NCBI GenBank assembly: GCA_964017185.1
Contig: OZ024876.1
Location: forward strand, 13,951,726 to 14,015,725
Direction of reading: 5' to 3'
Length of the DNA stretch: 64,000 bases
Source of the DNA: Rugalucina vietnamica
Lineage: Eukaryota > Mollusca > Bivalvia > Lucinida > Lucinidae
This document shows positions 1 through 64,000 of the stretch, one piece after another (the first letter of the stretch is position 1; the number at the start of each line of letters is the position of its first letter). The notes below the pieces were generated by a model. That model was not told where the DNA came from, made no database searches, and saw nothing but the letters and a program-made list of their open reading frames with translations. Both the position numbers and the translations under genes were made by a program.

Positions 1-376
1 AGCAAGTTTTAGTAATGATTAAACTTTCAGAGCATTTTGGTCGACACACTAGGCATTAAACTACTTACGTTTATGATTTTATTTTTCACGAATGGACATA
101 ATAAAAGAAATGCATGTTGTTGTTAGGCAATAATTTGTGTGTGTTTATTAATGGAATCAATTTGTTTCAATTTCCATCCAAGTTTTTGCGACTTTTTGCG
201 CGTGCAAACGCTCGAGGCATTATAGAATAAACAGTTATATTCAGTATACACGTTTCTATAGTATTCATCTAAATTTCTTGTAAATAGCTTGTAAAGTTTT
301 AAAATTATTGTAAAACTCTATCGGAAGCGTTGAAAATGTCGTTAAGTAAATTAAGATATTCAAGTTATATATAATA
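1..376. other. Non-coding AT-rich sequence
   Basis: I see no coding potential, RNA gene or clear repeat structure here. Confidence 0.5.
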
Positions 377-1020
377 TATATATAGGGGGATTAAACCATT
401 AACAGTGCAAGAATAAATCAAACTAAGCGCGCTTTCGGCTTTCGCCTTCTTCAGAGTCAATATGTATTTACAGGTAAAAAGTGGAAAAAAATGAAAGAAA
501 AAAATGAAAATAGGTAAATAAACAAAATAAATCAAAAACAATGCAAAAATACACAAAAATCACATAAAATGTGACAAAGTTGACACCACTGTATGTTCGG
601 CAGTGGGTAAACGACTTAAAATTAATTCATGAACGCCCTTTGAAAGGGCCCAGTATCTGATAAAAATGGCGGCAAAAATTGCGCGTCACTTTACTACATA
701 AAGTCAGTTTGTAGCGGTGTGTTTAAGTTACTCGGTAATTGTGTATTAGCTATGTAAGTTAAACATTGGGGAACCAGGGCTGGAGGCAACCAGATAAAAA
801 TCAAGGTAATAAGCACCAAAGAGAGTCAAACAGAATACTTTCCATGAATGCAAATCATCCCAGAACTGCTCATGGACGGTGTCCATGAATGCAAATCATC
901 CAAGAACTGCTCATGGACGGTGTCCATGAATGCAAATCATCCCAGAACTGCTCAGGGACGGTGCATGAAAAATGGGAAGATATTTTGGATCAGATATGAT
1001 TCATGATAAATCCCCCTATA
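377..1020. mobile_element. Short TIR element with TATAGGGGGATT ends
   Basis: The left end reads TATAGGGGGATTAAA (from about 380) and the right end is its inverse, AAATCCCCCTATA (to about 1019). Both are flanked by TA-rich sequence compatible with a TA target duplication. The 640-bp interior has no coding frame. It contains three copies of a 41-bp direct repeat at about 843-965. Confidence 0.55.
843..965. repeat. 41-bp tandem repeat, three copies
   Basis: The unit starts CCATGAATGCAAATCATCC and ends CTCATGGACGGTGT. Three head-to-tail copies differ by one or two bases each. They lie inside the TATAGGGGG-ended element. Confidence 0.85.
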
Positions 1021-1073
1021 TACTAATTTCAATCATTTTTCGAATCCTTTCTTAGGATCCAGTGCTACCGGGA

Positions 1074-1175
<102 letters not shown>

Positions 1176-1216
1176 TAGAATCAACAATATATATATATGA
1201 ATTAGTTTGGATATAT

Positions 1217-2234
1217 ACGGGGTCTGTCCCAGAAATACGTAGACATTTGTGATTAAACAGTGATGTGTCTGCAGAATTTCATGAAATTTATATGATCTGT
1301 TTGCATACATCTAACAAACATTTCGTACAAATATGGATGAACTCACCCCTTACACAACGGCTTTATATGCATTTATTCCAAGAGGGGTAGGTGTCTACGG
1401 CGCACGTCAAAAACACTGTTTTGAAATTCATCAAGATCAAATTCAACAGTTCCTGTAACTGCGAGTTAAGGTGATATTACGCAATTCTGGCTATCAGTTG
1501 CACGAATAATTATGTAAGATAAGTTTTTGAAAGTTTGAAATAATTTCCACCATCAGTGTTGATTTTATAGAAATTTTCTTAAACCTGCTGCAATTATTTT
1601 ATTGGAAAATAGTGACGTAATGTAAGTTTGGCGGCGCAAAATTAGACCTTCCCCAAGCTTTTCTTTCCAGTTAAGTATATTTATCAAAATTAATTTATAA
1701 AATCAACCTTCTATTGTGTTATTAATAATCCTGTGATGATTCTGTATACATGTTTTCTTTAAATATTCTAATTGCATGTTTCTTGTTGTCATTTTAAACA
1801 AGCGACAGCTTTTTGTTTTATTTCAGTCTAAAATAAAATTAGTGTTCCCTTATATAAAATTGAACTGATCATGCTATTTTTCTACTTATCATTTATAACT
1901 CAAATTATTGACTATAATTTTAACTAAGAAGACTTAATCAATGCTTAGATGACAATATTCATCACCATTACGGCTCTAATAAAGAGACTGCACACAAAAC
2001 ATTTAACCACCCCTCCACAAAAACGTAGCAAAATGATTTTCAACGTGCTCCGTAAACGCCGATACACCATCATATAAATCTCCATAACTTTTGCAATTTG
2101 TAAGCGATTGAACTAATATTTTCACAGATTGCTCAGTACAAATGTAGTTTAAAAGCATGTACATATCTTTAATTTTCAACGAACCGTTCACGAAATATCA
2201 GACATCTTTATGATTTCCCGGGACAGACCTCGTA
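1217..2234. mobile_element. Mariner-like MITE with GGTCTGTCCC ends
   Basis: The left end is ACGGGGTCTGTCCCAGAAAT and the right end reads ATTTCCCGGGACAGACCTCGT. These form an imperfect terminal inverted repeat flanked by TATA on both sides. A TA target and GGTC(T/G)TCCC-type ends are typical of mariner/Tc1 relatives. The interior of about 1 kb has no transposase frame, so it is non-autonomous. Confidence 0.6.
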
Positions 2235-2267
2235 TATATATACCTACCTTCGCCAATTTAGTACATC

Positions 2268-2273
2268 TTTATT
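2268..2273 (-). promoter_or_regulatory. Possible poly(A) signal of the FReD gene
   Basis: AATAAA on the minus strand lies about 210 bp past the FReD stop codon, beyond a (TA)n tract. It is in the right direction and distance, but AATAAA is common by chance in such AT-rich DNA. Confidence 0.25.
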
Positions 2274-2278
2274 TCTCT

Positions 2279-2391
<113 letters not shown>

Positions 2392-2482
2392 AAACTAATT
2401 CATAGTGAAAATGAAACACTACGGTAAAATTAAACTAGACTGCTAGTCCTTGACTGTTACAAGTATTTCTTAACATCGGAGT

Positions 2483-2757
2483 TTAATTCGATTGTTCTCT
2501 GACCATCATCTTGCTCGTTTTCAGCGAGTACGCGTAATCCTTCCACGTATACCAGATAATGCCATCGGCGTAGGATCCGCTAAATGTTCCACCAAGGTAA
2601 CGGCCGTTGAGGTTTGATCTGTGACAGTTATTATGCCACCACGGTCCCTGATGTCTGATAGCACAGTTTTCGCCCGACCTGTTGTCGTTGTCGCTATCTG
2701 GGGTGGAAAACTGCTGGTTGTTGTGGTTTTGACTCGTAGTAGTTGTCAGAGAATCAC
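2483..2757 (-). CDS. Last exon: FReD C-terminus with calcium site and stop
   Basis: This exon encodes the final 90 residues and TAA (2483-2485). It carries [17 protein letters not shown], which contains the Asp-x-Asp-Asn-Asp calcium site, and then [17 protein letters not shown], with the second conserved disulfide pair and ligand-pocket residues. It continues through [20 protein letters not shown], matching the usual Trp-x-x-Trp-Lys-x-x-x-Tyr-Ser-Leu-Lys block, and ends with a short tail. The acceptor is CGTTTTAAG. A Thr/Asn/Gln-rich linker ([12 protein letters not shown]) replaces the usual short stretch before the calcium site. With its partner exons it completes an apparently intact domain. 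Confidence 0.92.
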
Positions 2758-2960
2758 CTTAAAACGAGAAAATCAATTTTAAAATCAACAATTATTGATA
2801 TATATATACAAGCATCACTATCGAGATGCAAAGTCTATACGATGGATAATGTTATTTTTGAATTTTGCCATAGGCAAACTTGTGCATACGTCACATTAGT
2901 ATCATCGATAAAAATTATGGAAAATGTGTTGTATGGCCTATAAACATAGCACCGATATAT

Positions 2961-3207
2961 GAGCCGCGTCGCGAGAAAACCTGTCTTCTGGATTTCCGAC
3001 CAGATCCGACACAAAGCGATCTGTATAGCTGCAGAAGATAGCGAGAAGCTGGAAAATTTTGATTTAAGAAGAAGAGAAATTGTACTATCCGTGTAGCGAA
3101 AACAAATACCCTGATCAGCTGTGCAGTTACTGCAGAGCTGATCTGCGACTTTGTTTTTCGCATAGGCATAACTCCGGGTTTTTTTTTTTTTTTGCATGAC
3201 GCGGCTC
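2961..3207. mobile_element. MITE family A copy
   Basis: The ends are GAGCCGCGTCGCGAGAAAAC and the inverse GCATGACGCGGCTC. The core carries the family hairpin (CTGATCAGCTGTGCAGTTACTG and its inverse). The element is about 247 bp and non-coding. It lies in the last intron of the FReD gene. Confidence 0.8.
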
Positions 3208-3400
3208 AATTATGTTTTAGAAAATTGAATTTCAACTGATTATGCAGTGTCCTGAGGTCTTAATTGAAGCAAAGCACGAAAAATCAATGTCAAAGAGGAA
3301 TTCTGTTGCTCCATTTTTCACAAAGTTGCATTATTGTTTCAATTGAGTAGGCTTTAGCGATTGCCACTGGGTCTCACGAAACACCTGCGAGAACCATTAT

Positions 3401-3668
3401 GAAAGCATGCCCATGCAATATACAGAGATTTATAAAGTTGTAAAAAATGAAAATTTTCGGTAGTAAATGTTTTATATTTTTCTTATTTTTGCTCAAAACA
3501 AAGATTGTGGGTACACGTTAGAACCGCCTCGGCGAGGCGGTTCTAACGAGTACCCACAATCTATGTTTTGGAGCAAAAATAAGAAAAAATAGGTATACCC
3601 CTGCAAACCCCATTTTTTCTATATAAAAGTGGGGTTCAAGGGGGTATACTTTTCATGGACATGTTTTC
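3401..3668. mobile_element. MITE family B copy
   Basis: The ends are GCATGCCCATGCAATATACA and the inverse-like GTATACTTTTCATGGACATG. The centre is a near-perfect hairpin in which TTAGAACCGCC and GGCGGTTCTAA face each other and are flanked by inverted GTGGGTAC. The element is non-coding and lies in the last FReD intron. Confidence 0.8.
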
Positions 3669-3695
3669 GTAATGACATTCCGTCTATCCAATTAC

Positions 3696-3866
3696 CTGCA
3701 GTGGAAGAAGACTGGTACCCACTAACGGACAGCCTGTATTTATCTGGCTCTCCGGCGATCGTGAATGAGCTATACTCGGCGTAGGCTGTATTCCCCTCAA
3801 AATCCTCTCGCTCAACCCTGAGCGCATAATCCCCCTGAGATACGATAGCGTAGAGGTTTTCAAGTC
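3696..3866 (-). CDS. Exon: central FReD segment
   Basis: This exon has 56 codons with 2 bases before and 1 base after, giving phase 1 at both ends. It reads G-LENLYAIVSQGDYALRV, then DFEGNTAYAEYSSFTI and DKYRLSVSGYQSSSTA. This is the conserved middle of the domain (Gly-Leu-Glu/Asp-x-Leu, Leu-Arg-Val, Ala-x-Tyr-x-x-Phe and Tyr-x-Leu-x-Val-x-Gly-Tyr). The acceptor is TTTTTAG and the donor GCAG/GTAATT. Its 5' intron (3867-13938) is about 10 kb of nested transposons; its 3' intron (2758-3695) holds one MITE A and one MITE B. Confidence 0.92.
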
Positions 3867-4309
3867 CTAAAAAGATATGATGATTCCGAAACGGAAATTT
3901 GACAGGACATGCACTATACATAGATAATAATCGTTCGTTTGTTCTAGTTGCACCTCAACCTTGTGTTTCGTATCTTTTCAATTACATGTCATGTTAATTA
4001 ATGAGGTCATGATCAGCATAATTTATACACGTATTACACCTTAAAAGTGTTAACTCTTTCTTTATTCTTTGTGACGAAAACCATTGTCATGATATGTGAT
4101 GTTTTTGGCGGAATGATGTCAAAATCAGCCGGTGACATTTTAACTCATGTTAATGAGATCGGTCACGTATCGCCATGGCATCAAGTGGAAATTTTGACTT
4201 TTGGCTGTTCCAAAACTCCGTTTATTCGGATGTTAATATTCATAACCAAACATGCAAATTAAAGTGTGATTTTTAATTGTTGATAAACGTATTTTTAGAG
4301 TTAAAATTC
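3867..4309. other. Intronic sequence without recognised features
   Basis: This is AT-rich FReD intron sequence. The short open frames lack coding character. Confidence 0.45.
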
Positions 4310-5060
4310 ATGGTGACTTGGTTTACAAATTTAAGAAACTTATAGGGGGGAATGATTTTTCTTTTCAGTTCAGAAAAATCATTACGGGTTACAGACGTAT
4401 AGGATATAACTTAAATATTATGTGACAGTCTGCTTGCTTAGTTTTTAACCCAACTATGGTTGATAACTATGCTGCCTTCTTTAATTGCACGCCGGTGGGT
4501 CGGGCGTCAGACTCTTTGATGGCCCCGACATTAAGCTATTCATTTTAGTTGGTTGGGGCCGGAGCTTCTTGTCTGTTGCTTGTCCCACCGGGGTTCAACT
4601 GGTGTTTTCCTTTTGCTCCGGAGTTAGTAAGTTATTGGGCGCACAGGGATCTCCATCGTCGGGCAGCCGCTTATTCAATCGGTGAGTCCTCGTTTTTGAT
4701 TCATCAGGATGTTTATCATGATTTATTTTTTTTGTCCATGATGATTCATTGACTAGTTAGAGATTCACCGAGGACCGAACAACTCACTAAATGTTGTGAA
4801 CCACTGCAGAAGCTGAGGGTGTGGTTAGGTACCTGTAAAACCGGTTTAAGCCCGCCAGTAATTTTATGTTACTGATCGTTCCAATGCGATACTTCTGTGG
4901 TGGTTCTTTTTGTTTTATGTCTTGGTGTTTAAAAGTTTTGTGCTGTTGGTGCCTTATATATGTTTTCACATTTAAGTTAAGTTTAGGTAACTGAGTGGTC
5001 ACCTTTTGGGAAAATAGCTGCTCATTCGGCTTACGATATGTTTTCATGGTGTAAGTACCT
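4310..5060 (+). repeat. Dispersed repeat C, forward copy
   Basis: This segment recurs inverted at about 8686-9560 and in part at 6929-7177, 11643-11745 and 51751-52075. Translation shows a decayed frame including GYRRIGYNLN, QSACLVFNP and FFNCTPVGRASDS with an internal stop, so it is probably a fragment of a retroelement or other transposon. I do not recognise the family. Its 3' side is interrupted by the GGGCCC element at 5061. Confidence 0.65.
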
Positions 5061-5346
5061 GGGCCCAGAATTACAATGCTTCCTTAACTCTTAAGGTAGA
5101 CCTTAACTTAAGATTTACCTTAAATTCGACAAAAGTGCATTACAATCGATTTTTTTACTTTAAGGTAGACCTTAACTTGAGGAAATACTTAAATATTTAA
5201 GGTTACTCGATAGCTACCTTAAGTTAAGATTTTACTTAGGCAATACAAAAAATGCCCAGTTTATGCATTATTCACGGAGTTTTGACAATATGTTTATGCA
5301 CTTTATGTAACTGGGCAACGATACGTAACATACGTATCACATTTAC

Positions 5347-5349
<3 letters not shown>

Positions 5350-5383
<34 letters not shown>
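5350..5383. repeat. Poly(T) tract inside the family G element
   Basis: About 34 T residues follow GTATCACATTTACGCC. An equivalent tract occurs at 7467-7505 in copy 2, so the homopolymer belongs to the element. Confidence 0.9.
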
Positions 5384-6561
5384 CATGAAGGAAGACGGTA
5401 GTGTCTATGCATGCAAGAGTGAGAGTCTATTTCACTTCCTAATTTTGTTTTATTTTAAATTTATTTTTAAACGAAACACCTCGAACATTAAAGATGTTAC
5501 TTGTACGATGTGGCTAACCACTCAGTCAACAATTTCCAGTGATGTCGAGATATTAGCATGGCTTCCATGGAACTTCACTGGGTAATGTGTTGAGTAAATT
5601 TGCCGTTTGTTTGATTGTTTGACATGTTGCTTTACGTCCCTCTCAACAGATATGTTTATGTTGGTACGTTGTTTCAGTTTTATGGAATTTCTACCTAACA
5701 TTTGAATGTCATGAATGGCGAGAATTGCTTTAAAATATAACCACCCAAATAAATGATTAAAGCTTATATGTATGGACCACTTTTTCTGGGCAGGCCCAGA
5801 TCTACTTACATGTAGCAATTAACCAGTCATCGGATGGTCAGTCAGTCAGTTAAAAGCTAAACATGGAGGTACGAGCAGCCCATGTATTTCTCACGGCCCC
5901 ACTTGAATGTGCGGGGTCCCGTACTGAATGTGTCTGGTTTCAAAACCAATACGGCGGAAGAAGGTTCTTAATCTATGGCCTTTCGCCACAGATTACGGCA
6001 ATCAATGTACTCGGGCTACCCGGGCGCGCGTTCTCAAAATCACAGTTGCAAAATAAGAATCTGAGAGAATACATAACATTGTCTCGCTCCTTACCACCAG
6101 CCTGTCTACATGCCTACGTGGCTAGGAAATATCTATAATAAAGAAAGAAAGAAAAAATATACCGCACATATCGAACTTTATAGCCTTCTCTGGATTTCGT
6201 TGTCGGTTTATGAAGTGTCAATGATGAGGGTTCATAACCCAAAATAGCGCAATATAGCCCTTACTACCTCTCTTTTTGAGTGTCTTCGCTGCTTTCCAAA
6301 GGATCTTACCTTTATATTTTATTTGCAGTCATCATTATTATTATGAATCATGTTTCCTTGGATTATTTCCATCACCACATTTGTCTTCGAGAGGTTATGA
6401 CATTACACCTATGAACATGTAAGTGTGTGTTGCTATGATGTATTTTCACTGCAGGACACAATTACTCAGTTTAAAAGAAGAAAAGAAAACAAAACAAAGC
6501 ATAAGGAATGTAAAATGATAATAAAGTAACAAAAAAGAAAAAAAATGAAAAAAAAAATTGA

Positions 6562-6645
6562 ACACCTGGAGGTTTCGAACTCCGAACCCACGTTGCAAGT
6601 TGCAATTGCCAGGCGTGCGTGTTATCCACTGCACCACGGAGTCTA
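6562..6645 (-). repeat. tRNA-like (SINE-type) segment inside the family G element
   Basis: The minus strand reads CTCCGTGGTGCAGTGGATAA (a box A-like D arm), an anticodon-arm-like region, and GGAGTTCGAAACCTCC (a box B-like T arm). Overall it resembles a tRNA but with mispaired stems. Related copies lie at about 8405-8490 and 9845-9905 in the sister elements. Confidence 0.6.
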
Positions 6646-6928
6646 ACGTGGGTTATATAACAAACCAATGATGATATTCAAAATCTTTTATCTATGTATT
6701 ATGCCGCTTACGCGATATAAAATTATTAAATGTTCGTGTTGCTCCGGTAAGCTTTTCGACTGTTCCCGGAACGGTTCGTTAAGTTTTTACGGAAACTTCT
6801 CCTTAGTAAAGGACGGTCATAAAGTGTATTACAAATGCACTTTTTAAGAAAAATCCTAGCTAAGGTATAAACTTAACTTAAACCGCTAAGGAGGCCTTAA
6901 CTTAAGGAATGATTGTAATTCTGGGCCC

Positions 6929-7177
6929 TGATTGTTAGTTTGGTTTTTTCCCACATCGATTTTGGGAGTGGGTAATTTTTTCTGACTGCGCCTTTTCCTG
7001 ATCTTTGCCTACTTGTACCTTCTTATTGTTTTATGTATTGGTGTTTAAATTTTGTTGTGCTGTTAGCGCCTTATGTATGTTATCATATTTTAGTTAAGTT
7101 TAGGTAACTGAGAGACCACCTATTGGGAAAATAGATGCTCATTCGGCTTACGATATGTTTTCATGGTGTAAGTACCT
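6929..7177 (+). repeat. Dispersed repeat C fragment between two family G elements
   Basis: It continues repeat C across the copy 1 insertion (TGATTGTTAGTTTGG onward to CTACTTGTACCTTC). It then starts a second partial copy (TTGTTTTATGTATTGGTG to GGTGTAAGTACCT). Confidence 0.7.
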
Positions 7178-7462
7178 GGGCCCAGAATTACAATGCTTCC
7201 TTAACTCTTAAGTTCGACCTTAACTTAAGATTTTCCTTAAAATCGACAAAAGTGTATTACAATCGATTTTCTTACTTTAAGGTAGACCTTAACTTGAGGA
7301 AATACTTAAATATTTAAGGTTACTCGATAGCTCGATAGCTACCTTAACTTAAGATTTTACCTAAGCTAGACATATGGTGCTCAGTTTAAGCATTATTTAC
7401 GGAGTTTTGATATGTGTATGCTCATTATGTAGCCTCGCAACGCAACGTAACTTGTGATAGAA

Positions 7463-7466
<4 letters not shown>

Positions 7467-7505
<39 letters not shown>
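7467..7505. repeat. Poly(T) tract
   Basis: About 39 T residues, homologous to the tract in copy 1. Confidence 0.9.
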
Positions 7506-7506
<1 letters not shown>

Positions 7507-8357
7507 AATGATTGAAGACGGTTGCAAGAGTGGAAGTCTTTACCACTTCGTGTTGGTTTAGTAAAACTTTACTTTTCAAACGAAACAGTACAAAGTATCA
7601 AGACTCCTGCGGTACATGCTAGATGTGACTTAACCACTCAGTCAACAATGTTCAGTCGCGTGGGGATATCAGCATTGCTTTCATGGAACTTTACCGGTAA
7701 TACGTTGAGTAAATTTGTCGTTTGTTTGATTATTTCATATTTAACTTTATGCCCCACTCAACAGATATGGTAATGTCGGTAAATACTCAGCAAATAACCA
7801 GTCATCAAGTGGTCGGTTAGTCGGTTATAAGCTTTACCTGGAGGTACGAGCCGACCATCTATTTCAGTTTCACAGCCCCAGTGGGCGGGATCCCGTAATG
7901 AATGTGTCCTGCTTAGGAACCAAAATGGTGAGAGAAGGTTCTTAATATATGGCCTCTCGCCACAAAGTACGACAATCAATGCAATCGCGCTCCCCGGGCG
8001 CGCGTTCTAAAAATCACCGTTGCAAAGTAAAAATCTGAGAAAAACATATACATTTTCTCGCTTCTTTTCACCAGCCTGTGAACATGCAGACGCGAGTGAT
8101 GGTTGGTAAATATTTAATATAGTCCCTACTACTATGATAAAATCATGTTCCCTTAAGATTTTTTCCATCACCGCGTTTGTTTTCGAAATATGTCTATGCC
8201 CTTCTTGGACATGTGTATGAATGCATGTGGCAATGATCAATTTTCACTTCAGAACACAAATACGGCTCGAAGAATTAATAAATATCAAAGAAGAAAACAC
8301 AAGTTAAACAAAAGATACAAAAGATAAAGAATGTAAAATAGTAATAAAGTAAAAAAA

Positions 8358-8389
8358 AATAAAGAAAAAAAAAAAAAAAAAAAAAAAAA
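8358..8389. repeat. Poly(A) tract
   Basis: An A-rich run with one or two interruptions. It lies next to the tRNA-like segment and is compatible with a retroposed SINE-like tail. Confidence 0.8.
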
Positions 8390-8404
8390 GAATGAAAAAT
8401 TGAC

Positions 8405-8490
8405 AACAGTAGGTATCGAACTCAGAACCTACGAAACAGTTGTAATTGCCTGACGGGCGTGTTAACCACTGCACTACGGAGGATAATGCG
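8405..8490 (-). repeat. tRNA-like segment in family G copy 2
   Basis: The minus strand shows TCCGTAGTGCAGTGGTTAAC (box A-like) and GAGTTCGATACC (box B-like). It is homologous to the segment at 6562-6645. Confidence 0.55.
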
Positions 8491-8685
8491 AATTAGTCAG
8501 TAAACCAATGCTCATAATCAAACTATTGTAACTATGTACTATGTTGCTTACGCGATATAATTTTTTTTAATTTCCGTGTTGGTCTGGTAAGGTTTTCGAC
8601 TGTCCCCGGAACGGTCCCGTAAGTTTTTACGGAAACTACACCTTAGTAAAGGACGATCAAAAAGTGTATTACAAATGCACTTTTA

Positions 8686-9560
8686 AGGAGGTACAAGTAG
8701 GCAAAGATCAGGAAAAGGCGCAATCAGAAAAAGATTCCCACTCCAAAAACCGAGGTGGGAAAAAACCAAACTAACAATCAGGTACTTATACCATGAAACA
8801 TATCGTAAGCCGAATGAGCAGCTATTTTCCCAATAGGTGGCCACTCAGTTACCTTAACTTAACTAAAAATATGAAAACATACATAAGGCGCCAACAGCAC
8901 AAAAAATTTTAAACACCAAGACATAAAACAAAAAGAACCACTACAGAAGTATCGACTTGGAACGATCAGTAACACAAAGTTACTGGCGGGCTTAAACCGG
9001 TTTTACAGGTACCTAACCTCACCCTCAGCTTCTGCAGTGGTTCACAACATTTAGTTAGTTCTTCGGTCCTCGTGGTGAATCTCTAACTAGTCAATGAATC
9101 ATCAAGAACAAACAAATAAATCATGATAAACATCCTGATGAATCAAAAACCAGGACTCACAGATTGAGTAAGCTGCCCGACGATGGAGATCCCTGGGCGC
9201 CGAATAACCTACTAACTCCGGAGCAAAAGAAAAACACCAGTTGGACCCCGGTGGGCCAAGCAACAGACAAGAAGCTCCGGCCCCAACCAACTAAAATGAA
9301 TAGCTTTAAGTCGGGGCCATCATAGAGTCTGACGCCCGACCCACCGGCGTGCAATTAAAGAAGGCAGCATAGTTATCAACCATGATTGGGTTAAAAACTA
9401 AGCATGCAGACTGTCGCATAACATTCAAGTTATAACCTATACGTCTGTAACGTGATATGATTTTTCCGAACTGAAGAGAAAAATCATTTATTCCTTTAAG
9501 TTTCTTTAATTTGTAAACCAAGTCACCATAAAATTCAGGTTCCGAAAGGCCCTCACTTAA
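8686..9560 (-). repeat. Dispersed repeat C, inverted copy inserted in family G copy 2
   Basis: It starts GGTACAAGTAGGCAAAGATC and is the reverse complement of the 4310-5060 repeat plus the segment at 6929-7026. The site AACAATCAGGTACTTATACC near 8780 is the intact (unoccupied) form of the family G target. Confidence 0.8.
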
Positions 9561-9660
9561 AAGTGTCTTTAAAAGTGTGAAAATCCTAGCTAAGGTATAA
9601 ACTTAACTTAAACCGCTAAGGAGGCCTTAACTTAAGGAATGATTGTAATTCTGGGCCCAG

Positions 9661-11642
9661 GGCCACTTTTTCATCGTCCTTTACTAGGGTGTAGTTTCCG
9701 TAAAAACTTACGGGACCGTTCCGGGAACAGTCGAAAACCTAACCGGAGCAACACGGAAATTTATAAATTTTATTTCGCGTAAGCGGCATGCTACACAGTT
9801 ACAATATTTTAATTATGAGCATTGGTTTAGTGTCTAACCCACGTTAGACTAAGTGGTGTAGTGGTTAACACGCCCGCCTGCCAATTGCAACTTGAAACTG
9901 GTTTCATTATTTTTCTGTCATTTCTTTTTTGTATTTTTTGTTACTTTATTATCCTTTTACATTCTTTATCTTTTGTTTAACTTTTGTTTTCTTCTTTAAA
10001 ATTTAGTAATAGTATTTTTTCGAGCCGTACATATGTCATGCAGTGAAAATTCATCATTGCCACATGCATTCATATACACACGTCCAAGAAGATCATAGAC
10101 TTATTTTGAAGACAAACGCGGTGATGGTAATAATCCAAAGAAACACGATTTTATCACAATAGTAAGGTTTATACTGACGACTGCAAATGCAATATTAAGG
10201 TTAGGTCCTTTGGGAAGCAGTGAAAACATTTAAACGGGGCAGTATGGGCTTTATTGTGCTATTTCGGATAATGAACAATCGTCAGTGACGATTTATTAAC
10301 CAAAAACGAAAGCCAGACAAGGCTATAAAATTCGATATGTGCGATATTTTTTCTGTCATTCTATTTGTCTTTCCTTCCTTTAAATATCTTCCAACCATCA
10401 CTCACGTGTGAATGTAGACAGGCTGGTGCAAAAAAGCTAGAAAATGTATTTTCTCAGATTTTTATGCAACGGTGATTTTCAGAACGAACGCCCGGGAAGC
10501 GCGATTGCATTGATTGCGGTACTTTGTGGCGAGAGGCCATATATTAAGAACCATTTCCAGCCATTTTGATTTCTAAATCGGGCATATTCATTACGGGATC
10601 CCGCCCATTCGGACCGTAAGAAATAGATGGGCGGCTCGTACCTCCAGGTAAAGCTTATAGCTGACTAACTGACCTCCCGATGACTTGTTAATTGCTGAGT
10701 AGGTCTATGCCTGTCCAGAAAAAAAAGTGGTTGTCAAACCATTCAAACATGTAAAGCTTTAGTTGTTTGCTTGGGTGGTTTAATATAGTTTAAAACACAT
10801 ATCACCTGACATGACATCCAAATGTCAGTGGATAGAAATTCCATAAAACGGTAGCAACATACTGACATTACCATATCCGTTGAGTGGGACGTAAAGTTAT
10901 TTATCAAATAATCAAACAAATGACAATTACTCAACACATTACCGGTAAAGTTCCATGAACGCACTGCTAATATCCCGACATGACTCAAAATTGTTGAATG
11001 AGTGGTCAAGTCACATCGTACATGTACTCAGTAGAAATTCCATAAAACGGTAGCAACGTACCGACATTACCATATCCGTTGAGTGGGACGTAAAGTTATT
11101 TATCAAATAATCAAACAAACGACAACTACTCAACACATTACCGATAAAGTTCCATGAACGCATTGCTAATATCCCGACATGACTCAAAATTGTTGAATGA
11201 GTGGTCAAGTCACATCGTACATGTACCACACGAGTCTTGATTCTTCGAGCTGCTTCGTTTAAAGATAAAGTTAAACTGAAACAACATGAATTGAAAAAGA
11301 CTCTCACTCTTGCATGCGCAGACACAACAGTCTTCATTAAAACAAAACAAACACGGCGAAAAATGTGATATCATGTGTCAACGTTGCGTTGCTATGCTAT
11401 TCTGCATAAACATATAAAAAAACCTCCGTTTATGATGCTTAAAATGAACAATGTTTGTCTAGCCTAAGTAAAATCTTAAGTTAAGGTAGCTATCGAGTAA
11501 CCTTAAATATTTAAGTATTTCCTCAAGTTAAGGTCTACCTTAAAGTAAGAAAATCGATTGTAATACACTTTTGTCGATTTTAAGGAAAATCTTAAGTTAA
11601 GGTCAACCTTAACAGTTAAGGAATGATTGTAATTCTGGGCCC
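9661..11642. mobile_element. Family G element, copy 3, inverted and truncated
   Basis: It has the opposite orientation to copies 1 and 2. Its outer end at 11642 reads GATTGTAATTCTGGGCCC. The other end lacks its own terminal repeat and abuts copy 2 at about 9660. It contains a tRNA-like segment (9845-9905) and a tandem duplication at 10832-11229. Confidence 0.7.
10832..11229. repeat. 199-bp tandem duplication
   Basis: The block from TAGAAATTCCATAAAACGGT to CACATCGTACATGTAC occurs twice head to tail with a 199-bp offset and few differences. Confidence 0.85.
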
Positions 11643-11745
11643 TGATTGTTAATTTAGTTTTTTTTTACCCACCTCGGTTTTTGGAGGCGGAATCTTTTTC
11701 GGATTGCACCTTTTCCTTGTCGTTACCTACTTGTACCTTTTCAGA
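11643..11745 (+). repeat. Repeat C tail fragment
   Basis: It runs from TGATTGTTAATTTAG to CTACTTGTACCTTTTCAG and matches 6929-7026 and the end of 51751-52075. Confidence 0.7.
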
Positions 11746-12116
11746 TTTCGCTTACACTGGATGATGAAACTCATAAGGTGTTTTGGTGTCTCCGAGAAGG
11801 CGTTCGAGTTTCACAGTCATTAACACAAACTTATGTTTTAATTCGTCGAGAGAAAGCTAAAACTATTGTTTCAATTGAAAATATACAAAACTGATTTAAT
11901 TTACAACCAGTATAGTAAATTCACTTTACATTGCCGTTTGACCACAAGTGATATCGTTTGGTTAATATAAACACTGAGAAGGGGTATTTACTTGCTTCAT
12001 ACAGCTACCCGGAGTGCGGGCTTCTGAAGTATATGTATGTGGGCATATTTCACTTACCATACTGAAATCCCATTATTGAAGTCATACCCATTCGAAGCAG
12101 TGCGATCAACTAATAT
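11746..12116. other. Intronic sequence without recognised features
   Basis: No coding or repeat structure was recognised. Confidence 0.4.
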
Positions 12117-12295
12117 AGCCGCGTCATGAGAAATCCAACATTTTGAATATGCGAAAACTATGTCGCACACCACCTTCGCAATAACGCATGTTTTTGCTAC
12201 ATGGATTTCCAAAATCATCTTCAGAGCTTGTACAATTCGATTTGTGTCGGACCTGTTTGGAAATCACATTGTTGGTTTGCTCATGACGCAGCTCC
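12117..12295. mobile_element. MITE family A, deletion derivative
   Basis: The ends TAGCCGCGTCATGAGAAATCC and TGCTCATGACGCAGCTC are inverted repeats of the family A type. Internal family A sequence (TTTGTGTCGGACCTGTTTGGA) is present, but the central hairpin is lost. Confidence 0.6.
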
Positions 12296-12336
12296 ATACT
12301 GAGTAGAACCGACTGAGAAAAGGAAATGTAATAATA

Positions 12337-13519
12337 TGAACCGACTAGTGGGAAAACCAATAATGTGGTTTCCGAACAGGTCTGACACAAACAGGGCTGT
12401 ACAAGCACAGAAGATGGCTAGAAGCTTGAAACTTCGGATTTAAGGATGTTCGCTGCTAACATTTGACATTTCGGAACTTCCGGTTTTTCTTTTCTTGAAT
12501 ATCTCGTAAACGGTTGCAGATATTTCCCTAATATTTTATATTTGAATACATATTGATAATATGCATTGAATGAGCCATGAAAATTGTCAATCTAAGAAAC
12601 TTCATTTTTTCACCCCATTTTCTGCAACTTTTCAGAAAATTTTAGTTGTCAAATAAATTTAGGGGGTAGGGTAGATTAAACTTGAATATTACACATCTTC
12701 AAACTAATTGCACTAGTTCGATGTTTATTTTAGCAGCAGTATATGTGTACATTGTCCTCTAAGTCATTCTTTGTGTCTTTGGTGTGCTGGTTTTAAAATC
12801 TAAGGTGGTTTTATGAAATGTGCTTTTAGAAACAAAACAGCCGAAAAAAGGCTGAAAATGGCGATTTTCAAGTTGTTAGTTCTCTCTTATATGCTCACTA
12901 CCCTATATATTTCTTTCTTTTATTCGAACAATATTACCAAGTTTTATGTTGTGTGAAAATACAAGAAAAAGTTTGAATCAACAAATATGGGTTTGGTACA
13001 TTTCAAGATATTGATTTTTTCCGACTTTTCAAGTATGGGGGTAGGGTTGGAAAAGGAATCGTAAAATTTTGTCATCCACTCCAAGTTGCAAATTTTTCTA
13101 TGCTTTTGGTCCAAAATTGTCTGCGCTACGTAAATATTATGACTTTTGAAAGCATTCTAGGTGTATTTTTGTTCAAGACAGGTATGTTTCAAAGAATTGA
13201 AAATTAAATTAATTTTACCAAATTTAAAACACGGTGCTCAGAGGTCTCATTCAGAGGCCTGTAGCTTGAACAAATGCACACTACCCTATATTTATTTTGT
13301 TTTCAAATATCTTGTGTTGTATTTTGGAGTCCAAAAAGAGTGGTTAGAAAAAAAGTTTGAATACTTTTTCATTGGCAGCGAACATCCTTAATAGGAAGAG
13401 GGATTGTACTATCCGTGTAGCGAAAACAAAGGCGCTGATCAGCTTCGCGGTGACCGCGAAGCTGATCTGCGTCTTTGTTTTCGCCTATGCAGATTGTTGG
13501 TTTTCCCATGAGGCGGCCC
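12337..13519. mobile_element. MITE family A copy interrupted by a TTAA-target element
   Basis: The outer parts (CCGACTAGTGGGAAAACC at the left, GTTTTCCCATGAGGCGGCCC at the right, central hairpin at about 13435-13475) form a family A element. It is split at its GGATTTAAG site by the 944-bp element at 12444-13387. Confidence 0.75.
12444..13387. mobile_element. TTAA-target TIR element (family K)
   Basis: The ends are GGATGTTCGCTGC and GCAGCGAACATCC, flanked on both sides by TTAA (12440-12443 and 13388-13391). TTAA duplication is typical of piggyBac and Kolobok relatives. It has no transposase frame, so it is non-autonomous. A truncated second copy lies at 54454-54911. Confidence 0.85.
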
Positions 13520-13938
13520 ATATATGCAATTAATTTTGTTAAATTATAGAAATTCTCTTTGGCTCCATGTTGCCAAATTTATAGGGTCGCTGAAGAGGCT
13601 TAAGTAGCCGAAACCGCGGTATGGCCCATCCCCTTTCTTATTAATATGCAAGGATCGCTGTTTTCATTTTTATTTACACACGCATGTCCTAGTAATGAGC
13701 ATATGCATTTAATTTCCATTCTCGCGAGATCAGACGATACCTCATCTTGATCTCTCGCATTTGACGCTTTGAATTGTGGGATATAGCCGATTTTGGCTAC
13801 AAACGACACATGAAGAAAGCTGGAGCATCCCACATGAATTTCTCAGATTCCATTGGCCAACTGCGACAGGTCAGTGCGTGAAGCGCTACCTGTCAGCGAC
13901 AATGTTTAATTTCTTTAAACACTAACATGGGAACATAC

Positions 13939-14035
13939 CGAACCAAAAGTTAGCGTTTGGGTCTCCGAATCCAGTCTTGTAGTCCGCCCAGTTTAGATAA
14001 AAATCTGTAGTGTTGTCAACCCTCCGTTGAAAAAC
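13939..14035 (-). CDS. Exon: FReD segment with the QRRVD motif
   Basis: This exon has 32 codons plus one base and begins in phase 0 with [16 protein letters not shown], continuing to [14 protein letters not shown]. These are among the most conserved FReD blocks (Gln-Arg-Arg-x-Asp, Phe-Tyr-x-x-Trp, Tyr-Lys-x-Gly-Phe-Gly and Glu/Asn-Phe-Trp-x-Gly). The acceptor is TTTCCAG and the donor TTCG/GTATGT. The Gly codon is split across the next intron and completed at 3866. The exon lies on the far side of the 30.5-kb repeat-filled intron yet shows no frame damage. Confidence 0.9.
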
Positions 14036-14081
14036 CTGGAAAATATCAATATTTATATTTTATTTTCCGCAATCTCATCAG

Positions 14082-14330
14082 GATAACAAGTCCATGTAAT
14101 ACTAGTATATACCCCTTTATACCCCACAAAAGCCGGGTATAAAGGGGTATATCTATTTTTCTTATTTGTGTTCCAAAACATAAATTGCGGGTACTCGTTA
14201 AAACCGCCTCGTCGAGGCGGTTCTAACTTGTACCCACAATCAATGTTTTGAGCAAACAAGTTAAAATTAACCAAATTTTTCCAATGAAATTTTCAATTTT
14301 AATGCTGGAAAAATTCTCTGTTTTCGTAAT
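14082..14330. mobile_element. MITE family B copy
   Basis: It is in inverse orientation to the copy at 3401. The left end is AACAAGTCCATGTAATACTA, the central hairpin AACCGCCTC/GAGGCGGTT is at about 14204-14223, and the right end is diverged. It lies just inside the giant FReD intron. Confidence 0.75.
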
Positions 14331-14413
14331 GTACAACCTCACAGTGTCGTCTCTTTTCTGATCAAAACAGATGGAAACACTCTTCTTAAAGATAAACACA
14401 TAATAAAGAAGCT

Positions 14414-14752
14414 ATCTTGGAAGTGGCCAGAAGACTTAAAAATGGTGCATTTAATTGCCTATCATGTCATCGACAGACGCCACGGATAGAGAACAACGTT
14501 CTGCTTGATGAATTTCCAATCGTCTTGCAAACAAGAAAATCAGTTCAACAACTGTCATCTGGAAAAGCTCAAGGTCCAGATGCAATTTCCGCGGAGGTAA
14601 TGTCAGAGACTACAGAGAAACTCATTACTAAAACTTGCCCATGCAATATACAGAGACTTTTAAAGTTGTAAGAAATGAAAATTGTCAGTTGGAAAAAAAA
14701 TTGAAGGTGGTGGCCAGCCAAAACTAAGTTGCAGATGAACTCTTCTATGCAG
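14414..14752 (+). pseudogene. LINE reverse transcriptase remnant, 5' part
   Basis: Plus-strand translation gives NNVLLDEFP and QQLSSGKAQGPDAISAEV, the conserved N-terminal RT blocks of non-LTR retrotransposons. At 14617-14692 it switches into a MITE B end fragment (CTTGCCCATGCAATATACAG). It then resumes with KVADELFYAD up to 14752, where the satellite element begins. Internal deletion and loss of frame mark it as dead. The catalytic YADD motif is cut exactly by the insertion and resumes at 44128. Confidence 0.8.
14740..14752. repeat. Left target-site duplication of the giant element
   Basis: CTCTTCTATGCAG is repeated exactly at 44128-44140. The match extends to 16 bp if the first bases ATG of the element are counted. 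The intact target GAACTCTTCTATGCAGATGA reads Glu-Leu-Phe-Tyr-Ala-Asp in LINE RT. Confidence 0.9.
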
Positions 14753-14909
14753 ATGGGTGAAGTTAGCCGAAGTAGCCTGACCAGCCGAGGTAGGCTACTT
14801 CGGCTGGCCGGAGTAGCCTGACCAGCCGAGGTAGGCTACTTCGGCTGGCCGGAGTAGCCTGACCAGCCGAAGTAGCAGAAATTGCTGGCATATGTAGCCG
14901 AAACAGCCG
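14753..14909 (+). repeat. Left outer domain of the terminal inverted repeat
   Basis: This 157-bp domain contains a 41-bp unit (AGTAGCCTGACCAGCCGAGG then TAGGCTACTTCGGCTGGCCGG) in about 2.5 copies. Each unit is itself rich in inverted AGTAGCC/GGCTACT motifs. By my reading the domain is base-for-base identical to the inverse of 43971-44127. Confidence 0.92.
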
Positions 14910-17900
14910 CATTGACGTGCGCGGAGTTTAGGGAGCAAGCGACCTAGTGGGATTTACAGTAGAAGGGATGTACTTTCAGACCACATAAGCGGCTATGTAG
15001 GGAAAACTTTGATGACCGAAAATGGAAATTTCTGTATAGTATTGCAATGTGTCGGTACCAACACGGGCTGGTTTCTCACGGAACCCCACCGAGTTTAGGG
15101 AGTTCGAGACCCAGTGGGGCTTGTAGTCTATACAAGTGCCTTTACAGCCCATAGGTCGGTTATATTGGGAAAACTCTGGTTTGTCGGAAATTTCAACTCA
15201 AACATTGGGAAACGTGAACATTCATGGGTTTGCGGGTGGGGTAAGAGGCACCCCTGTCATTGACGTGCGCGGAGCTTAGGGAGCAAGCGACCTAGTGGGA
15301 TTTACAGTAGAAGGAATGTACTTTCAGACCACATAAGCGGCTATGCCGGGAAAACTCTAGTTTTCGAGAAATAGGGGTACAAAAATGACAAAAAATGGAA
15401 ATTTCTGTATAGTATTGCAATGTGTCGGTACCAACTCGGGCTGGTTTCTCACAGAACCCCACCGAGTTTAGGGAGTTCGAGACCCAGTGGGTCTTGTAGT
15501 CCATACAAGTGCCTTTACAGCCCATAGGTCGGTTATACTGGGAAAACTCTGGTTTGTCGAAAATTTCAACTCAAACATTGGGAAACGTGAACATTCATGG
15601 GTTTGGGGGTGGGGTATAAGGCACCCCTGTCATTGACGTGCACGGAGTTTAGGGAGCAAGCGACCTTGTGGGATTTACAGTAGAAGGGATGTATTTTCAG
15701 ACCACATAAGCGGCTATGCCGGGAAAACTCTAGTTTTCTAGAAATAGGGGTACAGAAATGACCAAAAATGGAAATTTCTGTACAGTTTTGCAATGTGTTG
15801 GTACCAACTCGGGCTGGTTTCTCACAGAACGCCACCGAGTTTAGGGAGTTCGAGACCCAGTGGGGCTTGTAGTCCATACAAGTGCCTTTACAGCCCATAG
15901 GTCGGTTATACTGGGAAAACTCTGGTTTGTCGGAAATTTCAACTCAAACATTGGGAAACGTGAACATTCATGGGTTTGGGGGTGGGGTAAGAGGCACCCC
16001 TGTCATTGACGTGCGCGGAGTTTAGGGAGCAAGCGACCTCGTGGGATTTACAGTAGAAGGAATGTACTTTTAGACCACATAAGCGGCTATGCCGGGAAAA
16101 CTCTAGTTTTCGAAAAAATAGGGGTACAAAAATGACCAAAAATGGAAATTTCTGTACAGTATTGCAATGTGTCGGTACCAACTCGGGCTGGTTTCTCACA
16201 GAACCCCACCGAGTTTAGGGAGTTCGAGACCCAGTGGGGCTTGTAGTCCATACAAGTGCCTTTACAGCCCATAGGTCGGTTATACTGGGAAAACTCTGGT
16301 TTGTCGGAAATTTCAACTCAAACATTGGGAAACGTGAACATTCATGGGTTTGGGGGTGGGGTAAGAGGCACCCCTGTCATTGACGTGCGCGGAGTTTAGG
16401 GAGCAAACGACCTTGTGGAATTTACAGCAGAAGGGACGTACTTTTAAATCACATGAGCGGCTATGCCGGGAAAACTCTAGTTTTCGAAAAAATAGGGGTA
16501 CAAAAATGACCGAAAATGGAAACTTCTGTACAGTATTGCAATGTGTCGGTACCAACTCGGGCTGGTTTCTCACAGAACCCCACCGAGTTTAGGGAGTTCG
16601 AGACCCAGTGGGCCTTGTAGTCCATACAAGTGCCTTTACAGCCCATAGGTCGGTAATACTGGGAAAACTCTGGTTTGTCGGAAATTTCAACTCAAACATT
16701 GGGAAACGTGAACATTCATGGGTTTGGGGCTGGGGTATGAGGCACCCCTGTCATTGACGTGCGCGGAGTTTAGGGAGCAAGCGACCTAGTGGGATTTACA
16801 GTAGAAGGGATGTACTTTCAGACCATATAAGCGGCTATGTCGAGAAAACTCTGGTTTTCGAGAAATAGGGGTACAAAGATGACCGACAATGGAAATTTCT
16901 GTACAGTATTGCAATGTGTCGGTACCAACTCGGGCTGGTTTCTCACAGAACCCCACCGAGTTTAGGGAGTTCGAGACCCAGTGGGGCTTGTAGTCTATAC
17001 AAGGGCCTTTACAGCCCATAGGTCGGTTATACTGGGTAAACTCTGGTTTGTCGGAAATTTCAACTCAAACATTGGGAAACGTGAACATTCATGGTTTTGG
17101 GGGTGGGGTAAGAGGCACCCCTGTCATTGACGTGCGCGGAGATTAGGGAGCAAGCGACCTAGTGGGATTTACAGTAGAAGGAATGTACTTTCAGACCACA
17201 TAAGCGGCTATGCCAGGAAAACTCTAGTTTTCGAGAAATAGGGGTACAAAAATGACCAAAAATGGAAATTTCTGTATAGTATTGCAATGTGTCGGTACCA
17301 ACTCGGGCTGGTTTCTCACTGAACCCCACCGAGTTTAGGGAGTTCGAGACCCAGTGGGTCGTGTAGTCCATACAACTGCCTTTACAGCCCATAGGGCGGT
17401 TATACTGGGAAAACTCTGGTTTGTCGAAAATTGCAACTCAAACATTGGGAAACGTGAACATTCATGGGTTTGGGGGTGGGGTATGAGGCACCCCTGTCAT
17501 TGACGTGCGCGGAGATTAGGGAGCAAGCGACCTAGTGGGATTTACAGAAGAAGGAATGTACTTTCAGACCACATAAGCGGCTATGCCGGTTAAACTCTAG
17601 TTTTCGAAATAATAGGGGTACAAAAATGACCAAAAATGGAAATTTCTGTACAGTATTGCAATGTGTCGGTACCAACTCGGGCTGGTTTCTCACAGAACCC
17701 CACCGAGTTTAGGGAGTTCGAGACCCAGTGGGTCTTGTAGTCCATACAAGTGCCTTTACAGCCCATAGGTCCGTTATACTGGGAAAACTCTGGTTTGTCG
17801 GAAACTTCAACTCAAACATTGGGAAACGTGAACATTCATGGGTTTTGGGGTGGGGTATGAGGCACCCCTGTCATTGACGTGCGCGGAGTTTAGGGAGCAA

Positions 17901-20610
17901 GCGACCTAGTGGGATTTACAGTAGAAGGGATGTACTTTCAGACCATATAAGTGGCTATGTCGGGAAAACTCTGGTTTTCGAGAAATAGGGGTAAAAAGAT
18001 GACCGAAAATGGAAATTTCTGTATAGTATTGCAATGTGTCGGTACCAACTCGGGCTGATTTCTCACAGAACCCCACCGAGTTTAGGGAGTTCGAGACCCA
18101 GTGGGGCTTGTAGTCTATACAAGTGCCTTTACAGCCCATAGGTCGGTTATACTGGGAAAATTCTGGTTTGTCGGAAATTTTAACTCAAACATTGGGAAAC
18201 GTGAACATTCATGGTTTTGGGGGTGGGGGTTTTGGGTTTAGGCACCCCTGTCATTGACGTGCGCGGAGTTTAGGGAGCAAGCGACCTAGTGGGATTTACA
18301 GTAGAAGGAATGTACTTTCAGACCACATAAGCGGCTATGCCGGGAAAACTCTAGTTTTCGAGAAATAGGGGTTCAAAAATGACCAAAAATTGAAATTTCT
18401 GTATAGTATTGCAATGTGTCGGTACCAACTCGGGCTGGTTTCTCACAGAACCCCACCGAGTTTAGGGAGTTCGAGACCCAGTGGGTCTTGTAGTCCATAC
18501 AAGTGCCTTTACAGCCCATAGGTCGGTTATACTGGGAAAACTCTGGTTTGTCGAAAATTTCAACTCAAACATTGGGAAACGTGAACATTCATGGGTTTGG
18601 GGGTTGGGTATAAGGCACCCCTGTCATTGACGTGCACGGAGTTTAGGGAGCAAGCGACCTAGTGGGATTTACAGTAGAAGGGATGTATTTTCAGACCACA
18701 TAAGCGGCTATGCCGGGAAAACTCTAGTTTTCTAGAAATAGGGTACAAAAATGACCAAAAATGGAAATTTCTGTACAGTATTGCAATGTGTCGGTACCAA
18801 CTCGGGCTGGTTTCTCACAGAACCCCACCGAGTTTAGGGAGTTCGAGACCCAGTGGGGCTTGTAGTCCATACAAGTGCCTTTACAGCCCATAGGTCGGTT
18901 ATACTGGGAAAACTCTGGTTTGTCGGAAATTTTAACTCAAACATTGGGAAACGTGAACATTCATGGGTTTGGGGATGGGGTATAAGGTACCCCTGTGATT
19001 GGCGAGCTTGGAGTTTAGGGAGCAAGCGACCTAGTGGGATTTACAGTAGAAGGGATGTACTTTTAGACCATATAAGCGGCTATGTCGGGAAAACTCTGGT
19101 TTTCGAGAAATAGGGGTACAAAGATGACCGAAAATGGAAATTTCTGTACAGTATTGCAATGTGTCGGTACCAACTCGGGCTGGTTTCTCACAGAACCCCA
19201 CCGAGTTTAGGGAGTTCGAGACCCAGTGGGGCTTGTAGTCCATACAAGTGCCTTTACAGCCCATAGGTCGGTTATACTGGGAAAACTCTGGTTTGTCGGA
19301 AATTTCAACTCAAACATTGGGAAACGTGAACATTCATTGGTTTGGGGGTGGGGTAAGAGGCACCCCTGTCATTGACGTGCGCGGAGTTTAGGGAGCAAGC
19401 GACCTAGTGAGATTTATAGAAGAAGGAATGTACTTTTAGACCACATAAGCGGCTATGCCGGGAAAACTCTAGTTTTCTAGAAATAGGGGTACAAAAATGA
19501 CCAAAAATGGAAATTTCTGTACAGTATTGCAATATGTCGGTACCAACTCGGGCTGGTTTCTCACAGAACCCCACCGAGTTTAGGGAGTTCGAGACCCAGT
19601 GGGGCTTGTATTCCATACAAGTGCCTTTACAGCCCATAGGTCGGTTATACTGGGAAAACTCTGGTTTGTCGGAAATTTTAACTCAAACATTGGGAAACGT
19701 GAACATTCATGGGTTTGGGGTTGGGTAAGAGGCACCCCTGTCATTGACGTGCGCGGAGTTTAGGGAGCAAACGACCTAGTGGGATTTACAGTAGAAGGGA
19801 CGTACTTTTAAACCACATAAGCGGCTATGCCGGGAAAACTCTAGTTTTCGAAAAAATAGGTGTACAAAAATGACCGAAAATGGAAATTTCTGTACAGTTT
19901 TGCAATGTGTTGGTACCAACTCGGGCTGGTTTCTCACAGAACCCCACCGAGTTTAGGGAGTTCGAGACCCAGTGGGCCTTGTAGTCCATACAAGTGCCTT
20001 TACAGCCCATAGGTCGGTTATACTGGGAAAACTCTGGTTTGTCGGAAATTTCAACTCAAACATTGGGAAACGTGAACATTCATGGTTTTCGGGGTGGGGT
20101 AAGAGGCACCCCTGTCATTGACGTGCGCGGAGATTAGGGAGCAAGCGACCTAGTGGGATTTACAGAAGAAGGAATGTACTTTCAGACCACATAAGCGGCT
20201 ATGCCGGGAAAACTCTAGTTTTCGAGAAATAGGGGTAAAAAAATGACCAAAAATGGAAATTTCTGTATAGTATTGCAATTTGTCGGTACCAACTCGGGCT
20301 GGTTTCTCACAGAACCCCACCGAGTTTAGGGAGTTCGAGACCCAGTGGGCCTTGTAGTCCATACAAGTGCCTTTACAGCCCATAGGTCGGTTATACTGGG
20401 AAAACTCTGGTTTGTCGGAAATTTTAACTCAAACATTGGGAAACGTGAACATTCATGGGTTTGGGGGTGGGGTAAGAGGCACCCCTGTCATTGACGTGCG
20501 CGGAGTTTAGGGAGCAAGCGACCTAGTGGGATTTACAGAAGGGATATACTTTTAGACCACATAAGCGGCTATTTTCGAGAAATAGGGGTACAAACGTGCT
20601 CGCCAATCAC

Positions 20611-20793
20611 AGGGTTACCTTATACCCCACCCCCAAACCCATGAATGTTCACGTTTCCCAATGTTTGAGTTGAAATTTCCGACAAACCAGGTCGGTTATA
20701 CTGGGAAAACTCTGGTTTGTCGGAAATTTCAACTCGAACATTGGGAAACGTGAACATTCATGGGTTTGGGGGTGGGGTATAAGGCACCCCTGT
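20611..20793. repeat. Hairpin within the left arm, copy 1
   Basis: A short monomer piece is inverted against its neighbour. CATGAATGTTCACGTTTCCC...GACAAACCA faces TGGTTTGTC...GGGAAACGTGAACATTCATG. The arms are about 79 bp with a 23-bp loop. Confidence 0.88.
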
Positions 20794-21659
20794 CATTGAC
20801 TTGCACGGAGTTTAGGGAGCAAGCGACCTAGTGGGATGTACAGAAGGGATATACTTTTAGACCACATAAGCGGCTATGCCGAGAAAACTCTAGTTTTCGA
20901 AAAAATAGGGGTACAAAAATGACCAAAAATGGAAATTTCTGTACAGTATTGCAATGTGTCGGTACCAACTCGGGCTGGTTTCTCACAGAACCCCACCGAG
21001 TTTAGGGAGTTCGAGACCCAGTGGGCCTTGTAGTCCATACAAGTGCCTTTACAGCCCATAGGTCGGTTATACTGGGGAAACTCTGGTTTGTCGGAAATTT
21101 CAACTCAAACATTGGGAAACGTGAACATTCATTGGTTTGGGGGTGGGGTAAGAGGCACCCCTGTCATTGACGTGCGCGGAGTTTAGGGAGCAAGCGACCT
21201 AGTGGGATTTACAGAAGAAGGAATGTACTTTCAGACCACATAAGCGGCTATGCCGGGAAAACTCTAGTTTTCGAGAAATAGGGGTACAAAAATGACCAAA
21301 AATGGAAATTTCTGTACAGTATTGCAATGTGTCGGTACCAACTCGGGCTGGTTTCTCACAGAACCCCACCGAGTTTAGGGAGCTCACGACCCAGTGGGGC
21401 TTGTAGTCCATACAAGTGCCTTTACAGCCCATAGGTCGGTTATACTGGGAAAACTCTGGTTTGTCGGAAATTTTAACTCAAACATTGGGAAACGTGAACA
21501 TTCATGGGTTTGGGGGTGGGGTAAGAGGCACCCCTGTCATTGACGTGCGCGGAGTTTAGGGAGCAAGCGACCTAGTGGGATTTACAGAAGGGATATACTT
21601 TTAGACCACATAAGCGGCTATTTTCGAGAAATAGGGGTACAAACGTGCTCGCCAATCAC

Positions 21660-21842
21660 AGGGTTACCTTATACCCCACCCCAAAACCCATGAATGTTCA
21701 CGTTTCCCAATGTTTGAGTTGAAATTTCCGACAAACCAGGTCGGTTATACTGGGAAAACTCTGGTTTGTCGGAAATTTCAACTCGAACATTGGGAAACGT
21801 GAACATTCATGGGTTTGGGGGTGGGGTATAAGGCACCCCTGT
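21660..21842. repeat. Hairpin within the left arm, copy 2
   Basis: The same palindrome as at 20611, 1,049 bp downstream, with the same breakpoints (GGGGTACAAACGTGCTCGCC and ACCAGGTCGG). Confidence 0.88.
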
Positions 21843-22720
21843 CATTGACTTGCACGGAGTTTAGGGAGCAAGCGACCTAGTGGGATGTACAGAAGGGATA
21901 TACTTTTAGACCACATAAGCGACTATGCCGAGAAAACTCTAGTTTTCGAAAAAATAGGGGTACAAAAATGACCAAAAATGGAAATTTCTGTACAGTATTG
22001 CAATGTGTCGGTACCAACTCGGGCTGGTTTCTCACAGAACCCCACCGAGTTTAGGGAGTTCGAGACCCAGTGGGGCTTGTAGTCCATACAAGTGCCTTTA
22101 CAGCCCATACATGTAGGTCGGTTATACTGGGAAAACTCTGGTTTGTCGGAAATTTCAACTCAAACATTGGGAAACGTGAACATTCATGGGTTTGGGGGTG
22201 GGGTATGAGGCACCCCTGTCATTGACGTGCGCGGAGTTTAGGGAGCAAGCGACCTAGTGGGATTTACAGTAGAAGGGATGTACTTTCAGACCATATAAGC
22301 GGCTATGTCGGGAAAACTCTGGTTTTCGAGAAATAGGGGTACAAAGATGACCGAAAAGGGAAATTTCTGTATAGTATTGCAATGTGTCGGTACCAACTCG
22401 GGCTGGTTTCTCACAGAACCCCACCGAGTTTAGGGAGTTCGAGACCCAGTGGGGCTTGTAGTCCATACAAGTGCCTTTACAGCCCATACATGTAGGTCGG
22501 TTATACTGGGAAAACTCTGGTTTGTCGGAAATTTCAACTCAAACATTGGGAAACGTGAACATTCATGGGTTTGGGGGTGGGGTATGAGGCACCCCTGTCA
22601 TTGACGTGCGCGGAGTTTAGGGAGCAAGCGACCTAGTGGGATTTAAAGAAGGGATATACTTTTAGACCACATAAGCGGCTATTTTCGAGAAATAGGGGTA
22701 CAAACGTGCTCGCCAATCAC

Positions 22721-22903
22721 AGGGTTACCTTATACCCCACCCCCAAACCCATGAATGTTCACGTTTCCCAATGTTTGAGTTGAAATTTCCGACAAACCAG
22801 GTCGGTTATACTGGGAAAACTCTGGTTTGTCGGAAATTTCAACTCGAACATTGGGAAACGTGAACATTCATGGGTTTGGGGGTGGGGTATAAGGCACCCC
22901 TGT
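22721..22903. repeat. Hairpin within the left arm, copy 3
   Basis: The third copy of the palindrome, 1,061 bp after copy 2. The 12-bp difference comes from two 6-bp CATGTA insertions. Confidence 0.88.
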
Positions 22904-24223
22904 CATTGACGTGCACGGAGTTTAGGGAGCAAGCGACCTAGTGGGATGTACAGAAGGGATATACTTTTAGACCACATAAGCGGCTATGCCGAGAAAACTC
23001 TAGTTTTCGAAAAAATAAGGGTACAAAAATGACCAAAAATGGAAATTTCTGTACAGTATTGCAATGTGTCGGTACCAACTCGGGCTGGTTTCTCACAGAA
23101 CCCCACCGAGTTTAGGGAGTTCGAGACCCAGTGGGGCTTGTAGTCCATACAAGTGCCTTTACAGCCCATACATGTAGGTCGGTTATACTGGGAAAACTCT
23201 GGTTTGTCGGAAATTTCAACTCAAACATTGGGAAACGTGAACATTCATGGGTTTGGGGGTGGGGTATGAGGCACCCCTGTCATTGACGTGCGCGGAGTTT
23301 AGGGAGCAAGCGACCTAGTGGGATTTACAGTAGAAGGGATGTACTTTCAGACCATATAAGCGGCTATGTCGGGAAAACTCTGGTTTTCGAGAAATAGGGG
23401 TACAAAGATGACCGAAAAGGGAAATTTCTGTATAGTATTGCAATGTGTCGGTACCAACTCGGGCTGGTTTCTCACAGAACCCCACCGAGTTTAGGGAGTT
23501 CGAGACCCAGTGGGGCTTGTAGTCCATACAAGTGCCTTTACAGCCTATACATGTAGGTCGGTTATACTGGGAAAACTCTGGTTTGTCGGAAATTTCAACT
23601 CAAACATTGGGAAACGTGAACATTCATGGGTTTGGGGGTGGGGTATGAGGCACCCCTGTCATTGACGTGCGCGGAGTTTAGGGAGCAAGCGACCTAGTGG
23701 GATTTACAGTAGAAGGGATGTACTTTCAGACCATATAAGCGGCTATGTCGGGAAAACTCTGGTTTTCGAGAAATAGGGGTACAAAGATGACCGAAAAGGG
23801 AAATTTCTGTATAGTATTGCAATGTGTCGGTACCAACTCGGGCTGGTTTCTCACAGAACCCCACCGAGTTTAGGGAGTTCGAGACCCAGTGGGGCTTGTA
23901 GTCTATACAAGTGCCTTTACAGCCCATAGGTCGGTTATACTGGAAAAACTGTGGTTTGTCGGAAATTTCAACTCAAACATTGGGAAACGTGAACATTCAT
24001 GGGTTTGGGGTGGGGTAAGAGACACCCCTGTCATTGACGTGCACGGAGTTTAGGGAGCAAGCGACCTAGTGGGATTTACAGTAGAAGGGATGTATTTTCA
24101 GACCACATAAGCGGCTATGCCGGGAAAACTCTAGTTTTCTAGAAAAAGGGGTACAAAACTGACCAATAATGGAAATTTCTGTACAGTATTGCAATGTGTC
24201 GGTACCAACTCGGGCTGGTTTCT

Positions 24224-24229
24224 CACATG
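24224..24229. other. Orientation-switch junction of the satellite array
   Basis: A minus-oriented monomer stops after GGTTTCTCACA, and a plus-oriented monomer begins within its TGCACGCCAATGACAGG segment. The two parts are from different monomer positions, so the junction is not a simple symmetric palindrome centre. Confidence 0.9.
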
Positions 24230-27200
24230 CACGCCAATGACAGGGGTACCTTATACCCCACCCCAAAACCCATGAATGTTCACGTTTCCCAATGTTTGAG
24301 TTGAAATTTCCGACAAACCAGAGTTTTCCCAGTATAACCGACCTATGGGCTGTAAAGGCACTTGTATGGACTACAAGCCCCACTGGGTCTCGAACTCCCT
24401 AAAGTCGGTGGGGTTCTGTGAGAAACCAGCCCGAGTTGGTACCGACACGTTGCAATACTGTACAGAAATTTCCATTTTTGTACCCCTATTTCTAGAACAC
24501 CAGAGTTTTCCCGGTATAGCCGCTTATCTGGTCTGAAAATACATCCATTCTACTGTAAATCCCACTAGGTCTCTTGCTCCCTAAACTCCGTGCACGTCAA
24601 TGACAGGGGTGCCTTATACCCCACCCCCAAACCCATGAATGTTCACGTTTCCCAATGTTTGAGTTGAAATTTCCGACAAACCAGAGTTTTCCCAGTATAA
24701 CCGAACTATGGAATGTAAAGGCACTTGTATGGACTACAAGCCCCACTGGGTCTCGAACTCCCTAAAGTCGGTGGGGTTCTGTGAGAAACCAGCACGAGTT
24801 GGTACCGACACATTGCAATACTGTACAGAAATTTCCATTTTCGGTCATCTTTGCACCCCTATTTCTCGAAAACCAGAGTTTTCCCGACATAGCCGCTTAT
24901 ATGGTCTGAAAGTACATCCCTTCTTCTGTAAATCCCACTAGGTCGCTTGCTCCCTAAACTCCGTGCACGCCAATGACAGGGGTACCTTATACCCCACCCC
25001 AAAACCCATGAATGTTCACGTTTCCCAATGTTTGAGTTAAAATTTCCGACAAACCAGAGTTTTCCTAGTATAACCGAACTATGGGCTGTAAAGGCACTTG
25101 TATGGACTACAAGCCCCACTGGGTCTCGAACTCCCTATACTCGGTGGGATTCTGTGAGAAACCAGCCCGAGTTGGTACCGACACATTGCAATACTGTACA
25201 GAAATTTCCATTTTTGTTCATTTTTGTACCCCTATTTCTCGAAAACCAGAGTTTTCCCGACATAGCCGCTTATATGGTCTGAAAGTACATCCCTTTTTCT
25301 GTAAATCCCACTAGGTCGCTTGCTCCCTAAACTCCGTGCACGCCAATGACAGGGGTACCTTATACCCCACCCCAAAACCCATGAATGTTCACGTTTCCCA
25401 ATGTTTGAGTTAAAATTTCCGACAAACCAAAGTTTTCCCAGTATAACCGAACTATGGAATGTAAAGGCACTTGTATGGTCTACAAGCCCCACTGGGTCTC
25501 GAACTCCCTATACTCGGTGGGGTTCTGTGAGAAACCAGCCCGAGTTGGTACCGACACATTGCAATACTGTACAGAAATTTCCATTTTTGGTCATTTTTGT
25601 ACCCCTATTTCTAGAACACCAGAGTTTTCCCGGCATAGCCACTTATCTGGTCTGAAAATACATCCCTTCTACTGTAAATCCCACTAGGTCTCTTGCTCCC
25701 TAAACTCCGTGCACGTCAATGACAGGGGTGCCTTATACCCCACCCTCAAAACCATGAATGTTCACGTTTCCCAATGTTTGAGTTAAAATTTCCGACAAAC
25801 CAGAGTTTTCCCAGTATAACCGACCTATGGGCTGCAAAGGCACTTGTATGGACTACAAGCCCCACTGGGTCTCGAACTCCCTAAAGTCGGTGGGGTTCTG
25901 TGAGAAACCAGCCCGAGTTGGTACCGACACATTGCAATACTATACAGAAATTTCCATTTTTGGTCATTGTTGTACCCCTATTTCTCAAATAACTAGAGTT
26001 TTCCCGGCATAGCCGCTTATGTGGTCTAAAAGTACATCCATTCTACTGTAAATCCCACTAGGTCGCTTGCTCCCTAAACTCCGCGCACGTCAATGACAGG
26101 GGTGCCTCTTACCCCACCCCCAAATCCATGAATGTTCACGTTTCCCAATGTTTGAGTTAAAATTTCCGACAAACCAGAGTTTTCCCAGTATAACCGACCT
26201 ATGGGATGTAAAGGCACTTGTATGTACTACAAGCCCCACTGGGTCTCGAACTCCCTAAAGTCGGTGGGGTTCTGTGAGAAACCAGCCCGAGTTGGTACCG
26301 ACACATTGCAATACTATACAGAAATTTCCATTTTTGGTCATTTTAGTACCCCTGTTACTCGAAAACTAGAGTTTTCCCGGCATAGCCGCTTATGTGGTCT
26401 GAAAGTACATTCCTTCTACTGTAAATCCCACTAGGTCGCTTGTTCCCTTAACTCCGCGCACGTCAATGACAGGGGTGCCTCTTACCCCACCCCCAAACCC
26501 ATGAATGTTCACGTTTCCCAATGTTTGAGTTAAAATTTCCGACAAACCAGAGTTTTCCCAGTATAACCGACCTATGGGCTGTAAAGGCACTTGTATAGAC
26601 TACAAGCCCCACTGGGTCTCGAACTCCCTAAATTCGGTGGGGTTCTGTGAGAAACCAGCCCTAGTTGGTACCGACACATTGCAATACTGTACAGAAATTT
26701 CCATTTTTGGTCATTTTTGTACCCCAATTTCTAGAAAACTAGAGTTTTCCCGGCATAGCCGCTTATGTGGTCTGAAAATACATCCATTCTACTGTAAATC
26801 CCACTAGGTCGCTTACTCCCTAAACTCCGTGCACGTCAATGACAGGGGTGCCTTATACCCCACACCCAAACCCATGAATGCTCACGTTTCCCAATGTTTG
26901 AGTTGAAATTTCCGAAAACCAGAGTTTTCCCAGTATAACCGACCTATGGGCTGTAAAGGCACTTGTATGGACTACAAGCCCCACTGGGTCTCGAACTCCC
27001 TAAACTCGATGGGGTTCTGTGAGAAACCAGCCCGAGTTGGTATCGACACATTGCAATACTGTACAGAAATTTCCATTTTCGGTCATTTTTGTACCCCTAT
27101 TTTTTCGAAAACTAGAGCTTTCCCGGCATGGCCGCTCATGTGGTTTAAAAGTACGTCCCTTCTGCTGTAAATCCCACTAGGTCGCTTGCTCCCTAAACTC

Positions 27201-27749
27201 CGCGCACGTCAATGACAGGGGTGCCTCATACCCCACCCCCAAACCCATGAATGTTCACGTTTCCCAATGTTTGAGTTGAAATTTCCGACAAACCAGAGTT
27301 TTCCCAGTATAACCGACCTATGGGCTGTAAAGGCACTTGTATAGACTACAAGCCCCACTGGGTCTCGAACTCCCTAAACTCGGTGGGGTTCTGTGAGAAA
27401 CCAGCCCAAGTTGGTACCGACACATTGCAATACTGTATAGAAATTTCCATTTTCGGTCATCTTTGTACCCCTATTTCTCGAAAACCAGAGTTTTCCCGAC
27501 ATAGCCGCTTATATGGTCTAAAAGTACATCCCTTCTACTGTAAATTCCACTAGGTCGCTTGCTCCCTAGACTCCGTGCTCGCCAATCACAGGGGTACCTT
27601 ATACCCCACCCCCAAACCCATGAATGTTCACGTTTTCCAATGTTTGAGTTAAAATTTCCGACAAACCAGAGTTTTCCCAGTATAACCGACCTATGGGCTG
27701 TAAAGGCACTTGTATGGACTACAAGGCCCACTGGGTCTCGAACTCCCTA

Positions 27750-30700
27750 AACTCGGTGGGGTTCTGTGAGAAACCAGCCCGAGTTGGTACCGACACATTG
27801 CAATACTGTACAGAAATTTCCATTTTCGGTCATCTTTGTACCCCTATTTCTCGAAAACCTGAGTTTTCCCGACATAGCCGCTTATATGGTCTAAAAGTAC
27901 ATCCCTTCTACTGTAAATCCCACTAGGTCGCTTGCTCCCTAAACTCCGTGCTCGCCAATCACAGGGGTACCTTATACCCCACCCCCAAACCCATGAATGT
28001 TCACGTTTCCCAATGTTTGAGTTAAAATTTCCGACAAACCAGAGTTTTCCCAGTATACCCGACCTATGGGCTGTAAAGGCACTTGTATGGACTACAAGCC
28101 TCATTGGGTCTCGAACTCCCTAAACTCGGTGGGGTTCTGTGAGAAACCAGCCCGAGTTGGTACCGACACATTGCAATACTGTACAGAAATTTCCATTTTT
28201 GGTCATTTTTGTACCCCTATTTCTAGAAAACTAGAGTTTTCCTGGCATAGCCAATTATGTGGTCTGAAAATACATCCCTTCTACTGTAAATCCCACTAGG
28301 TCGCTTGCTCCCTAAACTCCGTGCACGTCAATGACAGGGGTGCCTCTTACCCCACCCCCAAAACCATGAATGTTCACGTTTCCCAATGTTTGAGTTGAAA
28401 TTTCCGACAAACCAGAGTTTTCCCAGTATAACCGACCTATGGGCTGTAAAGGCACTTGTATAGACTACAAGCCCCACTGGGTCTCGAACTCCCTAAACTC
28501 GGTGGGGTTCTGTGAGAAACCAGCCCAAGTTGGTACCGACACATTGCAATACTGTACAGAAATTTCCATTTTCGGTCATCTTTGTACCCCTATTTCTCGA
28601 AAACCAGAGTTTTCCCGACATAGCCGCTTATATGGTCTAAAAGTACATCCCTTCTACTGTAAATCCCACTAGGTCGCTTGCTCCCTAATCTCCGTGCTCG
28701 CCAATCACAGGGGTACCTTATACCCCACCCCCAAACCCATGAATGTTCACGTTTCCCAATGTTTGAGTTAAAATTTCCGACAAACCAGAGTTTTCCCAGT
28801 ATAACTGACCTATGGGCTGTAAAGGCACTTGTATGGACTACAAGCTCCACTGGGTCTCGAACTCCCTAAACTCGGTGGGGTTCTGTGAGAAACCAGCCCG
28901 AGTTGGTACCGACACATTGCAATACTATACAGAAATTTCCATTTTTGGTCATTTTTGTACCCCTGTTTCTCGAAAACTAGAGTTTTCCCGGCATATCCAA
29001 TTATGTGGTCTAAAAGTACATCCCTTCTACTGTAAATCCCACTAGGTTGCTTGCTCCCTAATCTCCGTGCTCGCCAATCACAGGGGTACCTTATACCCCA
29101 TCCCCAAACCCATGAATGTTCACGTTTTCCAATGTTTGAGTTAAAATTTCCGACAAACCAGAGCTTTCCCAGTATAACCGACCTATGGGCTGTAAAGGCA
29201 CTTGTATGGACTACATGCCCCACTGGGTCTCCAACTCCCTAAACTCGGTGGGGTTCTGTGAGAAACCAGCCCGAGTTGGTACCGACACATTGCAATACTG
29301 TACAGAAATTTCCATTTTTGGTCATTTTTGTACCCATATTTCTAGAAAACTAGAGTTTTTCCGGCATAGCCGCTGATGTGGTCTGAAAATACATCCCTCC
29401 TACTGTAAATCCCACTAGGCCGCTTGCTCCCTAACCTCCGTGCACGTCAATGACAGGGGTGCCTTATACCCCACCCCCAAACCCATGAATGTTCACGTTT
29501 CCCAATGTTTGAGTTGAAATTTTCGACAAACCAGAGTTTTCCTAGTATAACCGACCTATGGGCTGTAAAGGCACTTGTATGGACTACAAGACCCACTGGG
29601 TCTCGAACTCCCTAAACTCGGTGGGGTTCTGTGAGAAACCAGCCCGAGTTGGTACCGACACATTGCAATACTATACAGAAATTTCCATTTTTGGTCATTT
29701 TTGTACCCCTATTTCTCGAAAACTAGAGTTTTCCCGGCATAGCCGCTTATGTGGTCTGAAAGTACATTCCTTCTACTGTAAATCCCACTAGGTCGCTTGC
29801 TCCCTAAACTCCGCGCACGTCAATGACAGGGGTACCTCTTACCCCACCCCCAAAACCATGAATGTTCACGTTTCCCAATGTTTGAGTTGAAATTTCCGAC
29901 AAACCAGAGTTTTCCCAGTATAACCGACCTATGGGCTGTAAAGGCACTTGTATAGACTACAAGCCCCACTGGGTCTCGAACTCCCTAAACTCGGTGGGGT
30001 TCTGTGAGAAACCAGCCCGAGTTGGTACCGACACATTGCAATACTGTACAGAAATTTCCATTTTCGGTCATCTTTGTACCCCTATTTCTCGAAAACCAGA
30101 GTTTTCCCGACATAGCCGCTTATATGGTCTAAAAGTACATCCCTTCTTCTGTAAATCCCACTAGGTCGCTTGCTCCCTAATCTCCGTGCTCGCCAATCAC
30201 AGGGGTACCTTATACCCCACCCCCAAACAAATGAATGTTCACGTTTCCCAATGTTTGAGTTAAAATTTCCGACAAACCAGAGTTTTCCCAGTATAACCGA
30301 CCTATGGGCTGTAAAGGCATTTGTATGGAATACAAGCCCCACTGGGTCTCGAACTCCCTAAACTCGGGGGGGTTCTGTGAGAAACCAGCCCGAGTTGGTA
30401 CCGACACATTGCAAAACTATACAGAAATTTCCATTTTTGGTCAGTTTTGTACCCCTGTTTCTCGAAAACTAGAGTTTTCCCGGCATAGCCAATTATGTGG
30501 TCTAAAAGTACATCCATTCCACTGTAAATCCCACTAGGTCGCTTGCTCCCTAAACTCCGCGCACGTCAATGACAGGGGTGTCTCATACCCCACCCCCAAA
30601 CCCATGAATGTTCACGTTTTCCAATGTTTGAGTTGAAATTTCCGACAAACCAGAGTTTTCCCAGTATTACCGTCCTATGGGCTGTAAAGGCACTTGTATG

Positions 30701-33700
30701 GACTACAAGGCACACTGGGTCTCGAACTCCCTAAACTCGGTGGGGTTCTGTGAGAAACCAGCCCGAGTTGGTACCGACACATTGCAATACTGTACAGAAA
30801 TTTCCATTTTCGGTCATCTTTGTACCCCTATTTCTCGAAAACTAGAGTTTTCCCGACATAGCCGCTTATATGGTCTAAAAGTACATCCCTTCTACTGTAA
30901 ATCCCACTAGGTCGCTTGCTCCCTAAACTCCGTGCTCGCCAATCACAGGGGTACCTTATACCCAACCCCCAAACCCATGAATGTTCACGTTTCCCAATGT
31001 TTGAGTTAAAATTTCCGTCAAACCAGAGTTTTCCCAGTAAAACTGACCTATGGGCTGTAAAGGCACTTGTATGGACTACAAGCCCCACTGGGCCTCGAAC
31101 TCCCTAAACTCGGTGGGGTTCTGTGAGAAACCAGCCCGAGTTGGTACCGACACATTGCAATACTGTACAGAAATTTCCATTTTTGGTCATTTTTGTACCC
31201 CTATTTCTAGAAAACTAGAGTTTTCCCGGCATAGCCGCTTATGTGGTCTGAAAGTACATTCCTTCTTCTGTACATCCCACTAGGTCGCTTGCTCCCTAAA
31301 CTCCGCGCACGTCAATGACAGGGGTGCCTCTTACCCCACCCCCAAACCAATGAATGTTCACGTTTCCCAATGTTTGAGTTGAAATTTCCGACAAACCAGA
31401 GTTTTCCCTGTATAACCGACCTATGGGCTGTAAAGGCACTTGTATGGAGTACAAGGCCCACTGGGTCTCGAACTCCCTAAACTCGGTGGGGTTCTGTGAG
31501 AAACCAGCCCAAGTTGGTACCGACACATTGCAATACTGTACAGAAATTTCCATTTTTGGTCATTTTTGTACCCCTATTTCTCGAAAACTAGAGTTTTCCC
31601 GGCATAGCCGCTTATGTGGTCTGAAAGTACATTCCTTCTTATGTCAATCCCACTAGGTCGCTTGCTCCCTAATCTCCGCGCACGTCAATGACAGGGGTGC
31701 CTCTTACCCCACCCCCAAAACCATGAATGTTCACGTTTCCCAATGTTTGAGTTGAAATTTCCGACGAACCAGAGTTTTCCCAGTATAACCGACCTATGGG
31801 CTGTAAAGGCACTTGTATGGACTACAAGCCCCACTGGGTCTCGAACTCCCTAAACTCGGTGGGGTTCTGTGAGAAACCAGCCCGAGTTGGTACCGACACA
31901 TTGCAATACTGTACAGAAATTTCCATTTTCGGTCATCTTTGTACCCCTATTTCTCGAAAACCAGAGTTTTCCCGACATAGCCGCTTATATGGTCTGAAAG
32001 TTCATCCCTTCTACTGTAAATCCCACTAGGTCGCTTGCTCCCTAAACTCCGCGCACGTCAATGACAGGGGTGCCTCATACCCCACCCCCAAACCCATGAA
32101 TGTTCACGTTTCCCAATGTTTGAGTTGAAATTTCCGACAAACCAGAGTTTTCCCAGTATTACCGACCTATGGGCTGTAAAGGCACTTGTATGGACTACAA
32201 GGCCCACTGGGTCTCGAACTCCCTAAACTCGGTGGGGTTCTGTGAGAAACCAGCCCGTGTTGGTACCGACACATTGCAATACTGTACAGAAATTTCCATT
32301 TTCGGTCATTTTTGTACCCCTATTTTTTCGAAAACTGGAGCTTTCCCGGCATAGCCGCTCATGTGGTTTAAAAGTTCGTCCCTTCTGCTGTAAATCCCAC
32401 TAGGTCGTTTGCTCCCTAAACACCGCGCACGTCAATGACAGGGGTGCCTCTTACCCCACCCCCAAACCCATGAATGTTCACGTTTCCCAATGTTTGAGTT
32501 GAAATTTCCGACAAACCAGAGTTTTCCCAGTATAACCGACCTATGGGCTGTAAAGGCACTTGTATGGACTACAAGCCTCACTGGATCTCGAACTCCCTAA
32601 ACTCGGTGGGGTTCTGTGAGAAACCAGCCCGAGTTGGTACCGACACATTGCAATACTATACAGAAATTTCCATTTTTCGTCATTTTTGTACCCCTATTTC
32701 TCGAAAACTAGAGTTTTCCCGGCATAGCCGCTTATGTGGTCTGAAAGTACATTCCTTCTACTGTAAATCCCACTAGGTCGCTTGCTCCCTAAACTCCGCG
32801 CACGTCAATGACAGGGGTGCCTCTTACCCCACCCCCAAAACCATGAATGTTCACGTTTCCCAATGTTTGAGTTGAAATTTCGGACAAACCAGAGTTTTCC
32901 CAGTATAACCGACCTATGGGCTGTAAAGGCACTTGTATAAACTACAAGCCCCACTGGGTCTCGAACTCCCTAAACTCGGTGGGGTTCTGTGAGAAACCAG
33001 CCCGAGTTGGTACCGACACATTGCAATACTATACAGAAATTTCCATTTTCGGTCATCTTTGTACCCCTATTTCTCGAAAACCAGAGTTTTCCCGACATAG
33101 CCGCTTATATGGTCTGAAAGTACATCCCTTCTACTGTTAATCCCACTAGGTCGCTTGCTCCCTAGACTCCGCGCACGTCAATGACAGGGGTGCCTCATAC
33201 CCCACCCCCAAACCCATGAATGTTCACGTTTCCCAATGTTTGAGTTGAAATTTCCGACAAACCAGAGTTTTCCCAGTATAACCGACCTATGGGCTGTAAA
33301 GGCACTTGTATAGACTACAAGCCCCACTGGGTCTCGAACTCCCTAAACTCGGTGGGGTTCTGTGAGAAACCAGCCCGAGTTGGTACCGACACATTGCAAT
33401 ACTGTACAGAAATTTCCATTTTCGGTCATCTTTGTACCCCTATTTCTCGAAAACCAGAGTTTTCCCGACATAGCCGCTTATATGGTCTAAAAGTACATCC
33501 CTTCTTCTGTAAATCCCACTAGGTCGCTTGCTCCCTAATCTCCGTGCTCGCCAATCACAGGGGTACCTTATACCCCACCCCCAAACAAATGAATGTTCAC
33601 GTTTCCCAATGTTTGAGTTAAAATTTCCGACAAACCAGAGTTTTCCCAGTATAACCGACCTATGGGCTGTAAAGGCACTTGTATAGACTACAAGCCCCAC

Positions 33701-33718
33701 TGGGTCTCGAACTCCCTA
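27750..33718 (+). repeat. 16-monomer higher-order repeat, copy 1
   Basis: Unit variants from about 27.75 kb recur in the same order exactly 5,969 bp later (16 monomers plus 1 bp). Examples are AAAACCTGAGTTTTCCCG at 27855 and 33824, and AACTCGGGGGGGTTCTG at about 30361 and 36330. Differences are rare (for example TTGC versus TCGC near 29047 and 35016). The breakpoints are approximate. Confidence 0.85.
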
Positions 33719-36700
33719 AACTCGGTGGGGTTCTGTGAGAAACCAGCCCGAGTTGGTACCGACACATTGCAATACTGTACAGAAATTTCCATTTTCGGTC
33801 ATCTTTGTACCCCTATTTCTCGAAAACCTGAGTTTTCCCGACATAGCCGCTTATATGGTCTAAAAGTACATCCCTTCTACTGTAAATCCCACTAGGTCGC
33901 TTGCTCCCTAAACTCCGTGCTCGCCAATCACAGGGGTACCTTATACCCCACCCCCAAACCCATGAATGTTCACGTTTCCCAATGTTTGAGTTAAAATTTC
34001 CGACAAACCAGAGTTTTCCCAGTATACCCGACCTATGGGCTGTAAAGGCACTTGTATGGACTACAAGCCTCATTGGGTCTCGAACTCCCTAAACTCGGTG
34101 GGGTTCTGTGAGAAACCAGCCCGAGTTGGTACCGACACATTGCAATACTGTACAGAAATTTCCATTTTTGGTCATTTTTGTACCCCTATTTCTAGAAAAC
34201 TAGAGTTTTCCTGGCATAGCCAATTATGTGGTCTGAAAATACATCCCTTCTACTGTAAATCCCACTAGGTCGCTTGCTCCCTAAACTCCGTGCACGTCAA
34301 TGACAGGGGTGCCTCTTACCCCACCCCCAAAACCATGAATGTTCACGTTTCCCAATGTTTGAGTTGAAATTTCCGACAAACCAGAGTTTTCCCAGTATAA
34401 CCGACCTATGGGCTGTAAAGGCACTTGTATAGACTACAAGCCCCACTGGGTCTCGAACTCCCTAAACTCGGTGGGGTTCTGTGAGAAACCAGCCCAAGTT
34501 GGTACCGACACATTGCAATACTGTACAGAAATTTCCATTTTCGGTCATCTTTGTACCCCTATTTCTCGAAAACCAGAGTTTTCCCGACATAGCCGCTTAT
34601 ATGGTCTAAAAGTACATCCCTTCTACTGTAAATCCCACTAGGTCGCTTGCTCCCTAATCTCCGTGCTCGCCAATCACAGGGGTACCTTATACCCCACCCC
34701 CAAACCCATGAATGTTCACGTTTCCCAATGTTTGAGTTAAAATTTCCGACAAACCAGAGTTTTCCCAGTATAACTGACCTATGGGCTGTAAAGGCACTTG
34801 TATGGACTACAAGCTCCACTGGGTCTCGAACTCCCTAAACTCGGTGGGGTTCTGTGAGAAACCAGCCCGAGTTGGTACCGACACATTGCAATACTATACA
34901 GAAATTTCCATTTTTGGTCATTTTTGTACCCCTGTTTCTCGAAAACTAGAGTTTTCCCGGCATATCCAATTATGTGGTCTAAAAGTACATCCCTTCTACT
35001 GTAAATCCCACTAGGTCGCTTGCTCCCTAATCTCCGTGCTCGCCAATCACAGGGGTACCTTATACCCCATCCCCAAACCCATGAATGTTCACGTTTTCCA
35101 ATGTTTGAGTTAAAATTTCCGACAAACCAGAGCTTTCCCAGTATAACCGACCTATGGGCTGTAAAGGCACTTGTATGGACTACATGCCCCACTGGGTCTC
35201 CAACTCCCTAAACTCGGTGGGGTTCTGTGAGAAACCAGCCCGAGTTGGTACCGACACATTGCAATACTGTACAGAAATTTCCATTTTTGGTCATTTTTGT
35301 ACCCATATTTCTAGAAAACTAGAGTTTTTCCGGCATAGCCGCTGATGTGGTCTGAAAATAAATCCCTCCTACTGTAAATCCCACTAGGCCGCTTGCTCCC
35401 TAACCTCCGTGCACGTCAATGACAGGGGTGCCTTATACCCCACCCCCAAACCCATGAATGTTCACGTTTCCCAATGTTTGAGTTGAAATTTTCGACAAAC
35501 CAGAGTTTTCCTAGTATAACCGACCTATGGGCTGTAAAGGCACTTGTATGGACTACAAGACCCACTGGGTCTCGAACTCCCTAAACTCGGTGGGGTTCTG
35601 TGAGAAACCAGCCCGAGTTGGTACCGACACATTGCAATACTATACAGAAATTTCCATTTTTGGTCATTTTTGTACCCCTATTTCTCGAAAACTAGAGTTT
35701 TCCCGGCATAGCCGCTTATGTGGTCTGAAAGTACATTCCTTCTACTGTAAATCCCACTAGGTCGCTTGCTCCCTAAACTCCGCGCACGTCAATGACAGGG
35801 GTACCTCTTACCCCACCCCCAAAACCATGAATGTTCACGTTTCCCAATGTTTGAGTTGAAATTTCCGACAAACCAGAGTTTTCCCAGTATAACCGACCTA
35901 TGGGCTGTAAAGGCACTTGTATAGACTACAAGCCCCACTGGGTCTCGAACTCCCTAAACTCGGTGGGGTTCTGTGAGAAACCAGCCCGAGTTGGTACCGA
36001 CACATTGCAATACTGTACAGAAATTTCCATTTTCGGTCATCTTTGTACCCCTATTTCTCGAAAACCAGAGTTTTCCCGACATAGCCGCTTATATGGTCTA
36101 AAAGTACATCCCTTCTTCTGTAAATCCCACTAGGTCGCTTGCTCCCTAATCTCCGTGCTCGCCAATCACAGGGGTACCTTATACCCCACCCCCAAACAAA
36201 TGAATGTTCACGTTTCCCAATGTTTGAGTTAAAATTTCCGACAAACCAGAGTTTTCCCAGTATAACCGACCTATGGGCTGTAAAGGCATTTGTATGGAAT
36301 ACAAGCCCCACTGGGTCTCGAACTCCCTAAACTCGGGGGGGTTCTGTGAGAAACCAGCCCGAGTTGGTACCGACACATTGCAAAACTATACAGAAATTTC
36401 CATTTTTGGTCAGTTTTGTACCCCTGTTTCTCGAAAACTAGAGTTTTCCCGGCATAGCCAATTATGTGGTCTAAAAGTACATCCATTCCACTGTAAATCC
36501 CACTAGGTCGCTTGCTCCCTAAACTCCGCGCACGTCAATGACAGGGGTGTCTCATACCCCACCCCCAAACCCATGAATGTTCACGTTTTCCAATGTTTGA
36601 GTTGAAATTTCCGACAAACCAGAGTTTTCCCAGTATTACCGTCCTATGGGCTGTAAAGGCACTTGTATGGACTACAAGGCACACTGGGTCTCGAACTCCC

Positions 36701-39687
36701 TAAACTCGGTGGGGTTCTGTGAGAAACCAGCCCGAGTTGGTACCGACACATTGCAATACTGTACAGAAATTTCCATTTTCGGTCATCTTTGTACCCCTAT
36801 TTCTCGAAAACCAGAGTTTTCCCGACATAGCCGCTTATATGGTCTAAAAGTACATCCCTTCTACTGTAAATCCCACTAGGTCGCTTGCTCCCTAAACTCC
36901 GTGCTCGCCAATCACAGGGGTACCTTATACCCCACCCCCAAACCCATGAATGTTCACGTTTCCCAATGTTTGAGTTAAAATTTCCGTCAAACCAGAGTTT
37001 TCCCAGTAAAACTGACCTATGGGCTGTAAAGGCACTTGTATGGACTACAAGCCCCACTGGGCCTCGAACTCCCTAAACTCGGTGGGGTTCTGTGAGAAAC
37101 CAGCCCGAGTTGGTACCGACACATTGCAATACTGTACAGAAATTTCCATTTTTGGTCATTTTTGTACCCCTATTTCTAGAAAACTAGAGTTTTCCCGGCA
37201 TAGCCGCTTATGTGGTCTGAAAGTACATTCCTTCTTCTGTACATCCCACTAGGTCGCTTGCTCCCTAAACTCCGCGCACGTCAATGACAGGGGTGCCTCT
37301 TACCCCACCCCCAAACCAATGAATGTTCACGTTTCCCAATGTTTGAGTTGAAATTTCCGACAAACCAGAGTTTTCCCTGTATAACCGACCTATGGGCTGT
37401 AAAGGCACTTGTATGGACTACAAGGCCCACTGGGTCTCGAACTCCCTAAACTCGGTGGGGTTCTGTGAGAAACCAGCCCAAGTTGGTACCGACACATTGC
37501 AATACTGTACAGAAATTTCCATTTTTGGTCATTTTTGTACCCCTATTTCTCGAAAACTAGAGTTTTCCCGGCATAGCCGCTTATGTGGTCTGAAAGTACA
37601 TTCCTTCTTATGTAAATCCCACTAGGTCGCTTGCTCCCTAATCTCCGCGCACGTCAATGACAGGGGTGCCTCTTACCCCACCCCCAAAACCATGAATGTT
37701 CACGTTTCCCAATGTTTGAGTTGAAATTTCCGACAAACCAGAGTTTTCCCAGTATAACCGACCTATGGGCTGTAAAGGCACTTGTATGGACTACAAGCCC
37801 CACTGGGTCTCGAACTCCCTAAACTCGGTGGGGTTCTGTGAGAAACCAGCCCGAGTTGGTACCGACACATTGCAATACTATACAGAAATTTCCATTTTCG
37901 GTCATCTTTGTACCCCTATTTCTCGAAAACCAGAGTTTTCCCGACATAGCCGCTTATATGGTCTGAAAGTTCATCCCTTCTACTGTAAATCCCACTAGGT
38001 CGCTTGCTCCCTAAACTCCGCGCACGTCAATGACAGGGGTGCCTCATACCCCACCCCCAAACCCATGAATGTTCACGTTTCCCAATGTTTGAGTTGAAAT
38101 TTCCGACAAACCAGAGTTTTCCCAGTATTACCGACCTATGGGCTGTAAAGGCACTTGTATGGACTACAAGGCCCACTGGGTCTCGAACTCCCTAAACTCG
38201 GTGGGGTTCTGTGAGAAACCAGCCCGTGTTGGTACCGACACATTGCAATACTGTACAGAAATTTCCATTTTCGGTCATTTTTGTACCCCTATTTTTTCGA
38301 AAACTGGAGCTTTCCCGGCATAGCCGCTCATGTGGTTTAAAAGTTCGTCCCTTCTGCTGTAAATCCCACTAGGTCGTTTGCTCCCTAAACACCGCGCACG
38401 TCAATGACAGGGGTGCCTCTTACCCCACCCCCAAACCCATGAATGTTCACGTTTCCCAATGTTTGAGTTGAAATTTCCGACAAACCAGAGTTTTCCCAGT
38501 ATAACCGACCTATGGGCTGTAAAGGCACTTGTATGGACTACAAGCCTCACTGGATCTCGAACTCCCTAAACTCGGTGGGGTTCTGTGAGAAACCAGCCCG
38601 AGTTGGTACCGACACATTGCAATACTATACAGAAATTTCCATTTTTCGTCATTTTTGTACCCCTATTTCTCGAAAACTAGAGTTTTCCCGGCATAGCCGC
38701 TTATGTGGTCTGAAAGTACATTCCTTCTACTGTAAATCCCACTAGGTCGCTTGCTCCCTAAACTCCGCGCACGTCAATGACAGGGGTGCCTCTTACCCCA
38801 CCCCCAAAACCATGAATGTTCACGTTTCCCAATGTTTGAGTTGAAATTTCGGACAAACCAGAGTTTTCCCAGTATAACCGACCTATGGGCTGTAAAGGCA
38901 CTTGTATAAACTACAAGCCCCACTGGGTCTCGAACTCCCTAAACTCGGTGGGGTTCTGTGAGAAACCAGCCCGAGTTGGTACCGACACATTGCAATACTA
39001 TACAGAAATTTCCATTTTCGGTCATCTTTGTACCCCTATTTCTCGAAAACCAGAGTTTTCCCGACATAGCCGCTTATATGGTCTGAAAGTACATCCCTTC
39101 TACTGTTAATCCCACTAGGTCGCTTGCTCCCTAAACTCCGCGCACGTCAATGACAGGGGTGCCTCATACCCCACCCCCAAACCCATGAATGTTCACGTTT
39201 CCCAATGTTTGAGTTGAAATTTCCGACAAACCAGAGTTTTCCCAGTATAACCGACCTATGGGCTGTAAAGGCACTTGTATAGACTACAAGCCCCACTGGG
39301 TCTCGAACTCCCTAAACTCGGTGGGGTTCTGTGAGAAACCAGCCCGAGTTGGTACCGACACATTGCAATACTGTACAGAAATTTCCATTTTCGGTCATCT
39401 TTGTACCCCTATTTCTCGAAAACCAGAGTTTTCCCGACATAGCCGCTTATATGGTCTAAAAGTACATCCCTTCTTCTGTAAATCCCACTAGGTCGCTTGC
39501 TCCCTAATCTCCGTGCTCGCCAATCACAGGGGTACCTTATACCCCACCCCCAAACAAATGAATGTTCACGTTTCCCAATGTTTGAGTTAAAATTTCCGAC
39601 AAACCAGAGTTTTCCCAGTATAACCGACCTATGGGCTGTAAAGGCATTTGTATGGAATACAAGCCCCACTGGGTCTCGAACTCCCTA
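33719..39687 (+). repeat. 16-monomer higher-order repeat, copy 2
   Basis: Near-identical partner of 27750-33718. Confidence 0.85.
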
Positions 39688-42608
39688 AACTCGGGGGGGT
39701 TCTGTGAGAAACCAGCCCGAGTTGGTACCGACACATTGCAAAACTATACAGAAATTTCCATTTTTGGTCAGTTTTGTACCCCTGTTTCTCGAAAACTAGA
39801 GTTTTCCCGGCATAGCCAATTATGTGGTCTAAAAGTACATCCATTCTACTGTAAATCCCACTAGGTCGCTTGCTCCCTAAACTCCGCGCACGTCAATGAC
39901 AGGGGTGTCTCATACCCCACCCCCAAACCCATGAATGTTCACGTTTTCCAATGTTTGAGTTGAAATTTCCGACAAACCAGAGTTTTCCCAGTATTACCGT
40001 CCTATGGGCTGTAAAGGCACTTGTATGGACTACAAGGCCCACTGGGTCTCGAACTCCCTAAACTCGGTGGGGTTCTGTGAGAAACCAGCCCGAGTTGGTA
40101 CCGACACATTGCAATACTGTACAGAAATTTCCATTTTCGGTCATCTTTGTACCCCTATTTCACGAAAACCAGAGTTTTCCCGACATAGCCGCTTATATGG
40201 TCTAAAAGTACATCCCTTCTACTGTAAATCCCACTAGGTCGCTTGCTCCCTAAACTCCGTGCTCGCCAATCACAGGGGTACCTTATACCCCACCCCCAAA
40301 CCCATGAATGTTCACGTTTCCCAATGTTTGAGTTAAAATTTCCGTCAAACCAGAGTTTTCCCAGTAAAACTGACCTATGGGCTGTAAAGGCACTTGTATG
40401 GACTACAAGCCCCACTGGGCCTCGAACTCCCTAAACTCGGTGGGGTTCTGTGAGAAACCAGCCCGAGTTGGTACCGACACATTGCAATACTGTACAGAAA
40501 TTTCCATTTTTGGTCATTTTTGTACCCCTTTTTCTAGAAAACTAGAGTTTATAGCCGCTTATGTGGTCTGAAAGTACATTCCTTCTTCTGTAAATCCCAC
40601 TAGGTCGCTTGCTCCCTAAACTCCGCGCAAGTCAATGACAGGGGTGCCTCTTACCCCACCCCCAAACCAATGAATGTTCACGTTTCCCAATGTTTGAGTT
40701 GAAATTTCCGACAAACCAGAGTTTTCCCTGTATAACCGACCTATGGGCTGTAAAGGCACTTGTATGGACTACAAGGCCCACTGGGTCTCGAACTCCCTAA
40801 ACTCGGTGGGGTTCTGTGAGAAACCAGCCCGAGTTGGTACCGACACATTGCAATACTGTACAGAAATTTCCATTTTTGGTCATTTTTGTACCCCTATTTC
40901 TCGAAAACTAGAGTTTTCCCGGCATAGCCGCTTATGTGGTCTGAAAGTACATTCCTTCTTATGTAAATCCCACTAGGTCGCTTGCTCCCTAATCTCCGCG
41001 CACGTCAATGACAGGGGTGCCTCTTACCCCACCCCCAAAACCATGAATGTTCACGTTTCCCAATGTTTGAGTTGAAATTTCCGACAAACCAGAGTTTTCC
41101 CAGTATAACCGACCTATGGGCTGTAAAGGCACTTGTATGGACTACAAGCCCCACTGGGTCTCGAACTCCCTAAACTCGGTGGGGTTCTGTGAGAAACCAG
41201 CCCGAGTTGGTACCGACACATTGCAATACTATACAGAAATTTCCATTTTCGGTCATCTTTGTACCCCTATTTCTCGAAAACCAGAGTTTTCCCGACATAG
41301 CCGCTTATATGGTCTGAAAGTACATCCCTTCTACTGTAAATCCCACTAGGTCGCTTGCTCCCTTAACTCCGCGCACGTCAATGACAGGGGTGCCTCATAC
41401 CCCACCCCCAAACCCATGAATGTTCACGTTTCCCAATGTTTGAGTTGAAATTTCCGACAAACCAGAGTTTTCCCAGTATTACCGACCTATGGGCTGTAAA
41501 GGCACTTGTATGGACTACAAGGCCCACTGGGTCTCGAACTCCCTAAACTCGGTGGGGTTCTGTGAGAAACCAGCCCGTGTTGGTACCGACACATTGCAAT
41601 ACTGTACAGAAATTTCCATTTTCGGTCATTTTTGTACCCCTATTTTTTCGAAAACTGGAGCTTTCCCGGCATAGCCGCTCATGTGGTTTAAAAGTTCGTC
41701 CCTTCTGCTGTAAATCCCACTAGGTCGTTTGCTCCCTAAACACCGCGCACGTCAATGACAGGGGTGCCTCTTACCCCACCCCCAAACCCATGAATGTTCA
41801 CGTTTCCCAATGTTTGAGTTGAAATTTCCGACAAACCAGAGTTTTCCCAGTATAACCGACCTATGGGCTGTAAAGGCACTTGTATGGACTACAAGCCTCA
41901 CTGGATCTCGAACTCCCTAAACTCGGTGGGGTTCTGTGAGAAACCAGCCCGAGTTGGTACCGACACATTGCAATACTATACAGAAATTTCCATTTTTCGT
42001 CATTTTTGTACCCCTATTTTTCGAAAACTAGAGTTTTCCCGGCATAGCCGCTTATGTGGTCTGAAAGTACATTCCTTCTACTGTAAATCCCACTAGGTCG
42101 CTTGCTCCCTAAACTCCGCGCACGTCAATGACAGGGGTGCCTCTTACCCCACCCCCAAAACCATGAATGTTCACGTTTCCCAATGTTTGAGTTGAAATTT
42201 CCGACAAACCAGAGTTTTCCCAGTATAACCGACCTATGGGCTGTAAAGGCACTTGTATAAACTACAAGCCCCACTGGGTCTCGAACTCCCTAAACTCGGT
42301 GGGGTTCTGTGAGAAACCAGCCCGAGTTGGTACCGACACATTGCAATACTATACAGAAATTTCCATTTTCGGTCATCTTTGTACCCCTATTTCTCGAAAA
42401 CCAGAGTTTTCCCGACATAGCCGCTTATATGGTCTGAAAGTACATCCCTTCTACTGTTAATCCCACTAGGTCGCTTGCTCCCTAAACTCCGCGCACGTCA
42501 ATGACAGGGGTGCCTCATACCCCACCCCCAAACCCATGAATGTTCACGTTTTCCAATGTTTGAGTTGAAATTTCCGACAAACCAGAGTTTTCCCAGTATA
42601 ACCGATCT
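39258..42608 (+). repeat. 9-monomer higher-order repeat, third partial copy
   Basis: The monomer series beginning at 29931 and 35900 recurs here (offset 3,358 bp from 35900). A 7-bp deletion near 40550 shortens the offset to 3,351 bp. The marker AACTCGGGGGGGTTCTG recurs at about 39688. Confidence 0.8.
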
Positions 42609-43970
42609 ATGGGCTGTAAAGGCACTTGTATGGACTACAAGCCCCACTGGGTCTCGAACTCCCTAAACTCGGTGGGGTTCTGTGAGAAACCAGCCCGAGT
42701 TGGTACCGACACATTGCAATACTGTACAGAAATTTCCATTTTTGGTCATTTTTGTACCCCTATTTTTTCGAAAACTAGAGTTTTCCCGGCATAGCCGCTT
42801 ATGTGGTCTAAAAGTACATCCCTTCTACTGTAAATCCCACTAGGTCGCTTGCTCCCTAAACTCCGCGCACGTCAATGACAGGGGTGCCTCTTACCCCACC
42901 CCCAAACCCATGAATGTTCACGTTTTCCAATGTTTGAGTTGAAATTTCCGACAAACCAGAGTTTTCCCAGTATAACCGACCTATCGGCTGTAAAGGCACT
43001 TGTATGGACTACAAGCCCCACTGGGTCTCGAACTCCCTAAACTCGGTGGGGTTCTGTGAGAAACCAGCCCGAGTTGGTACCAACACATTGCAAAACTGTA
43101 CAGAAATTTCCATTTTTGGTCATTTTTGTACCCCTATTTCTAGAAAACTAGAGTTTTCCCGGCATAGCCGCTTATGTGGTCTGAAAATACATCCCTTCTA
43201 CTGTAAATCCCACTAGGTCGCTTGCTCCCTAAACTCCGTGCACGTCAATGACAGGGGTGCCTTATACCCCACCCCAAACCCATGAATGTTCACGTTTCCC
43301 AATGTTTGAGTTGAAATTTTCGACAAACCAGAGTTTTCCCAGTATAACCGACCTATGGGCTGTAAAGGCACTTGTATGGACTACAAGACCCACTGGGTCT
43401 CGAACTCCCTAAACTCGGTGGGGTTTTGTGAGAAACCAGCCCGAGTTGGTACCGACACATTGCAATACTATACAGAAATTTCCATTTTTCGTCATTTTTG
43501 TACCCCTATTTCTCGAAAACTAGAGTTTTCCCGGCATAGCCGCTTATGTGGTCTGAAAGTACATTCCTTCTACTGTAAATCCCACTAGGTCGCTTGCTCC
43601 CTAAACTCCGCGCACGTCAATGACAGGGGTGCCTCTTACCCCACCCGCAAACCCATGAATGTTCACGTTTCCCAATGTTTGAGTTGAAATTTCCGACAAA
43701 CCAGAGTTTTCCCAATATAACCGACCTATGGGCTGTAAAGGCACTTGTATAGACTACAAGCCCCACTGGGTCTCGAACTCCCTAAACTCGGTGGGGTTCC
43801 GTGAGAAACCCGCCCGTGTTGGTACCGACACATTGCAATACTATACAGAAATTTCCATTTTCGGTCATCAAAGTTTTCCCGACATAGCCGCTTATGTGGT
43901 CTGAAAGTACATCCCTTCTACTGTAAATCCCACTAGGTCGCTTGCTCCCTAAACTCCGCGCACGTCAATG

Positions 43971-44127
43971 CGGCTGTTTCGGCTACATATGCCAGCAATT
44001 TCTGCTACTTCGGCTGGTCAGGCTACTCCGGCCAGCCGAAGTAGCCTACCTCGGCTGGTCAGGCTACTCCGGCCAGCCGAAGTAGCCTACCTCGGCTGGT
44101 CAGGCTACTTCGGCTAACTTCACCCAT
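43971..44127 (-). repeat. Right outer domain of the terminal inverted repeat
   Basis: The inverse of 14753-14909 with no difference seen over 157 bp, ending CGGCTAACTTCACCCAT. Confidence 0.92.
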
Positions 44128-44140
44128 CTCTTCTATGCAG
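44128..44140. repeat. Right target-site duplication of the giant element
   Basis: CTCTTCTATGCAG, identical to 14740-14752. Confidence 0.9.
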
Positions 44141-44273
44141 ATGACAAAACGTGATTACTATGACCTGACAGTCAGCACAAAAACAGAGGTTGAACAACCA
44201 GCGCATGTAATTCAAACGTTCAATGACACAAAACGAACAAAACATTCTATGGTCATCATTCGAACAAAATAAA
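44128..44273 (+). pseudogene. LINE reverse transcriptase remnant, 3' part
   Basis: It begins with the second copy of the target duplication and completes the motif LFYADD. A frameshifted downstream stretch reads DYYDLTVSTKTEVEQPAH, like the post-YADD region of non-LTR RTs (Asp-Leu-Thr-Ile-Ser-x-Lys-Lys-Thr-Glu-Val). It is decayed. Confidence 0.75.
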
Positions 44274-44558
44274 ATCGGCTACCAAACCCAAATGTTTCAG
44301 TTTTATTAAATCGGCCCCCAAATTCTGGCGAAGACGATACTTGAGCGTTTGTGAGCATGGTGGCTTTGATGAGCATGTGTTGCTGATATTTCGAACAGAA
44401 TATTCATTCGTTTCCCATACCCATGGCTACTCAATATACGGTTTGGCTTTTATCGGCCAAGCGGTTTCAGAGAAGGAAATATTTGATTGATCATGGCCAT
44501 AATATAAGCTCACCATGTGAACCTTATGTCAGGGTGAATCAAATAACAGTGGACTTAC

Positions 44559-44695
44559 CGTCCATCCTCCTCCATCTGTCGTCAGATCACAGTAGGATGT
44601 CACTGGACAGGATGAGGTACCACAAGGGTACAACATGTACACGCCGGAACTTGTTGAGCCTAAGTCTAACACCTCCTTGCAGTTCCCAGCCAATC
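44559..44695 (-). CDS. Exon: N-terminal part of the fibrinogen-related domain
   Basis: After a 2-base completion of a phase 1 codon, 45 codons encode the start of a FReD. The segment NCKEVLDLGSTSSGVYMLYP matches the family opening (Cys-x-x-Val/Ile, then Ser/Gly-Val-Tyr) and the exon ends in the hallmark YCDLTTDGGGWT. The acceptor is CTCTTCCAG and the donor ACG/GTAAGT, leaving phase 0. Two extra cysteines (CGTSSC) lie between the two usual ones and could form a small additional disulfide loop. The exon sits only about 430 bp from the end of the giant satellite element that fills the next intron. Confidence 0.9.
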
Positions 44696-45189
44696 CTGGA
44701 AGAGAGTAAACTCAGAATTGGTGTTAATAAATCTCAGCTTCAGTCAATGACACCTATAAATTCAAACTGAGAAAAAAGGCACATTTCAATTATTTTGCAA
44801 ATATGAATGGGTGTGTTAAATGCACTCTAAGAAGCATCCAGTTTGTTAAGGCGAATGTTAAACAAACTGGTTTTACTTGGACTTTGCTTAAACGTCGTAA
44901 AGTCAATATAGTTTTTCATTCATTGTTGGACAACTACACCGCTTCCTCAGTGTTAACTATATAGTACAAAATGGGAAGTCTACGTGTCTTGCTAAAGGAA
45001 ACATACAGTGCTAGTGTGGTCCGGAGTCCGACGGAGTCCGACGCACTTACCACGAGGCAACCGCGTTTCTCTGAAAAGGAAATTATTTTTCTTCATAAAT
45101 TTGATAACTAATCATGAATTACGAAACCGAACCTTCAGGCACTAAGCTGCTCCGATTAATACGTATTTATAACAGGGTAGTGAGTTTAC

Positions 45190-45363
45190 CTGAGGCACAT
45201 TGTGGTTCTGTTCCAGTCCAGTTTCCATCTATCAAACAATACCTTACCAGATCACCGCTGATCGGGCCGTAATCACAGCTGTAAGTCGCTGTAATGCCGG
45301 GAACCTGAGGCCCAGAGACGCTCACAGTACCATTATCTGGGGATCCAAGACTTGGACACTGTA
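45190..45363 (-). CDS. Exon: sushi/CCP domain
   Basis: This exon encodes 57 complete codons of a complement control protein (sushi) module. The four expected cysteines are present in the segments QCPSLG, YSCDYG, RYCLIDGNW and PQCAS, and the conserved tryptophan lies just before the last cysteine. The acceptor is ATCCAG and the donor CAG/GTAAAC. Both borders are phase 1, the symmetric arrangement typical of shuffled sushi exons. The exon splices in frame to the FReD exon at 44559-44695. Sushi domains mediate protein-protein contact in extracellular proteins; the partner here is unknown. Exons to its 5' side could not be identified. Confidence 0.85.
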
Positions 45364-45431
45364 CTGGATGACAGAAATAGAGACAGCTCTAAAATCATTA
45401 CATATTACATTTCTGTTGATTTTATTTGTTG

Positions 45432-45530
45432 CTTGAAACATAGATTGTACATTGTAGAACCGCTTCGTCGAGGAGATGCAAACGAGTACCCACAATTTAT
45501 GTTTTTAAATGAACACGAACAATGTACATG
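45432..45530. mobile_element. MITE family B, short derivative
   Basis: GAAACATAGATTGTACATTG and GAGTACCCACAATTTATGTTTT face each other around a degraded AACCGCTTCGTCGAGG hairpin. The outer ends are missing. Confidence 0.5.
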
Positions 45531-45832
45531 TATATAGTGCGATTTTGTAACGGCCATTTTGTTTCCGTGTTCCGCTAACTATACAGTTAAAACGGGACAC
45601 TGCTGGTCACGGCGAGGCGACAATAAACAATGCGGCCACTGCACCCATGTAAACTTTACCCGACCCGCAGGGAGTTCAGATCGAGCATCCTATGTTTATG
45701 GCATTTGAGAAACTGAATATTTGTACTAAGCTTGGCAAACGTTATATCAATGTCTTTTGCCTAAAGGACACATAACCGGTTACATTCATGTATATGAGTA
45801 TTGGCCAAAATATAACCAACGTGATTATGTAT

Positions 45833-46627
<795 letters not shown>

Positions 46628-46649
46628 GTATATTGGTGTCGTGTATTTA

Positions 46650-46705
<56 letters not shown>
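46650..46705. repeat. (AAT)n microsatellite
   Basis: About 56 bp of AAT/TAA repeats immediately beyond a MITE A copy. Confidence 0.95.
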
Positions 46706-46707
<2 letters not shown>

Positions 46708-46912
46708 TCATTATCATCATAGTTCTGAATAGTCCTTAAAGAATTGGAAGCAATACTCGTATATATATATATATATTTCTCTTACTAACACGTTACCTAC
46801 TGAATAGACGTCCAGATGATGTAAACTTCAGTCCACACCTAGTCTGTAATATGACAACGACGGAACTGAATTATAATGTTTTCTATTGTAAGGGTTTTAT
46901 ACGTTAGGAAAT

Positions 46913-47146
46913 GAGCCGTCCCATGGGAAAACCAACAATCTACCTAGGCGAAAACAAAGGCGCAGATCAGCTTCGCGGTAACCGCGAAGCTGATCAGCGC
47001 CTTTGTTATCGCTACTCGGATAGTACAATTCCTCTTCTACTTAAATCCGAAATTTCAAGCTTCTAGCTCTTTTCTGTGCTTGTACAGGCCGGTTTGTGTC
47101 AGACCTGTTCGGAAACCACATTGTTGGTTTTCCCACGAGGCGGCTC
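46913..47146. mobile_element. MITE family A copy
   Basis: The ends are GAGCCGTCCCATGGGAAAAC and TTCCCACGAGGCGGCTC. The central perfect hairpin GATCAGCTTCGCGGTAACCG/CGAAGCTGATC is intact. It is the first of three copies in under 0.9 kb. Confidence 0.88.
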
Positions 47147-47182
47147 AAATGTAACTGGAAATCAGCGCAGCTCACCATCTTT

Positions 47183-47417
47183 GAGCCGCGCCGTCAGAAA
47201 ACCGGTCTTCGGGGTTTCCGACCAGGTCTGACACAAACAGACCTGTAAAGTCACCGTAGCAGGCTAGAAGTTTGAAATTTTCGATTGGAGAAAAAAGAGA
47301 AATTGTACTATCCGAGTAGCGAAAACAAAGGCGCTGTCCAGCTGTACAGTTACTGCACAGCTTATCTGCGTCTTTGATTTCGCATAGGCTTTCTACGTTT
47401 TTCTTATGACTCGGCTC
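47183..47417. mobile_element. MITE family A copy, inverse orientation
   Basis: The ends are GAGCCGCGCCGTCAGAAAAC and TTCTTATGACTCGGCTC. The hairpin core is CAGCTGTACAGTTACTGCACAGCT. Confidence 0.8.
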
Positions 47418-47563
47418 ATTTTACAATGAGAAAAATAAGAAATAAAGATAAGAAATAAGATAAATTAAACATTGAAAATGACAGTTTAATTTGATTGCTT
47501 GATAATATTTGAGCGATGACATGAGAATACCCAAACCAAATCTGACTGTATCCCTTATCATTG

Positions 47564-47798
47564 GAGCCGCGTCATGAGAAAACCGGATTTTTGCCTAGGC
47601 GAAAACAAAGGCGCAGATCAGCTTCGCGGTAACCGCGAAGCTGATCAGCGCCTTTGTTTTCGCTACTCGGATAGTACAATTCCTCTTCTACTTAAATCCG
47701 AAATTTCAAGCTTCTAGCTCTTTTCTGAGCGTGTACAGGCCGGTTTGTGTCGGACCTGGTCGGAAACCCCGAAGACCGGTTTTCTCGCGTCGCGACTC
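47564..47798. mobile_element. MITE family A copy
   Basis: The ends are GAGCCGCGTCATGAGAAAAC and GTTTTCTCGCGTCGCGACTC, with an intact central hairpin. Confidence 0.85.
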
Positions 47799-47939
47799 AT
47801 TGTAGAGGAAGAGGCACTGCATATATTGAAACGATAACTTATGCCAGGTGCTTAATATCACATTCTTGTCAACGAATTGTAACGTAATGTATATTTAGAT
47901 TTTCAAAAGTGTCGCGCCCTTAAGTTTAAGTTATAGTAC

Positions 47940-48830
47940 CGGGTAAAAAATATAAGTAAAACCAGAGGACCAATGGTCCTGTAAACGCTCACCTGAGATC
48001 TGAGATATATACCAATAAACTTGTTTGACTATAAAGGTCATAATCATGTATATAGCCCCAGTACAGAGTCAGAATATCCCCTGGAGTAAATTTCTTTTTC
48101 AAATTCATAAAAAATATACTGTTCACTCAGCACTTGCCCAATTCCTGTAAGTTTTTCCCTTCAGTGTCATTTTAACAGTTTTCTGTGTATGATACATATG
48201 TTGACCTTGCCGTAAAATCTGTCAAGGTTATCACAGGATCATGATTTATTGTAATACCCTAGCCCAGAGCTCACAAATACTGGCGAATGATTACAGGACC
48301 GAATTATGAGAAGGTTCTATAAAATGATTATAAGCATATTGTAGAAAATAACAAAATTTTCACAAGACCGAATGGAATTTTTACCAGACCGAATGACTTT
48401 TTTCCTGACTCGGGCAGATGGTCCTGTGAATTTGGGAAGCACTGCTAGTCTTAATTGCTACATATCAATTTTCGTTGCAATATGTTCAGCAGTTCCTGCG
48501 AGGAAGATCTTTCATTCCCCCTTCTTAAGGATGCTCCACATCAAGTTTGACATTGATTGGCCTGGCGGTTTCAGAGAAAATGTTTGAATGGTCTGGTCAT
48601 ATACACGTATAATGTCCCGGGGCAGGGGCAGACCACAAATATTTTGTTTTAGCAAGGGCATGGATAAAATGTTTGCTATTTCCCATATAACCCTGTACTA
48701 ATTTCGCGCTTTTTGACCAAATTTGAATTTCAGTTACACAAAACATGTCTTATTACAATAGAACGCAACACAATTCATTTGAGTGCCTGGAATTTGAGAT
48801 TTTGAAAATTTCTTGAGCATCTCATAAAAA
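47940..48830. other. Non-coding, with a palindromic GGACCAATGGTCC repeat fragment
   Basis: GAGGACCAATGGTCCTGTAAACGCTCACC at about 47965 resembles the end of the dispersed repeat at 59220-59490 in reverse. Nothing else was recognised. Confidence 0.4.
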
Positions 48831-49356
48831 GGTACAAGTAGGCAATGATCAGGAAAAGACGCAACAGAAATAAATTCACACTCATAAAAGCAAGTTTCCT
48901 AAATCCCCACAATTTTGCCAGTTATGTTGAGAGAACTTATTGCCCGACCCCATTGCTGTACATATATGTATGAAAAAAGGCAATAAAATATGTTTAACCT
49001 AACCTGTCAGTTATCACCTTGGAGCATGTAGTATGAGAACTAATCAGAATAGACTATTTCCTTGATTTTTATTCAGTTGTACGTCCCTTCCAATGTTATT
49101 TCAGCTCCCATGAGACGGGCAAATTATTAAGTAGGACAAGAACGGAGAATCTCGAGAAAAACCACCTGGCACACCCGCAAACAGAATTTGGCTTGTCTCA
49201 CAGCAGACACAAGTACTTTCTGTAGAATTTAAACACCACTTCGGATAATATTCTGCGAATGTTGAGCACACTAACCGTCTGGACTCAGCCATGCATCATC
49301 ACACTTTCAAGAATTGTACGGAGCCAGTCCCTTTAATCTTATATCGTAGGCATTAC
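48831..49356. other. Non-coding, with a repeat C end fragment
   Basis: GGTACAAGTAGGCAATGATC at about 48832 matches the start of inverted repeat C (8686). No gene is supported in the rest. Confidence 0.4.
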
Positions 49357-49620
49357 GAAAACTTGCCCATGCAATATACAGGGAATTTTTTCAGCTGTAA
49401 AAATTGAAAATTTTGTCGGAATTTTTGTAATATTTTTCTTATTTTTGCTCAAAACATAGATTGTGGGTACACGTTAGAACCGCCTGTGTGCGGTTCTAAC
49501 GAGTACCCACAATCTATGTTTTGGAGCAAAAATAAGAAAAATAGGTATACCCCTCCATACCCCAGTTTTGCTATATAAAAGTGGGGTTCAAGGGGGTATA
49601 TATTACACGGACATGTTTTC
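49357..49620. mobile_element. MITE family B copy
   Basis: The ends are GAAAACTTGCCCATGCAATA and CACGGACATGTTTTC. The central hairpin (GTTAGAACCGC/GCGGTTCTAAC) is flanked by inverted TTTTGCTC and GAGCAAAA motifs. It is the cleanest copy in the window. Confidence 0.85.
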
Positions 49621-50167
49621 ATGATGGGGAAGTATTTTACAGCATTTGGGAAAAAATGAATACCGCACCATGGCCCTAATAACGTCACTACTTTGTCATA
49701 ATTATTTTTTTGCTTACAATGGCGACACTCGGCAATGATTTACTCACAATGAGCATATTTTGTCTTTAAGTTTCAGGTGTATTAAGTAAATACTTAATGT
49801 CTTGAATATGCAAGTTTAAAAGCAAGAAAAATACTGAAACTATTCGCTCGTGTGTCAAAGTACATGTATAATGTAAAATCGCGTGCGGAATTGATTCAGG
49901 ACACCTAACGACCAGTAATTGCCAAGCCGGAGACAGATAAATAACATTGACTAAAGTGTATGAAACGCCAGAAGCAATTTCAACTTTTACGTTTGTAGAA
50001 TAGAGACACAAATTTACTCATTATTCCATTTCAAAGAGACTGTAACATGCGAAAGAACACTTCAGTGAAAACAAATCTTATTAGATTCGAGTTCAAGAAA
50101 CAGACATGTCACGAAGAAAAGTCGTTGGCTAGAGATTTATATATTTAACACATAATAAACGCAATAT

Positions 50168-51329
50168 ACGTGGCTTGTCCCAAAAGTCCCGTTACACGTA
50201 CACTTTATTCTGAACGCAGAGCAGGAACCAAACAAAGTTACTCATGAAGAATAATTGGCCATATTGGAACTTATTTTACTGTACAAAAATATACTCACTT
50301 CAATGAACTCACTGCTACAGTAACCTTGGTAACCATGAGTAGACATGACCGGAGCCGGTCAAATTATGCAAAATGTTTTCAGAACTTCGCAATCTTCTAA
50401 ATCAACATTGGTATTTTGTGATCATTAAGAAAAATATACAAGCCTAATGATCATTTTATGAGCATCATTTAGTAATAATAATTTATTATGAAATTTGAGA
50501 ATGATTCGATAGTTTGGGAGACAAATAAAGAAGCTAACCTATAAAAATTCAACGACAAAATTACGGCGTCGGCAAAAACATGCGGAGCAAAAGTACAGGA
50601 TCGTTATAATTTAATTTATAATCTAAATTATGTTCTTTAAAGGAAACTATGTAATTGTTTAGCTTCGTATTAGTTGCGGACTTCAATACCAATACAAAAC
50701 ACATATTTTTAAATAGATATTTCAGCTAACAGAAATATTACTTGACCTAAAGAAACATGGGAGGTGTCTAGTTAATTATCCTTATGTTGCATGTATGATC
50801 TTTATAGCATTATTTTGACGGTATGCTTATAAATATTTTACTTAGATTTCCAAATATACGCCCCATGAGAAAACTAACAATCTGCATATGCGAAAACAAA
50901 GACGCAGACGCAGCGGTGACCGCGAAGCTGATCAGCGTCTTTGTTTTCGCTACTCGGATAGAACAATTCCTCTTCTACTTAAATCCGAAATTTCAAGCTT
51001 ATAGCTATCTTCTGTGCTTGTACAGGCCGGTTTGTGTCGGACCTGTGTGAAAACCACATTGTTGGTTTTCCCACGAGGCGGCTCATATTAAGAAAAAAAG
51101 TCACAATCAACGGAATTGTCATTAGACCTGCTCCGCTGCACTAGGGGGTACAAGGGTTCAAACCTCCACTGCACTTTAACAAAATTTATACACGAGGCAG
51201 TATGAAAATTTACCTCCAAACTCCTACGATATAGTACTGTACTTGTTGAATAAGTGATGTAATATCTGACGTGTTGTTATTGCCACAAAACAATGAGTGT
51301 AATGGAACTTTTGGGACGACCCTCGTATT
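50168..51329. mobile_element. Mariner-like MITE with a nested MITE A
   Basis: The left end TACGTGGCTTGTCCCAAAAGTC is the inverse of the right end ACTTTTGGGACGACCCTCGTA, and both borders are TA. No transposase is visible in 1.16 kb. A family A element (50859-51084) lies inside. Confidence 0.65.
50859..51084. mobile_element. MITE family A copy, nested
   Basis: The left end is CGCCCCATGAGAAAAC and the right end GTTTTCCCACGAGGCGGCTC. The central hairpin is partly eroded (CGCAGACGCAGCGGTGACCG). Confidence 0.8.
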
Positions 51330-51750
51330 GCATCGATTTTGTTATACATGAGTCCGAAAATACAGCTGCGTTTCCGCTACCACCCTGTGTACACCATGTG
51401 TTAGCGGAAACAGAACTACTCTTTACGCTAAAATCATTTTCCAAGGTTTGTCTTAATTTCTTTAATGCAACTATATATATCAGGGTTGACAATATGCCGG
51501 GAAATGTGGGGTTTTACTACCCCACAGAGAAATAATCTTATTTCCCGGGAATACTAGGAAATTGTCAGGTACTTACCACTTTTTAAAGTCTATTTATTAA
51601 GACACACTGAGGATTTCCTGAGTCTATTTATTAAGACAGACTGAGGATTTCCAATCCTCAGGGATTGCTTGCAATCAGTTTGTATTTTCCTATCTCTAAC
51701 TATTTCCAATCCTCAGGGATTGCTTGCAATCAGTTTGTATTTTCCTATCT
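51330..51750. other. Non-coding with a short tandem duplication
   Basis: A block of about 70 bp with TTTCCAATCCTCAGGGATTG and GTATTTTCCTATCTCTAACT occurs twice between about 51648 and 51758. An adjacent TCTATTTATTAAGACA segment is also duplicated. Confidence 0.6.
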
Positions 51751-52075
51751 CTAACTAAAGCCCGCCAGTAACTTTGTGTTACTGATCGTTCCAAGTCGAT
51801 ACTTCTGTAGTGGTTCTTTTTGTTTTATGTCTTGGTGTTTAAAATTTTTTGTGCTGTTGGCGCCTTATGTATGTTTTCATATTTTTAGTTAAGTTAAGGT
51901 AACTGAGTGGCCACCTATTGGGAAAATAGCTGCTCATTCGGCTTACGATATGTTTCATGGTATAAGTACCTGATTGTTAGTTTGGTTTTTTCCCACCTCG
52001 GTTTTTGGAGTGGGAATCTTTTTCTGATTGCGCCTTTTCCTGATCTTTGCCTACTTGTACCTTTTCACATTTGGT
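51751..52075 (+). repeat. Repeat C copy with an unoccupied family G target site
   Basis: It matches 4845-5060 joined directly to 6929-7026 without the element between. The junction GTATAAGTACCTGATTGTTAG at about 51960-51980 is the empty site. Confidence 0.85.
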
Positions 52076-52134
52076 GCATTCACTATATCTTTCACTAAAT
52101 GATCAAAAATTTGATGTTTGAGGTCAAAGTTCAC

Positions 52135-53492
52135 ACTGGTCAATGTAAACGTATATGATACATACTGTCTAATTGTTTTACCATTGTTCAACGATTGTAA
52201 AAATCTGGCACATGCCCGGCTTAGAGTACCCCAATATCCACTCCCTTTTACAACGGTAGTAAATAAATCAATTTATTTTGAATTAAAATACACCCATGAC
52301 GTCATCCTTTTATAAAAACTGTCCATTATTTTTCGGGAATGGACAGTTTAGTGTCCATTATTTTTCGCATGAGCTCGTGTGAGCACAAAAGTCATGGTCA
52401 CCAATGAAGTGTTCATTTTCCCTTTGCTGCACCCCAAAATAATGTGTTCGCTATGTTCAAAGACATTAAATTTTGTGCATGCTGATTGGAAGCTTTTCTA
52501 GCAAATGGTCTAGAATCTTCCTAATATTAAATACAATTTCTTCCTAGTATTTGAAATCCTTTGCGATGAAATAGTCGGTATCATAAATTCCCCAAAACGT
52601 TATATCCAACGAATCATTGCATATTTCTGTATGAAAAAGGTTCTTGCTCCCTGGTTTCATTGTTAGAAGGTTAGGGTTAGTGTGAGGTGAAGGAGAAACC
52701 TGGCAGTAGGAACAGACTTCACACAGTTATTTATGACCAGCTGTTCCCCCCCCCCCCCAAAAAAAAAAAAAAACAGCCGGGCATTAAAATGGTCCTCTGT
52801 CTTTCGAGCATGGAGATTAGCCCTTAACAGATCCATGTACGCTGTCTCATCTATTAACACACATTATGTATTTATACAAAATCATAATTAAATGGTATTG
52901 AACATAGACACTACGTTTAACGACGTGTAAAAAGGGAAACTACTGTGAATGCTCTATTGTACATGGATGCACGAGAAAGTGTTAACATCGTTCACAGTTA
53001 GTTTCCTCGTTATGTCCGTGGGATAGTATGACCAACATATCATGTCGCGAGAAAAGAAATTAAGCGGAAATATGTTGTGCAATGTCTGGTCAACCGGCTT
53101 GCTTTCTAAAGATTAAAAGCGCTTGTTATAACGAAACAGAGGCGCCAGTGTATGGTGTATTTTAAGTCGGAGAAAGTCCTCGTAAGTATCCATTCCTGAA
53201 AAATAATGAATCCTCGGCCCCTTCGGGGCCTCGGATCCATTATTTTTCAGGAATGGATACTTACTCGGACTTTCTCCTATACATAAATTTGCTTAAATTT
53301 ACTACCGCTGTAAAGGGAAGTGGATAGGGGGTACTTTAAGGTATGTGTCAGATAACAATCGTAAAACAATTAGAAAGTATGTATCGTACCTTTTTCAGCT
53401 GTCAAATAACCGCCATTTTATAACGTAGCCTGTGCATCATAATACGGGAGCTTGTGCGTTTCAGATGTTGTCTATGCGTTTACATTGACCAG
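52135..53492. mobile_element. Long inverted-repeat (foldback-type) element
   Basis: The left arm (about 52135-52285, starting CTGGTCAATGTAAACG) is the imperfect inverse of the right arm (about 53280-53492, ending CGTTTACATTGACCAG). Arm length is roughly 150-200 bp. The interior holds a smaller palindrome (53169-53277), a poly(C)/poly(A) run near 52746-52772 and no coding frame. Confidence 0.75.
53169..53277. repeat. 109-bp near-perfect palindrome
   Basis: GGAGAAAGTCCTCGTAAGTA at the left faces TACTTACTCGGACTTTCTCC at the right. The tip is GGCCCCTTCGGGGCC with a UUCG-type loop if transcribed. Confidence 0.9.
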
Positions 53493-53521
53493 GGTTCTTT
53501 TGGTGATTTGGATAAGATTTT

Positions 53522-53539
53522 TTGTTGTTGTTGTTGTTG

Positions 53540-53581
<42 letters not shown>
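53522..53581. repeat. (GTT)n followed by (TG)n microsatellite
   Basis: About 20 bp of GTT repeats run into about 40 bp of TG repeats. Confidence 0.95.
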
Positions 53582-53585
<4 letters not shown>

Positions 53586-53699
53586 TTTTGACACACTCTT
53601 CCATGTGACAATTTCCCTTTGAAAAAACTGGTGTTTTAAGCTAGTGCTATTACGTGCACGTATCAACATAAACTGTTACTAGCCCAATGTTTCAAAAAC

Positions 53700-54453
53700 T
53701 ATAAACCATTTTAAAAAATATACTCATTGCTTATATTTACAGTCACTTCTCACTATCGCTTGTTGAAAAATGATCAAGGCAATCACATTTACAAGCAAAT
53801 AGAGAATTTACACAAAGTGTGTGTTCAAACAGCTGAACGGCATCGATGGCGTCATGACTTCATATTGGTGAGAGCCAAATTTTTATTATGTCAAGTTTGA
53901 TCATGTGACGTCGTGTAACACGATGTTGTTCATGAAACTATGAATCGCAAGATAAGATTCGTTAATCTATAGAATTATAAAGACTTTGCATCAGAAATGT
54001 AAATATTTGTAGACAAAAACCATCTAACTTTGCTTTTATCTGATGTTTTGTAATTGGTATTCAAAATGACCCCACCTTGAACATTTCATTAATTACGTAC
54101 TTAAATGAAGAACGTATGCTACTCCTGCATGCAATTCGATCGACTTTATAAGTTGATCATGAACTGCAATTTACTCGGCGAAGTTTTGAATTAACCAACT
54201 TAAATGTTATTTAATAATTCAGAATGTTTTCGTACAAGGTGTGATTTTCCCGAAGACAACGAATGGACTGACCAAGTGAATAAAATGCCAATAAATCAAA
54301 TGAACAATTACAGTCGCCATGAGCGATATTCTGGCTTTGTAGCGAGGTAAAACTGTATCATTGTTTTGGCCCAGAATTCATATTTGTCCCAAAATAAGGA
54401 TAAGATACTCTAATTTGCTGCAAAAGGAATCTGTTGGCATTTACGTGTTTTAA
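53700..54453. other. Non-coding AT-rich sequence
   Basis: No gene or repeat was recognised. Confidence 0.4.
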
Positions 54454-54911
54454 GGATGTTCGCTGCCAATGAAAAAGTATTCAAACTTTTTTTCTAACCA
54501 CTCTTTTTTGATTCCAAAATACAACATAAGACATTTGAAAGCAAAATAAATATAGGGTAGTGTGCATTTTTTCAAGCTACAGGCCTCTGAATGAGACCTC
54601 TGAGCATCATGTTTTAAATTTAGTAAAATTAATTTAATTTTTAATTCTTTGAAACAAACCTGTCTTGAACAAAAATATACCTAGAATGCTTTCAAAAGTC
54701 ATAATATTTACGTAACGCAAACTATTTTGGACCAAACGCATAGAAAAAATTGCAACTTGAAGTTGATGACAAAATTTTACGAGTATTTTTCCAACCCTAC
54801 CCCCATACTTGAACAGTCGGAAAAAATCAATATTTTAAATGTGCCAAACCCATATTTGTTTATTCAAACTTTTTCCTGTATTTTCACACAACATAGAATT
54901 TTGTTATATTG
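54454..54911. mobile_element. TTAA-target element (family K), truncated second copy
   Basis: It starts TTAA/GGATGTTCGCTGCCAATG and is the inverse of the right half of 12444-13387 (GAGACCTCTGAGCATCATG and CCAACCCTACCCCCATACTT are shared). It ends abruptly at a MITE B half element. Confidence 0.8.
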
Positions 54912-55044
54912 TGGCGGTTCTAACGAGTACCCACAATCTATGTTTTGGAGCAAAAATAAGAAAAATAGGTATACCCCTGCATACCCCAGTTTTGCTATAT
55001 AAAAGTGGGGTTTGAGAGGGTACACATTTCACGGACATGTTTTC
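54912..55044. mobile_element. MITE family B, right half only
   Basis: It starts in the central hairpin (GGCGGTTCTAACGAGTACCC) and runs to CACGGACATGTTTTC. The left half is missing where it meets the family K fragment. Confidence 0.8.
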
Positions 55045-55574
55045 CTGATGTTTAGAGCAATTAGTTTGACCGTGCCGGTTGATCTCACGGCGTGGTAAAG
55101 TTTTGCCAACAATTGCAAAAGGGCACCTGTTCCTTATATTCGTTTTTCCAGTGCCATATTGTTTACCATTATAGAGTCGCTCATTGAAATCATACTTAAT
55201 CAGCAAATGTATATCTATGTAAACCGGCACGCTGTATTTGCACTATATATCATATTATCTGCTTTATTTAGTATCAAAATACACTATACGTCACTGAAGG
55301 AATCTCAATATGTATGTGTACATGTGTAAATACCTGCTTGGCAATGGGATGTCATTCATCGCATTATTGTGTGGCCACTAGACAGGGATGCGACGTCTCA
55401 ATATGACGTATTTTATTTGATCAATGACTTACAAAAGAGATTTCTCTGCTGTATGCTCATGTGTTGTCATCAAGCAGCGTAAAAGAAATGAAGAAAACTG
55501 TGTTCTTGAAGATAAGCTACCATAGCTTCATCACAATCAGACAACAATGACAACTGACTGTCGTGTTTTCATTT
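55045..55574. other. Non-coding sequence
   Basis: No gene or repeat was recognised. Confidence 0.4.
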
Positions 55575-55795
55575 GAGTCGCCTCGTGGGAAAACCAACAA
55601 TATGCATAGGCGAAAACAAAGAAGCAGATCAGCTTCGCGGTAACCGCGAAGCTGATCAGCGCCTTTGTTTTCGCTACTCGGATAGTACAATTCCTCTTCT
55701 ACTTAAATCCGAAATTTCAAGCTTCTAGCTCTTTTCTGTGCTTGTACAGACCGGTTTGTGTCGTACCTGTTCGGAAACTTCCTACGAGGCGTCTC
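55575..55795. mobile_element. MITE family A copy
   Basis: The ends are GAGTCGCCTCGTGGGAAAAC and CCTACGAGGCGTCTC. The intact central hairpin is GATCAGCTTCGCGGTAACCG and its inverse. Confidence 0.85.
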
Positions 55796-58700
55796 AATTT
55801 TGGAGGAGGATGGCAATTACGGAGCTTAAATTGCACTGTCAGTGACGACCCGATATCATAGGCAGCCATCCAATCGATGAAAAAAATCTTTTGATGGCAA
55901 AATGGGGTAGCAGCTGGCATCCATGCTAATATTGTTCCTAGACATGTACTATGACATGTAGGGGTGGATGCCAAGTCTGTAAATGGCCCTGGGTCTCAAA
56001 ATTAGGTCAAAGGTCAACTGAGTGCAAAATAACAAGAAAATGTATGAAAACTCTTTTCAGTGTCATTCCGTTGCTGTATTTTCCACAAAGTTTCATCGAA
56101 ACTACATTATATACACTTATTATGCATGTGGCATTCATGGCATAACAAAAGAGAGTGCTAAGCATATGTCCTAGCAAGGTTAAAGGTCAGTTCAGTGCAT
56201 AATTACGAAGTTATTTGTAAAATCCCCCGGGAGCTACTTTGACGTCCCTTGCACCCCCAGGACAAGTTTTCATGGGTGCCAAATCATTTATTGGGACCCA
56301 AGAAATGCAAAACAATTTTGTCCTCAAAGACAAACTCTTTTGCACTATGAAAAATGCATGGTTTCCATGGCAACCATCGACGTGATTCTTGAGCATAGGA
56401 GTGGGCATACAAAGTTGGTCATATCTCCGCTGTTACTTATCCTAGACCACTGAGCTTGGTCTCGTTATAAAGCTTAGACATTGCCCTTTCATCATGTGGT
56501 AAGTAATGCTAGTTATCTAATTTGCGTATTCATGAATTTTAATGAAAACATAAAAAAGACAGAAAAAATCTCTAAATATCTATAAATAAACTAATTTCAG
56601 GCCCAAACGATCATTGAGCCACTTTGTTATTAAACCAGTAATGTCATTTGACAAATCTATTGATGTCATGGTCCTAAATGCAAATTATCTCATTTGCATA
56701 TTCATGATTATTAATCAATATGTAGAAAACCGTGTAAAAACAAGGGGAAAACTATAGCCATTGCAAGGTTTTGATGGGATATATGATCTATCTTGTATCT
56801 CTAAAACCAATTCTCATGGCTGCCAGTGTTGTCAGAGGGACCATCATAATGCCATAAAATATATATTGTCCTCAACAATGAACACATTTTCGTGATGTAA
56901 AATTACATAGTTTCCACCGCTACCCCCAATTTAACTCTAACGAATAGGATGTACTCACAAAGATATTCATATACCAACAATAGCATGCTCTAGAATACTA
57001 TAATTGGTGTCATAGTGATGCATGGACATGGCAATTTAACCTAAATAGCTTTTATTCAAATCACTGAATTTGCTTATTGATGGAAATTAATAAAACACAT
57101 CAGAAATCAGAGAAAAACCTTGGAAAAATAAGGGGTATACGTACAAAATCACTTGTACCAGAGTTATCTACAAATCCTGGATGCTGAAATAAGTATCAAA
57201 TGAATGCTATCGCAATTTACTATGACCCTAAAGTCTGATATAAGAACGATCTGATTTTCGATTTCATGAATTTTAATAAAAAATTCATAAATGGGAATGA
57301 AAGTGGAAAAATTAAACAGGTAAACCTACAGAATGACTTGTATCTGGGCGCCCAAAAGCCCTAACATGCTGAAAATGGCATCAAATGATTGCTAGTGCAA
57401 TATTAGACCATCCTGTACTACAATATATATGTCATTTGATTTTTTGTTTAATTAATACTAACAAAACCTTTCAAATTTAGAGGAAAATTACGTACAAATT
57501 ACGGTGGTATATATAAAAAATCACATGCCTTCTATCGGAGCTCTATTTGAAGAAACACTGAGCATTATCTTTTTTAGAAGCGTACTAGCAAAATGAGCCA
57601 TTTACACAGATGTCCAAATGTTTTTAAACATCCAGATCTTGTTTAACTTTAGATAACTGGATGTAAGGTTAGCTCAGGAGTATGGTTGAAGATTCTTGTG
57701 TTACAAAATACCAACTCTAAATTCTCCAATGCAGGCTCTATTCCAGCCAGGCGTGAATCTTTGCATGTAGAATGTATTATTTTAGCTGACAAATCCTTGA
57801 TGTAGTGATTTCAGAGGGAATACCCCGGAAAAAAACAAAATATTTTCTGTCTTTTTGAGACCATTGGCAATTTGCATATGGAGGAAAAGGGCTCTAGCAT
57901 TATGTACGTTAACACTGTTAAGTAAAATTGATCTTGATTACAAACAATGCAGTGCACCATACCCCGACAATCAAAGTCGGATGCCCCTGACAAGCATTAC
58001 AGAAACCTAGTATCACCAAAGCTGCCAATACCACTTCCATTCTGCAATGGTAAATGTGCAACACTACCTCATATAACCAAGAAATATTGTGAGGCCCAAA
58101 GCAGAATCCTCTCCTACAGTACAGGTAAACACACGAAAATTGAACCAACACCTATAACTTGTTCCCAAACCCAGCATCCCCAAATACCAAAAAAAAAAAA
58201 AGCCAAAACGATTTTGTACACAGTTACTAGAAGATGCAAGTCTTATCTTTAGCATCCACACCCATCCCTGTTGTAACCCGCCCATCTCTAATTGTAATCA
58301 TAGACAAAAGTTGGCCTGTTACATTAGGTGATCAATGTTAAATGATCAGCCCAATAATCAGCCCAATAGATAAGAGAATGCCCAGTCGAATACAATATCG
58401 AAAGATGTAAATATGGTAAAGTAGAGATTCGTTGACGGATCTAGATTGGTTGACGGATTTGAAATGCGAGCGGAATATGCAGTGGTCTCAGGCATAATGC
58501 ACATTTGTATAGGCAGCTTTTACAGCCATGTAGTAGAGTGGCTTATTGCGTCCTGGTTAGATCCTTGCTCGAGGCAAATGGTAAAAACCAGTAGCTTTTT
58601 CACCTGTTACAATATCCCAACCCACTGTTCCTTAACCTGGTAGTAGAGTACCAGAGCAAGAGAATTTTATCCATATACCCGCCAAGTAATAAGTCCCTGC

Positions 58701-59219
58701 TCAAGACACTTTAAAATCCTAGCTCACAACAAAAAGTTGTGGCTTTATTATAACATGGCTGAAATATTGGTTCATCAAAGCATAACCAAACCAAACCTTC
58801 ATCATTACCGTGGTATTGTCAGTTTGACGTTTCATCAGTAATCTATTCTGATTCTGATTCTGTTCGTAGTCTCTATAAATACAAACAGCTTTAAAACCCA
58901 GTGTCATACCACATACCATTCATACTTTGCCCTATCCTACCTAGCCTACCCTATCTGAGACTATTCTTCCATATCCCTGCCCATAAACCCTATCTAATCC
59001 CTTCAAAACAGTCCATGTCTCGTTTGTGGGGATCAAGGGATGTCGCAAGGTAGTAGTCGCCCATCTTAGATTGGTTTCCTCCACCTCGTTTGGCCATATA
59101 ACGCCAATATCCGCGCCTTCCATAATGTGCACATAAATTTAAAAGCTTCAGTGTCAGCAAAATGCAGATAACAATTATATAAAAGTGAAGTCCTGTCACA
59201 GTGTTTATTTGTGTTTACT
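55796..59219. other. Non-coding sequence, no supported gene
   Basis: Phrases such as GTCAAAGGTCA and TTGCATATTCATGA recur loosely, suggesting an old diverged repeat in 55.9-57.6 kb. Open frames are short and show no recognisable domain. Confidence 0.4.
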
Positions 59220-59490
59220 ACTTTAGGCTCACAAGATGAGCTTATAGGATGGTACTCAAGCCGGGGTCCGTTCATCCGTCCAACACCTTTAAACATTAAT
59301 ATACTTCAGACCGCTGGGCCTATCACAATCAAATTATAACTAAAGCATCAATGAGGTAGTGGAAGGGTGCATTATGTTTTGGGTCAGGTCAGATCAGAAC
59401 TCAGGGCCCCGGGGTATCATCATCTGACATTTAAGCTAACTATGAGCAAATTTCTCAGGTTAGCTACAGGACCATTTGGTCCTCTTGTTT
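59220..59490. repeat. Dispersed repeat with GGACCATTTGGTCCTCTTG end
   Basis: It runs from GGCTCACAAGATGAGCTTAT through GGGGTCCGTTCATCCGTCC to GGTTAGCTACAGGACCATTTGGTCC. A GGACCNNNGGTCC palindrome also occurs at about 47968. The layout suggests a short non-coding dispersed element. Confidence 0.5.
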
Positions 59491-60915
59491 TATGCAGCCA
59501 TCATGGGTTTTCGAGGCCATATTGATTTTAATTTCTTCTTGATTCAAAATTATTTAAATATTAGTTTTATGTAGTCTCAATTTTAAATGTCATATGTGCA
59601 GATTTTATCACACATATGCATGCATTTCTATCAAAAAACCCTTATTTTGGCAGCCATCTTGTAATTTGGCGGCCATCTTGAATTGCTCATGAATGTCAAC
59701 CTGCATCATCTGGATAGCCATGTGAATTTATCTCTATAAAAGTATTTTCTATAGACGCTATTGTACTGGAATCTTGGGTTCATGGCGAACTATATAAAAG
59801 AAGTTTACCTTTTTAGCAAATGTGTTTTTATGGAAATGGAAAATGCAATTTAAAAATAAATTGTCTGAGACTGTGCAATCTACTCAGTAATGCCTTAATT
59901 GTGTTTGTTTCAATAAATTTGATATAAATTCATCCATAAAATGAGTTTACGCCAAATATTTTCCAACATTCTAATAAACATTGGTGTATTTCACTGAAAA
60001 GTTGCTAAATTGCACTTATTGACATTTTGACCTTTTATGCCCTGGTTCAGACAAACATGCTTGATAAAGTGACATATACAACCCCTTAGTTTATTATTTA
60101 GCCACTAGTATACCATGTCTCAGCATTCAAACTACTAACTCTGGCCGTGATTATACTTTTATATACAGCTGTGGTAACGTTTCTTAAATTTTGCACTCAT
60201 TGAACTTTGACCTAATTTCTGACCTTAATAGGCAAATCTGGACATGGCATCCGTCCCTATAGCTTCAGGCATACATCAGTTAATATGTTTATGACAACAA
60301 CTTGCTTCTACTCAATTTTGCCATCTTAAGTGAAAATAAGCCTCAAATGGTTGATTGGATGGCTGCCTATCACCGTGAGAGATAGAATTTGACATCAACA
60401 ATACGTTATGCCAGAAAAAAGAAGCATTAGTATGATCTCGAATAAATAACAAAGCCAATATCTCATATACCGAAGCCCCCTTTTTAGATTTACATCTTTC
60501 TGTTGCTAATGGATTTGTTTCTTCTAAAATTTATGATAAGCACGATGACTTTGATGTTGATATAGTAAATTTTCCGTTTTTTGGATGGCGACTTTCCTCG
60601 TCGTGTTTTTTTATGGAGTATACATTTTGCAACTTATTAGGTTTGCTAGAGTCTGCAATCATGTTTCGGACTTCAAGGTTCATAATAAATGTTTAGCGGC
60701 CAAACTTCTCCAACAGATCTAGGGTCAAGTGTATTAATGGGGACCCTTCTCTTTCTTTCAAACCATGTATTTAGTCCTTTTTATATCCGTCCATAGGCCG
60801 ACAAGTCCACAAATCAGTTAAGATAAATAGATATACACAAACGGAAATGGAAAGGGCTGAATGCATGATGGGAAAAAGAGCCAATGTTGTCGTTATGGCT
60901 GTTTATACATAATAA
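59491..60915. other. Non-coding sequence, no supported gene
   Basis: It includes short repeated GGCGGCCATCTTG-type phrases near 59640-59690, with a similar phrase at about 63788-63796 and 63950-63960. No coding domain was recognised. Confidence 0.4.
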
Positions 60916-61692
60916 TGTATATGTCGACTTGTCGACCTGTCGACCTAGTGCTTTTGACAATAACAAAGATCCGGTTAGGGTTAGGGTTACGTTAGGGTTA
61001 GGGTTAGTGTGGGGATAGTGTTAGGGTTGGGTTAGGGTTAGGGTTAACTGTTGACATACAGATTGGGACAATAATGACCATTAATGAGGACCATACTCCC
61101 ATTCTCATAGGTCGACAAGTCGACAGGTCGACAAGTCGACAAGTCGACAATTCAGTTTTGGCAGTACAGATAAATGACATATTTAGAAGTACAGCTGCTA
61201 TCCATTGGAAAATTCAAGGCTTATCACATGTCGTATGCGATCATGCTTCAGGTTTATTATGATTATTATGTATTGCAAGCTATATCAACCACATAGGCTT
61301 TTTTCCCATCATGCACTTAGCCCTTGTATTTCCGCTTGGACTATACCTACCTATCCATTTAAATATTTTGGCAATATTGATTTGTCGACTTGTCGTTTTG
61401 TCGACTTGTCGACCTGTCGACCTAGTGCTATTGTCAATAACAAAGATCTGGTTAGGGTTAGGGTTAGTGTGGGGTTAGGGTTAGGGTTGGGTTAGGGTTA
61501 GGTTTAGGGTTAGGGTTAACTGTTGACATACAGATTGGGACAATAATGTCAATTAATGAGGACCATACTCCCATTCTCATAGGTCGAAAAGTCGAGGGGT
61601 CGACAAGTAGACAATTCAGTTTTGGCAGTACAGATAAATGTCATATATAGAAGTACAGCCGCTATCCACTGGAAATTTCAAGGCTTATCACA

Positions 61693-61775
61693 TGTTGATG
61701 TTGCCAGACAAACCTATCTCGGAGGATTCTTTCTTTAGCTTGGGGGTCTGGGGGCTTGCCCCCCAGGCGTCGTAG
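61693..61775. repeat. Extra spacer block of the long telomere-like units, copy 1
   Basis: It contains GGGGGTCTGGGGGCTTGCCCCC, a small GC-rich hairpin, and is absent from the alternate units. The second copy is at 62727-62812. Confidence 0.85.
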
Positions 61776-62726
61776 GCGATCATGCTTCAGGTATATGATG
61801 ATTATTATGTATTGACAGCTATATCTACCACATATGCTCTTTTTCCCCACCATGTACATAGCCCTTGTATTTCCGCTTAGACTATACCTACCTATCCATT
61901 TATATATTTTGGCAATATTGATTTGACGACTTGTCGACTTGTCGACCTGTCGACTTGTCGACCTGTCGACTTGTCGACCTGTCGACCTTTCGACCTAGTG
62001 CTATTGTCAATAACAAAGATCCGGTTAGGTTAGGGTTAGGGTTAGGGTTAGGTTAGGGTTAGGGTTAGTGTGAGGTTAGGGTTAGGGTTGGGTTAGGGTT
62101 AGGGTTAGGGTTAGGGTTCATACAGATTGGGACAATAATGACCATGAATGAGGACCATACTCCCATTGTCAATTCAGTTTTGGCAGTACAGATAAATGAC
62201 ATATTTAGAAGTACAGCTGCTATCCATTGGAAAATTCAAGGCTTATCACATGTCGTATGTGATCATGCTTCAGGTTTATTATGATTATTATGTATTGCCA
62301 GCTATATCAACCACATAGGCTTTTTCCCATCATGCATTTAGCCCTTGTATTTCCGCTTGGACTATACCTACCTATCCATTTATATATTTTGGCAATATTG
62401 ATTTGTCGACTTGTCGACTTGTCGACCTGTCGACCTAGTGCTGTTGTCAATAACAAAGATCCGGTTAGGGTTAGGTTAGGGTTAGGGTTAGTGTGGGGTT
62501 AGGGTTAGGGCTGGGTTAGGGTTGGGTTAGGGTTAGGTTTAGGGTTAGGGTTAACTGTTGACATACAGATTGGGACAATAATGTCAATTAATGAGAACCA
62601 TACTCCCATTCTCATAGGTCGAAAAGTCGACAGGTCGACAAGTCGACAATTCAGTTTTGGCAGTACAGATTAATGTCATATATAGAAGTACAGCCGCTAT
62701 CCACTGGAAATTTCAAGGCTTATCAC

Positions 62727-62812
62727 ATGTTGATGTTGCCAGACAAAACTTTCTCGGAGGATTCTTTCTTTAGCTTGGGGGTCTGGGGGCTTGCCCCCCA
62801 GGCGTCGTAGGC
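62727..62812. repeat. Extra spacer block of the long telomere-like units, copy 2
   Basis: Near-identical to 61693-61775, about 1,035 bp downstream, defining a dimeric higher-order unit. Confidence 0.85.
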
Positions 62813-63600
62813 GATCATGCTTCAGGTATATGATGATTATTATGTATTGACAGCTATATCTACCACATAGGCTCTTTTTCCCACCATGTACATAGCCCTT
62901 GTATTTCCGCTTAGACTATACCTACCTATCCATTTATATATTTTGGCAATATTGATTTGACGACTTGTCGACCTGTCGACTTGTCGACAAGTCGACCTTT
63001 CGACCTAGTGCTATTGTCAATAACAAAGATCCGGTTAGGTTAGGGTTAGGGTTAGGGTTAGGTTAGGGTTAGGGTTAGTGTGAGGTTAGGGTTAGGGTTG
63101 GGTTAGGGTTAGGGTTAACTGTTGACATACAGATTGGGACAATAATGACCATTAATGAGGACAATACTCCCATTCTCATAGGTCGACAAGTCGACAGGTC
63201 GACAAGTCGACAAGTCGACAAATCAGTTTTGGCAGTACAGATAAATGACATATAGAGAAGTACAGCCGCTATCTACTGGAAATTTCAAGGCTTATCACAT
63301 TTCATAGTGATCATGTTTCAGGTTTACTATGATTATTATGTAATGACAGCTATATCAACCACATAGGCTCTTTTTCTCGTCATATACTTAGCCCTTGTAT
63401 TTCCGCTTGGACTATACCTACGTATCCATTTATATATGTTTTGGCAATATTGATTTGACGACTTGTCGACCTAGTGCTATTGTCAATAACAAAGATCCGG
63501 TTAGGGTTAGGGTTAGGGTTAGGGTTAGGTTAGGGTTAGGGTTAGGGTTAGGGTTAGTGTGGTGTTAGGGTTAGGGTTGGGTTAGGGTTAGGCTTAACTG

Positions 63601-64000
63601 TCAATAGTGATTTCTGATTTTTTCTGATGGGGACAATAATGTCCATTAATGAGGCCCCTTCTCCCAATGTCATAGGTCGACAAGTCTTGGAGTGGTATAA
63701 CATTGTTCATTGGACATCCCTGATTAAGAATCAAGCTGTTAACACTCGATATCTTGGTACCGAGACGCCATTTTGGACGGTTTTTAAGATGGCGGCCATG
63801 CAAAAATGGCAAAGTGCATGTTTAATATAATAGAACTCTTAAAACTTCTAAATTTCTCACTTTTATGAGCAAAACATACTTGTATGAGTGTCTAGACACC
63901 ATTTCTGGTGTAAATTTATCAAAAATATGTCTTTAAAGGATGGCATACAAGATGGCCGCCACATTGCAAAAGTGTACTTTGCATTTTTTGTTACTTTTTC
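63601..64000. other. Non-coding sequence at the right window edge
   Basis: It contains AAGATGGCGGCCATGCAAAA and AAGATGGCCGCCACATTGCA, related to phrases near 59650. No gene was recognised. Confidence 0.4.

What the first reader, a model, noticed from the sequence alone, without database searches (positions are those of the whole stretch)
14753..44127. A 29.4-kb satellite array packaged as a single TIR element with a target-site duplication
Seen directly: identical inverted 157-bp ends, 13-bp direct repeats immediately outside, and almost nothing inside except about 78 copies of one 373-bp monomer. Satellites do not normally have defined termini and a target duplication, so the array behaves as a mobile unit or was amplified inside one. 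The outer domain plus inner tandem domain recalls foldback elements (established plan), but the size and duplication length are unusual. Calling it undescribed is inference.
Basis: partly seen in the sequence, partly recalled or inferred. Interest (0 to 1): 0.92.

Follow-up and report, generated by a model that had tools for sequence, protein, structure and literature searches.

The report
Giant jumping palindromes of satellite DNA
An animal-like genome carries dozens of scattered 17-73 kb transposon-like elements that, where read, contain almost nothing but one satellite repeat arranged as a huge palindrome, so here a satellite DNA appears to spread as the body of a mobile element rather than as ordinary centromere-type DNA.

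Summary
The element is window 14751-44129 (ends AGATGGGTGAAG...CTTCACCCATCT). The target duplication is 9 bp (CTTCTATGC), not 13; the extra CT/AG are a target coincidence. It belongs to a family: 145 listed ends in the own genome form 63 inverted pairs, of which 61 are giants (16.9-73.1 kb, 2.77 Mb) and two are satellite-free miniatures. Of 42 elements read, 36 have a perfect 9-bp duplication, one a 10-bp, two have 8 of 9, three none. The satellite tag count (8,158) is about what the elements alone predict (8,355). One central flip junction recurs in 27 elements, once each; all 15 of these whose two flanks were read for one search have their own distinct, perfect 9-bp duplications. So the palindrome is part of what moves. 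Two duplicated copies of one insertion differ by 9 kb, so arrays also turn over in place. Best reading: a non-autonomous Foldback-type (probably Mutator-superfamily) transposon whose arms became giant satellite arrays; closest known Tetris and Tm1. No transposase-bearing partner and no empty site were found.

The parts
14742..14750 (.). left copy of the 9-bp target site duplication CTTCTATGC
   Evidence: length fixed by comparison with 41 other elements
14751..44129 (.). whole element (29,379 bp), A-type
   Evidence: ends AGATGGGTGAAG/CTTCACCCATCT shared by the family
14751..14909 (+). left outer domain (terminal inverted repeat) with about 40-41 bp internal tandem repeats
14910..24228 (+). 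left arm: 373-bp satellite, '+' orientation, including a 1,049-bp higher-order stretch with three 94-bp inverted pieces
24228..24229 (.). central flip junction; unique in the genome for this copy
   Evidence: one genome hit at up to 2 mismatches
24229..43970 (-). right arm: 373-bp satellite, '-' orientation
43971..44129 (-). right outer domain (terminal inverted repeat)
44130..44138 (.). right copy of the 9-bp target site duplication CTTCTATGC

Best explanation
This is one copy of a young, non-autonomous Foldback-type DNA transposon family, probably of the Mutator superfamily. The arms between its terminal inverted repeats have been replaced by, or grown into, two head-to-head arrays of one 373-bp satellite. 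A transposase made elsewhere recognises the outer domain (terminal AGATGGGTGAAGTTAGCC and 40-bp repeats) and integrates the element with a 9-bp duplication. The whole palindromic array, 17-73 kb, travels as the body of the element. After insertion, monomers are gained, lost and reordered mainly within each arm, and in some copies the palindrome centre has been re-cut, giving private junctions. SHOWN: family of ends, 9-bp duplications, palindromic layout in the copies read, shared and private junctions, in-place turnover in one duplicated insertion, a satellite count that the elements alone explain. INFERRED: youth, transposase identity, movement at full size, the mechanism of centre revision.
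For: 145 ends form 63 inverted pairs (neighbouring + then - within 150 kb) on 16 contigs; 61 are 16.9-73.1 kb, two are 215 and 277 bp. Of 42 elements read, 36 have a perfect 9-bp duplication, one 10 bp, two 8 of 9, three none. All 7 elements whose centre was read have a '+' arm directly followed by a '-' arm. The flip junction of C14:14308802 occurs 27 times, once per element: 22 in paired elements and 5 at 10-33 kb from an unpaired end, in both orientations (16/11), with arms of 4.8-44.4 kb in the 22; 15 of 15 of these elements read have distinct perfect 9-bp duplications. Satellite tag: 3,992 forward + 4,166 reverse genome-wide against about 8,355 predicted from the elements alone. Two copies with the same flanks share 7.66 kb of left arm at 99.2% but differ in the right arm and by 9 kb in length. 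27 A/A, 10 B/B and 2 mixed end pairs of 39 show that ends are inherited together.
Against: No element with a transposase gene was found: 0 of 59 MULE-domain hits lie inside a paired element, the nearest to any listed end 61.6 kb away. No empty site was found for the window. Movement at full size is not directly seen: short palindromic seeds that all expanded in place could also share a junction. Three of the 42 elements lack a matching duplication, and the two C14 copies, not among the 42, match only at 8 and 6 of 9 bases in A-rich DNA. The junctions of the window copy, B1 and B3 are each unique, and 20 presumed A-type pairs lack the shared junction, so the centre is not stable in all copies. 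Only six giants were read whole.
Confidence: 0.78

Rival explanations
1. Short seeds: the mobile unit is a small palindromic Foldback element (outer domain, a few monomers, flip, a few monomers, outer domain), and every copy was independently amplified in place to 17-73 kb after insertion.
For: In the A-type elements compared only the outermost 3-4 monomers are collinear while the interior is shuffled; arrays do change in place; the arrays of B1, B2 and B3 are homogenised per element.
Against: None of 63 pairs with exact ends lies between 277 bp and 16.9 kb, where seeds in the course of growth should be found (truncated or unpaired copies are not counted there). A-type monomers fall into 7-8 classes present in at least 4 of 8 elements, more than the 3-4 collinear outer monomers would supply. 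One internal junction sits 4.8-44.4 kb from the ends in 22 paired elements.
Confidence: 0.2
2. Ordinary satellite: the arrays are normal satellite DNA into which, or beside which, a repeat with inverted ends landed by chance.
For: Monomer length (373 bp) and divergence (1.3-5.9% within elements) are ordinary for a satellite.
Against: The satellite tag count equals what the bounded elements predict, and the first 100 listed exact tags all lie inside the first two elements of C1. Both ends point outward with perfect 9-bp duplications in 36 of 42 elements.
Confidence: 0.02
3. Assembly artefact: false palindromes made by fold-back reads or mis-joined arrays.
For: Long inverted arrays are a known source of assembly error (recalled); C14 holds two copies of one insertion that could be uncollapsed haplotypes.
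Against: 61 giant pairs with exact ends and, where read, mostly perfect duplications; the same junction in 27 elements; arms of one element are not identical (mean nearest cross-arm monomer distance 0.65-2.3% in four elements), unlike a fold-back read.
Confidence: 0.03

Closest known systems
Tetris (Drosophila virilis), Foldback transposon; PMC4079207 (abstract, Results section on Tetris and part 1 of the Discussion read)
   Same: Non-autonomous; outer flanking domain followed by a tandem-repeat domain in the inverted repeats; 8-10 bp duplications; assigned by its authors to the Mutator superfamily; associated with satellite arrays; no transposase-bearing copy found.
   Different: Tetris inverted repeats reach 1,735 bp and have a middle domain; only three structurally complete copies; its authors suggest that larger arrays (up to 66 copies of about 220 bp) may have disrupted the element. 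Here 61 bounded pairs of 17-73 kb keep exact ends and, where read, mostly intact duplications, with no middle domain in 7 of 7 centres.
Tm1 Mutator/Foldback family (Meloidogyne); PMC3169594 (abstract, Introduction and TIR-motif section read)
   Same: Composite inverted repeats with variable numbers of short tandem motifs; 9-bp duplications; MITE-like relatives.
   Different: Tandem motif 8-21 bp, 1-9 units; includes transposase-coding members (Phantom-like); no satellite body described in what I read.
Foldback (FB) elements of Drosophila melanogaster (recalled; mentioned in PMC4079207)
   Same: Outer domain plus inner tandem repeats in inverted arms able to fold back.
   Different: FB elements are a few kb with short repeats (recalled); here arms reach tens of kb and meet directly at a flip.
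Mobile-element-carried satellite repeats of the oyster Crassostrea gigas; PMC8268682 (passages read), PMC7492417 (search listing only; its title names Helentrons)
   Same: Satellite-like repeats dispersed genome-wide by DNA transposons; longest element-associated array 89 monomers.
   Different: Helitron-type carriers without paired inverted ends (recalled); single monomers are the commonest form; free-standing arrays also exist (up to 232 monomers).
MITE miDNA4 of Xenopus with an internal satellite (described in the review PMC12628747; passage read)
   Same: Internal tandem array inside a small TIR element.
   Different: Tc1/mariner type; satellite present as one monomer or a variable number of copies; the passage read describes no palindrome.

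Membership tests
Foldback elements / Mutator superfamily (Tetris, Tm1 type) | 9-bp (8-10 bp) target site duplication | tested here: met
   36 of 42 elements perfect 9 bp, 1 with 10 bp, 2 with 8 of 9, 3 without
Foldback elements / Mutator superfamily (Tetris, Tm1 type) | long inverted repeats containing tandem repeats of variable number | tested here: met
   about 40-bp repeats in the outer domain vary in number (L017 and L018); 373-bp repeats fill the arms
Foldback elements / Mutator superfamily (Tetris, Tm1 type) | middle (loop) domain between the arms | tested here: not met
   in 7 of 7 centres read the two satellite arms abut, with no non-satellite stretch of 40 bp or more
Mutator superfamily | MULE-type transposase in an element with the same ends | tested here: inconclusive
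Tetris or Tm1 as named families | sequence similarity of ends or repeats | not tested
   their full sequences were not aligned; the Tm1 motif consensuses read were not compared by alignment with the ends here
Helitron/Helentron | no target site duplication, no paired terminal inverted repeats | tested here: not met
   paired inverted ends and 9-bp duplications; the defining absence is recalled
Classical satellite DNA | tandem arrays free of mobile-element boundaries | tested here: not met
   tag count is explained by the bounded elements alone; small free arrays or diverged monomers not excluded

The most novel reading that the evidence does not exclude
The satellite palindrome is not passive cargo but the way the element lives: array amplification is coupled to the transposition cycle (for example gap repair or replication of an excised fold-back intermediate), so new copies are born giant within a size window (17-73 kb, no exact pair between 0.3 and 17 kb), and the genome's main or only source of this satellite is the transposon. 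That would make it a self-amplifying mobile satellite that codes for no protein.
Probability: 0.2. Interest if true: 0.9.

Novelty: new variant of a known kind. Interest (0 to 1): 0.74.

Why it matters
How satellites disperse between chromosomes is an open question, and Tetris was read as a path in which growing arrays disrupt the element. Here elements of up to 73 kb keep exact ends and, where read, mostly perfect target duplications, so growth and mobility seem to coexist. [quoted passage not shown] these would be natural giants, and very long natural palindromes as well. Datable insertions each carrying an array would allow direct measurement of satellite turnover and palindrome revision.

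Tried and rejected
The 13-bp duplication was rejected: it is 9 bp plus a coincidental CT/AG in the target. The first thought that every element has its own flip junction (from five elements; the window junction is unique) was corrected: one junction is shared by 27 elements, while those of the window copy, B1 and B3 are unique; the A1, B2 and U42 junctions were not searched. I first took C14:14308802 and C14:14704425 for sister transpositions because of a 99.2% collinear left arm; one search showed shared flanks, so they are duplicated copies (or retained haplotypes) of one insertion and are used only as evidence of in-place turnover. A transposase inside the arrays was not found: the non-satellite inserts are 2.2 kb in A1 (TG...CA ends with a GTACC repeat at both edges by eye, solo-LTR-like), 0.9 kb in B2, and 1.0 and 4.2 kb in B3; the B2 and B3 inserts were not identified. 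Of 19 unpaired ends, 10 (in 9 stretches) were examined as possible autonomous copies: 8 lead into satellite that fills most of their 10-kb stretch (two of them after a B-type segment), the second end of L045 into satellite up to the end of its stretch (1.9 kb), the first end of L045 into a 3.0-kb array. The B-type subterminal 0.74 kb is interrupted by stops in all six frames (by eye); its genome search scored only 40 of 335 candidates, of which 38 lie beside listed ends and 2 (C16:10913461, C6:49285926) where partners of unpaired ends would be. Similarity between outer domain and monomer: none above shuffles (97 of 200 shuffles as good). Empty site for the window: the joined flanks found only the window itself over the insertion area, and other copies of the flanking retroelement-like sequence match query bases 1-99 at most (40 of 2,415 candidates scored). 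The organism was not identified. Paper searches, judged by titles and starts of abstracts unless a paper is cited as read: (open-access PMC library only).
Full report
WHAT IS THERE. The window element is 29,379 bp (14751-44129). Both ends carry the same outer domain (159 bp per end), and the ends are identical for 248 bp, which includes the first satellite bases. Each outer domain contains about 40-41 bp tandem repeats. Inside is only a 373-bp satellite, itself a diverged dimer (59% between halves in the best of 373 phases; local score 38 against at most 25 in 200 shuffles). The satellite is '+' from the left outer domain to 24228 and '-' from 24229 to the right outer domain, so the element is a head-to-head palindrome of tandem arrays with arms of about 9.3 and 19.7 kb. 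The left arm holds a 1,049-bp higher-order stretch with three small 94-bp inverted pieces. No tRNA was found in the window, and its only Rfam match lies outside the element.

TARGET DUPLICATION. Comparison with other copies shows, however, that the bases AG (left) and CT (right) belong to the element, and the duplicated target is 9 bp (CTTCTATGC). Of 42 elements read at both ends (40 giants including the window, and 2 miniatures), 36 have a perfect 9-bp duplication, 1 a 10-bp one, 2 match at 8 of 9, and 3 do not match: C3:76237742, C9:54697236 and the 215-bp miniature. Two further copies on C14, not among the 42, match at 8 and 6 of 9 in A-rich DNA. Joining the window flanks with one 9-bp copy removed gives the reading ADELFYADDK, a reverse-transcriptase-like stretch (motif recalled). 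That is an indirect sign of the original site; a true empty copy was not found (other copies match query bases 1-99 at most; 40 of 2,415 candidates scored).

A FAMILY. The window lies in a 1.09-Gb assembly of 47 contigs. Two exact searches with the corrected end, split by the neighbouring base, list 68 and 76 ends; with one end known only this gives 145. They form 63 pairs (a + end followed by a - end within 150 kb) on 16 contigs and leave 19 unpaired ends. Of the pairs, 61 are 16,877-73,057 bp (median 44.7 kb, sum 2.77 Mb) and two are 215 and 277 bp. The giant sizes fit a uniform distribution between bounds taken from the data (KS p 0.88), with nothing from 277 bp to 16.9 kb. Ten unpaired ends were looked into: eight lead into satellite filling most of a 10-kb stretch, and the two of L045 into 3.0 kb and at least 1.9 kb of it.

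TWO SUBFAMILIES. A-type ends (as in the window) pass directly from the outer domain into satellite; B-type ends have about 740 bp of apparently non-coding subterminal sequence first, then the same satellite. Of 39 giant pairs typed by sequence (window not counted), 27 are A/A, 10 B/B and 2 mixed (C4:31079151 and C7:65574282), the mixed ones with perfect 9-bp duplications. Ends are therefore inherited together, with occasional exchange between subfamilies, most simply before insertion (inference).

THE PALINDROME CENTRE. In all 7 elements whose centre was read (window, A1, B1, B2, B3, S1, U42) a '+' arm is followed by a '-' arm with no non-satellite loop of 40 bp or more, at different monomer phases. 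The window's junction is unique in the genome, as are those of B1 and B3; A1, B2 and U42 were not searched. The S1 junction, by contrast, occurs 27 times at up to 2 mismatches (21 exact), once per element: 22 lie inside paired elements and 5 lie 10-33 kb from an unpaired end. The arms around it in the 22 measure 4.8-40.5 and 6.4-44.4 kb. All 15 of these elements that are among the 42 have a perfect 9-bp duplication, all different. None of the 19 pairs known to carry a B-type end holds it; of the other 42 pairs, taken as A-type though not all were typed by sequence, 22 do and 20 do not. A shared junction deep inside many separate insertions means that the palindromic centre was carried by transposition. 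Private junctions then read as later revision of an unstable palindrome centre (inference).

ARRAY EVOLUTION (468 monomers of 13 elements or parts). In the A-type elements compared, the outermost 3-4 monomers are collinear between elements and between arms, while the interior is a shuffled use of shared monomer classes. Mean divergence within A-type elements (3.7-5.3%) is no lower than between them (3.9-5.1%), although the nearest relative of a monomer lies in its own element in 8-79% of cases. In B1, B2 and B3 arrays are homogenised per element: 98-100% of monomers have their nearest relative in the same element; for the two other B-type stretches, U44 and U42, this is 82% and 24%. In the four elements tested (A0, B1, B2, B3) the nearest relative within the element is in the other arm for only 2-24% of monomers (B3 alone has identical cross-arm pairs, 7), so turnover acts mainly within arms. 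C14:14308802 (22.2 kb) and C14:14704425 (31.1 kb) share flanks (97.5% over 1.5 kb on the right, 97 of 97 bases on the left) and are duplicated copies of one insertion; the 7.66 kb of left arm read in both is collinear at 99.2%, but the right arms diverge after three monomer lengths and the totals differ by 9 kb. They share the junction. Arrays thus turn over in place; one pair is a small sample.

CONFINEMENT. A 28-bp satellite tag (up to 1 mismatch) occurs 3,992 times forward and 4,166 times reverse, control 0. From its density in six fully read elements, 6,371 are predicted for the 61 pairs and about 1,985 for 19 unpaired ends if each stands for an element of mean size (an assumption), 8,355 in all. 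The first 100 listed places, all exact matches on C1, fall in its first two elements, with none before or between. The satellite hardly exists outside the transposon; small free arrays or diverged monomers are not excluded.

HOW IT MOST LIKELY WORKS. Shown: ends, duplications, layout, shared centre, tag count, turnover. Inferred: a transposase supplied in trans, probably of the Mutator superfamily given the 9-bp duplication and Foldback-like ends, binds the outer domain and moves the whole palindrome. In Galileo, repeats in the long inverted repeats are transposase binding sites (PMC3688188, search listing; discussed in PMC4079207), so the 40-bp repeats here may act likewise (analogy). No partner was found: 59 MULE-domain hits, none inside a paired element.

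AGAINST THIS READING. Full-size movement is inferred. Short seeds expanding in place would also keep outer monomers and a common centre; the size gap and the number of shared monomer classes speak against it but do not exclude it. Only six giants were read whole. Closest known is Tetris (PMC4079207), whose authors suggest that larger arrays may have disrupted transposition; here large arrays sit between exact ends in 61 pairs. Ten searches of the open-access library, judged mostly by titles and starts of abstracts, listed no giant, bounded, palindromic satellite transposon; subscription papers and the species' own genome paper were not available, so 'undescribed' is limited to that.

Noticed in passing
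window 60922-63686: Tandem units of about 1,050 bp (82-84% alike) mixing telomere-like GGTTAG/TTAGGG blocks with GTCGACAA octamer blocks; the array may continue beyond the window.
   Followed up: partly
window 9264-9331, minus strand: SECIS_1 selenocysteine insertion element above the Rfam gathering score (39 vs 35 bits), so a selenoprotein gene may lie on the minus strand at higher coordinates; gene not sought.
   Followed up: no
window 14501-14750 and 44139 onward: The insertion target looks like a decayed reverse-transcriptase-like retroelement; its first 98 query bases have many relatives (2,415 first-look candidates, 40 scored).
   Followed up: partly
C14:14308802-14330965 and C14:14704425-14735543 (L008, L109-L113, L005, L006): Same flanks 395 kb apart: a segmental duplication or two haplotypes retained in the assembly.
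   Followed up: partly
L045 (C6:66280584-66290583): Two element ends in the same orientation 7.4 kb apart, the first followed by only about 3.0 kb of satellite; a nested or truncated copy.
   Followed up: no
L032 (A1), L036-L039 (B3), B2 interior: Nested inserts inside the arrays: a 2.2-kb solo-LTR-like piece in A1, 0.9 kb in B2, 1.0 and 4.2 kb in B3.
   Followed up: partly
window 45886-46516: Perfect (ATCT) microsatellite of 158 units.
   Followed up: no
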